Origin: Bimuria novae-zelandiae CBS 107.79
Taxonomy: Eukaryota; Ascomycota; Dothideomycetes; Pleosporales; Didymosphaeriaceae
Length of the DNA stretch: 64,000 nucleotides
Assembly (NCBI GenBank): GCA_010015655.1
Contig: ML976669.1
Span: forward strand, 300,700-364,699
Direction: 5' to 3'
Shown here piece by piece: positions 1-64,000 of this stretch. Each line of letters begins with the position of its first letter. Within the stretch, counting starts at the first letter, position 1. The notes beneath the pieces were generated by a model, which saw only the letters and a list, made by a program, of their open reading frames with translations, searched no databases and was not told where the DNA came from. Both the position numbers and the translations under genes were made by a program.

Positions 1-1
1 G

Positions 2-418
2 TCGTATATAGACGCTGTACAACAGGCTCGTATAGGTGCTACAATAGAGCAGCGGGAGTGGCTCCTACAGGAGGATAACGACCCATCTCATGGCACAAAG
101 TCCTTCAACAACGTCTCTAGAAAACTCAAGGATGTGAATTGGATCCGTACACTACTCCATCCAGGCCAGTCGCCGGATCTCAATCCACAAGAAGGCGTAT
201 GGCTTATCCTTAAACAACGCGTAAAAAGACGTCTTAACAGTCCCCTGCCGCCCGAGACTATATGGGATGGTATAAAGCAGCATCTTAAGGAGATCCTCGT
301 ACAAGAATAGGCTATGATTACGCTCACAGAAATACGTAGGTTAATTTCTGAGATGCTATCTCGGTGCAAGCAACTAGCGACCAACGGCGGTGAGGCTATT
401 CGCTCAGAACACTGGTAA
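2..418 (+). pseudogene. Tc1/mariner transposase C-terminal fragment
   Basis: One reading frame, open from the window edge, shows the C-terminal part of a Tc1/mariner DDE transposase. There is an EDNDPSHGTKS block (second catalytic Asp region; usual form EDNAPSH) and then an LLHPGQSPDLNPQEGVW block (usual form WPPxSPDLNPIExxW, third catalytic acidic residue). The frame is interrupted by a TAG at 308-310 and resumes in the same frame to a TAA at 416-418. A CAG-to-TAG change there would fit RIP. The 5' part lies outside the window. The copy is non-functional by itself. Confidence 0.85.
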
Positions 419-619
419 ATTACTAAAAAAATTTGTATAAGATTCTTATGCATATATAAATTACTATATAAACTAAAATCTACGCTCTATTCTGATGTAT
501 GTGGCTGGTCGCAGCGCTGAATAAATCGTGGTGTTGAGACTAATGGCCGGTGCTGCTTACCTCAGCGCGGAGTGTCCCACGAATTATCCGTGCCAAGGAT
601 CAGCTTACCAAGCAGATTC

Positions 620-658
620 GGCTGCACCGACACTCGCCGTAGGCGAGTGCCTGCAGCC
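620..658. repeat. palindrome inside the pogo left inverted repeat
   Basis: A nested palindrome: GGCTGCA at 620-626 pairs with TGCAGCC at 652-658, and CACTCGCC at 631-638 pairs with GGCGAGTG at 642-649 around a 3-base loop. The mirror copy lies in the right repeat at about 2500-2538. It could fold as a hairpin or serve as a symmetric transposase-binding site. Confidence 0.8.
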
Positions 659-712
659 CACACGATAATACCGACCAAACGATAAATTTTCAACCACTTT
701 TCACTTCTATCA

Positions 713-1276
713 ATGCCTACAGCCACCACAATGCCTGAATCACCAATATCAATTGACGATCGGATTGCAGAGATTCTGGACTCGATTTCGGATATCCCTA
801 AGCCTAATTTTTCCAAACTGGCGCGTGAGCATGGTGTTCCATATCAACGATTACTTGCCCGTTCAAAGGGCCGCCCGACACTCTCTCAGCGTCCACCAAC
901 CATGTGCAAGCTTACTCAAGCTTAAGATAGCGCATTATATGATTATATTGCTCGCCTTGATGAGTTGGGAGTATGTGTGCGATTGCCAATAATTGTATCA
1001 TGCGCCAACTACCTTCTTCAACGTGGCCATGAGGGCCCTGGCCCGCCTCCATCAGCCAACTCACGATGGGCAAAGAATTGGCTTAAACGCCACCCCGAGC
1101 TCCACATTCGACGTCAACAATCTCTTAATCTTCAGCGCGCGGTCGCACACGATATTAAAGCCATCCTTAAATGGTTTAATAGCTTCATAGATATTATTAA
1201 GACGCATGGGATCACACCAATAGATATTTAGAACTTCGATGAAACTGGCTTTCGTATTGGAATTGGAAAAGATTAA
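713..1276 (+). pseudogene. pogo-family transposase, N-terminal half, with stops
   Basis: From the ATG at 713 one frame gives an N-terminal psq-like helix-turn-helix (SKLAREHGVPYQRLLARSKG). After a stop at 923-925 the same frame continues with a Tc5/CENP-B-type domain (LYDYIARLDELGV, then WAKNWLKRHPELHIRRQQSL). It ends in the start of the DDE catalytic core, where a stop precedes NFDETGFRIGIGK, the block with the first catalytic Asp. Stops at 923-925, about 1229-1231 and 1274-1276 sit in the same frame, so the gene was one ORF before mutation. Farther downstream, to about 2400, only AT-rich remains are legible. Confidence 0.85.
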
Positions 1277-2731
1277 TAGGTTATTACTTTCGAGCCTCGC
1301 CGCCGCGTCTATCTGCCAACGCCTGACGATCGTATATCCTTAATAATAACTAAGTGTGTTAATGCCAAAGGAAATGCTATTCTACTAATAATAATTATTA
1401 AAGGTACAGCATTTCTTAAATAGTATTTTACTAATCTACTAGATAACTATCTAGTTGCTTATAGCACTAGTAGTTATACAAACGATAAATTAAGCCTTAA
1501 GTGGACAAAGCACTTCGTACGAGAGAGTTAAAAGTACCTTAATAATATATATTAACTACTTTTATTTGATAGCTTTAACTTTTATTGCACTTAAGAGCTT
1601 CTAGAGGTTCTAGAAGATCACAAGGTGATTGCATATTGCCTTCCACTATATATATTATATTTCCTTTAACCACTTAATATTAGTTGCTTCTAGCTATATA
1701 AGCACTGGCATGCGCAGGCGGTTGATTATGCAATATAGACAGGCTATATATCTTTTAATAAAGTTAAATTCTTAGTAGTAATTAAATTAATTCGCGCCTA
1801 TACCTTTAAGAGGCAGATAATCTAAAAAGGCTAGCGGGACTTAGGGCTTTTCCCACTAAATGCTAAGCACATTAAAGAGAATATACAAAAGGATATTACT
1901 ATCCTTAATACTAATTACTAGAGTGGGAGCGAGAGCGAAGAGGAAGGCGAAGAGGAAGAGAGAACTACCCCACCACTATAAGAATTAAAAACACTATTAA
2001 TAATCCGTACGCTTAAGAGGAATATTGACTATTATCTTAATAACGAGGATATAAGCGAGAACGTTAAACGCACACTATTTAGAGCGTATAATATATTAGT
2101 AGCTAGTAATTAAGCAATTAGTAAGCTATAGACTATAACTTTAATCGCATAATTACGCCGCGCACGCTAATAGCGATCCCGTACACTTCTTAAGATATTA
2201 ATAAGTGTTATCTACTCCTATTCTGCGCGAAAGATGGTGCAAAATAAGCTTATGTCTAAGCTAAAGGACCTTAAGATAGATTATCGCAGAATAAAAGGAA
2301 TGCTAATAGGGAAGAAGAAACAGCATTTCTAGGCTTATTAGCTAGTCTATAATTAATTATAACTAGTATAGGCCTTAATGCGCAGGGCAGGATTACTAGT
2401 ATATAAAAATTACTATAAGAACTAGCGGGGTTAAGGAGTTAATTTAATAATTAATAAAAAGTGGTTAAAAATTTATCGTTTGGTTGGTATTATCGTGTGG
2501 GCTGCAGGCACTCGCCTACGGCGAGTGTCGGTGCAGCCGAATCTGCTTGGTAAGCTGATCCTTGGCACGGATAGTGCAGGGGGTGGTGACTGCGTCATTG
2601 ATGACAAAGCTGAAAGCGACGAACCGTAGCAATGCCACATACCGTGACACGGCAGTCACTACCTAGGTAAGACCAAGAGCTAGGCACATAAGTAAACGAA
2701 GAAAAGCGCCAGCTGAAGCGTAGCAACAATT

Positions 2732-3934
2732 TTGACAGCAAGCATGTCTGGAACAAACATGAATGCTCTCGTACTTGATCCGGCGACTCGCATAGTCACC
2801 CTTGAAACAATATCTCTACCTTCGCCAGGACCTTTCGAGCTTCTGGTTCGGGCTGAGGCCATTTCGCTGAATCCAATCGATCCTCTATATGTTCAGCACC
2901 CACTCGCGACAACAAAACGGACGATCGGAAGCGACTTCGCAGGAACTGTTGTATCCTTAGGTAATGCTGTTCCAAAATCCACCAGCATCAGCATTGGAGA
3001 TCGTGTTTCTGGATTCCTCCAGGGCGCCTGCTCGGTGAATGAGAGACCAGGAGCATTCTCTGAGTACCTCGTCATCCCCTGGGATCTGGTATGGAAGATA
3101 CCAGAGAGTGTTTCCATCGAACAAGCTGCAGGAGTCAGTCTGGTCGCTTTGACAGCCGCACAAAGCATATTCTATCGGCTTGGCCTACGAACGCCCTTCG
3201 AATACGACGAGGAGACCGCCTTGGCAGAGCATCCGGAGTGGGCGAACAACCGTAAGGGAACTCACGCCGAGCCTATCAACGTATTCATATATGGGTCCTC
3301 CACTGCGGTTGGGCTGTTTGCTGCGCAGATGATTCGCGTCAGCGCGAAAGTAACTGGACAGAAGTTTCGGTTGTTTGGTGCGGCTAGCAAAGCAAGATGG
3401 GAAATGCTGAAGGCTGAGCCATACGGCTATGAGCATCTGGTGGACTACCGGGACGATGGATGGGCCGAAAGAGTAGTGGAATTGACAGGCTCTGAAAGAA
3501 TGCACTATGCGTACGACTGCATCTCCGAGGGCAGTTCAGTTGAAAAGGTTTCGTCGTTGTTAGCTGGAGGTGGGAAGGCCGCCATAGTGCGTTCGCGGGC
3601 GGGGGGGGCCTGGACAGCGGGTCACCTTCCTGTTGAGCCGATATACGGTGCCGTCTGGGAAGGTCTCGGCGAAGAGGTCGAATACCAGGGCTTTACAATC
3701 CCGCGATCACCTGCGGCACGAGACTTCGCTGTCCAATTCTATCGCTGGCTCAGTAGCGCGGTGGGTTCTGCGATCAAGCCCGTCCCGATCCGGTTGATGC
3801 CGGGAGGACTGGAAAAGGTCGTCCAGGACGGGTTCCACTTGCTTGGAAGTGGGAAGATGGAAGACAGGGACGTGACTAGAGCGGAAGAGTGGATGAGACC
3901 AGTCAGTGCCGAGAAGCTTGTGTACAAGTTATGA
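2732..3934 (+). CDS. Zinc-binding-dehydrogenase-like trans-enoyl reductase (ToxD/LovC-like)
   Basis: A 400-residue intron-free ORF of the medium-chain dehydrogenase/reductase superfamily, in the subgroup of fungal trans-acting enoyl reductases and ToxD-like proteins. The N-terminal GroES-like fold is visible (EAISLNPIDPLYVQ, GSDFAGTVVSLG, GDRVSGF). The nucleotide-binding domain has YGSSTAVGLFAAQMIR near residue 190, and the end is typical for the group (SGKMEDRDVTRAEEWM). No catalytic zinc Cys/His set is evident, as usual for enoyl reductases of this type. It probably reduces a carbon-carbon double bond with NADPH in the cytosol. No polyketide synthase lies next to it in this window, so a biosynthetic partner is not shown. 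ATGs at 2744 and 2759 are alternative starts. It begins only about 160 bp from the pogo element. Confidence 0.88.
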   Translation: MTASMSGTNMNALVLDPATRIVTLETISLPSPGPFELLVRAEAISLNPIDPLYVQHPLATTKRTIGSDFAGTVVSLGNAVPKSTSISIGDRVSGFLQGACSVNERPGAFSEYLVIPWDLVWKIPESVSIEQAAGVSLVALTAAQSIFYRLGLRTPFEYDEETALAEHPEWANNRKGTHAEPINVFIYGSSTAVGLFAAQMIRVSAKVTGQKFRLFGAASKARWEMLKAEPYGYEHLVDYRDDGWAERVVELTGSERMHYAYDCISEGSSVEKVSSLLAGGGKAAIVRSRAGGAWTAGHLPVEPIYGAVWEGLGEEVEYQGFTIPRSPAARDFAVQFYRWLSSAVGSAIKPVPIRLMPGGLEKVVQDGFHLLGSGKMEDRDVTRAEEWMRPVSAEKLVYKL

Positions 3935-4788
3935 TTTCCTCCCTACATCAACGCGTGCGCTGGGCAAACGACCTCGGTTGCCCAAGTAGGATGGGAGCGG
4001 GGGGCCATGGCACGAATGATAAAGCAATCGTCTTAGCGACCCTCTTATTAAGGATGCTAGGGTAGGTAAATGTCACGGTTTATGGCTCTTACCCTACGAG
4101 ATAGTTGCACCTTCTTCTACATGGCGGCAACTCACCTTTCTGAGAGGGCTATACCTATCTAGGACTAGCGTTATTTACGTTCGTGTACCTACATACTCCG
4201 CAGCTTCAAGATAGTACACCCTTAATTTAATCCTATAATCTTTTCCACTGTGTACTGTCCGCTCTGCCTCACCGCGACAGTTATGAGCTCGGCTTGCACC
4301 CTGGTATTATTCTCGCCTGCTATTGTGACGTCACTCTGTTAGAGTCGCTCGTTGCTGTACCGCATTCTCCACGACGCAACTATTTACCGCGCTCTCCACA
4401 ACGCACATACTAGGGTCTCTGCCTAATCTATTAATACTATTAACTATAGCTGCTATAATGGCTACTAAGTCCGAACCTGCTATAACGCGAGTTACTATTG
4501 TCCTAAACACGCTAAATAATTAGTTTATATAATTATTTATTTACTAAGATATTACTAATTAATAAAGTAAAAGAGAATCTCCTTAAGCTATAACAGCCTA
4601 TTAAGCCTTAACTTACTATTTATAAGCTTAAAGCTACTAGGCTCTTTTATTTCCCTACTAATAAATAAGAATATAATTAATAAGAACGCTGCCGTACTAA
4701 GTACTGCACTTAAATAAAGAGTAAATATCTGCACTTAGAATATGATAACATGCCCTTGCTGTAAGCTTTCTTTTCTGCTTGCCTCTAG
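3935..4788. repeat. AT-rich retroelement-like relic
   Basis: After the enoyl reductase the sequence becomes AT-rich with many stops, most strongly at 4430-4740. If TAA/TAG are read as mutated CAA/CAG in the frame from about 4458, the remains faintly resemble the gag start of a Ty1/copia element (MATKSEPAI..., a Trp-poor helical stretch, then EYN). That likeness is weak. Bases 4020-4430 hold no ORF of note and could be its long terminal repeat, but no second copy is in the window to confirm this. Confidence 0.4.
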
Positions 4789-5980
4789 GCGACAGCCATT
4801 GTATGGGTGAAGAGCATTGCAATGTACGTCCAAAACCAAAGCCGCGATACAAGTCAGTGCCCGAAGAGAGGTCGATGGTATACCTGCGCTACCACCCTCG
4901 ATTTTCTTCAGTTTTTCGGCTGCTGTCTTGTGGATGCGTGTCAATTTGGTTGTGCTGGGGACAATGACCGCACGGCAGCAAGCAATGGTCTGTATGGTTC
5001 TCTTTTAGTCCCTAAATTGCCCCAATAACGCCATCCTTTATAACGACACTCTGCTTGGTAAAGAGAAGCGAGAAGACGTGTTCAAGCGCTTTCCAATCTA
5101 TCATGCCAAAAAATTGAGCAAACTCACTCTATCGCAGACTTCAACTGGCACAGTGGAAACACGCCAGCCAGTACAATCACTAAACATACTTCTTGCATCG
5201 GTATCATCCAGATCCTCCTCTTCCACAACTCTATCTATGTCAACCAAGTTGGCACCAGTGCAAATAGAGACTTTTGCTTCGGTTGTTGGGGGTCACACTG
5301 TCCTGGTTACGCTCACAGAAGGCCCAGGGCCAACGTCTCAGCCATCGACCAAAACGCATCCTCCAGGCGGCCAACCAGGTGGCAAAAATATTGGCTCAAT
5401 TTTTGGGGGAACTGTAAGCAGCCTAGAGATATGTCACATGACGACATTAGTCTCATGAGTCAGCTCGATCACTATATACGAGCCTCTGATCACTCCATGT
5501 ACACACAGAAGAACACACAGAGCAACTCAGACCATTTTACACACACAATATACAACCTTCACACATACTGCCCACCTGCTTACAGGAACCGTAGGCGGCG
5601 TCACGCTGTTAGCTGTCACTATCGCACTATTCGTACTGTTCCGCTGGAGACATCGAAGGAGAGAAGAGCGAAGAGCCAAACTTCCGCCCACATACGCGAG
5701 CGAGCATGGGGATATGTCAGAGCATCTTACAGGTGAAGAAAGAGGTTGTTTTACCTAAAAATCGATGTTGAACTAATGTGGCACAGGCTTCACCACCATA
5801 AGCAGCGCGGAAGGAAAGACTACAGTCGCCAATGCGAATGACACCAGAATAGAGACCATCCCACAGTTGGACAGCACTGCGATTATCACACCAAGCGAAG
5901 CGCACTCAGATGCACTCGGCAACATACCCGAACTTCCAGCTAATGAGCAAATCTTTAATCCTTTCGAGACAGCGAGATGA
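4789..5980 (+). CDS. Cys-rich single-pass membrane protein, 5' end missing
   Basis: Three coding blocks fit a fungal cell-surface protein. Block 1 (from an acceptor-like site at 4788) encodes a cysteine-rich ectodomain: CPKRGRWYTCATTLDF, then FFGCCLVDACQFGCAG, the GCC...DxC...GC pattern common in such proteins. Block 2 (5138-5413) is Ser/Thr/Pro-rich. Block 3 encodes a membrane span (GTVGGVTLLAVTIALFVLF) followed by the basic stop-transfer RWRHRRREERRAK. A last exon starting about 5789 gives an acidic tail ending at the TGA 5978-5980. Junctions are imperfect: block 1 to 2 needs a weak donor at 5008, and block 2 to 3 works in frame with an intron 5414-5530. No start exon is found upstream, where the retroelement relic begins. 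The nearest in-frame ATG is 4819, without a signal peptide. The gene may be truncated and decaying. Confidence 0.55.
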
Positions 5981-6798
5981 GTTTCTCGAGAGGCTGGTGT
6001 CAGCGGGACCCACTCCTGTCGAGCACCAATTCAATAAAGCGTGACTTTGATAGACGTATGGGTGAATCTTATTCCTTCGAGATCAGTTTTGAGCTGTCTC
6101 GTACGTTCTGGGCACGCAGCGGAGAGAGAGAGGGGGGTGGGGGGGGGAGCATTAGTTTGAAAAGACTGAAACGAAGAGCTGGATTAGCATGAGAGCTCTT
6201 CTGGCCTCTGCACCATACGATATAGCCATTTCCAGAAAATCACTCGCTTTATGCTTCCAGTCATTGGTCAAGAAGCCTTTATATCGTCTCTTCTGAGGTA
6301 GCACGCTGTACTAGGATCTCTGTTTAGCTGTCGATAAGTATCCGGTTCTGTTCCCTCTCGTTAAGCAGTAGCATACCATATAGGTAAGCGGGGTCTCGAG
6401 GGCGCGGCTCATCCCACCTCGTGACTAAGAGCGCGACCCTGGTCCTAAAAGTTCAAATGCAGGTTGGAAACTTGTCGTGGATGAGTGAAATGTCACGTGG
6501 ATATTCTTGGCGCGCTGTTAGTCCCCGCCGAGACTGCGGATCGGGCATCGTTGGGCGGGGCGCTTGTTCACACTCTCACCTGGAATGAACAACGAGCCTT
6601 CTCCCTCTTTAACCTACCCTCTTCCTACTAAGTAACGACTAGAACCTACAGTTCGTCTACATTCGGACATTGCGGAGACAAATCTCCCCACTGACGTCAT
6701 TTTCAAAGTTTGCCGCTTCTCAACTAGGCATACACAAAACACCCGCACGCTATTGCCTTGTTAACGCCCAGAAGCACTTAGTCGGTACTGCAAACGCG
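5981..6798. other. Intergenic: 3' flank and upstream region of the LanC-like gene
   Basis: No coding sequence supported. There is a short purine run with a G stretch (about 6129-6148) and GC-rich sequence (6510-6565) that may belong to the promoter of the following gene. Confidence 0.5.
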
Positions 6799-7950
6799 AT
6801 GTCTGACCAAGCAGCGCCCGCGGCAGAAGAGCCAGCTTCAATACCACGCTATTTCCGCAATGATGCCGAGCTATCACGACGGGAACCTCACAAGCAGCTG
6901 CTAGCCTCGCTCAATCGTCTAATCACCGACTATCCTCCGCACCAAATACCTCCTGGTGGAGGCCTCTACTATGGACCCATATCCGTCGCCTATCTGTTCT
7001 ACGCGCTTCACACCATATACCCAGATTTGCTTCTGGACGACTACCCTATGAACACGTGGTCCGCCGCCTATATCGAGCAGGCACAAGCCAACATCAAGAA
7101 GTACAAGGGCCCCTCTCCGAGCAAATGTGGCGTGAGCGACGACATAATGGCTCTGCTCGCCCTGTACGCCGTAACAGCGAAGGACCCGGACACTGTCAAA
7201 GAACTCTGTGATTTCGCGGCTGTAACCATCGAACCAGAGGCTTCCAACGAATGGCTTTATGGTCGTGCGGGCTACCTGTATTTACTTCGCCTCGTCCGCG
7301 GAGCCTTCACCGATAACAAGCAAATCATCGAGCTGATCGAGGACACCACAGACGAAGTCATCGACAACATCATGGCCAGCTCGCGCCCGTGGAAGTGGTA
7401 CGGCAAAGCTTACGTCGGTGCAGTCCACGGTGCCATTGGCATCATCACACAAATTGTGCTCACAGATGCTGCCTGGGCCCCAAAGCTCGAGGCTGAATTG
7501 GGCGCCCTACTCAGTTACCAATATGAGAGCGGTAACTTTCCTTCCTCTCTTCCACCCGGACGGGATCGACTGGTTCAGTTTTGTCACGGTGCACCCGGAG
7601 TCATCGCTTCCTTGGTATCGATTAAAAAGTTTTTTCCAAAACTCGAAGAGCGCATAGACCGCGTTATCGCGAAAGGCAGAGAGTGCATTTGGGAAAGGGG
7701 CCTCTTGACCAAAGAGCCATGCTTGTGCCACGGAATCAGCGGGAATGCTCTAGCGCTTGACGGTGAGCGCTTTGAGCACTTCCTAACTTATACGACGGGT
7801 GGTGAGATGAAGTCGATGGCTAAAGACGGCATGTTACAGAAAGCCAATGACCCATCTGCATTATGGTGCGGTGAGGCTGGTCGCGCATGGGCATGGGCTG
7901 TTGCCGACAAAGGATTGGAAAAAAGATTTCTGGGGTACAACGACATCTAA
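6799..7950 (+). CDS. LanC-like (lanthionine synthetase C-like) protein
   Basis: A 383-residue intron-free ORF. The ATG at 6799 is chosen because the frame upstream has no ATG. It shows the repeated helical-barrel pattern of LanC/LanCL proteins: LLYGRAGYLYLL-type and GKAYVGAVHGAIGI repeats, then CHGAPG at residues 262-267 and CLCHGISGN around 308-316. Cys262, Cys310 and His311 correspond to the three zinc ligands of the family. Eukaryotic LanCL proteins add glutathione to dehydroamino acids in damaged proteins; bacterial LanC closes lanthionine rings. No lantibiotic-type precursor or dehydratase is seen nearby, so a stand-alone LanCL-like thiol-addition role is more likely (inference). The protein ends GYNDI, a usual ending in fungal members. 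No signal peptide or membrane span. Confidence 0.9.
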   Translation: MSDQAAPAAEEPASIPRYFRNDAELSRREPHKQLLASLNRLITDYPPHQIPPGGGLYYGPISVAYLFYALHTIYPDLLLDDYPMNTWSAAYIEQAQANIKKYKGPSPSKCGVSDDIMALLALYAVTAKDPDTVKELCDFAAVTIEPEASNEWLYGRAGYLYLLRLVRGAFTDNKQIIELIEDTTDEVIDNIMASSRPWKWYGKAYVGAVHGAIGIITQIVLTDAAWAPKLEAELGALLSYQYESGNFPSSLPPGRDRLVQFCHGAPGVIASLVSIKKFFPKLEERIDRVIAKGRECIWERGLLTKEPCLCHGISGNALALDGERFEHFLTYTTGGEMKSMAKDGMLQKANDPSALWCGEAGRAWAWAVADKGLEKRFLGYNDI

Positions 7951-9214
7951 TTGCGGTTTGCACGGGTACGAAGACTACCTCATCAAGACACGATGTTACG
8001 AGGACACGATGCTACGATTCTCGGCTGAGAATGCGCTGCCAGATGGTGGTGCCTGATGAATTTTCTAGCTGTGTGCGACAGTTCTGCTGCATGACTGGCA
8101 CGAATGGTTTCGACCAGTAGATGGAATTGCCTACCTAGGGCTTACAGCTACTATATTTCTTCCTTTCCTTCTTTCCAATGAGAGTACGGCAGATATCGAA
8201 GCGCTGGTGCGGGTCAATTAGATCGCTCAGACTACTTGCATCGTTGGCAAGCTTCAATGTTCGTTCCCCAATTAGCATCTTGGTCACCATGCTGTGTCGG
8301 ATTCTATATTTCGTCCCTGTACCTCATTTGCATATCTATCTGTTGTTCAGGCATCTTTCCCACTAGTTCACAGTACGTCGTTGCACATGACTATGGCCCA
8401 TCTAGTCGCTGGATCTGAGACATGCTGTCGAACCTTCCGGATTTTCTAGCTGCCCTATCCCACGCGCTGTGAAGCCTCGCGCAAGGTCACGCAATGTGAT
8501 CCACCTTCCCGTGGTCCCGGCTGGCCTGCTTGCACAGCCAACGCATTTTTTCACATGCAGCCACCTCTCTCCACCTCTATCGTCTTTGATAAGGTCATAC
8601 GTAGTTCTAACCCACGAGAACAGCTGACAGCTGGCAGAGCTTCATTTGTATGGACTTTCAAGTAAACCTTGGGAGGCACGAAAAGCGTGGAAGGAGCGAT
8701 TGATATGACCGGCCGGTCTCGGTGGGGCTTCTTTTGTCCTACGGACAGGCACGGCAACCACCACCAACGGCCAGCCTCAAACGTCACCAATAATCTTCCT
8801 ACAGACGCCTACTGCGCCCATACCCTCTGGCGGTGAGCCTGCTGTGTTGTAAGTTTGTTCGGTACCGTCGCTCCGTTCGGCCCCTTCCTATGTTAACTCG
8901 CCAGCCCCCGTTCGTTCCTCCGGTGCATACTTCACTTGCGACTATCGCTCATGTTTTCGGACCTCCTACCTTCGCTTTCATAACAGCGGTGAGATTTCGC
9001 TCGTTCGCTTATACTGCACCCTACAAGTTCCCACAATCGTTCCCTGTAGGTAGCCGCTCCTGCCTGCCTCACCACCAGCCTTCATAACTACTGCCAGAAT
9101 CATCATCACTGTAAGCATTGCCATCCCCAGTGCTTTTCACATGCCAAAAGATGCCTGAATTTTTTAGTCAGCAACTACTGCGCCACGTTGTCACGCATCA
9201 CACACAAGACTGCC
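7951..9214. other. Intergenic stretch
   Basis: About 1.26 kb. Only short ORFs without recognisable composition or motifs occur on either strand. It must contain the promoter of the tyrosinase gene and the 3' region of the LanC-like gene. No repeat or RNA gene recognised. Confidence 0.5.
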
Positions 9215-11347
9215 ATGTGGTGGTTCGGTAGCCTCGCCTTTATAGTCGCGCTTGCTTCTTTCGTTACATGTACACCCATTGAGTCGGGATCATCTCGCGT
9301 CGCAAGAAAAGTTCCTTCTCTAGGTCATCATATAATTTTAGGGGTAAGAACACGAGATAGCGGTAAGTCCACGCGCCAATGGAGTTGTTAGAGACTGAAT
9401 AAAATCTAGGTGGACACCCTCACATCAGACGTGAGGTCCGAGATTTGCAGGCAAATTACCCTGACCAATGGGCTCTATATATGCTGGGGCTACTCCAATT
9501 CCAGCAAGTCGATCAGTCTGACCCGTTATCGTATTATCGGATTTCAGGTAGGTTTCGAACATGATCCCGCTCCTCCTTTTGCGCTAAATTGGAAAGGAAT
9601 CCATGCTCGACCGTTCGAACTCTGGCAAGATGCGCATGGTCCCCCTGGAGAAGCCATTGGGGCTTATTGCCCGCATGGCAGTAGGCTCTTCCTGACTTGG
9701 CATCGCGCATATTTGGCGCTGTTCGAAGTAAGATCCAGCCTTCCGGTATCCTCTGTGTGCATAATTTGCTGACACATGTCCAGCAAGAGCTCTGGAGCCA
9801 CGTTCGATCCATCGCTGATCAAGCTCAACAAGACCGTGATCGTTGGTCTGCCGCTGCCGATGCATTTCGCATACCTTACTGGGACACTGCACTCGGAGAT
9901 GGTGACGGAGGCATTCCTGACTTCCTAATGTCACCAAGATGGCCAGTTATGGGGCCGAACGGGACACAGATCGTTGACAACCCACTTTTCTGGTATCAAT
10001 TCCATCCGCTAGTTCAAGAAGATTTTCCAGGCTCACCTGTAAGTCTGCACAAACAAGAATTGGATCCATTTACTGACTAACTTAGATGGCGATTTATAAC
10101 CAAACAATGCGCTGGCCTACAACGCAGGATGCGAGCGCAAAACCACAGGTAGGGCTATTCAACGCCTGGTACCTTCAAGACCAACGAGCACGGCAAAATT
10201 CTATGCACACCGCGTTCGCATTGGTTACTTCGTTCAACGAATTCTCGAGCAATGTCGAAGGCTCGCATGCTTTCATCCACATCATTACAGGCGGTGACGC
10301 CAGAGAGCATAATTCCTATTATGGTCATATGTATGACACTGGGTACTCGGCCTTCGATCCGATTTTCATGCTGCATCACGCGTGAGTTTTTTCCCCGCAC
10401 ATACTAGCGCGGCATGCTGATTTTGTCCTCCAGGAACTATGACCGTTACATGGATTTGTATATAACAGCGAACCCCGGCTCCTGGCTTCAACCCGAATAC
10501 GTTGATGGTATTAAGAATTTCTCCACTTTCTGGAGTCCAGTAGGCACTACCATTGATGCGAGCTCGGGCCTTCCACCATTCTGGAAAGACGAAAACACAT
10601 TTTATACATCGGAAGATGTCCGCCGCACCGATATCTTTGGTTACGTTTACCCTGAGACGCAGTATTGGAAGTTCGCAACAGAAGAAAAGTGGCGAAACGA
10701 CGTCAGAGGCACAATTCAAAGGCTCTATCCGCATAGTGCGCGGGAAACTTTGATGAATGCCATGGCAGGTGGCAGCGCCCTCACGCATGTACTTGAAGAT
10801 GGAGACACTTTCATTGATTGGGTTATCGAGATCAAAGCTTCCGCACAAGAGATGCCCGCGTCTTTCAATGCCAAATTCTTCCTTGTTGGAGGCTTCTCTT
10901 CCGACGAAAGCATCCCCGTGAGCACATGGACGAGATTAACGACGCAAGATCCAGAGACTAGCGCAAGGAAAGGGCGTGAAGCGGCAGTCGCTGAAAAGCG
11001 CTACAGCACCATTGATCATGGCCTGAGCAGCACATTGATTCTGACTTCGACCTTGTTAGAGCAGGTCATGGCCGGAGAGTTGGAGAGCTTGGATTCGGAC
11101 GTCGTGGTTCCATATCTGCAGGAACGTTTGAGATGGAAGGTTTACGCGGTACGTCGCCCATTCAAACGTTCGCAAACGGAGTACTGATCAGGAATAGGCG
11201 CACGACCCGAAGCCCATGCCACCTGACCAGCTCGAGAGCTTCGCTGTGGACGTCACTGCTACAAAGAAGCGCATACCGAGTGATCCTTCCAAGCCGCTAG
11301 AACCTATCAGTGACACAAAATCGTATCCGATCTACATGGAGGCGTAG
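9215..11347 (+). CDS. Tyrosinase (polyphenol oxidase), secreted type
   Basis: Seven exons by splice consensus: 9215-9362, 9410-9547, 9597-9727, 9784-10038, 10086-10381, 10434-11148, 11198-11347, giving 610 residues. Tyrosinases oxidise monophenols and diphenols to quinones with a binuclear copper site. CuA ligands: His98 (GIHARPF), His122 (YCPHGS) and His131 (LTWHRAYLALFE), with Cys120 two residues before His122, the position of the thioether Cys in fungal enzymes. CuB: His285 and His289 (GSHAFIH), then FDPIFMLHHANYDR with His321/322. The usual motif is HHxNVDR; Tyr replaces Val here. Residues 1-20 (MWWFGSLAFIVALASFVTC) look like a signal peptide, so the protein is probably secreted or vacuolar. 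The long C-terminal domain after CuB matches the proform of fungal tyrosinases. All introns are GT-AG and frame-consistent. Confidence 0.93.
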
Positions 11348-11706
11348 CGGTCATGTTCATGAGCTTGTGCGAGAACTCGGGATCCTACAGGCTCATCTCT
11401 CGCCTAGCTCACCCGCTCTTATACACCATTTATAGAAGAGGCATCTGTATCTACTTCTGGGGATATCGCAATGTGGAACTATGGTCGGAGACCTAAGGAA
11501 ACAGTTGTATAGATAGAAATCATGACGCTGCCGTAATGCAAGCAACATCAGTGCTTCTCACCTTGGAATGCTCTGTTTGGTCAAGGTGACGCGCGCGTTA
11601 CTCCAAGCTGAAGGTCGGCCATAAGGGCCAAAGCTCATACCCAGTGTATCACCCTTGGATGAATAACACAATATCCGACTTTCAGCTGTGCGCGGAACGC
11701 ACGCAT
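11348..11706. other. Convergent intergenic spacer
   Basis: 3' flanks of the tyrosinase (+) and methyltransferase (-) genes. No further feature seen. Confidence 0.5.
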
Positions 11707-12696
11707 CTACTTCCTCACCGCAACAACAAACAACCTCGGATAACCCAACAGTACCTTCCCATCCACCAGCCCCGGATACGCCTCCGCCAGCTTCCTCTCA
11801 TACTCTTCAAGAAACGCCTTCCTCGCCCGCTCGTCCCCTATCGCGTGCAAATACGGCTGCAAACCCGTGCCTTTCACCCACTCCACAATCGCCCTCGGGC
11901 TCGCCAGCACGTGGAAATACTCAGTGCGCCACACATCCACGCTCTGTGCGTGCTCGGCAAGCGCATCGTAGAACGCCGCGGGCGCCTCGATGGGATCGAG
12001 ATCCGGACGACTCGGGTCGGAGACGTCGCCGATGCGTGTGTGCGCGAAGGCGGGGGACCATGGGGTGTCAGGCATGCACGCGGTGGCGCGCATGAGTGCG
12101 TGCGAGGCTGCGTGGTAGTTATCAGGGACCTGGATCGCGAGCACGCCTCCCTTCCTCAATCCTTTGAACAACCGCACGAGCGTTTGCAACCGCGTGTTAC
12201 CCCGCAACCAGTGGAATACCGCATTGCTGAACAACATATCTGCGCCCTCCTCCTCCCCTTCTCCAGGTTTAAAAGTCGCAAGGTCGCCTTGGATGAAGTC
12301 TACCTGGGGCGTAGGCAGGCCAGAGGAGGACGCTTTGGCCAGCATGTCGGGCGAGGAGTCCATGCCTGTGATGCGCGCGGAGGGGAACGCGGAGAGTAGT
12401 ACAGATGTGCTGTTTCCTGGACCGCACCCTAGGTCGTAGATCCGGGGGGAGGGGGTTTGAATATGAGGCGCGGTGCGCGAGAGGAGGTCGTAGACGGCGC
12501 GGGTGCGCTCGGTGGAGAATTTTAGGTATTGCGTTGCGGACCAGTCGGACTTTTTGGGCTGGGTCGCCATGGTGGCGGTGGAGTGGAATGGCCGGTTGGG
12601 GATGGGCGATGGACTGGTGAAGAAATATGGGTGGTGTTGGGCGTGTGGGATTGTGAGGATGCGTGATCTTGGTGTCCGCACGGCTTGGAGCCGCAT
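11707..12696 (-). CDS. Trans-aconitate 2-methyltransferase-like SAM methyltransferase
   Basis: A 329-residue intron-free ORF. The class I SAM-binding motif I is IYDLGCGPGNST, followed by GMDSSPDML (motif post I, acidic Asp), QGDLATFKPG, and FSNAVFHWLRG, the pattern of the Tam family that methylates trans-aconitate and related acids. The last third (PAAFYDALAEHAQSVDVWRT, ASPRAIVEWVKGTGLQPYL) also matches that family. The first about 40 residues are rich in Arg, Ser, His and Pro without acids and look like a mitochondrial presequence; a second ATG at 12570 (MATQPKK) would give a cytosolic form. Trans-aconitate is a by-product of aconitase, so a mitochondrial form would make sense (inference). 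Confidence 0.9.
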   Translation of the reverse strand: MRLQAVRTPRSRILTIPHAQHHPYFFTSPSPIPNRPFHSTATMATQPKKSDWSATQYLKFSTERTRAVYDLLSRTAPHIQTPSPRIYDLGCGPGNSTSVLLSAFPSARITGMDSSPDMLAKASSSGLPTPQVDFIQGDLATFKPGEGEEEGADMLFSNAVFHWLRGNTRLQTLVRLFKGLRKGGVLAIQVPDNYHAASHALMRATACMPDTPWSPAFAHTRIGDVSDPSRPDLDPIEAPAAFYDALAEHAQSVDVWRTEYFHVLASPRAIVEWVKGTGLQPYLHAIGDERARKAFLEEYERKLAEAYPGLVDGKVLLGYPRLFVVAVRK

Positions 12697-13346
12697 GCTT
12701 TTCAATGTAATGGTGAGTGTACTTTGCGGAATACTGAGTACAATATGGAGTACAATTGGGAAAAAATTAATTGATCAACTGATACGCAAAGAAGTGACTC
12801 TACTGCTCTACGGTGTTAAAGGTAAAGCCGAGGCCGAGTCGGCCGTTGAGGTTCGACGTCAGGTTTCATAGGGCTGACCAATCACGACAATGGTGGAGCA
12901 TTGTGGGGAAGAGACAGCGTGTTTCCTGCGATTGCAGCACCGAATAGCGAAAAGCGGCTGTCTTGCATCAGATGCTATGACTTTTGAAAGAGAATGAGTC
13001 ATTGGAATTTCTCCGTAATGCTCGTTGTGCTGGGTATCCTAGGCGAAGGTACCCTTCCAACTTATTAGGACACCTTGTTGCTTGAGTCATTCCAAGACCA
13101 TCTGAAAACTTGAGAGCAATACTTGATACGGAATTGTACATTTGATATTCTGCTATGACGCTGTGCTTAAGTCTAGATTAAGCTTCGAAGGACTTTTAGC
13201 ATGTCCCTATGTCCCCAAAAAACATCAATCGCCGGCAATTAGGCAGCTTTCCCCATAGAACCTGTGGCTACACCACAACTGACGCATCGCAACCACTGTT
13301 GGGCACTGAAACTGACCCGTGAACCATATATACTTCTCACATTGCA
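12697..13346. other. Intergenic stretch
   Basis: Upstream of the methyltransferase and downstream of the RBR gene. Only short meaningless ORFs. No repeat detected. Confidence 0.5.
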
Positions 13347-15354
13347 CTACTTGGTGCAATGCCTGCATGAACGTCTCCGACAGACCGTACAGCGGAGCAG
13401 CCAAGGAAAGAAATTGTCACACTCTGGGCACGTCGTATCGTGACGATGGTCCCCATCAAAGCGCTGCCATACATGCCTATGTAAGTGTGCTCGTACACGG
13501 GCGGGAGCAGGCGCATCCTCTTCCTCAGAGTCGTCATCATCAGAGTCTTCATCGCCAGAATCGTCATCATCGGAGTCGTCTTCGTCCGAATCTGGCTCCA
13601 CAACTGCTGCACCGGGCCAAACACGGTCTTGGTCGGCACAAACACATTTGCAGGTCTTCCATTTCGCTTGGCAGATGTAGTAGAATTGATGGTTATAACG
13701 GCACCTGTGGAACTATCAGTTCTGGATCGGGCACCGTGTTGCCCCAGGATAGGCAATCAACTGGCGGGCCGCGGGTGGCGAGTGTTACGTACGTGATGTG
13801 ATAGCAGCCCATGCTCAACTCGACCATGTTCTTACATTTGGGACATGATTGCCAACGCTTCTCTTTCGCCAGAACCAATAAGGTCTTGACCTCTTCATCA
13901 TCCGGACAGAGGCCCTTATGTTGTTTTTGTTAGCAGACTGTGCAAGTTGCCTGCTTGCACTTCGGACACGTAGCAACTCCCGAACTGATGTGCTCAGGCT
14001 TGATCCACCTCAAGCAGTCAATATTGTTGCACTAAACACCATCCGAGACACTCAACTCTTCCTTCTTCTTTTCGAAACGGGCAATGACGTCTTCGAGCAG
14101 TAACGGACGGCATAGATTGAGCTCAAGAGGCTTGTGGCAGCAGCGCGGCGGGAATGACAAAGAATCTGCAATTGCCGCTTCGAACATTTTCCTTAGACAA
14201 ATTCGACAATACGCATGCCTGTGTGAGCCCTTCTTCTGCGGACAAGGTAGGATGAGGATGTCTGCCTTTTCGAAGCCGTCGAGGCAGCAAGAGCAATCTA
14301 TGATGCTGGAGTACTCTTCGGTGTGGTTGTATTCATCTGTCCCCAGCGTACTCCGACGGCGTCCTTGTGCGTAATCCACCACGCGCAGCTCCTCGAGCGA
14401 GTACTCAGCGTAGGCCCTGTCGCAAGTGATGGTTTGGCATAAGACTTCCCTCTCACTGAAATTGATTCGAGTCATGAAAGGTTGGAACGGGAGACCACCA
14501 GTCCCATGATTTAGTGTCATTCGGGCGATAGTCGGCGATGGAAACATGCTCGCAGCCAGCGTGACAGAAGTTGTCTGGGGGAAGGTAGATTGTGATGGTA
14601 GTGTAGCAGTTGGAGAGCGCGGCAGAAAGGGTTTGAAGACCCCACTTACTTGCTCTTGTGTTAAGGAACCCGACTTTGACATCGCCGCCGGACGAGGCAG
14701 TCTGACAATCGGTCGCGCTGGTTCAAAGGGTACTTCATCCCGCGTAGTCGCCTTCTCTTTCTTCATAGAGATCAATCTCCGTTTCACAGCCCCAGCCGTC
14801 TTATCTCTCAGCGTCTCGCTATCTTCCTCGGCAGGGCGCTTTCGATTATTGACAGGCACAGCGTATTCCGTCTGTGTCCCTCCTAGATCGATGGCCATTG
14901 GCGTCACGTCGATGTCCATGACGTCTGGCTGATCTTCTTGAAGCAGTTCTTGCCGTGTCGCGGGTGCAGGTGCTCTTCAACTCAGCTGAGCCGCCATGGC
15001 ATGATCCTCTGCGACTTTGATTAGCCCGGCCGTCAAGCCCATCCTCAACCACCCCCGTATTACCCCAAAACAAACAATACAATGCCCGCATCTATCTTTC
15101 AGACACTCACCTTGCGCCTGTCTCTCTTCCACCAAAAGCCTCCCGTGCGCCTCTCGCTCACCCCGTTCTTTCCTCACGAGCTCCACAGCCGCTATCTGTC
15201 CCTCGAACTCACCCATCATCTTGACCAATTCCAAACGCACAACACGTAGAGCAGTCGCCTCATCATTCGCACGAGACACATGCCTTTGGGCGAAGATGTC
15301 GTCGACGTCCTTGATTTGAAGCTCCAGCGCGAGCTTCGCGCTGGCGGGGCCCAT
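13347..15354 (-). pseudogene. RBR (RING-IBR-RING) E3 ubiquitin ligase gene with three in-frame stops
   Basis: Exons 15354-15111, 15008-13793 and 13704-13347 join in frame (606 codons), but the frame holds stops at 14979-14977 (TGA), 14034-14032 (TAG) and 13932-13930 (TAA). RING1: CSCCLDGFEKADILILPC, then HRHAYCRICLRKMF. IBR: CNNIDCLRWIKPEHI, CPKCKQATCTVC. RING2: CPKCKNMVELSMGCYHITC, with the catalytic-type Cys kept, but the following CxxxxFCxxC part reads CRYNHQFYYIC, so two zinc Cys positions appear to be Tyr. A very acidic Asp/Glu/Ser run (13500-13600) and a final Cys-rich tail follow. Such proteins move ubiquitin through a RING2 Cys thioester. The N-terminal exon has a helical Glu/Arg-rich region. 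The changes look like C-to-T/G-to-A mutation, so I call a decaying gene. Stop readthrough or assembly error is the alternative. Confidence 0.85.
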
Positions 15355-15906
15355 TTTGCTGGGTGTCGTGTTACCCCAGGATGAGCAATACGACCGCGGA
15401 CAGGGTATGATTCGGGCCATCCACGGAGGAAGGGGGGATGTGACGCAAGCAGATCGCGACAAAGGACGACGGTGAGTGCCTTGCAAAAGTGGAATGGGGA
15501 AGGAAGGTGCAAGTGGCCGTGCCAAGACAACATGAGTACCGCAAGGAAGGAGCGACGACGCAAGTGAGCAAGAAAGAAGAAAGTGAACGTGCGAACCTTT
15601 GCGAGTCGTTCGCACCTGTTCCTAGGTTCCAAGGTTCGTAAACATGCACGTGACGCATACTTTGCCCAGGTGTGGAGTTGTGAGGACCATGCTCTTCCTC
15701 AGCGGAGAGCTTCTTGCATTAATTCCACCCTTCGCAGTTGCCAAAGATCCATCAGAAAACCGTGTCTCTTCAACTGCAATTCAGGCCATCAAGCGATTGA
15801 CTCGAGGCTACCTTTCCACTTCATAGCAACACTCAACCCCCACTCAGCGCTGCCAAAGACAAAACCTTCATCCAGCTTTCCGCCTCTCTCTCCATCGATA
15901 CATGCA
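15355..15906. other. Intergenic, upstream of the RBR gene
   Basis: An open frame on the minus strand continues upstream of the RBR start (to about 15658) but has no motif and probably reflects base composition. Nothing else recognised. Confidence 0.45.
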
Positions 15907-16234
15907 ATGCCAAAACCTCCGCAACCCCAACATCCAACAAAACCCTCCCCTATGAAGAAAAAACCAAAGCAAATGGCACCTGGCAGATCGCAAAAACACA
16001 CAATGACTTACCCAGAAACGCCCTTTCCAAATGCCCGATTCACGGTCGTGCCGTGCCATATGCTCGACCAAAGTCAATTCGTCGTTCATCATAAGGAGCC
16101 ATGCCGTAAAAGATGCGATGTGGGTCACTGGTATGTATGTGTGCGGTGTGCCCGATAAAGTGACGTGAAAGACCAACTCTCCACTCAGGTATCTGCGCTC
16201 GCTTGGTATCTTTCTGCGAAATGAAGTTAAGTGA
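15907..16234 (+). CDS. Possible small basic protein, unknown
   Basis: An ATG at 15907 opens a frame rich in Pro, Lys and His (MPKPPQPQHPTKPSPMKKK), then a short Cys/His stretch (EPCRKRCDVGHW). Read straight on, it stops at 16156-16158 (83 residues). With a canonical GTATGT...CTCAG intron (16131-16188) it continues to a TGA at 16232-16234 (89 residues, ending LRNEVK). It sits between the RBR start and the 3' end of lrg1. No family recognised; it may be chance. Confidence 0.28.
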
Positions 16235-16289
16235 ACAAGAAGACTAACACCCGCGTACTCCGATTATCCATTATGTGCCGTATTATTCA

Positions 16290-19200
16290 TCACCCGGCGC
16301 CGGCCGTGCCGAGGGTTTGCTTCTGCAGCGCCGGGGACCGGTAGCTGTGACGGTGTGGCGATCCCGTGCGGTGGCTTTCGGTGGACCCGGGCGCAGGCTG
16401 ACTGTAGGGGAGATTTGGAGTGCCCAATTCGTAAGGTTGCGGTGGGGTGGCATGGTTGTTCGAGGCTGGGTAGCCAGGGCCGGCAGCTCCTTGAACATGG
16501 CGTACGGAAGATTCACTCGCCCACGCTTGCGGGTTGTTATCCGCTTGTGTAATATGTGGAGCGTTACGCTGGTCTTTTCTCGATGAGGCGCCGGATTGGT
16601 TGCGCGGGGACGTGGCTGGGCCTGCTACCGCTGCCGCCGGGTTCCTGCCACGCTGTTCCCACTGTCTCATGATCTCTTTCGGGGTCAATTCGGAGGAGTT
16701 GTCGTCGTAGAGGAGGTCGACGATCTCTGGAGGTACCTGCGACAAATGAACCAAGTCAATAGTAAAGGTAGCGGAATACTCACCTCGCAGAACTCAGCGT
16801 TGTTCTCAATCAGATCGAACACAACCCGCACAGCACCTTGATCTACGCTCTTCATCTCCTTCTCGTTGTTTTCCCGCAAGATGTTGGGCGCCATGACAGT
16901 TGCAATGTTCCACGTGTCCATCTTGTTGCCCGTTTCCTCATCTACAGTGTGGAACGAGGAGACCCAATTAAGGAAACAAAACAATACTTCCATGGTATCG
17001 CGGTGAGCCTTGGGTAACAAGCAGCAAATGAGGTGTAACACCTTCATTCGTAGTGCCTCGTCGGGGATTTCTGCAGGTGTTAGCACGCGTCCCTAGTTTT
17101 GTGACACTGTACGCACCATTAGCCGTCATGAACAAGCGGTATAGCTTGAGTGTCAAAACGGGATCCGGCATCAATCGGAGGAAGCGTTTGAGAAGATTCG
17201 CCAGTATGACGGGATTCTTGGAGTTCAGATCGACCTGCTCCACACCCTTCGCGTCGATTTCTTCCTCGAGCTCTCGCAGAGCCTTGAGATTACCGTTTTT
17301 ACGGAAGACGCCTTCTATAGACATATCCATGTTTCTCATGGCAGTGACAGCGTCTTGTAGCAGGGCGGGAACTCGTAGGGTGCCGGGCCCGACACCATCC
17401 GTAGACTCGGCGCCATACTTCTCCACTAGCAGTTCTAAAGACTGTCTAAACGTCGCTTTCTCGGACACTGGCTTTTCGACGATTGTAGGACCTTTCTTCG
17501 GCTTGTTCTTGTTCTTGCCAAATCCGATCTTACCCCAGAAATTTGAGCGCTTCGTCTCAATGAGGTCCAGAAGCTCACCCTGGTTGTATTGGCTGTCGTC
17601 GAGCAAGAGACCCAACTGGAGCACCGCAAGGCTCTTGAGCTTGAAATACTCGAGAGGCGAGAGCTCGGAAAAGTAGGTCCGTGGTCGTCCCTCTGATGCA
17701 AGCTGGCCACCGGACATGTCACGACGGTGGCCGTTGAGAAGTTTAGCTTGATCTTGCTGACCAAGGAGTGCACTGCCACCCGCACGGAACGCATTAGGGC
17801 GCTGCTCACGCTGCTGTTCTAGGGCTGCCATACGCGCTATGTCGTCCAATGCAAGCGAGTTCACAGCAAGAGTGGTACCATCCACATCGCCAGGAACCTC
17901 GCGTTCTTGTACGATTTGCATTCCTCGTTTACCTTGCGCATCACCACCTGCGCCCGATGCTTCCGGACCATCGATGATTGTAGATTGACGGGCGCGCTTC
18001 ATTGTTTGGGAAAGATGCTTGTCCAACCGCGTAGAGCGTAGCCTCTTGATGTCGGTCATGGACTGTTCGTAATTGGCATTGGCGATTTGAGCATCAGCAG
18101 TCGACTGGCCACCAAAAGACTTGGAGCGGGCATCTTGTCGCATGTGGGGTGATTGGAGGTCACTGCTGGAATCGCCTAGACGATGGCCTTGTGAGGAGTC
18201 GTAGCCTGTCAAATTCGGGTCATCTACAAATATTAGTGAGTGGAGGGTATTCTTTTGCGGCGCGGAGGGCGGGTGCCTGATCTGGGTGTCAAGACTGCGT
18301 GCTGGTGGGTCGACGGTGGTTCAACAAAACCTTACTTACCAGATGTGTGCGGCAGAGCGCCACTCGACCGCAAGGTTGCCATCAGGCGAGCATGGGCGAC
18401 CTTGAGAAGGTGTACATATTGTCGTAATTTGGTTACTTGCTGGAAACCATTCTCTGCATCGGGTTGTGCAGCAGCGCAAGCCGGGCAGAAGATCTTCTGT
18501 TTCGACTTGCTCCAGTAAGCATTCTTGACGTCGCTGCGAAGGTCCGTTCCACAACCCCTGCAAACCATGCAACCGTAATTGAAACACATATTGTCGAAAT
18601 GCAGACACTTGTCTTCGACCTGGGCATCGCATATCGGGCATGCATCCGCACAACGCGGGACGAGTAAGAGTGATTCGGCGGCTTGGTCCTTCTGTGCCTC
18701 TTCCTCTAACCGCGTGTCAAGCGAATTGACTTGAGCAAGGAAATCAGTCAGACCGGTAGCGCTACGGGTCTCACGCTCCAACTTGAGAGCACCCTGCAGA
18801 CAGATGCGTATCAAGAGCTTCAGGTAGTGAGCCAATCCAGTAACGAGCGAGAGGAGTTCTTGTGTGACACCGAGCCGACGCACTCCGGTGCCTTGCGATT
18901 GCGTCAAGAGCGCAAAGAAAGCCACAACCTTCTTGCATAGTAACTTCGACTCGCGCGAATACGTCAGGCCTTTCGGTGTGTTGGTGACAAGTTGTGCATC
19001 CAAATCATCTGCAGCGTGGAAAAGAAGCTCAACATGGACGATGAACTTCTTAGCCGCCATGACGCCGTCCACATATGCGCCGTTGCTGACGTGGAGCAGC
19101 ATGTCGGATATACAGGTGGCGGACTTTTCCTCGAATGCGGACAGAGTCTTCCAGATCCAGTTGACCTTGGCTTCTATCTCTTCTTCTTGTTTCCGGACCC

Positions 19201-20132
19201 GATCGCGCAGCTCATCTGATGCATCTTCGCTTACGTCCTGCGGAGCTTGCAGGATGGGCTGACCAGTCGAGTGCAGGCGCACGTTCCAGTACTTGTGGAT
19301 CATGTAGCATTCGGGGTGCCAGTGTTGGTTCTGTCCGTTGCGGAAGATCTCGACAAACTGCTTCAGGATCGAGGTCTGACAGCCATTGCACCTCTGCGCA
19401 AACTTGGTCGAGTAGTGGTAATGGCAGTACACGCTGCCTTCGTGTTCGTAATAGCTGTCCGAAGCGCCGAAAACGGTGGGACAAACGGAACATGTAAAGT
19501 GCTCAATGTGGTATTTCCGGTCCAGCGCCGTAATGTACGAGCCTCGGAGCGCTTGTCCACAATCAAAACACAGCAGATCTAGCCTCTTGAAATAGTCGGT
19601 CTCGCAGAGCGGGTACTGGCCCGGAGGCTTGTCCGGCACGGGAAAGAACTTGGAGGCGACGATCTTGCCGCAGTCCTGCATTGTGTTAGCGAAAAGATTC
19701 CGGCAATCAGGACACGATGGCGCCCGCAGAGCAGGTAGCAGCGCAGTCTGGTCGCGTGCATTCCAATTTCTGCAAGCTGCGAGTACGTACATGGCATGTG
19801 AAGCATTCCAGATGGTATGTGTCTCCCAATGCTCGGACAAACTGCCCAGTCAAGCCTTCACCGCACTTGCCACAGATCTTGCTGCGACCTCGAGGCTTCT
19901 CGCGCACAGGATCCGACTGCGGTGGGTCTGTCGGGTCGGTAAGAGAGCGCACTGGCAGGCCGTTGTTGTTCTTGTGCGGCGAGAGATTCTGCGGGCTCTG
20001 CATGTCGTACGGGTTGGTGGGCTGTCTCGAGAGGCCATTGCTACGCGGGTCGTAGGCCTGGTACTGCTGCTGTTGCTGCTGCGGGGCTTCCTGGCCTCCC
20101 AGCGAAGGTGGGCCCTCCCCGGGAGTGCTCAT
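16290..20132 (-). CDS. lrg1: LIM-domain Rho GTPase-activating protein Lrg1
   Basis: Five exons: 20132-19791, 19675-18340, 18223-17117, 17070-16784, 16736-16290; 1172 residues. It switches off Rho1-type GTPases by stimulating GTP hydrolysis; in yeast and Neurospora Lrg1 limits cell-wall glucan synthesis and shapes tip growth. The N-terminus is Gln/Pro-rich. LIM1 (CGKCGEGLTGQFVRALG, HLECFTC) is split by intron 1. LIM2 (CFDCGQALRGSYITALD, HIEHFTC) and a further finger (CNGCQTSIL) follow. A helical middle region and a third LIM-like unit (CPICDAQVEDKCLHFDNMCF, CRGCGTDL) come next. The RhoGAP domain in exons 3-4 shows EGVFRKNGN with the arginine finger, KNPVILANLLKRFLRLMPDPVL, and NKMDTWNIATVMAPNIL. 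The tail is low-complexity Ser/Pro. The start is the first ATG of the frame (MSTPGEGPPSLGG). Splice phases all agree. Confidence 0.95.
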
Positions 20133-21400
20133 GGCGGCGGCGTGCCAGTGCGAGGCGCACGTGTTGCCGTCCGCACGCAATCGAAAGTGCCCAGGGGGCA
20201 GCGGCGGCGGCGGCGAGGATTCAGCGGAGCGCGCGTTGCGAGGCGGTGCGTCGGGCGGCGGGCGAGGGGGAAAAGGCAATAGTGTAGGAAAGTTGGTGAG
20301 AGGCTACAACGGGCGGTTGACGTAAACTAGGGTGCCAGAGCAACGGCGCTGCTATCGCTGCACGAGACTGAGCGTGAGGGGCGGCGGCGTCGTCGTCGGT
20401 GTCCAGCGGTGACGGCTGGCCAGCGCTGCGTCCTACAACACGGACGCGAGGATGACGGCGGGCGGTCGCAGGCGCGCGCGGCTTCGGCAGCATGCGTCGC
20501 GGTCGCGGCGGCGTGGTGGTGCTGCTGCTGCTGCTGCTTGTGGTGGGAGGCGCCGAAGAAACGGTGAGAGGAGCGTGTCTCGGGGGGCTCGAATTGGCAC
20601 CCTGGCCGCGGCTGAAACACTGACAGGCGCGCGACGGGAGCAGCAAACGGGCAGTCGAGGGCTCAAGCAGGTTGGGATACAGACGTCGGGCCGGGTGGAG
20701 GAGGACTGTATGCGGGCGGGTGCCGTGTTGTATGGGGAGGCTGTGGAAGCGCCAAGCTGCTCTTAACAGCGAAATTAACGACGGGCGATCCACTGCATCA
20801 GCGCGAGAGAGATAGACGCTGTCATGGCCGTGCTTATTTTAGGCATTAAGATGTACGACGTGCATGCTCTACTAATCTCTGCACAAGTCTTCATCGCATC
20901 GTCTACGTGTCTGCATACGTGCAGCATCGCTCCAGTCTGGACGTCGACAGACAGTCACGTGCGACACTGCTGCAGGAACATGCACAAGCAAAGTTGACGC
21001 GCATGGGAGGTGAGGCTGCCAGCCTTGTCCGGCGTGCCTCCCGCGTCCAGTTGGAGAGCAGCCCGACAGCCAACACGCATGCAATCTGACATTGTACGTC
21101 CAAGTACAGGGTGTTGCTCTGGGAAATCATCGAAGTGATACTCCGGCGGAACGCTTACTGCTAACTTGGCGCTGTATACTGACCTTCACCACTACACTCT
21201 GCGGTGCCTCTCTCTAGCCACCCCGCGCTGCCATTGTTGCCGCCTAGCTGCCCTGTGCGCATACGTCCAGCAAGCGCGCATTTCAAGGTTCCAGCTCTTT
21301 CACGCCCACGCGCACCGGCGCACAAAGACCATCAAAGCCGCCTACGCTCGCCACACCCACGCTCCCACGTCGCGACCTCACCCACGCAACACCGCCCACC
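20133..21400. promoter_or_regulatory. Divergent promoter region lrg1 / rpb4
   Basis: About 1.27 kb between two genes that point apart. GC-rich in the lrg1-proximal half, with a short trinucleotide run (about 20515-20537). Long ORFs on both strands here are composition artefacts. No individual binding site is claimed. Confidence 0.5.
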
Positions 21401-22074
21401 ATGGAGGACGAACCGCAGCCCGAGCAGGTCCAACAGCCCGTCGAGGCGCCTACCTTCAAAGCGCCGCGCATGATCTCGCGCCCAAAACCGCAGCAGCAGC
21501 AGGAGGAGGAAATAGGCAACGACCTGAACCTGGGCAGCTTCGAGGGCGAGCAGCCGCTGTCCATATCCGAGGCGCGCATTCTCATCACTGCCGTGCACGA
21601 CAAGCGAAGGAAAATGGCGCGTGAAGGCCAGGGCGTGCTGGGCGATAGGACGCACAATGACACTCAGTACGCACATCTGCGGGCAGTTTTGGTGCAGGGG
21701 CTTTGCTGAGGCGCGCAGGTCTATCCAGCAGTTCGTCGACTATCTCGACATCTTTGCGCGCTACAAGGAGTACTCAAATCTGACGGCCATGATCACCGTT
21801 CTCGAGGCGAATCCCCAGATCAACCACGCCGAACGTGCTATGCTTGGTATCTATTCATTCCTGGTTCCGGCAGATGACATCCCGCTGACCTCCCAGGCTC
21901 GCTCTGTCCCGATTCGGCCGACGAAGCCAAGACGCTCATTCCGTCGCTGACATCCAAGGTGGACGACGAGACGCTCGAGGCAGCGCTCCAAGAACTGCAG
22001 AAACACCGTATGTCGTCATACTGAAAACGGCATGGATAACGACTGACCCAAGACCAGAAGATCGCATGTCGTGA
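21401..22074 (+). CDS. rpb4: DNA-directed RNA polymerase II subunit Rpb4
   Basis: Exons 21401-21666, 21719-21846, 21897-22007 and 22058-22074; 173 residues. Rpb4 pairs with Rpb7 to form the stalk of RNA polymerase II. Visible signals: an acidic/Gln-rich N-terminus; LNLGSFEGEQPLSISEARIL, which matches the conserved Rpb4 N-terminal helix region; QFVDYLDIFARYKEYSN; and the HRDC-like end MLGSLCPDSADEAKTLIPSL followed by DDETLEAALQELQKH. The last intron uses GTATGT...CTGAC...CCAG and ends in a 17-bp exon. If it were not spliced, the protein would end at a TGA at 22022-22024 with four different residues. Size and motif order fit the family well. Confidence 0.9.
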
Positions 22075-22907
22075 TATGTGACCGTGACGAGGCAGCCGTG
22101 AGAAAAATGAAGTCAAACCTTCAGAGACAAAACCATACGAGACGATAACGCACGTACAACGATGCACGACAATGCGTAGGAATTCCTTCTAAACCAAAAC
22201 CATGCATGGGACGGAGCTGTGCATTCGCGATACCAATGAATAGACCAGGCCGGCTTGGCTGGACCTCGGATTAATACAAACAGTACTATAACATCTATCT
22301 GCCTTTAACGCTCCCCTTATTGCCATGTGCTCGCCTGCAATTTCGTTGTGGCTGACCCACGCATATACTCTCACATATATATATCACCATTTCCTGACTC
22401 AACACTCTCGCGCAAAGCGGAAGGAGAAGAATCGATAATACAACAATTAAGCACCAGTTGTACACTCAGACCTGTAAAGTCAATCCCCCTTACTAACAGC
22501 CACCCACGCGTTTCACCACAGCCCATAAAACTCCCTGCCGCTATTCGCCGATGATTTCCCCATCGTCCCTTTCCATTTCAAAACTCTCTCGCGCAGCAAC
22601 GTGCCCAACTCCACACCATCCACGCCGAAAAACCTAGGGCACGCAGAAAGGCACTGTAATGCGCCCTTACACAAGCATCGTGTCAGCAAGTACACCAGAC
22701 GGGACTGACAAACCGGGCGCGGGACAGGACCCGCAGGTGGAGGCGGGTGGACCCTAGCGAGCGGCGACTAACGAACTAGCAAGCAACTGAAAAAACATCA
22801 TCGGAGACCGCTGGGCGTAGATGCCCGATAACGCACTGGTGGTTTTAAAAGCCGGATGGTCCCCGTGATGTTGGAACCGCATTCTTTACAGAGGCCGCGG
22901 GAAGAGA
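22075..22907. other. Intergenic stretch
   Basis: 3' flank of rpb4 and promoter side of the MFS gene. No coding potential or repeat I can support. Confidence 0.5.
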
Positions 22908-24631
22908 ATGGCTGAATCGGATTTGGTTTCCTCGACGGCGGACTGGGATGGGAAAGAGCTGGTCGTTGGATATGGTGGTGGCGGAAGGGGGGAACGACGT
23001 CACAGCGACGCGTCGCTCTCGCTGACGGAAAACGATGCAGAGGGAAGCGAGCTTGCGGAGAGAGGGGAGAAGGGATACGAGATGGAACTCAAGAGGACGA
23101 CATCGATTGCTGAGACGCTGTCGCTGCCGAGGGAGATTATCTTTGTGACTATTGTGTGCAGCGCGCAGTTGCTGGCGCGTGAGTCTCTCCTTCCCGCTCC
23201 CGTACTCCGACGTGTCTGAAATGTCGCTAATGCATAACAGAGGCCGGCCTGGGAAATGTCCAGACTATCGTCCACGTTATAGGAGATGACTTTGGACTAT
23301 CGGATGCAGAGCTGCCATGGCTCATCGCGGGATACAGTCTCACGTGCGGCACCTTCATCCTGCCGTCTGGTCGATTCGGCGACGTATTCGGGTACAAGCG
23401 CATGCTACTGATCGGGTTCCTGTGGATGGCGCTGTGGTCCATGGTCCTAGGCTGCTCAGTGTACTCGAACCACGTCCTCTTCACCTTCGCGCGCGTATTC
23501 CAAGGCATCGGTCCCGCCATCATGCTGCCCAACGGCCTCGCCCTCTTCGGCGCCACCTACGCTCCCGGGAGGAGGAAAAGCATGATCTTCGCCCTATTCG
23601 GGGCGTGCGCACCCACCGGATCCATAATAGGAAGTGCGTTCGCAAGCCTCTTCACGCTGGGCTGGTGGCCGTGGACATACTGGACCATGGCGATATACCT
23701 CGTCCTCCTCACGCTCGCCGGCATCTTCATGATACCGGACCCGCCCAAGAAGTCCAAGTTCTCGGGCATGCCGCTGCGCGAGCAGATCTCGAATCTCGAC
23801 CTCCCCGGCGCCGCTGCCGGCGTCACCGCGCTCGTCCTGTTCAACTTCGCGTGGAACCAGGCACCCTTGGCTGGCTGGCCCACGCCATACGTCTACGTCT
23901 GCCTCATCTTGTCGTTCCTCTTTATCTCGCTGTTCTTCTACATCGAGCTGCGCGTCAGCAAAACGCCGCTCATCCCCTTCGACGCGCTCACCACCGACGT
24001 CGCCTTCGTGCTCGCCTGCGTCGCCTGCGGCTGGGCCTGCTTCGGGATCTGGTACTACTACACATGGCAGTTCGCACAGGTTCTGCGCCACGCGTCGCCG
24101 CTGCTATCCACAGCATGGATCTCGCCCGTCGTGCCGAGTGGGTGTCTCGCCGCGCTCGCAACCGGCATGGTCATCCACCGCGTCGGCCCACCACCCGTTC
24201 TCGCGCTCGCGCTAACCTGCTTCTCCATCGGAACCATCCTCATCATGACCTGCCCCGTTGACCAGATCTACTGGGGCCAGCTTTTCTTCTGCACATTGAT
24301 CACGCCGTGGGGCATGGATATGAGCTTCCCGGCTGCGACGCTGATGCTGTCGGATGCCATGGCGAAGGAACACCAGGGCATTGCGGCGAGCTTGGTCAAT
24401 ACGGTTGTAAACTATTCGATCAGTCTGGGACTGGGGTTTGCGGGGACCGTCGAGGTGTATGTTGTGGGTGGTGGGACGACGCCGGCGGAGGTCTTGAAGG
24501 GGTATCGCGCTGCGCTGTATATGGCGGTTGGGTTGTCTGGACTGGGTATGGTTATTAGTGGGGTGTTTTGCGTGAAGTGCTGGCGGAGGGATCGGTTGGC
24601 AGGTCGGAAGCACGCTAATGAGGAGAAGTAG
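22908..24631 (+). CDS. MFS transporter, DHA2-like (14-TM drug/H+ antiporter type)
   Basis: Exons 22908-23178 and 23241-24631; 553 residues. A long polar N-terminal tail (about 70 residues, Gly/Arg/Glu-rich) precedes the first membrane helix (EIIFVTIVCSAQLLAQAGLG). The MFS signature between helices 2 and 3 is GRFGDVFGYKRMLLIGFLW. Motif FARVFQGIGPAIMLPNGLAL is typical for helix 4, and GACAPTGSIIGSAFASL corresponds to antiporter motif C in helix 5. About 14 hydrophobic segments can be counted, ending in a short basic cytosolic tail. These proteins export small organic molecules using the proton gradient at the plasma membrane. The gene may serve the nearby P450 or detoxification, but the substrate cannot be read from sequence. 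Confidence 0.92.
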
Positions 24632-25227
24632 ATAGAGCGTCGAGGAAGTTGTCGTCTCGGGGGTGTGGCCCGTCCGAGTATCAGGGGCGGCTTAGGTACG
24701 TTGAAAAATAGCACAAGACTAAGTAATATTCGACGTCGCGGTTTCGATATTGCCAGCGTTGCCTTGGAGAAGCTGCAAAGAACCCCAAACATTCGAATTC
24801 GATTCGAACTTCGTACCGTCTCATTCGGAAGTACCGTCAGATCTCGCGAAGAGGAACCTAGCCAAGCGCTTACAGCGTCGACGGAGCTTGCAGAGACGCG
24901 TATGCCGGTGGCGCTTGGTATACGCTGGTCGAAAAGCAGTCGTTGGCCCGTCAACCGGCGGGAGCAGTATTTCGGTCGAGCAGGACGGAGAAGGGAGACA
25001 AGTATAGTATGGGATGGTTTCGCGGGAGTTGAGCATCTTCGTGAATTTTTTGAAGCTTTGCAAGAGCTGCAGGTCTGGGATGGAATTTTCCTTCGGTTCT
25101 TGGGTTTTTGAGTTTACGAGGGGTGGCTTTATAGAGACGAAAAGGAGTTGTGCCGTGTTTGGTGTACCATGGTTAGGATGTTGAGCATTTGACCTAGTCG
25201 ACCATAGTTTTGCAATGAAGTCTTTCT

Positions 25228-25261
<34 letters not shown>

Positions 25262-25519
25262 GAGAATATGATTGCAGTCTGCTATAATGTTGGGATGGTA
25301 GAACCATACTTCGCGCTCGGAATACCAAAGACCCCCCGCGCACGAAACTATCAAAATATCTTTTTGCTCTAGAAACATAAAATACAGCACCCATCCCAGT
25401 TCCAAAGCCAGATCCACCAGACACGAACACATCCCTTGTTTACCCACTCTACAAGTATCCTACCCTGGCACTAACAAGACCTGCATTTAACATCTCATCA
25501 GCAAAACCACCAAGAAAAA
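24632..25519. other. Intergenic stretch with poly-G run
   Basis: Contains no supported gene. Long minus-strand ORFs here include a proline run that is only the complement of the poly-G tract. The segment 25262-25519 likely holds the promoter of the small gene that follows. Confidence 0.5.
25228..25260 (+). repeat. 33-base poly-G tract
   Basis: An unbroken run of 33 G. It could form G-quadruplex structures and is expected to vary in length between strains and sequencing runs. Confidence 0.95.
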
Positions 25520-25888
25520 ATGCCACACCCACCCTCAACCCCCACCACTCCACCCATAGCCCCTCCCCAACCCGCAGTCCCGCCCATGGTGAACCTCCGC
25601 ACGCTCTACGACCCCATGGCGCCCGAGCCGTTTTACAATTTCCTCACCACGAAGTTACACGATATACTGAAAGCATCTGACCTTTACATCGTGGAGTGGG
25701 ATTTGTATTACTCCCGCTCTTATAGTGCCATCCTGCAGCAAGACGAAATTGAGATCACTGTTATTGGAAAGGGATTTGACGAGACGGGGAAAGAGGCTTG
25801 TCGCGCGGCGGTTAGGAAGGTAGCTTGGATGCTGGGGGCGAGGGGAGTGGAGGTTGGGCTTAGGGTGGTGTTTTGGGATCATGAGTAG
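25520..25888 (+). CDS. Small conserved-looking protein, unknown
   Basis: A 122-residue ORF. The first 25 residues are a Pro/Thr-rich linker (MPHPPSTPTTPPIAPPQPAV). The rest looks like a folded alpha/beta domain: LRTLYDPMAPEPFYNFLTT, an amphipathic helix (KLHDILKASDLYIVEWDLYY), strand-like EIEITVIGKGFD, a helix with GKEACRAAVRKVAWMLGA, and a closing strand VEVGLRVVFWDHE. No Cys pattern, signal peptide or membrane segment. I do not recognise a family. Coding-like composition and a clear ATG after an A-rich leader support a real gene. It lies 111 bp from the 3' end of the P450 on the other strand. Confidence 0.6.
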   Translation: MPHPPSTPTTPPIAPPQPAVPPMVNLRTLYDPMAPEPFYNFLTTKLHDILKASDLYIVEWDLYYSRSYSAILQQDEIEITVIGKGFDETGKEACRAAVRKVAWMLGARGVEVGLRVVFWDHE

Positions 25889-25999
25889 AGGGGCTGGATG
25901 GTCACACCCTCTAAATATCTGACCATGTATCATGGGCTGAGGCGCCCCAGGAGCAAATCGTTGGGTGGGCTTATATTACTATACCCAATATACATGATT

Positions 26000-27607
26000 T
26001 CATCCACTTCGGTTTGGGGGCTTGACGGTCATGGGCATCCCATCTCTCGGTCCTGCCTCGAACTTCCACCGCTGAAACGCCCTATCGCCCAACACCGTGT
26101 CCAGATCCGTCCATCCGACCCGCTGCTTCGTCGGCTGCAACCCACTGCATTCGAAGTCGAAATCCCGCACTGTGAGCAGAAGTGTGACTTTCATCTCTTC
26201 CATGGCCATCGTCTGGCCTATACAAGCTCGCGGCCCGCGCTCAAACGGTCGCCACGCATTCCGCGGAATTTCATCACGGGAGAAGCGGTCTGGGTCGAAC
26301 TTGGAAGCATGCGGGAAGATTTTGTTGTCGTAGTGCATGGCATGCTGCATCCCCGTGACGACGTGGCCTTTTATGGGGAGCTGCCTCCCTTGGTAGGTGA
26401 TAAATTCGGCTCCGTCCGAGCCGCGAGCAGAGTTACCGATTGGATACAAGCGCAGGACTTCTTTGATAACGTTGGTGGTATACTCCAGTCCATTGAGCCT
26501 GTTTAGATCCTGTTGAAGCAGCGCGTAGGTCTCTTCGGTACCGGGGCAGAATACGTTGTCGTGCTCGAGTCGCAGCTTTTGAAGGACCTCAGGGTGGAGG
26601 GAGAGAAGCGCGTATGCGAAGGAAAGCGTGCCGGTGGTCGTTCCGGAACCTGCGAGTAGGATTGTTCGAACTTGCGTGGCGGCCATGTACATGAATTTTG
26701 GGTCCAACGGTGCTCTCTGTGCTTTTTGCACCTCGAGGAGGTGTTCCCGCAGGATGAGGTCCATAATGCATAGCCCGCGCTTCTGGCTAATGTCAATGTC
26801 GTCACGCTGAACCTTTTCAAATCGCACGCGAATCATGTCCCCCAATTGGGTTTCCAGCTTGCGATTTAATTCATTTTGCTTTCTGCGGGCGAATAACTTT
26901 GCGATCGGGTTGAAGGATCTAATCAGGATGATGTTGAGATCGCAAACTTCGTAGAACGTAGCTAGCATCGGTATTTCTTTCATCTGCGCATCGAGCGATT
27001 CTTCGAATATAGATCTTGCAATTGTGTTCAACACGAGATTGTGCAAAACTTGCTCAATCTTGAAGACCTCGCCTGTTGCCGCTTTCTTCTGCAAGGTTGA
27101 GCGGAACACCATGACCTCTTCCGCCATCATGCCGGCCATGTTTCGCTGGTGGGAAGTGGAGAACGCGGGTGCAACCATGTTGTGCGCTGCTTTCCACGCT
27201 GCGCCATTTGCTCCGGCGAGGTTACCCTTTCCTAGAGCAGAATCTATAGCTGCAGCTACCACGGGATGCTTCGGGAGGTTCTTCAACACCGTGAATTGAT
27301 GGGCGAGATCCGGGTCTGTAACTATCAAGTGAGGTGGGCCGGCTGGCCACAAGTCCAGATACCAGGCTCCGGGAAGGTCGTACTTCTGCGCGATGGCCGT
27401 GTAAATGATTTGCCAATGTGTGTCAGGAGGGAAACGAGCCATCGTGTCGCCTACGAGCTTCAAATGCCCCCATAGAAAGGAGTGCGGAGGTGCGGGCACG
27501 TTTCTATGGAAACGCCTGTGATTATAGAATTTGATGAAGAAGTAAATCAGCAGAGAAGTGAGGGCAGAGAAGGCCAGAGTGACCCAGGACGGAAAATTCG
27601 GAGCCAT
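26000..27607 (-). CDS. Cytochrome P450 monooxygenase
   Basis: A 535-residue intron-free gene. The ATG at 27607 is the first in frame. An N-terminal membrane anchor (WVTLAFSALTSLLIYFFIKF) is followed by the Pro-rich hinge RNVPAPPHSFLWGHLK. The I-helix oxygen-binding motif is LLAGSGTTTGTLSFA (usual AGxDTT; Gly instead of the acidic residue). The K-helix ExxR is EVLRLYP. The heme loop FERGPRACIGQTMAMEEM has the thiolate Cys at about residue 462. It resembles fungal sterigmatocystin-type (StcS/CYP52-like) P450s, but the substrate is unknown. It would sit in the ER and need the cytochrome P450 reductase. Lack of introns is common in some fungal P450 clans. No biosynthetic core enzyme lies beside it. 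Confidence 0.93.
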   Translation of the reverse strand: MAPNFPSWVTLAFSALTSLLIYFFIKFYNHRRFHRNVPAPPHSFLWGHLKLVGDTMARFPPDTHWQIIYTAIAQKYDLPGAWYLDLWPAGPPHLIVTDPDLAHQFTVLKNLPKHPVVAAAIDSALGKGNLAGANGAAWKAAHNMVAPAFSTSHQRNMAGMMAEEVMVFRSTLQKKAATGEVFKIEQVLHNLVLNTIARSIFEESLDAQMKEIPMLATFYEVCDLNIILIRSFNPIAKLFARRKQNELNRKLETQLGDMIRVRFEKVQRDDIDISQKRGLCIMDLILREHLLEVQKAQRAPLDPKFMYMAATQVRTILLAGSGTTTGTLSFAYALLSLHPEVLQKLRLEHDNVFCPGTEETYALLQQDLNRLNGLEYTTNVIKEVLRLYPIGNSARGSDGAEFITYQGRQLPIKGHVVTGMQHAMHYDNKIFPHASKFDPDRFSRDEIPRNAWRPFERGPRACIGQTMAMEEMKVTLLLTVRDFDFECSGLQPTKQRVGWTDLDTVLGDRAFQRWKFEAGPRDGMPMTVKPPNRSG

Positions 27608-29485
27608 CGCTGTTGCCTTTGAGGTAGACGCGAAACGCTGCCTAAGGAAAGACAAGCGCAAGAAGTGCCAGTGAAGAGGAGGACAGTTCAAGGGACAAAG
27701 ATCTGATTGAGGAGGCGCGTGCGGCGCAGTGTATCTGCGCTTAGACGCTACCTCGCTAGTGCATGTTTTAGATGAGCTAACCCGCTAGCACACTGTGAAT
27801 GTCCGAAAAGATATGCAACTTGATAGTACTACCTACCCGAGCAGGTAATAGATTGATTGAATTGTCAAAACCAACAGTACCATTTTTACCTGCCTATGTT
27901 GACATGTAGTCAACTTTGTCTTCCAACCGTGACGTGTTCTCAGGATCATTGGCCCCCCACACGTGGATCCCAGCTCAAAGGCGTCCTGGCAATTATGGAC
28001 TAGCTTGTTCGCGCGAGAGTCAGCGAATGAAATTCCCCGGAGTTATAAAGAGTAAGCACTTAGAGACGGCAAAGCCTTCGATCTTACGCCCAGCGCAGGC
28101 CCAAATTGATAGCAACAACGGGACAGTATTGTGTTTCGATCTCGTCGCCAGGTTAGCATTGGATTCGGAGTCTAGGAGCGTCACGCCCTTTACCACCTGC
28201 TCTAGAGAATACTAAAGAGTACCGTGGCGGCGAACAATACTCAAGAGAAACAAATCTAGTCACTAGCGCCACAACACATTCACAGGCATTCGATCGCTCT
28301 GATGGACTTGGCATCGTTATCACACTCGTAATATCTCCCAAAGCGATCAGCCTTTGTAAGGTTTCACAGTTCCCATATATAATTAACAGGGCCTTCCCGT
28401 GAGTATTTCCCTCCGTACCAGCCTCCCCACTATACCACAGATATCTAGGTACCCAGGAAAAGAACGATATGCAAGTTTAATCGTCCAGACCTACCTAGAT
28501 ACGATGTCAATCGTGGGTACATCTCGAACTTTGCATTTTGTGTATTTTCTGTTCGTGATCAAAATTCACGTCTTCTTACGATTGCCGGCAGTATCTGGGC
28601 ATGTTTGCGGCTTTCACATTGGGGCGCGATCGTGAATAATGTAGCATGCACTGCATTTGCCGAGTTTCGATGATCGATTTGATGGTGAGTGGATCACGTC
28701 GGCTTTCATGACAGGACATATATCCCTCTTTTTTCTCTTCTTCGTTCTCTAACTACCCGATAAGCAGATGCCATGATATCCCCATCATTGCATTTTCCTG
28801 CGAGACTATCAATAGAGAACCTGGAACATTTCAAAAGCGACTGGCCTGGGGAAGCAATTACACTCCATGCTTCTCCAAACACCTCAACACCGGACCTTCA
28901 TCGAATCTTTGGGTATTCTGATACCCTTCAACCCGGTGTAGGCTTGACGTACGCAGGGCTTTATTTTAGACTTTTCTCGGTATGGCCGACATCACCCCGA
29001 CCTATAGAGGCATCAAGTTCTGTACCCTGGAAGCTCAAGTCTCGCACTCCCTCCTCAATAGAGCTTTAGACCCAAATTTTATGTTTCTCTGGTAAGGGTC
29101 GAGAAATGTTATGGCAACGACTCTTAATAAAAGCTCCCATTGGACGATAAGCATCGGGTAATCGAGTCTACGCACCAGAGCTTATGCAAGACGACAGCTG
29201 AATAACAGTCCACATATTCTCATGAGCATCCGTACAATGAGCAGTGACAGGGGAGACAACGGCGATCTGGGCTGGGCTGAAGAATAAGCTGAGGGCAAAT
29301 ACTGACGCCCCGTGAAACAATCTACAGGGGTTCCAGTACAGTTGTGCACATTACATGTTGGGGGGCAAAAGGCTAACCTTCTGCTCCTTTTGAGTAGAAT
29401 ATTCTTAACCGTTACATTACATGATGATATTACTTCTATGAAATGGAAGAATATGCTCTCGCATTCATCGTAAGTTGGAACCGTT
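27608..29485. other. Gene-poor stretch
   Basis: About 1.9 kb with mixed base composition and only short ORFs lacking motifs (the longest, 98 codons at 28773-29069, has no recognisable features). Likely decayed or regulatory sequence. Confidence 0.45.
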
Positions 29486-29858
29486 CAGGCAGGAGATACT
29501 CCACCATATTGAACAGTTTGCCCAGCGCGTCCAACGTAGCGTACTTTCAAAAGTACGGAACACTGAGACTTTACCTTTACTATATAAAGATAACCTTTAA
29601 ACTATAAGTTAAAGTATAATTATAATTAATATTGTATTAGTAAAGTAAGTTTAATAAGAATAAAAATAAGGTAGAGTTTAAGTATTCCGTACTTTTAAAA
29701 GTACGCTACGTTGAACGCGCTGAGTTTGCCTGATGATATCCATGCACAGGCATCTGTTGCCATGTATTACAGCATTGGAAAACTCCAGAAAGCATTAGGC
29801 AGCCGAGAACGAGCGAATGAGTGGCGGACTGCCTGGTCTCGTAGAACAGGCCGAATGT
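29486..29858 (+). pseudogene. Coding remnant interrupted by a MITE
   Basis: Reading 29486-29522 and then continuing at 29731 after the inserted element gives one frame without stops until a TAA at 29856-29858. It encodes a helical, Ala/Arg/Lys-rich end (LPDDIHAQASVAMYYSIGKL, then ERANEWRTAWSRRTGRM). The composition suggests the 3' exon of a helical-repeat protein, but no family is recognised and no upstream exons are found. Confidence 0.5.
29523..29722. mobile_element. hAT-type MITE, 200 bp, with 8-bp target duplication
   Basis: The element starts CAGCGCGT and ends ACGCGCTG. Its inverted ends run about 42 bases and differ only by transitions. Both sides carry the same 8 bases, agtttgcc (29515-29522 and 29723-29730), the target duplication length of hAT elements; CAG...CTG ends also fit hAT. 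The inner 110 bp is AT-rich, without an ORF. Non-autonomous. Confidence 0.88.
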
Positions 29859-30002
29859 AAGTCCAAACACTTTTTGTAAGTTCCCCGACCTTGTCAGCCA
29901 AAAGAAAAGCGCTTCGGGAACCTATAAAGCCATCCCGTTCGCTCCTTCAAACTCTCCACCACGAACCATCGATAACTCCTACCGAATAACCTATTCATCA
30001 AC

Positions 30003-30455
30003 ATGAAGCTCGTTATTGCTCTCTCCCTCTTCGCTGCTGCTTTTGCCAGCCCGGCCGCAGAACCAGTCCACCTTGTGAAGGATGCTGCTCAGCTTACTTG
30101 CAGTATTCTCAGCGGACCTGTCAATTGCCGTTCAGGCCCAGGCACGAACTACGCAGTGGTTCGTCAGCTTGCCAACAGAGCAAATGTGAACTTTTCTTGC
30201 TGGGAACGCGGCGGCTGCGTTAATGGAGGGTGGTAAAATCTTCTCGATACTTATAGTGTGTCATCATGCTGATGAGCTGTTAGTACCGGAAATACTTGAA
30301 GATCCGGAACTGCAATGTGTGGGACTGGACTCCGACATATGGCTGCTACGTGAGTGCTCATTATACCTCGAGCGCCTGCATGACTAGTAAGTAACTGCTG
30401 CTTCATTCTATGGGTGAATATAACTCACAAATGCATAGGCTCTCTTCCTCGCTGT
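30003..30455 (+). CDS. Small secreted SH3-like (SH3b) cysteine-containing protein
   Basis: The start encodes a clear signal peptide (MKLVIALSLFAAAFASPAAE, cleavage near residue 17-19). Bacterial-type SH3 signals follow: CSILSGPVNCRSGPGTNYAVV, then NFSCWERGGCVNGGW. A second block after an intron (from about 30285) gives YLKIRNCNVWDWTPTYGCY, and a third after a GTGAGT...ATAG intron (about 30350-30438) gives a short hydrophobic tail. Six Cys could form disulfides. Secreted SH3-like proteins in fungi are often seen as wall-binding or host-interacting proteins (inference). The first splice is odd: the donor leaves two bases but the acceptor needs none, so one base is out of phase. Either I have the wrong donor or the gene is broken there. 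Confidence 0.6.
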
Positions 30456-31255
30456 TAATTCAAGGCGTGAAGCGCCTAGAAGATCGAACTGGAGCCAGCG
30501 AACAGCTGTTTTGGGGTCGTTCCTTTGCACAAGTGTGATGGCGGTAGCTAATATGACTGCGTACAATTGATCAGCAACCATGGTGAATTTTTCAAGGAAG
30601 CACTCGTTATTCATAAAAATGCAAGGGAAATTGTCAGTGGAAGTTCTACGGACCGACTTTCTTGATCCTCAATAGCAGAAATGAAAACAATCAACAAGAG
30701 AACCAAGCCCCCTGTTAAACACCACCTGCAGGATTGGTCAGTGATATTGAGGTCTTTCGTTCTTATTTTTTTCCCTCGCGCATTTCGTTACGCTTTCCGC
30801 ATTCTGTTACGACTGCCAAATGTATCAGCTCAACATCATGATCGTTTGCGACAATGAGTCTTGTAACGTCGAAAAAGAGTGTTCAGGCAATCGTTGTTTT
30901 GATTGAGAAGCTACTCTATAGAGCTACATACTGTGGATCACGTGGATCACGTGCACGGGCCGCACGTACCCGGGTGGCCCAAGCTTCATGCCCTAAACCG
31001 TCACAAGTCTAAACAGGGGCCCAGATCAAGATAGAGGTTTACGAATGCACCGACGTCTGAGGAACATCACCATCCATTCTAGTTCTACTTGCATATATTG
31101 CAGGCTTGATTTAGGGCTGCGGACCGGGTTCATCATCTCCTCTACATGTCGTTCGAGTTGAATTTAAACCAGGCAACACTCGTCTCTCAGGATTCTATCC
31201 TCCAAAAGAACCGCCACACACCGCCCCCGTGAAAGCACTAGGCGCGATTCGAACA
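30456..31255. other. Intergenic stretch
   Basis: No gene recognised. A short tandem (gtggatcac gtggatcac, around 30933-30950) is the only structure noted. Confidence 0.45.
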
Positions 31256-32343
31256 TCACGCTACCTCTTCTTTGGGTATTCGTTCTCTAGCCGCGAGCTG
31301 CATCTGCGTGTCGAGCAAACTCATCAAAACCGGATCCGAACCATGCTTCAACCATTCAGCATCATGTGCCAGCGCGACGTGGAAACCGAAATCTTTCTCT
31401 AGTGTTCGTATCTTTGAAATAGTGTCTTTGGCGGCATCCAAATCAGCGTGTAGTGATACAGTGCCTTTGCGGTGCGGCAAACAAAACTGCGCGATTTCAT
31501 GAGTACCGTCGAGAATGCCTCTGCTTCTGTTAGAAACACCTATCACCACCCCAAGCTAGACTTGGGAAAGCGTACCTTGAATGGCAGCAGTCGCTTCCCA
31601 AAAGAACCCAGTCGCCACTCTCCAATCGGGCCGCCGCACAAAGATTGCCTGGCAAGTGTCCTGGCGCCTGAATAATCCAGAAACTGCCGTCACCAAAATA
31701 ATCCTGCGCTTTTTTGAAAGGTCCAAATGATTGCCATGGACCGGTCAGCTCTTCACTGCGTTCGGTGGCCCGCTCAGGGTCAAAGAAGCGGCCATCCCAC
31801 TGTGCGTTGGGGTCCGCTAGGTGCCCAGGCGAGCAACCGACTTTCGTGCCAGGTCCGAAGAACGCCGTTGCATTGGGAAATTCTTCTCGAATCGGCCGGC
31901 AGTGATCCCAGTGGGCATGGCTTCCAGTGTCAGTTAGAGCATCGTGCAACCACTGGAGAAGATGCGCACCTGAATATAACCGTCTGGATCTGGTCAGGAG
32001 AGATCCCCTTCTCGCTCAGCTGTTTTTTAATGCTTCTCCTAGGGCCGGAAACGTTGGTGTAGTCCAGCATAAACTTGTGGACCCAGGGTGTGTAAAGAGA
32101 ACGATCCTAAGCTAGTAAGCGTCTCGTAGCTCGGGTGCGTTTTTGGGAGATAACTTCGTTCAGTCCGAGATCCCACAAAATATGTTCGTCCCCGTGAGAG
32201 AGGCAGAAGGCCCAATTGTACATCCGAAACTTCGCATTGTTGACGTCTGCATGCAGCTTATCCGTATCGGCAATGAAACTTCCGCCATCCAATAACGAAA
32301 GGCGCACAAAAGCCGTCGTCTGTGGAAGAGTCATGAATGGCAT
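31256..32343 (-). CDS. Metallo-beta-lactamase-fold lactonase (AttM/AHL-lactonase-like)
   Basis: Exons 32343-32155, 32106-31970, 31920-31576 and 31520-31256; 311 residues. The binuclear metal motif is SHAHWDHCRP with His110, His112, Asp114 and His115 (HxHxDH). Further ligands are expected at APGHLPGN (His) and in SDCCHS after the domain's middle; a late His (LAHDAEW) completes the set. Family members hydrolyse lactone rings, such as acyl-homoserine lactones, or enol-lactones from ring cleavage. The first intron has a weak donor (GTTATC, 50 bp); without it the frame hits a TAG at 32109-32107, so its splicing matters. It ends 120 bp from a transposon that separates it from the catabolic cluster. 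A role in opening a lactone intermediate of that cluster is possible (inference). Confidence 0.85.
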
Positions 32344-32464
32344 CTCTGCTGAGCTATGCAGTCACCAAGGGACAGCAATCAAGCGCTGTTGGGCGGCTCA
32401 ACAGCCCCCTTGTATTAAGCACGGCGGGAATAGACCGTGGTGTCCACATATTACACTATACTTA

Positions 32465-35208
32465 CTGTCGTTTCAGAAATATTGGTAAAAACCGCCAAGA
32501 GATCGCCCCGCATCCCACCCCAACAAAATTTGTATAAGGAATAATGTAACCTCCTATAATGGCACGTAATAAATAAAAAGTAAATTATAAGTACCTAAAA
32601 CTTAAAGCTAGGGCGTTACTTAATTAAGATAAGTATATAGCACCCTTTGCGTAGCCGCCTATAGCTCCCCAGCAGCGACAGTCGCCCACTCGCTCATCGT
32701 CTCGTCTTTCTAAACCTACTTAACGAAAGCGCGCCCAATCACTATTAATATCCGCCACTCTATGGCCTTCTAAGAAGACAAAGAAGGCGAAGAAGACGAA
32801 GGAGAAGCCAGTGCCGCCACCCCTACCCCCGCCAGCCCAACATGTGGAGCCTGTTCTTGTCGAGGAAGAAGATAAAGATATCAAGGAAGAGGTTAAGAAT
32901 AAGAACGCTAGTAGTTCTACGCTATTACTAGCATGCTTTATAATTATTTAAAAAGCTATTACTACTAGTAAAAAGGAGACTCTACCTAATATAAAGTTAA
33001 TTATATTTAACATTAATAATCTATTCCTATTTTAGCTAGCGGCCTAGAGAGATTAAACCCTATTAAATTTATTATAAAAAAAATTACTATTAGCTAGTCT
33101 TAAGCTATTACATTTTATAAAAAGGCGCGGATTACTAACTACTATTTTTAAAAAAATTATATACGTAATAATCTAGACTAAGTTTTAAATTTTATTAAAG
33201 AATAGTATTAGCGCTAGCCTTTAAGGTCACTGTCTTTAAATTTTACGTTATATTTAGTTAAAGAGAAGGAGGTAGAAATTATAGCTTTTATTATTACTCT
33301 AAGCTAGCGTAGTAGCGACAAATTAAAAGGTAGAAGAATAGTTATATAAGCTTAATTTACTAATCTACCTAAAGTCCTTACTGCTAAAGAGGCCTCTAGT
33401 AATAGAATACTAGCAATCGCTAATTAGTAGCCTTATATTAATATTTATTACTATAATAAAGGCAGGACTATCAGTAGCATAAAATATTACTTAACTTTCT
33501 TAATTAAGCTATTTATTACTGTCCTATTAATGCGGAGAATTTTCGGTAGTAAAATAAAAAACTACTTAATAATAAGTTTACTATTAATTAGCCTTCGTAG
33601 AATATTATCGTTAATCTAGTAAACTAGAAGGAGAAAAATTATAAAAGCTATAAAAAGTAAACGCTAGTAAAAAAAGGTACTAGCTTATTAATAATTAATA
33701 ATTTAGTTTTAACTTAGCTTTTAACTTAGCTTAGGTACCTAAACTAGCCTTAATATCCTCCCCCTTACTTAAGTAATCCACCTTATAATTCTAGCCTAAT
33801 TTAATTAGAAATAGATCTTATTAAGCTTCTTAGTTATTTCTTTAACTAGCTAGCTAACTAGCTAAGATTTAGCAGCGAGCAGTAGAGGGCTATACTAAAG
33901 CCTATTTAGGAAAAGCTAATAGAGGATTAATAGACTATAAATATACTTCAGGCAAGGAAGCCTAATAAGAGTATTATAAATAATATATAGAAGGTATATA
34001 GCTTTAAAATTAGGGCGCTTACACGAATACAAAGCAATATTTTTAACTTTAAGTAGTCTAAAGTATAGTAATAAGTCTATTAATTAATAATATAACTTAC
34101 TTTTTTAAAGTTCTACCCTGCATACGTGCCACATGCCTAACTAACTATAAAATATAAAAACGCCTTAAAGCTTTTAAAGTCTTCTATAAGCTAGTAAATT
34201 TTTAATCTAAGTCTTAATATTACTAAACGTCGCCTCTATTAGATTAAAATTTAGTAAGTAGAGTAATAAAAACTTAAGTAAAATATTATACTATTTATAT
34301 AGCTAGCGAAGCCGTTCTAATCTATAAATAAATACGTTATTAAAAATATAAATAAATTATAGCTTTAAGTAGAGTAAATAGTATAGTAATACTTACTCTT
34401 TAATAAAGGCTGCGAAAGCCTTAGCGGTAATAAATTTTTAAATAATAAAATAGCTTAAATATTTATCTACTATTAACGCTAGTAAAACATTTTATTTTTC
34501 TAATCTCTTAATTAGGAGCGCTACTTTATATTCTGTTTTCATAAGTAACTAGCTATACTTTCTATTACTAGTACTTTTATTTATTACTAACTTGTTTAGG
34601 AAAAAAACTAATCTACTATCTAACTCTTTTATATACTAACTTAGGTATTTCAAAGAGGTGTACTTCTTTTTACTATATAAGCTTTTACTATCTTTTGTAA
34701 CTAGCAAGCTCTCTTAAAAATATTATAGATAGTTATAATAAAGACTTAAACGTTAAATACATTATAGAGAAAGTGTTATATCTTATCTAAATACGTAGTT
34801 AGATAGTCTTTAAGAAAGTTAAAAAGCCTCTATATAATTCCTTATTAGCAAAAAAGCTTATTACTATAATATTATTTATTACTAATTTTTAATAGGGTAA
34901 GAGCGCTTTAAGTTAACTAAAAATAATAGTAAGTAGTGCGTATAGCTCCCCTATATATCTAGGTTTAACTATAGCTTATAAATTATCTTCTTAGACACCC
35001 CTACTATTCTTATAATAGCTACTACCTCCTCCCTAGCGCTAGTACGAAGTCTAATTTTATATATAACTTTATAGAGAAGGCGATAACCTATAATATATAT
35101 ATTTTAATTATAGATAGAGGAGGTTACATTATTCCTTATACAAATTTTATTAGGGTGGGATGCGGGGTGATCTCTTGGCGGCTTTTACCGAGATTTCTGA
35201 AACGACAG
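32465..35208. mobile_element. RIP-ruined DNA transposon, 2744 bp, long inverted repeats
   Basis: Inverted repeats of about 92 bp (32465-32556 and 35117-35208) begin CTGTCGTTTCAGAAAT and differ at a few sites, mostly by transitions. TA lies directly outside both ends (32463-32464, 35209-35210), as in Tc1/mariner elements. The interior is extremely AT-rich with stops in all frames. A short GC-richer piece at 32640-32890 hints at an old coding region (Lys/Glu-rich: KKTKKAKKTKEK). No transposase can be read. Superfamily assignment rests only on the TA and is uncertain. Confidence 0.82.
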
Positions 35209-35210
35209 TA

Positions 35211-35873
35211 TTCAGGTAAGTGCTTGTTGATAACATGTACCGTACGAGTAGGTATTCGCTTATTGCCAAAGCAAACCTGCAGACCTCGGCATGTCCTCGC
35301 GACGTACCATTGATTTCCTTTCAAGCGAAAAAACCACAACCTCAGTTGAGGTGTATTTGCTAAGAACGATTCTTATTGAGATTACTCACCCTCTTCGAAG
35401 AGCGCCGTGTATTGAGGGTGGTGTCTTCGGCACGTTTCCCCACATATCCGAGGGGAGAGGCAGACCCGCCATATCGCACTTGTGCCCCACCACCATGTAA
35501 TGTAATCGTAACATAGTGGGGTAATGTAGCCACGTGACTGACGTCAGAGGTGGTATACGTGAAAGATACTACTCAGGTGCACGGACTAGGGACTCAACAA
35601 AAACTCTCCGCCACTCTCTTTCTCTCTGAAAAGACTCCTCACTACACACTCTCTTATCTGCAGATAGCAATACAGTTTGTTTGTCCTCATATGCCTGCCT
35701 GCCTACAGGTAAGCTTACTGCTCCCTACCAGCAATTAATCCTTAAACGACCCGCTTTCTTAGGACTACATCTTTCTACTTGCGCTTTATTTTGGGCCACC
35801 CTTGTAGCGCCATAGCTTTGTTCCAATCGTTGGACAGTCGCGCATTAAGAATTTCCTTATTGCTTCCTTGGAG
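35211..35873. other. Intergenic, between transposon and cluster start
   Basis: Holds the upstream region of the carboxylesterase gene. Short ORFs only. No other element recognised. Confidence 0.45.
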
Positions 35874-37698
35874 ATGACCACCATTTTCAAACACGCAGAT
35901 TTGGGGAAAATCAAGGGAAACATCAAGGATGGCGTCGCTCAGTTCCTGGGGCTCAAGTATGCTTCTTTGCAGAATCGGTTCGCAGCGCCTTCACTAGTGA
36001 CAAACTATGGTTCTGGGACTGTTGACGCCTCCAAATTCGGGTATTTTTCCTTCTCGAATTATCAGTTCCTTGCTCATATCCGACAGTCCTCCTCCAGTCT
36101 CACCCATTGGCGCCATCGACAATGAGTTCGGTTTCATTCAGAAGTCCTTGCCATTGCCACCAGACCTCCCCTATCATTCGGATATCGAAAGCTTGAACTT
36201 GAACATCACTATTCCTATGAACAAGGAGGGTAGCATCGATGTGACCGCAAGTCTCCCTGTGTACGTCTTTGTGCATGGCGGCGGTTTCGCTGTAGGCTCA
36301 AGCTGGTACCCGCATTACGACCCTGCGCCACTCGTGAAGCTTTCAGTCGAGAAGGGACAACCGGCCATTGGTATCACAATCAAGTACGTAAGTCACCCGA
36401 CATGTTTTGTACCCGCTGACCTTTTGCAGCTACCGATTAGGCGTACCAGGGTTTCTGACCTCGAAAGAGTTGCGAAGCGCAGGCTATAAGGCCAACAATG
36501 GCTTCCACGACGTACGGATCGCACTTGAATGGATTCGGAAATTCGTCGGCGGCTTCGGTGGAAATCCAGACGAAATCACCGCTTCCGGTGAAAGTGCCGG
36601 AGCATGTAAATACCCTTTGCGGAAGTCAGTGGCAATTGCTGATAAAGACAGTTGCCGTCATCATGTTACTGACGTCAAAAGAGCCGCTCATGAAGCGGTG
36701 TCTGATTACCGGAGGCGCGGTCCTGTTATTCAAGCCATTGCCCGAGGCGGTAACCGAAGCTACTTATCAGAAAGTCATCGACGCCCTTGGGCTCGCAGAA
36801 AAGACTCCTGAAGAACGTATTAAAGCGTTACTTTCTGTGCCTGTGGACGATCTCTGGCAAAAGATTCCCCCCGGAACGCTCCTTACTCCTTCAATCGACA
36901 ACGAAACCGTGCCTGGCATAGCGACTTTTCCCATCGTCTCGTCTCAATTTGATGACCCAGCATTTCCGATGCCTGGGCGTAAATGGTGTTCAGCAGTGAT
37001 GATAGGCGATTCCAAGCTCGACGTTAGTTTCGAAAATTATGTTCTAGTGCAAATTACTGATATTGAAACAGTGCAGTATCCTCTACTATCTCGGTATGAG
37101 CGAAATGCTCCCAAACATCGCACCGAAGTTCATTGAATCGGTCAAGAAGACCTTAGCAGCACACCCTGAGGTAGCTTTGAATTTGCTATCATTCTACAAC
37201 ATCGCTCCATCAACCGACGACGATGAAGCGCTTCTCTCCATCCTCCGGTTCGGTTCGGAAATCAGCTTCTACGCACCTTCCCTTGCCTTCGCAAAAGGCT
37301 GGCCGAAGACGAAAGAGAACAAGTTTTTCATTTACCACTTCAACGAAGGTATCCCTTGGGAGGGGAAGTTTAAAGGCGAAGCAGGGCACATCCTCGACGT
37401 GGCGTATCTCTTCCAAAACTACAATGAGCATATGAACGAGGAGCAGAAAAAGGTTGCGCGTGCGTACGGTGAAGACTTCATCGAGTTCGTCAACGGAAAC
37501 GATCCATGGCCACCCGTTGAAGGTGAATTGGTAGGCGCGAGAGTCTACGGACCAAGTAGCGAAGGCGTCACGACGAAGTATGTCGCGTCAGGAAACCCCG
37601 CAGAGGTCGGCAGAGAAGACAGAGTGCTCAAGTTGGGTGAGCAGATCGGCTTCGATTTGGTTTTGGATGTATTCCAGAATTTCATGTTTGGTAAATAG
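35874..37698 (+). CDS. Type-B carboxylesterase/lipase
   Basis: Exons 35874-36040, 36087-36383, 36430-36605, 36652-37022 and 37072-37698; 545 residues. Alpha/beta-hydrolase of the carboxylesterase type B family. Oxyanion-hole motif VYVFVHGGGFAVGS; NYRLGVPGFL; nucleophile elbow GESAGA with Ser210 (usual GxSAG). The catalytic acid and His regions fall in the last third (a candidate His is in KFFIYHFNEG, near residue 420). No signal peptide, so it is cytosolic. It would cleave an ester bond, for example freeing an aromatic acid or alcohol. As first gene of the catabolic cluster on this side it may prepare the substrate (inference). All splice phases fit. The ATG at 35874 is the first of the frame. 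Confidence 0.9.
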
Positions 37699-38039
37699 TC
37701 AGGCGTGGTCAAGAGTTATGAAATCAAGCTGTTCGGCACAAATTGAATTCTCTTTTACGCGTTCTGCCGCGGCTTCACGAAGTTTGCGAAGCTCCAAAGT
37801 TGAGTCTGGCGCGGTATTCGGAACATCGCGGTGATTCATTGCCGCTTCCAGTTTTGACACGCTAGCCTGATCGGCTCAAGTGAGGAGTGGAGGCGAAGTG
37901 GGCGCGTTCCCCGCTTGCAACACCTTTCATAGGCGCGCATGTGGGGTGCGGGGACAGGTAAACAAAACGATATGAAATTGGTATCGCAGAAGTATGGATA
38001 ATATTCTTGCAGTTTTCGCATCGCCAAGTGTTTGGTACC
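37699..38039. other. Intergenic, upstream of the SDR gene
   Basis: 341 bp between two same-strand genes; no feature beyond the presumed promoter. Confidence 0.5.
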
Positions 38040-39080
38040 ATGGTTTACGTGCAATTTAACTCCGATCTCCTGAGCACCCTCAACGGGAAGGCTGTGGTAC
38101 TTACAGGAGGAGCAACCGGAATTGGAAGATCAGCCGTGATCCAATTCGTTAGTAGGACAACACCCACCTCTTAACTTTATTCTTTTGAGACACTGTACTA
38201 ATCCATCTTCAGATGCAGGATGCAAGGTCGTATTCGGCGACGTCAACGATGTGGCTGCTCGCGAGCTAGAATCCTCGCTCGGCGAATCAGTGCGCTTCCA
38301 ACACTGCGACACTTCGTCGTACCAGGCTCAGCTTGGCTTGTTTGCTTTAGCGGAGAGCACTTATGGCCGGGTCGACATTGTAGTAGCTAACGCAGGAGTG
38401 GCGAACCATAAAGACATCTTCGACCCAAGCTCAGACATCCTTGTCGAGCCTAGTATGATGGAGGTCGACATCAATCTCAAGGGTTCTATATTCACGGCGA
38501 GAATCGGTATGCATTACTTAAGAAAAACTGGAGGTGGCGATCTTGTACTCGTTAGCTCCATCGCTGGTTTCAAGGAGTGTGGAGGCCTTGCGCCGTACAC
38601 GGCGAGTAAACATGGTGTGTTGGGTCTCATGAGAGGGCTGCATATCGTTGCTATTCCGGAGAATATCAGGATCAACGTGATATGTCCCTGGATGACTAGT
38701 AAGTCCTCCAATTGCTACTATTACAAAGCTGTTCTAATGGGCGCATAGAGACGAGACTTGTCAAAGGTATTGAAGCCGGCTGGAGGGAACTTGGTCTTCC
38801 AGAAAATGAACCCGAAGATGTTGCAAGAAGCATCGTGCTCTGCGCTTCTGCTAATCGAAGTAAAGACGGCAAGACTCACCCAGGAGCAAGGATGCCGTTT
38901 GCGGGAAAGATCCTATGGATTGCGGGTGGTGAATCCTACGAGATAGAAGACGCGATACAAGAGCTTGAGCCGAAATGGCTTGGTGAAGAGAACAGCAGAG
39001 TGCTTGCTAAAGGTCAGGAGTTTCTTGCAAGTCAAGGCACAAGCTGGGATGCAGATAAGCTCGGACAAAAGACGCCATGA
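38040..39080 (+). CDS. Short-chain dehydrogenase/reductase
   Basis: Exons 38040-38151, 38213-38698 and 38749-39080; 309 residues. Classical SDR: cofactor motif TGGATGIG (TGxxxGxG), VFGDVND with an Asp after the second strand (suggests NAD rather than NADP), VANAGVA, catalytic Ser153, Tyr166 and Lys170 (SSIAGF... YTASK). It resembles the 15-hydroxyprostaglandin dehydrogenase-like fungal group. Oxidises an alcohol to a ketone or the reverse. Its 3' end meets that of the NmrA-like gene after only 57 bp. The first donor is GTAGGA; the alternative GTTAGT four bases earlier breaks the frame. Confidence 0.9.
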
Positions 39081-39137
39081 ATGGGTGCACAGATACAATA
39101 TACCAAACTTCTTTATCAACGCCTGATGCATATGCAC

Positions 39138-40137
39138 TTACTTGCTGCCCCCTTCCACAGCATCCAAAGTCAAATAAGCAGGCGCCGGCTTGTCTTCAGT
39201 AATATCACCCCACGCGCTCCAATGCTTCCCAACCAACTTCTCGTTCTCCACTTCATCCGCAATCGCGATCGCCATATCCGCCACGCTAATCCCCGTCAAC
39301 CTTCCCTCGAAGATATTATCACCCCGCTGTTCACCAACCAGTACCATATCATCAACGCTAACTTCGTACTTCCCCGTACACACACCAGGTCTATACAAAG
39401 CTGATGGCGACACAAACGACCACTTGAACGACGTGTTGCCGTCGAAAAACATATACGCCGTCCGTCCCGCCTTGATAAAGTCCGTCGCGCGGTCCTTAGC
39501 CTTGATGCTTGCTTCGTACTCCGCAATGGTCTTTTGCTGCTCAGTCGTGGCACGACCTTTGCGCTCTCCGAATCGCGCATCGCGGTAGGCGCGGAGGGCG
39601 GTGCCCATTATACCCAGGCGCTCTTCCATGTATACAATGTGTGCTTCTGAAGTCGCAATGGCGCGCCTGTATGCCATAAAGAAGTCTGGATGGTCGACGC
39701 AGCTCTCTGGTGTACCGGGCACGTGGAGAGACCCTGCGCCGCCAACGAAGAGGAAGTATTTCACGTCTGACTGTTTGACTGCTAGGATGATTTTTCGAAC
39801 CGTTTCGAGGAAAGGCACTATTCTCGTTAGACAACATCTTTGTATGATGGAATTTTTGGCACTTACTGTACAGTAGTGCATCTGCACCTGCTGTATGCGG
39901 TCCGTACTCTGAGACAAGTACATCGATTCCTGAGAAGTGCTTTGCGAGTTCGGAAATGGACGCTGAATCGATGTCGACAGACCGTGGGAAGTAGCGCCCG
40001 TGCGAACCGAGCTTTTCGGGATGACGAGAGAGGCCGATTACGGTGTGGCCGCGGTTTAAAAGCTCGACGCAGAGATAGGAGCCTCCAAATCCTGCCGGGC
40101 CGATTACCCCTACCTTTAGAGGTGAAGCTGGTGGCAT
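39138..40137 (-). CDS. NmrA/isoflavone-reductase-like NAD(P)-binding reductase
   Basis: Exons 40137-39867 and 39817-39138; 316 residues. An atypical-SDR Rossmann start (KVGVIGPAGFGGSYLCVELL, then VIGLSRHPEKLG, Arg suggesting NADPH) is followed by IDVLVSEYGPHTAGADALLY. The second exon has KYFLFVGGAGSL and a C-terminal substrate region (KWSFVSPSALYRPGVCTG). NmrA-like and isoflavone-reductase-like enzymes reduce double bonds or act as redox sensors. Cytosolic, with no targeting signal. It shares a 454-bp divergent promoter with the 3-hydroxyisobutyrate-dehydrogenase-like gene, which argues for joint expression. Confidence 0.87.
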
Positions 40138-40591
40138 GGTTCTGCTCTTTGTACTGGTGCCGAGTCAGCCCAGGTCGTAAATACTATCATAGTTACTGTG
40201 AAATACAAGCATGCCTACCGTCCCGAGGTCGGATTCATAGAATAATAGTTATCTACAAAGAAGGACGACGATGCGGTATGCTTTCACAAGGGCGTGTACC
40301 GGGAGTGGTATTTCTCACTTCCGAGTAACTTTCAAAATTTAATAGCACGAAATTTGTGACCTTGCGGTGCTCCAAAGTGTTACATAGCACTTGTCCGTTT
40401 AGAGTTGGCGTTTGGATGAATATTGGGGAGCATATGGAGAATGAGGGGAACAATGTGGGGCGAAGCGCGAAGGCGCGAAGGCCAGATTATGCAGGTACTA
40501 TCTACTTTGCACGAAGTACTACCTCGCCTACTGTAAACAATACTCTTCGACTGTTGCTTGGAATCATTCTCGCAGTTTTCAAAGCTAGAGA
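40138..40591. promoter_or_regulatory. Divergent promoter, NmrA-like / 3-HIBDH-like genes
   Basis: 454 bp between two diverging start codons inside the catabolic cluster. No specific binding site is asserted. Confidence 0.55.
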
Positions 40592-41701
40592 ATGGCGGAC
40601 AATTATGCGTTCATCGGCAGGTTCATTCTACACCATCCGATATTCTGACACTAACTCTCCGCAGGCCTCGGAGCCATGGGCTACGCCATGGCCTCAAACA
40701 TCAGAAGGAAAATGGATGCATCGGCAACTTTGTACATCAATGATATCAACGCTTCCGTTTGTACTCGCTTCAAAGACGAATATAGCTCTTTTGGGCGCAT
40801 AAAGATCGTTTCCACCGCACGCGAGGCATCTGAGAATGCGAAAGTAGTCATATCAATTGTACCTGGAGCACAAGATGTCAAAAAGGTCTACCTAGATGAG
40901 AAAGACGGTGTAATTTCTGCCAAGAAAGACGAAGAGCGGGTACTGTGCGAATGCAGTACGATCGACGTGAAGAGTACACGAGAAGTGGGCGAAAAGCTCA
41001 AGGCAGAGGGAATGGGGACCTATGTGGATACTCCCGTCTCAGTAAGCTCCTCTTATCTTGTTCATAAGTCTCACTCACTGATCTTCCACCAGGGCGGCGT
41101 CCCGGCAGCGGAACAGGGCACTCTTGCTATGCTCATCGGCCACCCCAAGCTCTCTACCTCAAACCCCATACACACACGCATCGACGCCACACTCTCTATG
41201 ATGGGCTCCCCCGAGAAGTTCTTCTACCTCAACTCCCTCGGCGCTGGCCTCACTGCCAAGATCTCAAACAACTATCTCTCGGGCACGATCCTCCTCGCGA
41301 CTGCAGAAGCCCTTGCCATCGGCGTCGCGCAAGGCCTCGATCCGAAGCAACTGTACTCTGTGATCCGCGCTTCAACCGGCCAGTCTTGGATGTGCGACCA
41401 TGTCATGCCAATACCGAATGTAACCGACATCTGGGTGCCGAGCAACAGCGGGTACAAGCCGGGCTTTAAGACGCAGATGATGCTTAAAGACCTAGGACTC
41501 GGTATTGAGGGCGGGAAGCAGGTTGGAATTAACCCTTCGATGGCGGAGGCAGCGATGGAGGTCTGGGAGAGCGCGAGTAAGGACGATAGGTGCATCGATA
41601 GGGACGGGAGTAGCATATATTTGCACATCGGAGGGAAGTTGCCGGAGGGATATGAAGACAAGGGCAAAAAGAAGGATGACGGATCGTGGGAGTTTGCGTA
41701 G
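40592..41701 (+). CDS. 3-hydroxyisobutyrate dehydrogenase-like beta-hydroxyacid dehydrogenase
   Basis: Exons 40592-40616, 40665-41041 and 41093-41701; 336 residues. N-terminal NAD-binding motif FIGLGAMGYAMASNI is created by splicing a 25-bp first exon to exon 2 through a GC-AG intron (donor GCAGGT; branch-like CACTAAC). CSTIDVKST and DTPVSGGVPAAEQGTLAML are the substrate-binding signatures of the family. GAGLTAKISNNYLSG carries the catalytic Lys, and the C-terminal helical domain has FKTQMMLKDLGL. It oxidises a beta-hydroxyacid to its semialdehyde, or the reverse. Three-exon structure is fully in phase. In the cluster it could act on a hydroxy-diacid side intermediate. Confidence 0.9.
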
Positions 41702-41822
41702 TTTCTGGTAGAGTGAAACTCGGGAAAAGGATATCGAGAGTTCTACACAAGTTTACCTGGCGCCGAATGCTACGCTCAAAGCCCAATGCTAATACTGGTA
41801 ATAACAAATTCGTATTACGAAA

Positions 41823-43523
41823 CTAGATCTCCATCACCTTCAAGTCGTCGGCCACCTTGAATGGCGCCTCGGTCTTCGCCTTGACCTCGTCGACAGTGAC
41901 ACCCTTTGCGACCTCCTTCAGTGTGAGTCCATCTATCGGGCTGACGTCGAATACGGCGAGATCGGTGATGATGGTCGATACGCACTTCTGGCCCGTGAGC
42001 GGGAATGTGCATTGCTTAAGAATCTTGGGGTTGCCCTTTTTGTCGGTGTGCTCCATGGTAATGACGACCTTGGTTTGCGAGGGGTTGGCAACAAGATCCA
42101 TGGCGCCGCCGATGCCCTTGACCTTACCGGGAAGCATGAAGTTGGCAAGATCTGTAACAAGTCAGCTGCAACGTTCGCGAACCGTGTATACAATCAGGTG
42201 CTTGCCTCCGTAAGTGTTGACCTGCATAGCTCCAAGCATAGCGACGTCAATCCTGCCTGATCGGATCATGCCGAACGACTCATGGCTACCAAAGGTCGAA
42301 GCGCCCTTATTTAGAGTAACGGTCTCCTTTCCAGCGTTGATGAGGTCTGGGTCCTCCTCGCCAGGCTTAGGGTATTTGCCCATGCCGAGGATGCCGTTCT
42401 CCGATTCCAAGATGATCTCGACGCCCTCAGGGAGGAAGGCCGGGGCAGCAAGTGGCATGCCTATTCCGAGGTTGACATACATGCCATCTTTGAGCTCCTG
42501 CGCGGCTCGCTTGATGATGCGCTCGCGTTTTTGCGATGCTTCCGAGGAGCCTGTCCGCATGTTAGCGATTGACCCGGTTGTTCGGGTGGTGATGCCTACC
42601 TTCGAGAATGGCCCTCTTTTGCTCTTCAGGATCCTTATAGTGCACCAACCGCTCAATCTTCTTCTCTTCAGTGCTCTTGATGACCCTCTTCACGTAGATG
42701 CCTTGCATATGTACTTCTTCTGGTGCGATGACTCCATCCTCGACAATCTCATCAGCCTCGACGATAGTCATCTTCGCGTTCTTTCCCATTGCTTCGTTGA
42801 AATTGTTCTGGGCTTTACGGAAGGTACAGTTGCCGAGACGATCTGCTTTGGCGACCTTGACGAAGGCATAGTCGCCATAGATGGCTTCTTCCATCACGTA
42901 TGCTTTGCCGTTGAATTCGCGGGTTTCTTTAGGAGGCGCCATTTTGGCGATCGTGCCATCGGTGTTGTACTGGACGGGAAGCTCGCCAGTTTGGACTGTA
43001 CCAGTACGTCAGCAACGGCAACAAAACGTGGTTTTGAACGCAAGATGGAATGCGACTTACCTATTGTTCCATAAGCCGCTGGTGTGTAGAAAGCCGGTAC
43101 ACCTGCTGCACCTGCCGCGCATTTCTCCGCGATCGTGCCCTGGGGCGTCAACTCCAGCGCCAACTCGCCCTTCAGATACATTTGCTCAAAGGTCTTGTTG
43201 TCTCCAATATAACTTGCAATCATCTTCCCAACCTGTTTCGTGTCCAACCACTGGCCGAGCCCCACTCCGGGCATACCCGCATTGTTGCTCACCACTGTGA
43301 AGTTCTTCAGATCTTTGCGGTCGCGCACGGCATTGATGAGTGTGTTTGGCACGCCCGAAAACCCGAACCCACCGACAAGGACTGTTGTATCTGACTTCAT
43401 ATCCTTGATGGCTTCTTGTGCAGAAGGGTAGATTTTGTTGATCGCGGCCCGGGTAGCTGTGCTGGAGTAGAACCGGATGGCAGGCGCGCTGCGGCGAGCC
43501 GCGAAAAGGAATGTTCGTTGCAT
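41823..43523 (-). CDS. Succinyl-CoA:3-oxoacid CoA-transferase (SCOT family)
   Basis: Exons 43523-43061, 42995-42600, 42550-42206 and 42151-41823; 510 residues, alpha and beta halves fused as in eukaryotic SCOT. The alpha half has [16 protein letters not shown] and [13 protein letters not shown]. The beta half has [15 protein letters not shown] and the catalytic Glu337 in [16 protein letters not shown] and the final DDLKVMEI complete it. The N-terminus ([20 protein letters not shown]) is a mitochondrial presequence. It transfers CoA from succinyl-CoA to a 3-oxoacid: acetoacetate in ketone use, or 3-oxoadipate in aromatic catabolism. The third intron is GC-AG (GGAG/GCAAGC). Position between a reductase and a maleylacetate-reductase-like gene favours 3-oxoadipate (inference), but the general ketone enzyme cannot be excluded. 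Confidence 0.93.
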
Positions 43524-44119
43524 TGTGAAATGTGTTGCTGCACCAATCCGTATTCACTGGCAATGGTCCCCCAGAAGTTCGTTCAGAGCTCCCTAAACCA
43601 GCCTCTAGGTAATGCAAAGCTCTAGGAATGCCGTACACGAATGTAGAATCCTATCGCAAGCTACAGAGGCCCTCGCTACAGCTCCACGCAGCTCCGCAAT
43701 GCTCAATGCCTGAGGAAAATGTGGGAATGTGGGATGTAAAGGCCGCGAATGCAGAACGATTGCGTTCCCCACACGACTTTTGAGAGGTTGCATATCGCCA
43801 CTAACCGCAATTAGGCGTACCGAATCACCTGCCGTGCCGGCACTGGTGGAGCTCGGGTTCGCCAAGGGCTCCACAAAACGTGTCGGAAGAAGACTTATCC
43901 ACTGATTTGGCGGTGGAAAAGCGTTTTCGATTTCGCTTCAAACCCTTTCTGGACCGGAAAGGTTGTGCTACGGATACATTTTCCAGCCTTTTCGAAGCCA
44001 ACGCTTAGGAAAATACAGAAACTAGCGTCGCGATCTCCGCCAGGATGTCGACCGCTCCGAGGTCACCCACGGAGAAATGCACCGCTACCGATCCGGTAAA
44101 GAACGCACCGCCATCCAGC
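43524..44119. other. Intergenic, upstream of the SCOT gene
   Basis: 596 bp; no gene found. Contains the SCOT promoter and the 3' flank of the iron-dehydrogenase gene. Confidence 0.5.
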
Positions 44120-45516
44120 CTAGTACAAGTCGTGCACAATCTTCTTCACTGAAATTTGGGTCAGCTAGAATTCTTCGGCCAAGGATAGATTAACTCACAG
44201 TTGGCGAAGTCCTTGTGCTCTTTGCTATGTAGTGCACGCGATGCAATGGCTTCTTCCTCTGCATCTCCGGTCGGAACGTTGTACTGGCTGTGGTCAGCAG
44301 CATGGACATTGCAAAGATGGCCTCACTTACAGCGGTCAGTGTGGTCTTGTGTCCTAGCCCCTCAACCAATTTGGATATAGCATCTGCCACGATATGCGAG
44401 TCCTTCTCGTCGTTCCCAGTGCCCTGCTTGCCTATGTAGGGAATGATCCTCGCAATCTGTTTCGCTTCTTCTGGATTGCTGGCCTTGAAGCGCACTGTCG
44501 GTGCTAGACTCAAGCAGCTAGTGATGCCATGCGGTATGGAGTAGGTTGCGCCAATTGCGTGGCCAATGCTGTGGCTGAGACCCACACCGCCGGTGTAGAG
44601 GAAGGGAAACAGCGAAGCGTAGCAAGCGAGGAAAAGCTTCGTGCGGACGTCCGCGTCTTCTGGGTTTGCTTTCGACTGAGGAAGGTAGGTGAACAAATCC
44701 TTGATAGCCTCTAAGCACATTCGCTTGGTTGGAATCTCGGACGCGAGTGGATGGTACATGAGCTCGACAGCGTGATCTAATGAGCGAATCTACAGTGCCG
44801 TTAGTCATAGAACAGTACCAACACTCGAGTTCCTTACCCCAGTACTTGTCCAGAGGTTCAATGGAGTGTGCAAAGCAATTTCGCCATCGTATATCACAGC
44901 TTTGGGAACGAGCTCTGGGTTGCTGACGGCGATCTTATGCTTTTCCTCGGTGGTGAATCCAGCGTTCTGTGTCGTCTCTGCAACGCTCAAAGTGGTCGGG
45001 ACAGCGATACTAGGGACCCATTTGCTGGTCTCCTCATGGATGTTATACGCGATGGCCTTTGCCGAGTCGATCGGTGAACCGCCTCCTACTGATATCAAGA
45101 CGTCGCAACCAGATTTCGCCATGAGCGCAGTCGCTTCGCGGATGTCGCCAATAGGCCTGCTACACTCAGCCACATTGACATATGCAACTGCCTGAGATTA
45201 CTTACGCATGTTGACCAATCTTGCTAAATGTTCCCCCGTGCACTGAACCTAAACTCTGTTCGATATCCTTGATCACTGGTGTCTTTTCATAGAGAGAGCG
45301 GCCGGTGATGATGAATGCTTTTGAACCGCCGAGCTCCGACACAACGTCTGAGAGCTGTTTGCTGGTTCCTGAATGGCTTTCGTAAGTCAAGAGTACACGT
45401 ACAATGCTCTGAAACTTACCTCTACCGTAGATGAGGAGCTTGACAGGCGAAGCTCGATACACGCCCTTGAGCGATGAGTCGATACCTCCATTCTGGTACT
45501 TGCTTGGCAAAGTCAT
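44120..45516 (-). CDS. Iron-containing alcohol dehydrogenase, maleylacetate-reductase-like
   Basis: Exons 45516-45420, 45368-45206, 45156-44838, 44789-44331, 44283-44199 and 44148-44120; 383 residues. Group III (Fe) alcohol dehydrogenase fold: LISVGGGSPIDSAKAIAYN (NAD(P)-binding), IAVPTTLSVAETTQNAGFT, metal-ligand regions SLDHAVELMYHP and GLSHSIGHAIGATYSIPHG, helical end FANLKKIVHDLY. Length and the short PTTLSxAE motif match fungal maleylacetate reductases, which reduce maleylacetate to 3-oxoadipate with NAD(P)H. No targeting sequence, so cytosolic. It diverges from the thiolase across only 262 bp. The third acceptor is ambiguous (45161 or 45157), with one Arg more or less. The last exon codes nine residues plus the stop. 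Confidence 0.88.
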
Positions 45517-45778
45517 TTCGTCCTTTCTTTCCTATGTGCTTCACTGTATTGAGCAGAATCGAGGAGCTCTTCTTCGCCTTTACGACATCCAAAGGTCCGA
45601 TCTGCTGTGATTCGTCATGGTGGGGTAGCTCTTCCTTTGCCCGCCCCACGTTCTTGCGCCCCGCCACGTCTGTATTGCGGCTGCGGAACGGCAATTCCAC
45701 CATCTCCGGTTAAACCGCTTTTCTGCTGTTCGCATTCGATATGCCTGGTGACTCTGCGATCGAAGCTCGAATGCGAAA
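45517..45778. promoter_or_regulatory. Short divergent promoter, Fe-dehydrogenase / thiolase
   Basis: 262 bp between two diverging ATGs. It probably drives both genes together. No binding motif is asserted. Confidence 0.6.
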
Positions 45779-47099
45779 ATGGCAGCTTTCAACAGGATAG
45801 CTCGGAATGCGCTCCAGAAGAGCCCAAACGATGTTGTCTTGCTCTCTACGGTCCGATCGCCTATCAACCGCAGTTTCAAGGGTGGTTACAAAGATGCTTA
45901 CCCGGAAGATATTCTCATGCCAGTAAGCCGGTTTTAAATGCTGTGTTTGCGATCTACTGATGAGCTTCAGGTCATGAAAGCTGCTGTTCAAAGGGCTCAA
46001 ATTGAGCCAAAGGATGTAAACGACGCCCTGATCGGAAATGTCCTCGCAGAGCTTGGATTTGCGAAGACAGGGCGTATGGCGCTCAATCATGCCGGTTTCC
46101 CAAATTCGACGACTTTTCACACGGTCAACCGCCAATGCTCGAGCAGCTTGCAAGCCATAACCCACATATCGCATTCGATCATGGTTGGTCAAATAGACGT
46201 GGGGCTGGCGGGAGGCGTTGAGAGCATGTCGAGGAATTACGGCTCACGAGGCATTCCCACGGACGTGTCCCCGACGCTTCTCGGGTCGACTAATAATGAC
46301 GCACGCGATTGTCTCATGCCTATGGGAATCACCTCTGAGAATGTGGCCGAAAGGTATAACGTCGATCGGAAGTCCCAGGATGAATACGCCGTACGAAGCC
46401 ATGCCCGGGCAAGCCGGGCACAGAAAGAAGGTCGCTTTGATTGGGAGATTGTCTCTATTACAGTACAGCGTATAGACGAAACGACAGGCCAGCCAACAGG
46501 ACACGAAGTCACCAAAGACGATGGCATCAGACACGGCTTGACGTTCGAGAAGGTCTCAGCTCTGAAGCCGGTCTTTGGCGAGAACGGCAAGAGTACTGCG
46601 GGGAATTCGTGAGTAATCCGTGGTATAGAATAGGTTCGCCGGCTGAGTTCACAGATCGCAAATATCCGACGGAGCGTCATCCGCGATCCTCGCTCGTCGA
46701 TCCTGGGCCGAAGAGCGTCGGCTCCCGCCGTTAGGACGCTTCGTGGGCACACAGGTTAGCGGTTGTGCGCCGGATGAGATGGGCATCGGACCTATACTAT
46801 CCATCCCAGCCCTGCTCAAGTACACGGGAACCGAGCTGAAGGACATTGATATAATTGAGCTGAACGAAGCCTTCGCTAGCCAGACGATAGCATGTATCCG
46901 TGCTCTAGGCTTGAAAGAGGAGAAAGTGAACCCTAATGGAGGGGCGATTGCTCTGGGGCATCCAACCGGTGCGACTGGTGCGCGTCAAACCGCTACTCTT
47001 TTCGGAGAGCTGCGAAGACAGGACAAGGAACTGGGCATCGTTTCCATGTGCACGAGTACTGGACACGGTGTCGCGTCGCTCTTTGTGCGGGAGTCATGA
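45779..47099 (+). CDS. Acetyl-CoA acyltransferase (3-ketoacyl-/3-oxoadipyl-CoA thiolase)
   Basis: Exons 45779-45922, 45971-46608 and 46655-47099; 408 residues. Thiolase signatures in order: active Cys104 in VNRQCSSSLQAI, GGVESMSR, IIELNEAFASQ, GGAIALGHPTGATGAR with the catalytic His, and MCTSTGHGVASLF with the second Cys (usual CxGxGxG; Ser-Thr here). The N-terminus (MAAFNRIARNALQKS) is amphipathic and basic, suiting mitochondria; no PTS1 at the end (VRES). It cleaves 3-oxoacyl-CoA with free CoA, for example 3-oxoadipyl-CoA to succinyl-CoA and acetyl-CoA. It shares its promoter with the maleylacetate-reductase-like gene, exactly the pairing expected for the lower 3-oxoadipate route. Confidence 0.93.
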
Positions 47100-47449
47100 C
47101 CGGTGGAGTGCCGTAGGTCTAACGCGCATCAGCGTGTCGATATCGATCGGGATGTCTTTTGAGCGATGGTTGTAGCAGTGAAAGCATAATTTGTTGCATA
47201 GTTGATTCCTCATGCACAACACGAAAATGACGCGACCCACAAAACTACACGTGGGCGCTAACCTCATGGGTCACGCTAAAGTGCCGACCCGAGCGCAAAT
47301 GAACCCCACACTCCTCCGCCGCACTCCTCCACCGCCCATGGTCCCACGTCTTGATACACTCTGCCTTTAGTGCTAGCGTTCTCGTTCTTTCCTTGTCATG
47401 CTTTCCATTTTTCGTTTTGTCTGTCACTCAGCGTATCCTAAGTGACATC
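47100..47449. other. Intergenic, upstream of the lyase gene
   Basis: 350 bp. The open frame upstream of the lyase ATG has no ATG and is not taken as coding. Confidence 0.5.
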
Positions 47450-48874
47450 ATGTTTCTTATTCGTCGCGCACCATTGCGGGCCATTTCCGAACTTACTGCT
47501 CTCCAGCAACGGCGAACTTTGGGCAGTGTCAGCGCCATTGACTCTGCCATCTTCAGAACTCTGTTCGGCACCGAGGAGATTCGTAAAGTTTTCGACGACA
47601 AGGCCTACCTCAACCGCTGTGTGGATGCTGAGACTGCGCTGGCACGGGCGCAATCACGGTGCAATGTCATTCCATCTCACATTGGCGAGATTGTGACTTC
47701 GACCTCGCAGGGCGCCGAGCTGGATTTTGACAGACTTCGCCGAGAAACGGAGACTGTCGGCTACCCTATCCTTCCATTGGTACGGCAACTTTCAGCTCTA
47801 TGTGGGGAGGAAGCTGGCCGCTATGTACACTGGGGTGCTACCACGCAAGATATAATGGATCTGGCGAGCATCCTACAAATGAAGCAAGGGCTTGAAATCA
47901 TCGAAAGAACGCTACGGTCTGTCATCAAGAACTTAGAAAAGCTGTCACAGAAGCACCGGGACACTCCTATGGCTGGTCGCACCCACTTGCAGCATGCATT
48001 GCCGATCACCTTCGGCCACAAGTGCGCAATATGGCTCTCCGGCTTCCAAAGACATCTTGAGCGCCTTGAGCAACTCAAACCTCGTACTCTCATGGTCCAA
48101 TTCGGAGGTGCGGCCGGCTCACTCGCCTCGCTAGGTTCTGGCGATGATGGCATCCGGGTGCGAAAGGAGATGGCTCGGGACCTGGGCCTCACAGATCCTC
48201 CGATCACCTGGCATGTTGCCCGTGATGGTGTCGCTGAGATCGCCAACTACCTCGCCCTTGTTGGAGGCAGCTTGGGCAAGCTCGCACTGGATATCATTAT
48301 CATGTCATCGAACGAACTATCAGAAGTGTCTGAACCTTTCGTTCCTCACCGCGGAGCTTCATCCACAATGCCACAGAAGCGGAACCCGATCTCAAGTGAA
48401 GTCATACTGGCAGCCTCGAAGATATTACGCTCGAATGCCGGCTTGGTCTTGGATGGCATGGTGTCAGATTTCGAGCGCGCTTCAGGGCCCTGGCACTTGG
48501 AATGGGTCGCTGTTCCCGAAAGCTTTGTCATTGCTGTCGGCGCTCTCAACCAAGCAGATTTTGCGCTTTCTGGTCTGGTTGTGAACTCAAAGGCAATGCT
48601 TGACAATCTTTACTCCACTAGGGGTCTCATTGTGGCGGAGGCGGTCATGATGGGGCTGGCTCCGCATGTGGGCCGCCAAAAGGCCCATGACATTGTGTAT
48701 GAAGCTTGCAAGGAGAGTATCGAGAACGACACAAGCCTGTTAGAAGCCCTTCAAACCCGTGAAGAAGTCACAGGAAAGATATCGCATGAGCAGCTGAGTT
48801 CACTGTGCGACGCAAAGAATTATCTCGGTTCTTGTGGTCTTATGGTAGACGAGGTCCTCGCCAGGTCTATATAG
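47450..48874 (+). CDS. Fumarase/aspartase-superfamily lyase, PcaB-like (3-carboxy-cis,cis-muconate cycloisomerase type)
   Basis: A 474-residue intron-free ORF. Superfamily blocks: YVHWGATTQDIMD (first conserved region), GRTHLQHALPITFGHK (second, with the catalytic His), and the signature GASSTMPQKRNP at residues 302-313 on the flexible loop with the catalytic Ser. The family line closest by motifs is PcaB, which lactonises 3-carboxymuconate in bacteria; adenylosuccinate lyase is the main alternative. In fungi the classical 3-carboxymuconate lactonising enzyme is an unrelated beta-propeller, so a bacterial-type protein here is notable. The N-terminus (MFLIRRAPLRAISELTALQQ) may be a mitochondrial presequence. 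Lack of introns, unlike most cluster neighbours, is consistent with horizontal gain but does not prove it. Confidence 0.87.
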   Translation: MFLIRRAPLRAISELTALQQRRTLGSVSAIDSAIFRTLFGTEEIRKVFDDKAYLNRCVDAETALARAQSRCNVIPSHIGEIVTSTSQGAELDFDRLRRETETVGYPILPLVRQLSALCGEEAGRYVHWGATTQDIMDLASILQMKQGLEIIERTLRSVIKNLEKLSQKHRDTPMAGRTHLQHALPITFGHKCAIWLSGFQRHLERLEQLKPRTLMVQFGGAAGSLASLGSGDDGIRVRKEMARDLGLTDPPITWHVARDGVAEIANYLALVGGSLGKLALDIIIMSSNELSEVSEPFVPHRGASSTMPQKRNPISSEVILAASKILRSNAGLVLDGMVSDFERASGPWHLEWVAVPESFVIAVGALNQADFALSGLVVNSKAMLDNLYSTRGLIVAEAVMMGLAPHVGRQKAHDIVYEACKESIENDTSLLEALQTREEVTGKISHEQLSSLCDAKNYLGSCGLMVDEVLARSI

Positions 48875-49291
48875 TTAGCTCGCCATTTCGCCCGGCAATG
48901 CTTACGAAGTCGATATGATGATATATATTAAAAGTTGCAAGAATAGCTTCAATCACTTAGTAGCTCTCATAATGCACAGCGTTCGCATGAGTACCGCCAG
49001 GACAAATGAAAACGCAATCACGTCCATTCATCAACGACCCGCCAATGTCCCGGTTTCAACCTAGTCATGCTGCTCGTTCTGGTACACTCTTTGCTTCACC
49101 GAACAAGTCAATATGTCGTAACCCCGCGGATGCTAGGAAGAGAGCCAGGCCGTTAGCCCCACATCACGCGGATTCCACACCAGTCAGCAACGGCAGATCT
49201 AGCGCTACGCCCCAGATGCTTGGTTCAATATAAGTCAAGCTACTGCGGCGAACACAGGACTTTCCCATCAACATTTTCACACTTCTTCAAC
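48875..49291. other. Intergenic, upstream of the dioxygenase gene
   Basis: 417 bp without supported genes. Confidence 0.5.
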
Positions 49292-51086
49292 ATGGAGTTC
49301 AAAGAACGTCAGCTTGTCACCGACCCCCAGAAGGCCTTTCACTTCACCGATCTACAGAGGCTGAAGCCTACGCGAGCAAACGACCCTTATGAGTACCAAG
49401 CAGGATGGGGCAACCGCCATCAGTCGGAGGTCATCCCCGGAACCTTGCCTGTAGCGCAGAATAACCCACAAGAGGTTCGCTTTGGTCTTTACACTGAAGG
49501 CATCACATATTCAGCTTTTACTGCTCCACGGAATTCAAACTTCAGCACATACATGTACCGCTGTAGACCAGCGGCTGCCCATAGTATGTCGAATGCGAGC
49601 TTCCACGTCTTCCTGCGCTAATGAAGTATAGAGGGTTATGTTCCTATTGAGACGAAATCGAACATCCAAAACTGCTTTCTATCTATCAACCCCAAGGTTG
49701 AGGCTCTACCAGAACAGGCGGAATGGGCGCCGTATCCGCTTCCCAAAGACGAAGACAAGATCGACTTTGTGAATGGACTACATACCTTGGCTGGAAGCGG
49801 TGACCCTAATATCAGGGAAGGCATCGCCCTCTACGTGTATATGATTAACTCCAGCATGGAGCGACGGGCGTTTTGCAACACCGATGGCGACTTCCTCATC
49901 TGCGCGCAGCTCGGCAGTCTCGATATCGTGACTGAAATGGGCAAGATCTTCCTTCAACCCGGCGAGATTTGTGTTATTCAGAGAGGCATCCGATTCTGTC
50001 TGAACTTAGCCCCAGATACCAAAGTTGCTCGTGGCTACATCACCGAGGTGTGGGGTTCCATGTGGGAGCTCCCGGATCTTGGTCCGCTAGGTGGACATGG
50101 GTTGGCGAACCCACGCGACTTCTTGTACCCTGTTGCTGCGATCGACGAGGAACTCCACGTTGATTGGCAGATTGTGAACAAGACCAACGGGCAGCTCGTT
50201 GCCATTCAGCAGGACCACAGCCCATTCGATCTTGTCGCGTGGCACGGCAACGTCGTCCCTTACAAGTATGATCTCACCAAGTTCTCTTCGCAAAACAGCA
50301 CCTCGATTGACCACACCGATCCGTCAATCTTCTGTGTGCTCACTGCGAAGTCTCGCGACCCGGTCACACCACTAGCGGACTTCCTTTGGTTTGGACCGCG
50401 ATGGGATGTGGCGACGAACACTTTCAGGTTGCCTTACTTCCATCGTAACTCTGCCTCGGAATTTCTCGCCTGTTTATACGGCCAGGGTCTTGGAAGAAGC
50501 GATGAGTTTCTTCCTGGTGGTGGCAGCTTTGAGGGATGCCATACGCCTCACGGTGGTTTCCATGAAGGCTACCAGCATGGCATGAGGATTCACGAGAGCG
50601 TTCCAGAAAAGACCCTGACAGGTATGACGGATATCATGTCTTCCCGGATGCCTTTGCTGACATATACCAGACCAACTCACCATCATGGTTGAGTCGAGCC
50701 GCTTGTTCCTCTGGACCGAATACGCCCGCACTGGTTGCGGCACAATGCACGCTCATGGTACTGATTACAAGGTCTGGGATGCACTACCCGTAAGTCTCTT
50801 CTCCACATCAAAGACCAACTTCTGAATTCCACCACAGGATCGGTTTTCCGCCAACAACAAAGCCAAAGAGTTGCTCGCTCGCATCAAGGAAGACAAGATC
50901 GCGGAGAAGAAGCGGTTGGCACCTTACTATATCGGCGGATTCGCTCATGGTGCTAATGCTAGCGACACCGAAGGCGTACATTCCAAGGAACTGGAGCCAT
51001 ATCTCAAGGATAGCAAAGCCAACGGTATCAGGCACGACTCAATGAGCAGCGGGCATGCATTGGAAGGCGCTGTGGAGGTAGCTTAA
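49292..51086 (+). CDS. Homogentisate 1,2-dioxygenase-like ring-cleavage enzyme
   Basis: Exons 49292-49583, 49632-50621, 50671-50789 and 50838-51086; 549 residues. Cupin-type HGD fold: YEYQAGWGNRHQSEVIPGTL near the start and ARGYITEVWG in the middle. The iron ligands of human HGD (His335, Glu341, His371) have counterparts His368 and Glu374 (FHRNSASEF) and His404 (TPHGG) at identical spacing, and the active-site base His292 corresponds to His325 (IDHTDP). HGD opens the ring of homogentisate to maleylacetoacetate; relatives cleave other hydroquinone-type acids. The protein is about 100 residues longer than usual, mostly in a charged C-terminal tail (KELLARIKEDKIAEKKRLAP). No maleylacetoacetate isomerase or fumarylacetoacetase lies nearby, so the substrate may not be homogentisate. 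Confidence 0.92.
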
Positions 51087-51326
51087 TTCTCATTTCCTGA
51101 GTCTTTTTCTCGAGTCAAGCGTGCGTCGCGGAACAATCAACTTCATATGTACGAACTACATGTTCTATATACGTCCCATTGCATAAACGAGTCTGCGCTT
51201 AACCGCTTCAGGGTAGTTTAGCGACCCCACATGCAGGATGTGGGGCCAAAAGTGCGAACAGCGAGAGACTCTTTGATATACATAACGCTCCGGACGCCGA
51301 CAATGATGGATACATAGAACGAAATC

Positions 51327-52958
51327 ATGCTTTCAAGGTCGTGTAAGAGACTTGCTGTATCCAGTAGGGGCTGGACCTTGGCGCGCGGACATCCCGCCTC
51401 CAATCGCTGGATATGGAGGCGTGGGAATGCGACAGCGAGCTCAGTGGACAAGAAAACCATCGAGAAGCTACCATTGGCTGGCATACGGGTGCTAGACATG
51501 ACTAGGGTGCTCGCCGGGGTATGTCCATTCCCGCTTGGGAAGGTAAACTGTATAGTGACACACGACAGCCTTATTGTACGCAGATACTCGCAGACCTTGG
51601 GTATGATCTAAGTTTCAAGTTGTCTTATGTTGTGCTGATGTTGAAATAGGGCAGAAGTTATTAAGATCGAGCACCCAACGCGCGGAGACGACACACGATC
51701 ATGGGGACCACCTGATGCACCTTACACCGACGGTGTTGAGCGCCAATTCCCCGGTGAAAGCGCGTATTATCTCTCTGTAAGCTCTAGTGCATCTCACTTG
51801 CAAACAACTGCACCAACTCTGACACTGCGACAGGTAAATCGCAACAAGAAGTCTCTCGGCTTATCCTTCAACAATCCCTCCGGGATATCGATTCTCCACT
51901 CCCTCGTTCAAAAATGTGACGTCCTTGTAGAAAACTATCTACCTGGCTCTCTCGCCAAATATAAGCTCGACTACGCTACCGTCTCACAAATTAATCCCTC
52001 GCTGGTCTACGCTTCTGTGACCGGATACGGGCAAACAGGACCTTATAGCAACCGCGCAGGTTACGATGTCATGGTCGAAGCCGAGATGGGACTCATGCAC
52101 ATCACCGGGGAGCGAGACGGACCACCCGTGAAGGTCGGAGTGGCAGTCACTGATATATCGACGGGTATGTACACGGCGATCGGTGTGTTAGCGGCGTTGT
52201 ATGCAAGGAAAGAGACTGGTCTTGGGCAGTGGATCGATGCGAGCTTGAGCGATTGCCAGGTCGCGGGGCTGGCAAACATCGCGAGTAGTGCGCTGATTAG
52301 TGGGAAGAAGGATAGCGGGAGATGGGGGACTGCTCATGGTATGTCAAACTTTGTATTTCTAGGACTGCATGGTTACGATGCTAATTTGTATACAGCATCA
52401 GTGGTACCGTATCGCGCATACAAGACCAAGGACACCAACATCGCTGTGGGTGGATGCAATGACAAGCTCTACGGTATTCTCTGCGACAAGATTGGCAAGC
52501 CGGAGTGGAAGACAGATTCGCGCTTCGTCACCAATGCGCTACGTGTCAAGAATAGAGACACACTTGATCGCATCATCGAAGATGTGCTCAAGACGAAGAC
52601 GACGAAAGAGTGGTTAGATATTTTTGAGGGAAGCGGTATGCCCTACGGTGCTGTCAACGACATTCAAGGGACCATCAACCATGAGCACGGTATGTTCATT
52701 TTCCACCTTCGAAGCTATTGAAGAATGGCTAACGTTGCGATTACAGTTCTCGCTAGAAACATGATCGAGGAGGTAGACCACCCTGGCGTTGGACCGATCA
52801 AACTCGTCAATCATCCAGTCAAGTACTCAAGAGCAGAGCCGAAGATCAGGACGCCGCCTCCGATGTTGGGCGAACATACAAATGAGGTGTTGAAGGAGCT
52901 TCTCGACTTCACCGAAGATGATATCCAAGATCTCAAGGTCAAGAAGACAATTGCTTAG
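51327..52958 (+). CDS. Family III CoA-transferase (CaiB/BaiF type)
   Basis: Exons 51327-51518, 51569-51600 (32 bp), 51650-51776, 51834-52338, 52396-52689 and 52747-52958; 453 residues. Family III CoA-transferases move CoA between acids through an aspartyl-CoA intermediate; the catalytic Asp is in AGYDVMVEAEMGLM. Other signatures: GIRVLDMTRVLAGPYCTQIL (made by splicing through the tiny exon 2), EVIKIEHPTRGDDTRSWGPP, NRNKKSLGL, DVLVENYLPGSL and TGYGQTGPY. The N-terminus (MLSRSCKRLAVSSRGWTLAR) is a mitochondrial presequence. It is related to the glutarate/succinate and itaconate CoA-transferases of mitochondria. Two CoA-transferases in one cluster suggest two separate acids are activated, or one replaces the other. 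Confidence 0.93.
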
Positions 52959-53537
52959 CCCGAGGATAGGAATGGTTGCATAGCATATAACCGCCAAAAT
53001 ATTCCCAGGCGTCTGTAGCATATCGTATCGCATACAATAGATCCCGCTTCAAACATTCACTTGTTCGTCCATGACATCACGCAATGAGCAAAGAATAGGG
53101 GCCCTCCACCAATGATTTTGTAATCATCTTCAAAACACTCAGCCTCATTTTCAAGCCTCCACTTCTTCGCGACATCAGCAGCATCGTGACCCTTCACCGA
53201 TTATTTTGTAATCATCGTGGCCTCCCCACATCGTTGTGGTGCCCACCCCTACGCGTCTGCCAAACTCGCTAGCCCCGCACCCGCCCCACATCCTCCCCAA
53301 AGCAGCACCCCTGCAGCACCACCACTATCAGACATACCGGGAGAAAGGGCATACAATATGGATGCGCATGCATGTAGAATACCTATCGCGGCGATGACAA
53401 GCGCAGGGTGGGGTAGGTTGTAACGGAAGTGGTGCCCTGCGCGAGGCGTGGGCTGGCAAGCTCTGACGCCGATTTTTTGAGGACTACCTATATGGACCTT
53501 GGAAGTTGCTTTGCAACATTATTTTTCCATAGGTGAT
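52959..53537. other. Intergenic, upstream of the carrier gene
   Basis: About 580 bp. A near-repeat (accaatgattttgtaatcatc at about 53109 and accgattattttgtaatcatc at about 53196) occurs twice and could be a regulatory site, each with a palindromic core gattttgtaatc-like half. Confidence 0.45.
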
Positions 53538-54639
53538 ATGGCGTCGAAGGTATCGCAGAACGTTGACGCTGTGAGGTCGGAGAAAGCTGCTGTGCTGCCT
53601 TTTAGGTATCAGTTTGCTGCTGGGGCGGTTGCAGGGACCTCGGAGGTAAGAAAGAGTGCCGCGCGAGTGGTGTAGGCGGTGCTGATAATTTTAGATCCTG
53701 GTGATGTGAGAGAAAAGTCGCTACTTGAAGCTTGTGAAGTGCTAAGAATGTAGAAAGGTACCCTCTTGATGTGGTCAAGACGCGGATTCAATTGCAGCAT
53801 GGCGTAGCAAAAGATGGCCAAGGGTATACTGGCGTGCTGGACTGCTTCAGGAAGATCATAAAGAACGAGGGCGCGACGAGACTGTACCGTGGGATCACAG
53901 CGCCGATATTGATGGAGGTCCCTAAGAGGTTCGTTGTCATCCATTGAACTGTTCGACCAGGGAAGTGGGCTGATCCAATAACAGAGCTATCAAGTTCTCT
54001 GCCAACGACTCATTTGGTCCTTTCTACCAGCGCTTGTTCCAAGTCCCAGCTCTGACGCAGCCCCTCGCCGTGCTCACGGGTGCAAGTGCCGGCGCGGTTG
54101 AAAGCCTCGTTGTAGTTCCCTTCGAGCTACTCAAGATTCGTCTGCAGGACAAGACCTCTGCATCGCGATACAACGGTCTCTTCGACTGTCTCACTAAAGT
54201 CGTGAGACAAGAAGGACCTCTCGCGCTCTACAATGGCTTCGAAGCTACACTCTGGCGTCACATTGTGTGGAACGCTGGGTACTTTGGATGTATCTTTCAA
54301 GTGAGGGCGCAGCTACCCGAGCCATCGAAGTCGGCGAACCCAAAAGCGCAGAAGACGGTCAATGAATTGGTGGCAGGCTTTGTGGGCGGTATTGTGGGCA
54401 CTACGTTTAATACGCCACTCGATGTGGTCAAGAGTCGGATACAAAGCGTTGCCAAAGTGCAGGGCGTGAGAGGAAAGTATCAATGGGCATGGTCGAGCTT
54501 AGGGATAGTGGCAAGAGAAGAAGGTTTGAGGGCATTGTATAAGGGATATGTAGCAAAAATATTGAGGTTTGGGCCTGGCGGGGGTGTGCTGCTGGTTGTA
54601 TATTCAGCAGTTATAGATATGTTTGGGAAGGTGGTGTAA
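53538..54639 (+). CDS. Mitochondrial oxodicarboxylate carrier-like protein
   Basis: Exons 53538-53645, 53695-53705 (11 bp), 53758-53928 and 53985-54639; 314 residues. Three tandem carrier repeats with Px[DE]xx[RK] motifs: YPLDVVKTRIQ (rebuilt across the 11-bp exon), VPFELLKIRLQ and TPLDVVKSRIQ. Other signs are FQFAAG-type repeat starts (RYQFAAGAVAGTSE) and LMEVPKRAIKFSANDSF, a hallmark of the Odc1/Odc2 group that exchanges 2-oxoadipate and 2-oxoglutarate over the inner mitochondrial membrane. 3-Oxoadipate is a close isomer of 2-oxoadipate, so in this cluster the carrier may bring 3-oxoadipate to the mitochondrial CoA-transferase and thiolase (inference). Confidence 0.92.
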
Positions 54640-55723
54640 AGGTTTGTAGGACTCGAATATGAAGCCCCAGTAACCTCTCTAGTCCTAACGACGACGAAGG
54701 CGTAGCGCAATGGCCGCCCGAAACCATCCCTTGTGAGGATCGAAGATGGACATGCCTACTGTAGAAGCACAATCCCTGTGGGCTTATCAATATGCGTTTC
54801 AGGTCGCACGGCGTCGCTTCTCGGATCTTGGAACTGTATGTAACGGTTTGTTGAGAACCGGGTAAAGCAGCACAGTGAGGTGGCCAGCCCGTATATGCAC
54901 CTATGAGGCTATTGGCCAAAGCACCGAGATATGGCCTATAAACCAACGTACATCGAATAGATAATCACTATACCACATATCTATGCGAAGCTTGGCCGGC
55001 AGGCGATGTGACTCAGATCCGAATTTAGAGGGCGCGTGAACCATAGGTTTAACTCTCGTTCCTTAATCAAAGCGATCATCCGTCAATGATACGAGTTAGA
55101 TCGTCTATTCGTCCCTTCCTGGATCGATTCTCGAAGGATTCGAGAACTGCGTGACCAGAAGAGACAGGCCAGGGTTGATGCCCCACTACTGCAAGCCTTA
55201 CCAGGGTCCCCACATGCACGGGAGGGAGTCCGAAGATATGGAATCAATGAACGCCTACCTACCCATCAGCTGCGTGACGATGGTTAGCTGCTCGTGGGCT
55301 TGCCCAAAAGATCAAGGCAAACGATGAGGCTGTTGTTTGCGGCACGTCGAAGGCGACTGTCACCGTCACAATAGTGTGCGTGCGACAATCGTTTCACGTC
55401 ATGCAGAGAACGTAGCTCCGCCTCTGGTGCCTACTCCGTTAGAGCTGACAGGCGCTTCAAATGAAGCAGTGAGACTGCAGATGATATGCGCCAGCGAGTA
55501 GATGAAGGGCGAATTTGGAGGGAAGGCGCATCCCGGTCTTATATTGCTCCTAGGCGAGTCATGGGTAGCTCTTCCCCCGCAACTCAGGATGCCAACCGAG
55601 TCGTCGCTCCAGACTTGTCGACCGGCACTTCGCTCATCTATTCACTCTTCAAGACCCTTTCCGATTATACTGGACCGCTGAGGATATCGAAGCTCTTTAC
55701 GCGGACTGCCCGACACTACCCTT
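54640..55723. other. Intergenic, upstream of the regulator gene
   Basis: 1.08 kb. A 95-codon ORF at 55486-55773 overlaps the regulator's first exon in another frame and is not supported. No repeat found. Confidence 0.5.
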
Positions 55724-58700
55724 ATGGCCTTGAAGCAATGCAGCCTGTGCGACCGCAAGTTCACGAAGCTTGAGCATGTGAAGCGGCACGAACGATCGCG
55801 TAGGCGCCAATTCCTCTCGATGCGATGCCTTTTCACGACTAATTTAGGGCATAGATACCAGAGAGCGTCCCTATGAATGTCCGACGTGCAAGAAGCATTT
55901 TTCGCGCAGGTAAGACCTAAAACACCGGTTCCGCGGATTGCCACCAACAACGAATAGCGACGTATTATTTCGCCATTGCAAAGGCCATGCACAGAATGCT
56001 CTAAACAGGCTGAGCAATAGCCAGAAAAATCAGCAGCAGCAGCAGCAGCAACAGCAACAACAGCAACAACAGCAACAGCAACAGGGTGCGCAGAATACGA
56101 CCAACGACAAGCAGCAGAGTGAGGCCGGTCCTACATCGGAGCGAACACCACAACTTTCCCATGACCCAAGTTTATCACCTCTTTCAAGACGGAAAAGTTC
56201 ACAACAAGTCCCGCCGTCTGGAGACGGGGTGCAAAACCCTCAACAATCGCCGAATTTGCAATTGCAGCGATCTTCCATACAACAGCAGTCGTCCCCCGGC
56301 GAAAGCCGGTTAGAAGCGCTTCTCAACGCGGCGCAGCATCTCGGAACACCCGGCGACGTACCTTGGAGGTCACCCTCTCCAATAGATTTACCCACGGGCA
56401 ATGAGCGTTTCCTGACGCGTCAGCCGGACAATATGCCTCCACCTATTGATCCGGCAATTGACATGCTTTCCTTTTCGCCTCAGGACCACGTTTCCAGTCT
56501 TGACCAGTGGGCTTTCGAGCTAGTGCAGAGCAACCATCCACTCCCGAACCGGACACCAGCCGATGCTCTGCAAACTTGGTTGTTCCCTCTTGAAAATGAC
56601 ATTCTGGGTTCCCATCACATGGCCATTGACAGTCACTTCGACACCGGCATTTTCCGGAATGGTGGAGATAACCATGCCAGTCCATCCGGTAGCAATGTTT
56701 CAATCGCGAGCAGGATACCCGAAGAGCGCTTTTCGCGAGTGGAAAGCTGTTGGCCCTCAAAATCTCGGACGCCATCCCGCTTGATGCCGACCTTGTGGCA
56801 GTGTCTGGTTTCGGCAGATTGCTCGAATATCCTTTCAGAAATTCCTTCTGGTGTTATTGAGACCCCGATCAGTGAGCGCGAAAGAAGAAATTCACGATGG
56901 GGCCTCGACGAAGAATGCAGGGACCTGTTACAAGGCGCACTCAATAACGCACCGCAAGCGAACAGTCTCCGTTCTGAGTCATTTGGCGACACCGCATCAT
57001 CCAACGGTGAGGCTGGAGCGAGCCCTGGCAACGATGGTGTGCGCTTTCCACCTGCAGAGATTCTAGATATTGCTTTGGAGATGTATTTGTATTACTTCCA
57101 CCCAACATTGCCTATCATCCACATTCCTACTTTCTCGGCGAAGAACGCTTCGAGGTCGTTGCTACTTTCCATGTGCCTTATCGGGCTCAGCATCCTCGGC
57201 ACAGCTGGAGCCGCGAGATTCGTATCGCGTACATATCCGGTAAGTCTGGCCAACTTCTCCATACCAGAAGCGGGAGCTAATTAAAGTATCAGGTGGTCTT
57301 GCAAATGGTCTCTGCGGAACTGCAATCGTTATCGACAAGTAACCACACTCCACAAAAACAGATGCGCATCCTTGCCACAGGACTGCTAGCTCTGAACTTA
57401 GCTTCTATAACTGGCGTAAGCAGGAACGTGGCAAAAGGTGAAACATTTGCTAAGCAGGAGCAGCGCAAGAGTCGAATAGCTCATGCTGGGAATCTCTACA
57501 ACGACTTAATTATGGTAGGTGAAGTGCCATTCGTGCGAGCGAGCATTGTTGACAATTAAAGGCGGCACAAAAACACGGGCTGTTCTCTGCGAATGAGAGC
57601 GCACCACCAGATTCGTTCTTGGAAGATATATTGGATATTGACGCTCGATGGAAGGCGTGGTGTCGGGTAGAATGCGCGAAACGGTAAGCAAGAACTCGTC
57701 TTGGTTTAGGCCTTGCTAAAAGTGTCAGGATCGTTTTCGGTCTGCTGGAGGCAGACTGCTGGTACGCGTCGTACCTTTCGGCTTCGCCGCTGATACGACC
57801 CGAATCAGTGCAGATACTACCACCCTCGGAGTATAACCTGTACCATGCGAATTCTCCCACCAAGTGGTTCAACTTAGTACAGCGCGGGGCTCGGATACAT
57901 TCGAATCGCATCACACCCTCCTACCTACCGACACCAGGGCTGAAGCTGGACTCTAGCACCCTTCGGAGTCTGCTTACGCTGTTCCTCCTCCGAGTATACG
58001 AAGCCAACGACCGGTTGGCCAATATTAGTGGACCCCAGAAGCACCTCGAGCCGTGGCGTGTATATTCGGAGGATCCTAGAAGTCGCGAGCTGATACCGCT
58101 CCTGGTGAATTTCTCATCGTCGTCCATTGACGCATTACGAACGGCAGACCTCAACTCCGCAGTGCTCTGGCACTCAACGTGCATGATGCTCGGAGCGAAC
58201 ATGCGCTATTTCGAGCTTGCCGCTGGACGGGCGGGGTCTGGACCCGCAATAGCTGCTCTGGAAGATATCTCGGTATGGTCACAGACACCATCCGCACGAA
58301 GAGCAGTGTTGCACGCCGCGCACGTCTTCAAACTCCTCTTCGACCGCAAAGTCTCCGATATCGTCAACCCACACAGCTGCGTTGCGCTCTTCCAAGCCGC
58401 GCTCGTCCTCGGGTTGTACATCTTCACAGTTCCTCCCACCCCCTGCGGCATCAATGATAACTGCGTCGAGCTGCTTGATCTTATCGACTGGACCCACGTA
58501 GGCCAAGTCGGCCTTATTGACTCGCCGCACTCCCCTGGGACATCCTTAGGCTTCGGCGACGCGTCTGTGTTGAACTTCATCCGCAGCGGCGGTCCCTTCA
58601 GCATAACGGGCATCGCGCTCGAAGGCGGGTACCTCGCCGCCCGAAGAACACTTCTGCACTGCGCAGACCTGATGGACGGCATGGGGAGGTGGAAGAGTCG

Positions 58701-58776
58701 AACCTTTTCGCAGATTTTACACATCATGAGCGACGATCTTACGGAAACGGATGCAATGGATAGCGAGGATGCATGA
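55724..58776 (+). CDS. C2H2 zinc-finger transcription factor with fungal-specific TF domain
   Basis: Exons 55724-55799, 55855-55909, 55958-57239, 57293-57415, 57458-57514, 57562-57683 and 57729-58776; about 920 residues. Two N-terminal C2H2 fingers span three exons: CSLCDRKFTKLEHVKRHERSH and CPTCKKHFSRSDVLFRHCKGH. A Gln run (about 18 Gln, 56026-56083) follows, then a Ser/Pro/Gln-rich linker and, from about residue 410, the fungal_trans regulatory domain (PPAEILDIALEMYLYYFHPT, LPIIHIPTFSAKNASRSLLL, then LLEADCWYASYLSASPL). Fingers plus this domain define nuclear regulators of carbon or secondary metabolism. As the only regulator at the cluster edge it is the likely activator (inference). The acceptor of exon 5 could be 57455 instead of 57458. 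A stop upstream in frame fixes the ATG. Confidence 0.88.
56026..56083 (+). repeat. CAG/CAA microsatellite coding poly-Gln
   Basis: A run of CAG and CAA codons in the regulator gene, likely to vary in length between strains. Confidence 0.9.
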
Positions 58777-59398
58777 CGGTTACCGTCCTCTTCCCTGGAG
58801 TGCTTGTCGATTACCGAACTCCGGGACAGGTGGGGAAGGGGATGAATGTACGATTACTGACGTCTGTCTTGCATCGCGAGAGTTTGTATATATGATACTT
58901 TGGGTACTCATGGGTTTGGGGGTTTGCGGAAAAGTAGGAGGCGGTTGTCCTAGGGGTTGTACACTTGTGAGCGTTTCATCAACGCTGTGTGTCGCTGCAA
59001 ATAAAAGCACTACATTACCATTGCGAAACATTCTATAACGCTCCAGCATGATCGTGAAGGTTACAAGGCCAGATAAGACAGTTCTATTTAGTATCGTCTT
59101 TGTACTGTGTGTTACCCCGGAAATACAGTGGTTAAACTATGCGCTTATGCGCTCCACACATGTCTACATTACGCGCCCGATGCAGGGTGGGGAGGTGGTG
59201 TTTCTAGTGCTGCGGCTGCTACCCCAGGCTTCGAGCATATGTGGGGTACCTCCAACCAGCTACCTAGGTAATGAAACACCACCGCGACGTGTCGCCATCA
59301 GACCTTCAATGTTCACAAGCAATTCTACTCGTTCACGCCTCTCCTTCCCATTCTGTTTCTCTCACTGCTTGCCTCCTCTTTCCTCAACCTAATTCACA
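58777..59398. other. Intergenic stretch
   Basis: 3' flank of the regulator (aataaaa at about 59000) and upstream region of the P450. No gene seen. Confidence 0.5.
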
Positions 59399-61092
59399 AT
59401 GTCATTCGCCCTCATCATCCTGCTCCTCGTAGCAGCCTCAGTGCTATACTACACGCGTACTTCAACCCGCATACCAAAAGGCTACAAGCCCGCGCCAGGC
59501 CCCAAAGGCCTCCCCCTCATCGGCAACGCGCACCAACTCCGCGCACACCCACACCGCCAAATCACGTCCTGGGCGCGCACCTACGGCGAGATCTACAAGA
59601 TTCGTCTGGGCTGGAACGACTGGTACATGCTCTGCTCACCCGACGCCGTAAAAGAGATCATGGACCGCCAGAGCAAGGACAGCAGCTCGCGGGCGCCGCT
59701 GCCGGTCGCGAGTCAGGCGCTCAGCGGAGGCCTGCGGTTCTTGTTCATGGAGTATGGACCTGAGTGGAGGAAGTTGCGGGCGATTAGTCATAGATTGTTG
59801 ACGCCGGGGGTCAGCGCGACGTTTAAGCCGAGTCAGGAGTGGGAGGCGAGGTTGATGTTGGAGGAGGTGTTGAGGGGCGCGGGTGAGAGGGAGGGGAGGG
59901 GGAGTGAAGTGGCGTATAAGGCTGTGAGGAGGTATACAGTTAGTGTTATTATGACGAGTACGTATGGGAGGAGGATTGCGGAGTGGGTACGTATGCTCGT
60001 TTGCCGTTTTCTTTGACTGTGCATTGGTTGTGTGAGGCTGATGGTTGGTAGGACTGCGGCGAGGTCAAGGAGATTTATGGGATTATGAACGACTTCTCTA
60101 ATGTCGCGGCGCCGGGGACATACCTTGCGGACACGCTGCCGTTCCTTGGGAAGTTACCACCAAGCCTGCAGTGGTGGCGGAAGCCTCTCAAGCCGCTGTT
60201 CGACCGCCAGGCCAATCTCTGGATGTCTCTGTTTTCGTCATTGAAGACGCAGATGGAGACCAAGCAGGCACCCGAGTGCTTCGTCAAGCAGCTCATCGAG
60301 AGTAACTATGAGAAGCAAGGCATCAGCGAGCTCCAAGCTGCTTTTCTCGCGGGCTCGCTCATCGAAGCTGGGAGCGAGACGACCAGCGCGGCGGTCAACA
60401 GTGCGATCCTTTACCTGTCTGCCTACCCAGAAGTGCAGCATAAAGCATGGGAAGAGCTTGACAGGGTGGTAGGAAAAGAGAGATCGCCGACGTACGACGA
60501 TGAAGAGAACTTGCCCTATATCCGCGCCATCGTCAAAGAAACGATGCGCATCCGACCCGTCACGAACATCGGCTCGCCGCACTATACCACCGCCCCGATC
60601 GTGTACAAGGACGTATTCATACCAGCCAACTCAATCGTTGCCCTCGAGCAGTACCCCATCCACTACGACCCCGCACTCTTTCCAGATCCCACGCGCTTCA
60701 ACCCGGAGCGGTACCTCGCTTTTCCCGAGAAATCGGGCTTTTACGCCGGTGGCTCTGCAGCTTCCCGCGATCACTGGAACTTCGGGGCTGGAAGGCGCAT
60801 TTGCTCGGGTCTTCATCTGGCGGAGAACAGTATGTTCATTGTGCTCGCGAAGTTACTCTGGGCATTCGATATCAGGCCGCCGATCGATGAGGCAGGTAGA
60901 GAGATGGAGGTCGATCTGAGCGATGGGGCGTTTGAGGCGGGTGGAAACACGATCGCGAAGCCGTACAGTGTGAGGTGGATTGTGAGAAGTGATGAGGTGA
61001 GGGGGACGATTCAGAGAGAAGCGATGGAGGCGAAGAGAGATGGGTACGTATTGAGAGGGGTCAAAGTTGGTGAGGAGGGGATCGAGGTTTAG
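59399..61092 (+). CDS. Cytochrome P450 monooxygenase (CYP64/OrdA-like)
   Basis: Exons 59399-59986 and 60052-61092; 542 residues. N-terminal anchor ALIILLLVAASVLYYT, hinge KPAPGPKGLPLIGN, C-helix PEWRKLRAISHRLL, I-helix IEAGSETTSAAVNS with the acid-alcohol pair, K-helix ETMRIRP (ExxR), PERF-like FNPERYL, and the heme loop FGAGRRICSGLHLAEN with the thiolate Cys at about residue 447. Overall it resembles O-methylsterigmatocystin-oxidoreductase-type P450s, a group with many catabolic and biosynthetic members. It follows the cluster regulator by 620 bp and could be an extra cluster member that hydroxylates the starting compound (inference). Confidence 0.93.
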
Positions 61093-61329
61093 ACGACAAG
61101 TTCATTATGTTTGTGTATGGACGCTTAGCAAACAAAATTTTCTGATGTCACGCGCTCGCGGCTGCGCTGGTTCAACCTCAAATCGCACCTGCTGTTTATA
61201 TATCGTGCCTTCCGCAAGCACGGCCCGCAGGAGCGCGCTTTCCCTAGGCACCTGAGCGCACGTCACCCGCCGCACTTAATACTCCATACATTCTTTGTGC
61301 ACTGTCTCTTGCTCTCACTCACTGCACCT

Positions 61330-63365
61330 ATGGCATCCAAACCGGACGAGAGCTCTGCGCAAGCCCCGATGCATAGTCCTGGAAACGCTCACGACGAGAT
61401 GGCAGCTAATAGGCATGCGGTAGAGCAGCCCAGCACTCCTGCTATTCAAGAGGAACTTCCATCCCACGACGAATCAAGCGACCGCATGTCTTCCACTCCG
61501 GTCCGCTCATCTGAGCAGCGTCCACCTAGCATCCAGATCACCAGCTCGCCTCCGGTCCACGAGTCGTATGAGCTGCGGTACTCCCCGCCGAATGTGTCGG
61601 CTGTCTCCAGCTTGCTGACCTCGCCGGCCACGCCGTCGTTCATTAGGCCGCGTCACCCACGGTCATCGTCACCTGATGCTGATCTCAGCAGCAGCCCGAT
61701 CCAAGAAGACAGGATGCAGAAGCCGGTCACCGAGGAAGATGACATCGACTGCTCAGATTCGGAAGTTTTCCAGCGTGGGTACAGCGTTAACGGTGAAGAT
61801 AATGGAGACGAGGCCGGCGAAGGCGATTTCGAGGAAGGGAATGCTTTGACGTACTATGGTGCCCCGCAACCTGTATGGGACGTCAACGACCCTAATATTG
61901 ACCCTGAATCGCGAGAGTACGTCCTGTCGGCACGTGCCTATACGCTTCGGCTGGCGGCCAAAGAAGAGGCTGAGAAGGACGATGCTGAGGACGTGATGAA
62001 TCCACCAATCGAAGGTGGCGAAGGCTTTGTGGTTCCGCGTGTGGAAGGATTTACTTCTGTGGGTGAGGAAGAGTTAGGTCGCATATTGAGCAATGGAACA
62101 GGACCTGTAAGTACAGCCCGAGAACGGAAGCCTCGGTGTCAACGACTCTCGTATCTACCTTGCCTGGAGTAACACGCAAAATCACAAAGCAGAAGTTCTA
62201 TGGACGTGCAGCTGACAACGTAAACAGGATGGCGCACATGATTTCTCGCAAGACGACGGTACTGCGTCGCCTTGGTCGTCCACTCACTCACTCGTCCGAC
62301 GCGCATCGTCTCCCAGCGGCCGGCCCATGTCCTCATTCGGTAGTCTCAACGTAATGCGTGCGGGCAGCCGAGCCCACGTCAAGTTTGCGGCAGATGCCGC
62401 TGCGAGCGACACGCCCTTCGCCAAGACCATGAAGTACTTCAAGAAGTTCACAGATAAAGAGAACACACCCTCCAAGTCCCGCCGTAACGCCTCTTTGCCG
62501 GACGAGATTGCCGAGCTAGCGAAGGCTGCGCAGCAGGAAGGGATTGAAGACGACAAGGAGATGTGGGACAAGTATATGGAGATCGATTTTGCGCCTGACG
62601 ATCCGGTCATGGGGGACGAAATAGCTGGGGACCTCATCATGATGGGAACGCCAACCAGGCAGGGTGGTCGTATTGCAAATGGCCACTGCAGCTCAACGCC
62701 ATTGCTCCATCCGAAGCACCAAGTAGCTTCACGAGGACTCGAGAAAGAAGGCACCGTGTACGAAGTCAGCATTCCAGGCCATTATGATGACGCCTTCCAG
62801 CTGCGCTTCCGCTCCAAGTCTTCCTTCGAGCATGTCGCATCCTTCATCCGCCAGCGTGGTGAAGATCTGGAGGCTAGTCCAGCAGATATCGACTATGTGG
62901 TTGAGGTGAGTTCACCCAGCATCAAGGTGAAAGTTTGCAAGATTTGTCCTATTCCTGCAAGTCTCACGTAGAGGCCTATCTGACGAGACTTTGCAGGAAT
63001 TCCTCAAAAGCCCTTCGAACTTCATTGTAACAGATGAAAGCCCAGACGCCATGGGTTCGGAGCTTGGTTCTCAAGACGGCAAGTCCGTTGCCGATTCGCG
63101 CGGGCGAAACTCTATCGAGGCAGCCGAACTCAAGGGCACGCCATCCGCCAAAGGGGACTCCGAATATCAGGACCATGAATACGGTGATGCGGGGGACAAG
63201 CAGCTCATTCTCTACCAAGAAGATCCCGTCTTTGTCAAAGTCATCGGCATGCTTCCTCAGGCCATGTTCTGGACTGTCGCGCAGCCCATTGCACGCTACA
63301 CCAACAAGGCTTTCGACAAGACCTTGGGGATGCTGACCGGTCTGTCTCTGAACCCAGATGAGTAG
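61330..63365 (+). CDS. Large acidic protein of unknown function
   Basis: Exons 61330-62106, 62228-62905 and 62997-63365; 607 residues. The N-terminal half is disordered-looking: Ser/Pro-rich with many acids (EEDDIDCSDSEVF, EAGEGDFEEGNALTYYG). The middle has VKFAADAAASDTPFAKTMKY and SKSRRNASLPDEIAELAKAA. The last third is more ordered (YEVSIPGHYDDAFQLRFRS, VKVIGMLPQAMFWTVAQPIA, then NKAFDKTLGMLTGLSLNPDE). It has no signal peptide, and the hydrophobic piece near the end is too short and polar to be called a membrane span. I do not recognise a family. Regular GT-AG introns, all phase 0, and a strong ORF argue for a real gene. Confidence 0.75.
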
Positions 63366-64000
63366 GATTCGTGTGCGTAGCGCAATACGTGTGATTGTAT
63401 ATCGGTATCGGTTTTTTGGACGCGGTTGATGGGTACGCTTGAGACTTCATCTGCGGATTATGTACGATATCAAATCGAGTTAGCAAGCGTTCGTGGACTA
63501 GCATGAATTTGAATGGTACTTTGCTGGTGCCTATTAAAGCCCTGTTATATCGCGTGCAGGAAAGCTTTTAATAAAGTCCACCTATGTGAGTCAGGTCAGC
63601 CGGTTGCCTCGTGACTTTTAGTTGCTCTTCGGGAAAGGATTTATTCACGCGCAAATTACACCAATAATTGTGGATACTGAGCGTGTTGCGCGACCGTGCC
63701 TAAATCAGTCACTCAAATGCCGCCTCCAAGGCACCGAGATTGACGTCCCGTGGTACATTGTCCAGATCAATATCAAGATCAACACCTCGTTTTCCAACCC
63801 CCGCCTTCTTTGTCAACCCGGAATCAAGTATAAGGTAAAGATAACCCTTAAGATCTATAAATATTAGGAACTAATTACCCTTAATATTCTTAAGGAAGCT
63901 AACTATAATGTAATATTAAAACTACTCTAGTTTAGGAAGCATAACTCTATAATTAATTAGGAATAAAGAACGCTATCCTTTAAGCGCTATAACTATATAT
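63366..64000. other. 3' flank grading into AT-rich repeat DNA
   Basis: From about 63830 the sequence turns AT-rich with TAA/TAG-dense text like the RIP-hit elements elsewhere in the window, so a transposon relic probably starts here and runs past the edge. An 81-codon ORF (63622-63867) leads into it; no motif is seen. Confidence 0.5.

Follow-up and report, generated by a model that had tools for sequence, protein, structure and literature searches.

Syringyl units, which are doubly methoxylated rings, are a major component of hardwood lignin. Aspergillus niger reportedly degrades syringic acid and sinapic acid, by a route yet to be identified (unpublished data mentioned in PMC12388069), and that 2025 review describes syringyl degradation by Aspergilli as still unknown. 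A 2026 database of fungal aromatic metabolism (FAMeDB) gives eight ring-opening intermediates, and in the available portion of its description 2,6-dimethoxyhydroquinone (DMHQ) is not among them; in the view of its authors, syringyl units should be handled by the 1,2,3,5-tetrahydroxybenzene pathway (PMC13094099). In the MhdA/OmeA route of A. niger (2021), an HGD-type enzyme feeds the 3-oxoadipate route from methoxyhydroquinone with the participation of a carboxylesterase and a maleylacetate reductase candidate; the gene number of the reductase is distant, and in the text of the paper omeA and an MFS gene alone are named beside mhdA (PMC8336404). In A. oryzae, the MhdA and OmeA homologues have unlinked gene numbers (PMC12335040). 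A basidiomycete enzyme reportedly cleaves both methoxy- and dimethoxyhydroquinone, the latter without prior demethylation (Kato 2024, cited in PMC12915361). In the 3-oxoadipate pathway of Candida parapsilosis, SCOT and thiolase are mitochondrial and import by an oxodicarboxylate carrier was proposed by the authors; the ring opener is hydroxyquinol 1,2-dioxygenase, and the accessible part of the paper mentions no lyase, esterase or SUGCT-type enzyme (PMC5144973). The combination of an HGD-type enzyme with the 3-oxoadipate route is not new, and the view of the initial annotation of the locus described here, that these two gene sets are not normally joined, does not hold for A. niger.

The window analysed in this work is a 64,000-nucleotide stretch of contig ML976669.1 of Bimuria novae-zelandiae CBS 107.79, a soil mould. 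It contains a catabolic cluster at positions 35874-58776, made up of 12 open genes (hand-spliced models), eleven for enzymes or a carrier and one for a regulator. The first is a carboxylesterase (PF00135; 35874..37698, + strand, 545 aa, five exons), predicted to be an OmeA-like methyl-ester hydrolase, whose model is 100% identical over 545 aa to a B. novae-zelandiae protein (row P0241). It is followed by a short-chain dehydrogenase (SDR; 38040..39080, +, 309 aa, Pfam), an NmrA-like NAD(P)-binding protein (PF13460; 39138..40137, -, 316 aa), for which a role as quinone reductase is a guess, and a 3-hydroxyisobutyrate-dehydrogenase-like protein (3-HIBDH-like; 40592..41701, +, 336 aa), which scored under its NCBIfam cut-off. 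The Pfam scan agreed with the family assignments for 10 of the 12 cluster genes, that is, for all ten scanned. The gene list proposed earlier from esterase to regulator was borne out by open hand-spliced proteins and by agreement of the families in Pfam, NCBIfam and PDB, and so was a 3-oxoadipate-type lower route, of which the SCOT, maleylacetate reductase-type and thiolase families are present. The proposed span of 31256 to 58776 stands for 35874-58776 but not for its start: an AT-rich transposon-like element (32463..35210, 96-nt terminal inverted repeats, 93%), itself outside the cluster, intervenes between the presumed lactonase (31256-32340) and the esterase, and the start was therefore placed at 35874. 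The lactonase, for which neither of the two pieces scanned matched a Pfam family and which is cut off by this element, was dropped as a cluster member. Copies of HmgA and relatives of SCOT, maleylacetate reductase, thiolase, SUGCT and the carrier lie elsewhere in the genome, so that the cluster copies are not the sole housekeeping copies.

The hexamer CCCCAC is present in all ten promoter-bearing gaps between 35211 and 55723, with 17 sites (35438..55213) against 2.0 expected; 11 of the 17 read CCCCACA. An inverted pair, CCCCACAT-5 nt-ATGTGGGG, lies at 51225-51245. The last gene of the cluster (55724..58776, +, 934 aa, six exons) encodes a C2H2 + Fungal_trans regulator, for which Fungal_trans scored above the Pfam cut-off and the zinc-finger matches below it, two fingers being recognized by eye; this protein is predicted to be the likely regulator of the cluster, acting through CCCCACA. 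Just beyond the end assigned earlier, a cytochrome P450 gene (59399..61092, +) has CCCCACAT 153 bp upstream (59239-59246, - strand) and may belong to the regulon. General CreA sites were rejected as the cause of the motif: we take SYGGRG to be the CreA consensus, which covers GTGGGG, and other SYGGRG variants are without comparable enrichment (per kb, 0.60 vs 0.61 for CTGGGG, 1.20 vs 0.48 for GCGGGG and 1.60 vs 0.97 for GTGGAG, against 3.41 vs 0.45 for GTGGGG). CreA may nevertheless bind the GTGGGG sites.

Linkage in other fungi was tabulated from named rows among the best 120 matches for each query, a table in which absences carry no weight. Part of the synteny envisaged for the locus was found: dioxygenase and lyase have consecutive locus tags in all five species where both show tags of one genome, and they lie on equal-sized contigs in 11 of the 13 species common to both match lists, the rows of the remaining two coming from different strains. 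In Didymosphaeria variabile seven gene numbers separate the esterase from the HGD-CaiB pair, lying between them as in B. novae-zelandiae. Among the matches listed, a strong esterase orthologue (at least 58%) was found in one set of species, all of which we take to be Pleosporales. The best esterase match of Mollisia (42%) and of Lineolata (40%) is on a contig other than that of the HGD gene, and in Phlyctema a 45% esterase match shares one 6.7-Mb contig with it. A. niger has relatives of both signature genes (dioxygenase row P0031, lyase row P0151), and no esterase of its strain CBS147371 is among the best 120 matches listed. The common promoter motif and the gene pairs recurring in other fungi uphold the earlier view that this is one cluster; motif and dioxygenase-lyase linkage are more than chance.

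Judged by its sequence, the ring-cleavage dioxygenase (49292..51086, +, 549 aa; NCBIfam, PDB) represents a third lineage of the HGD family, C, distinct from HmgA and from the lineage that best fits MhdA; one tree was built from the 106 of 120 matches with 390 aa or more, another from a chosen 42 of the 120. Two HmgA copies lie elsewhere in the genome near FAA_hydrolase genes (contigs C63 and C53), and a lineage-A dioxygenase is a separate gene on contig C17. None of the nine FAA_hydrolase matches in the genome is on the cluster contig (C14), in line with the earlier remark that this HGD relative is without its usual fumarylacetoacetase partner. The window dioxygenase keeps the residues that we take to be the HmgA iron ligands, His335, Glu341 and His371 (human numbering), as do all lineage-C rows that have a residue aligned at these positions. 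Tyr350, Lys353 and His365 of HmgA, presumably the contacts to the acid side chain, are G, R and E in the alignment with the window dioxygenase, and this makes the 'hydroquinone-type acid' suggested earlier an unlikely substrate. Tyr350 is replaced by Gly in 72 of 76 lineage-C rows and is Tyr in all 23 lineage-A rows; more room beside the ring is therefore plausible in lineage C. An AF2 model meant for a pocket test (row P0002) had a mean pLDDT of 75.5 and, across residues 351-430, block means between 45 and 79; it was discarded for its poor quality around the active site. Tagged MhdA was described as a 55.5-kDa protein, and MhdA as 50.8% identical to HmgA (PMC8336404); the lineage-A Aspergillus row P0106 has 54.4 kDa and 45.7% identity to B. 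novae-zelandiae HmgA, the A. niger lineage-C row P0031 60.6 kDa and 38.9%. In this comparison, made by published mass and HmgA identity alone, lineage A appears to fit MhdA better than lineage C, and the dioxygenase of the A. niger route would thus differ in lineage from that of the cluster.

The gene next to the dioxygenase (47450..48874, +, 474 aa, one exon), previously called PcaB-like, encodes a fumarase-superfamily lyase with a mitochondrial-type N-terminus. It stays below three NCBIfam cut-offs for PcaB (PRK09053, 454 vs 595; TIGR02426, 347 vs 356; PRK05975, 255 vs 371). The motifs C1 (GATTQD), C2 (GRTHLQ, with His) and the C3 SS loop (GASSTMPQKRNP), as we understand the motif names of the fumarase/aspartase superfamily, are all present. 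The C2-position His is kept in the window lyase, and four of four PcaBs from pcaHG operons (L089-L092) have L, R, R and R; among 120 lyase homologue rows, 117 have the motif with His and the other three are without the motif. N-termini ahead of the core contain at least three Arg/Lys and at most one Asp/Glu in 46 of the 48 rows scored, 39 of the 120 having been left out as shorter than 440 aa and 33 for want of a core start by pattern. The window lyase has no close paralogue in the genome (next best match 31% by piece). The superfamily His, the mitochondrial-type N-termini, the absence of a close paralogue and the dioxygenase neighbour argue that the protein is not PcaB, and it is better read as a predicted fumarate-forming lyase. 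In its structure model (mean pLDDT 74.4, below 50 at 288-313, a stretch that includes the C3 loop) the best fold matches, 3c8t, CMLE, Tad1 and CreD, are within 4 Z units of each other, so fold alone picks no substrate; 3c8t, a 'fumarate lyase' of Mesorhizobium sp. BNC1, is bacterial and, in the alignment, is without the N-terminal extension of the fungal proteins. Bacterial context was abandoned as a substrate guide: at 80 loci with relatives of the lyase (55-60%), flanks of up to 10 kb contained no HGD, maleylacetate reductase, SCOT, thiolase, CaiB, esterase, NmrA-like or carrier gene. Eleven window proteins were searched against these loci by tblastn; apart from the lyase, SDR (8 loci) and HIB (1 locus) were the only ones found among the 80, and three neighbourhoods compared by eye were mutually unlike.

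Among the remaining enzymes, the SCOT-type 3-oxoacid CoA-transferase (41823..43523, -, 510 aa) was named by NCBIfam, and the thiolase (45779..47099, +, 408 aa) was placed in the acetyl-CoA C-acyltransferase subfamily. The maleylacetate-reductase-type Fe-dehydrogenase (44120..45516, -, 384 aa) matched 9ph0 'MAR1' with 300 bits, the next solved Fe-ADH scoring 108. The closest solved relative of the CaiB/SUGCT-type class III CoA-transferase (51327..52958, +, 453 aa) is 9br6, a succinate-hydroxymethylglutarate CoA-transferase (399 bits); it did not reach the NCBIfam SucGlutTfsCaiB cut-off (353.9 vs 750), which belongs to a model for bacteria and archaea. A second SUGCT-like gene is on contig C5 (71% and 58% by piece), and a relative (63%, contig C29) exists for the mitochondrial carrier (PF00153; 53538..54639, +, 314 aa), putatively of the oxodicarboxylate type as labelled earlier. 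The SCOT and CaiB models have basic, mitochondrial-type N-termini with zero acidic residues within the first 30. From such crude N-terminal counts we infer a division of the route between cytosol and mitochondrion; the maleylacetate-reductase-type protein (three basic and one acidic in 22 residues) passes the test applied to the lyase, yet is placed in the cytosol.

A dioxygenase, a reductase, an esterase, SCOT and thiolase are the families that a methoxylated hydroquinone needs in MhdA/OmeA chemistry, and the SUGCT-type transferase and the C2-His lyase would fit as two extra enzymes for a second methoxy group. We tentatively propose, as a reading not far short of an even chance, that the cluster degrades DMHQ, the hydroquinone that syringyl units of lignin are predicted to yield, with acetyl-CoA, succinyl-CoA and fumarate as end products; substrates, reactions, compartments and regulation are all what we infer. 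In the cytosol, the lineage-C dioxygenase would cleave DMHQ between C1-OH and C2-OMe to 2-methoxy-maleylacetate methyl ester, the maleylacetate-reductase-type enzyme would reduce the double bond of the ring-opened ester, and the esterase would strip off the first methanol to give methoxy-3-oxoadipate. After import by the carrier into the mitochondrion, this compound would be converted to its CoA ester by SCOT and cleaved by thiolase to acetyl-CoA and methoxysuccinyl-CoA; the SUGCT-type transferase would pass CoA to succinate, and the lyase would remove the second methanol from the freed methoxysuccinate to yield fumarate. Mitochondrial SCOT and thiolase and the proposed import are shared with C. 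parapsilosis, and cleavage without demethylation with the enzyme of Kato 2024, which differs in its basidiomycete source. Because that enzyme reportedly takes both methoxy- and dimethoxyhydroquinone, the lineage-C dioxygenase may not be specific for DMHQ. The route leaves the SDR, the NmrA-like and the 3-HIBDH-like oxidoreductases without a step. No syringate hydroxylase was recognized within the cluster, which counts against the proposal, as does a DUF3500 gene in the genome, of a family proposed for the 1,2,3,5-tetrahydroxybenzene pathway.

The same families could be explained by a complete methoxyhydroquinone (guaiacyl/vanillate) route with an MhdA-like dioxygenase and an OmeA-like esterase, to which lyase and CaiB transferase are peripheral. 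Dioxygenase, reductase, esterase, SCOT and thiolase would be enough for it, and the chemistry of MhdA has been demonstrated (PMC8336404), but it gives no job to a lyase that adjoins the dioxygenase by tag in five other species and is without a close paralogue, and the separate lineage-A dioxygenase fits MhdA better by mass and identity; we consider this explanation unlikely. Alternatively, the dioxygenase might open another substituted hydroquinone (for example a carboxylated or alkylated one from lignin or polyketide, or hydroxyquinol), with the lyase acting on a different substituted succinate or a tricarboxylate. However, the esterase demands an ester and the lyase a heteroatom leaving group, and a dimethoxy compound would be the simplest with both, so that a substrate other than DMHQ is, in our estimate, rather improbable.

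Membership in the HGD family, the iron ligands and an NCBIfam hmgA score of 462.4 bits would suit an HmgA paralogue serving tyrosine/phenylacetate catabolism among unrelated neighbours. That score is, however, below the cut-off of 510.75, Tyr350, Lys353 and His365 are replaced, the HmgA copies near FAA_hydrolase genes are elsewhere, and the neighbours are tied together by the promoter motif and conserved linkage. This reading of the dioxygenase is already disfavoured, and its probability appears minimal.

An open-access literature search found neither a description of this cluster nor one of a methoxysuccinate lyase. With DMHQ as substrate, the cluster might constitute a ninth central aromatic pathway of fungi, in which DMHQ is opened undemethylated and methanol is lost through a cytosolic esterase and a mitochondrial methoxysuccinate methanol-lyase, a possibility that we rate clearly below even. 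If true, this would supply the syringyl route so far missing in moulds; the relatives of the two signature genes in A. niger make the syringyl question testable. If the lyase step is right, aromatic methoxy groups would be removed in a new way, after ring opening, as methanol and without a demethylase, and the release of methanol predicted for the mitochondrion would be a novel step.

All 12 genes in the interval 35874-58776 could be spliced by hand into open models, their introns measuring 45-65 bp and bordered by GT-AG except for two with GC-AG; the esterase model was identical (100%, 545 aa) to a protein of B. novae-zelandiae CBS 107.79. In the proteins scanned, Pfam and NCBIfam matched the gene families named in the initial annotation, the lactonase excepted. 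This lactonase-like piece (31256-32340), with which the cluster had been thought to begin, contains stops, and its scanned pieces had no Pfam match; it is possibly a gene remnant. It is separated from the esterase by an AT-rich 2.7-kb element (32463-35210), which has 96-nt terminal inverted repeats (93%), is located in a stretch of 34-36% GC and looks like a decayed DNA transposon. Because the lactonase pieces match nothing and the element intervenes before the esterase, the start of the cluster was moved from 31256 to 35874. That the genes within these borders form one cluster is well supported.

All 6-mers and 7-mers were counted in the 4,986 bp of the ten gaps that carry promoters and compared with 200 shuffles meant to preserve dinucleotides. 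The top 6-mer was CCCCAC (17 sites vs 2.04 in shuffles, largest 6) and the top 7-mer CCCCACA (11 vs 0.55, largest 3). CCCCAC was present in all ten promoter-bearing gaps and was absent where neighbouring genes converge (two gaps, of 57 and 122 bp); its density was 3.41 per kb in the promoter gaps, compared with 0.45 in window positions 1-31000. The window as a whole contains 17 CCCCACA sites vs 6.1 expected, a number reached in 0 of 100 shuffles, with three sites upstream of 31000 and two within cluster genes. A shared promoter motif is well supported. A P450 gene (59399-61092) has a CCCCACAT site at 59239-59246, 153 bp upstream of its start, and may extend the regulon, in which it is a candidate O-demethylase or hydroxylase for an upstream step.

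Linkage in other fungi was read from locus tags and contig sizes in the match lists of the dioxygenase, the lyase and the esterase. Among the 13 species common to the first two lists, dioxygenase and lyase were on same-sized contigs in 11, some of them megabase-sized and hence weaker evidence than tags; the other two, A. niger and Paecilomyces variotii, were represented by different strains. All five species with tags from one genome had consecutive tags (Penicillium alfredii, Oculimacula yallundae, Scytalidium lignicola, Fusarium nematophilum and F. lateritium; presumably Eurotio-, Leotio- and Sordariomycetes). In Didymosphaeria variabile the dioxygenase and the CaiB transferase (SUGCT-type class III CoA-transferase) are annotated as a single 927-aa protein, with identities of 93% and 92% to their window counterparts and eight gene numbers from the esterase, as in the window; the spacing is seven in Plenodomus lingam. 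In Thermoascus thermophilus the annotation fuses the lyase to a thiolase piece. The esterase was on a same-sized contig with the lyase in Delitschia, Amniculicola and Clohesyomyces, and with the dioxygenase in Sporormia; in Paraphoma the contig sizes of the two genes compared differ. Among the matches listed, the esterase orthologue is at most 51% identical outside one set of species, which we take to be the Pleosporales, the order of Bimuria (Dothideomycetes; Didymosphaeriaceae). The esterase match is on a contig other than the dioxygenase's in Mollisia and Lineolata, and on one 6.7-Mb contig with it in Phlyctema. Conserved linkage is well supported.

The lyase, a fumarase-superfamily protein, had been called PcaB-like. 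Its best solved relatives were 3c8t ('fumarate lyase', 551 bits), Tad1 (401) and CMLE/PcaB (344, 312); the same three families came out on top, a few Z units apart, in structure comparison. It fell below all three NCBIfam PcaB cut-offs. The residue at the C2 position is His in the window lyase, in 117 of 120 match rows (three lack the motif), in the six bacterial relatives read and in 3c8t; it is L, R, R and R in four PcaBs from pcaHG operons, L in a Streptomyces gene annotated pcaB and N in Tad1. It is well supported that the lyase is not PcaB. Structures of E. coli adenylosuccinate lyase H171A/H171N are, by title, consistent with a catalytic His in the superfamily, and we assume H171 to be the same position. 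The residues before the core were presequence-like, as in mitochondrial proteins, in 46 of 48 rows scored by a crude rule (at least three Arg/Lys, at most one Asp/Glu) that the window reductase and thiolase also pass. Bacterial relatives (L009-L088; 55-60%; Bradyrhizobium, Variovorax, Pseudomonas, others) are without evident common neighbourhood.

In a 48-row tree, HmgA (human, P. putida, contig C63) was apart from all other rows (100/100). On the other side PDB 9pz4 branched first, then lineage A with the C17 copy (99/96); lineages B and C were joined (100/99), and lineage C (100/99) included the window dioxygenase (49292-51086). A 109-row quick tree also recovered groups A, B and C; both trees carried a long-branch warning. 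Iron ligands were retained across 77 lineage-C rows, and Tyr350 was replaced by Gly (72/76), Lys353 by Arg (73/76) and His365 by Glu (69/76), at positions that we take to face the substrate in HmgA; lineage A retained Tyr350 (23/23). Median length and identity to the C63 HmgA were 491 and 45.3% in lineage A (22 rows), and 520 and 40.0% in lineage C (73 rows). Comparison with the figures quoted from PMC8336404 for the A. niger methoxyhydroquinone dioxygenase MhdA (55.5 kDa with tag; 50.8% identity to A. nidulans HmgA) suggests that MhdA belongs to lineage A. For lineage C, no published function was found in the literature searched. The lineage-A gene at C17:766289-766835, with an N-run near its 5' end, is likely of MhdA type; tblastn with eleven window proteins matched only that HGD in the surrounding 18.5 kb. 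Two near-copies of the HmgA locus (C53:440464-440907, C63:432715-433179) have an FAA_hydrolase gene a few kb off; the dioxygenase at C53 is interrupted by at least four in-frame stops, and that at C63 is open over the part read. Among solved structures, 9pz4 ('homogentisate 1,2-dioxygenase'; Gly aligned at position 350) comes closest to the window dioxygenase and 9ph0 ('MAR1') to the reductase.

According to PMC8336404, cleavage of methoxyhydroquinone gives a methyl ester, from which reduction and an esterase lead to 3-oxoadipate, the reductase having been inferred by its authors. With a second methoxy group on the ring, the same three steps would yield methoxy-3-oxoadipate, which SCOT and thiolase would convert to acetyl-CoA and methoxysuccinyl-CoA; the last steps would fall to a SUGCT-type transferase and to a lyase that forms fumarate or, in a possible variant, the lyase would act ahead of the CoA steps. 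Such a route would employ eight of the 11 non-regulatory genes, leaving outside the SDR, NmrA-like and 3-HIBDH-like genes. In C. parapsilosis SCOT and thiolase are mitochondrial, and an oxodicarboxylate carrier was proposed by the authors (PMC5144973). The proposed route from 2,6-dimethoxyhydroquinone through methoxysuccinate is the best-fitting reading, held tentatively and at somewhat less than even chance; its rival, a guaiacyl route, appears unlikely. A DUF3500 gene lies at C65:432188-433245, and because this family has been proposed elsewhere for 1,2,3,5-tetrahydroxybenzene cleavage, the genome has a second possible syringyl route.

The 77.4-Mb genome (191 contigs) was searched for relatives of cluster proteins (SCOT, the maleylacetate-reductase-type dehydrogenase, CaiB, thiolase, carrier, esterase and lyase). 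The next best match of the lyase was 31% by piece, and no esterase relative above 48% by piece was found. Relatives were present for SCOT (C26, 65%; C12, 57/48%), the dehydrogenase (C1, 47%), CaiB (C5, 71/58%), thiolase (C61, 55%, and others) and the carrier (C29, 63%); the cluster therefore carries extra copies of common enzymes surrounding two signature genes.
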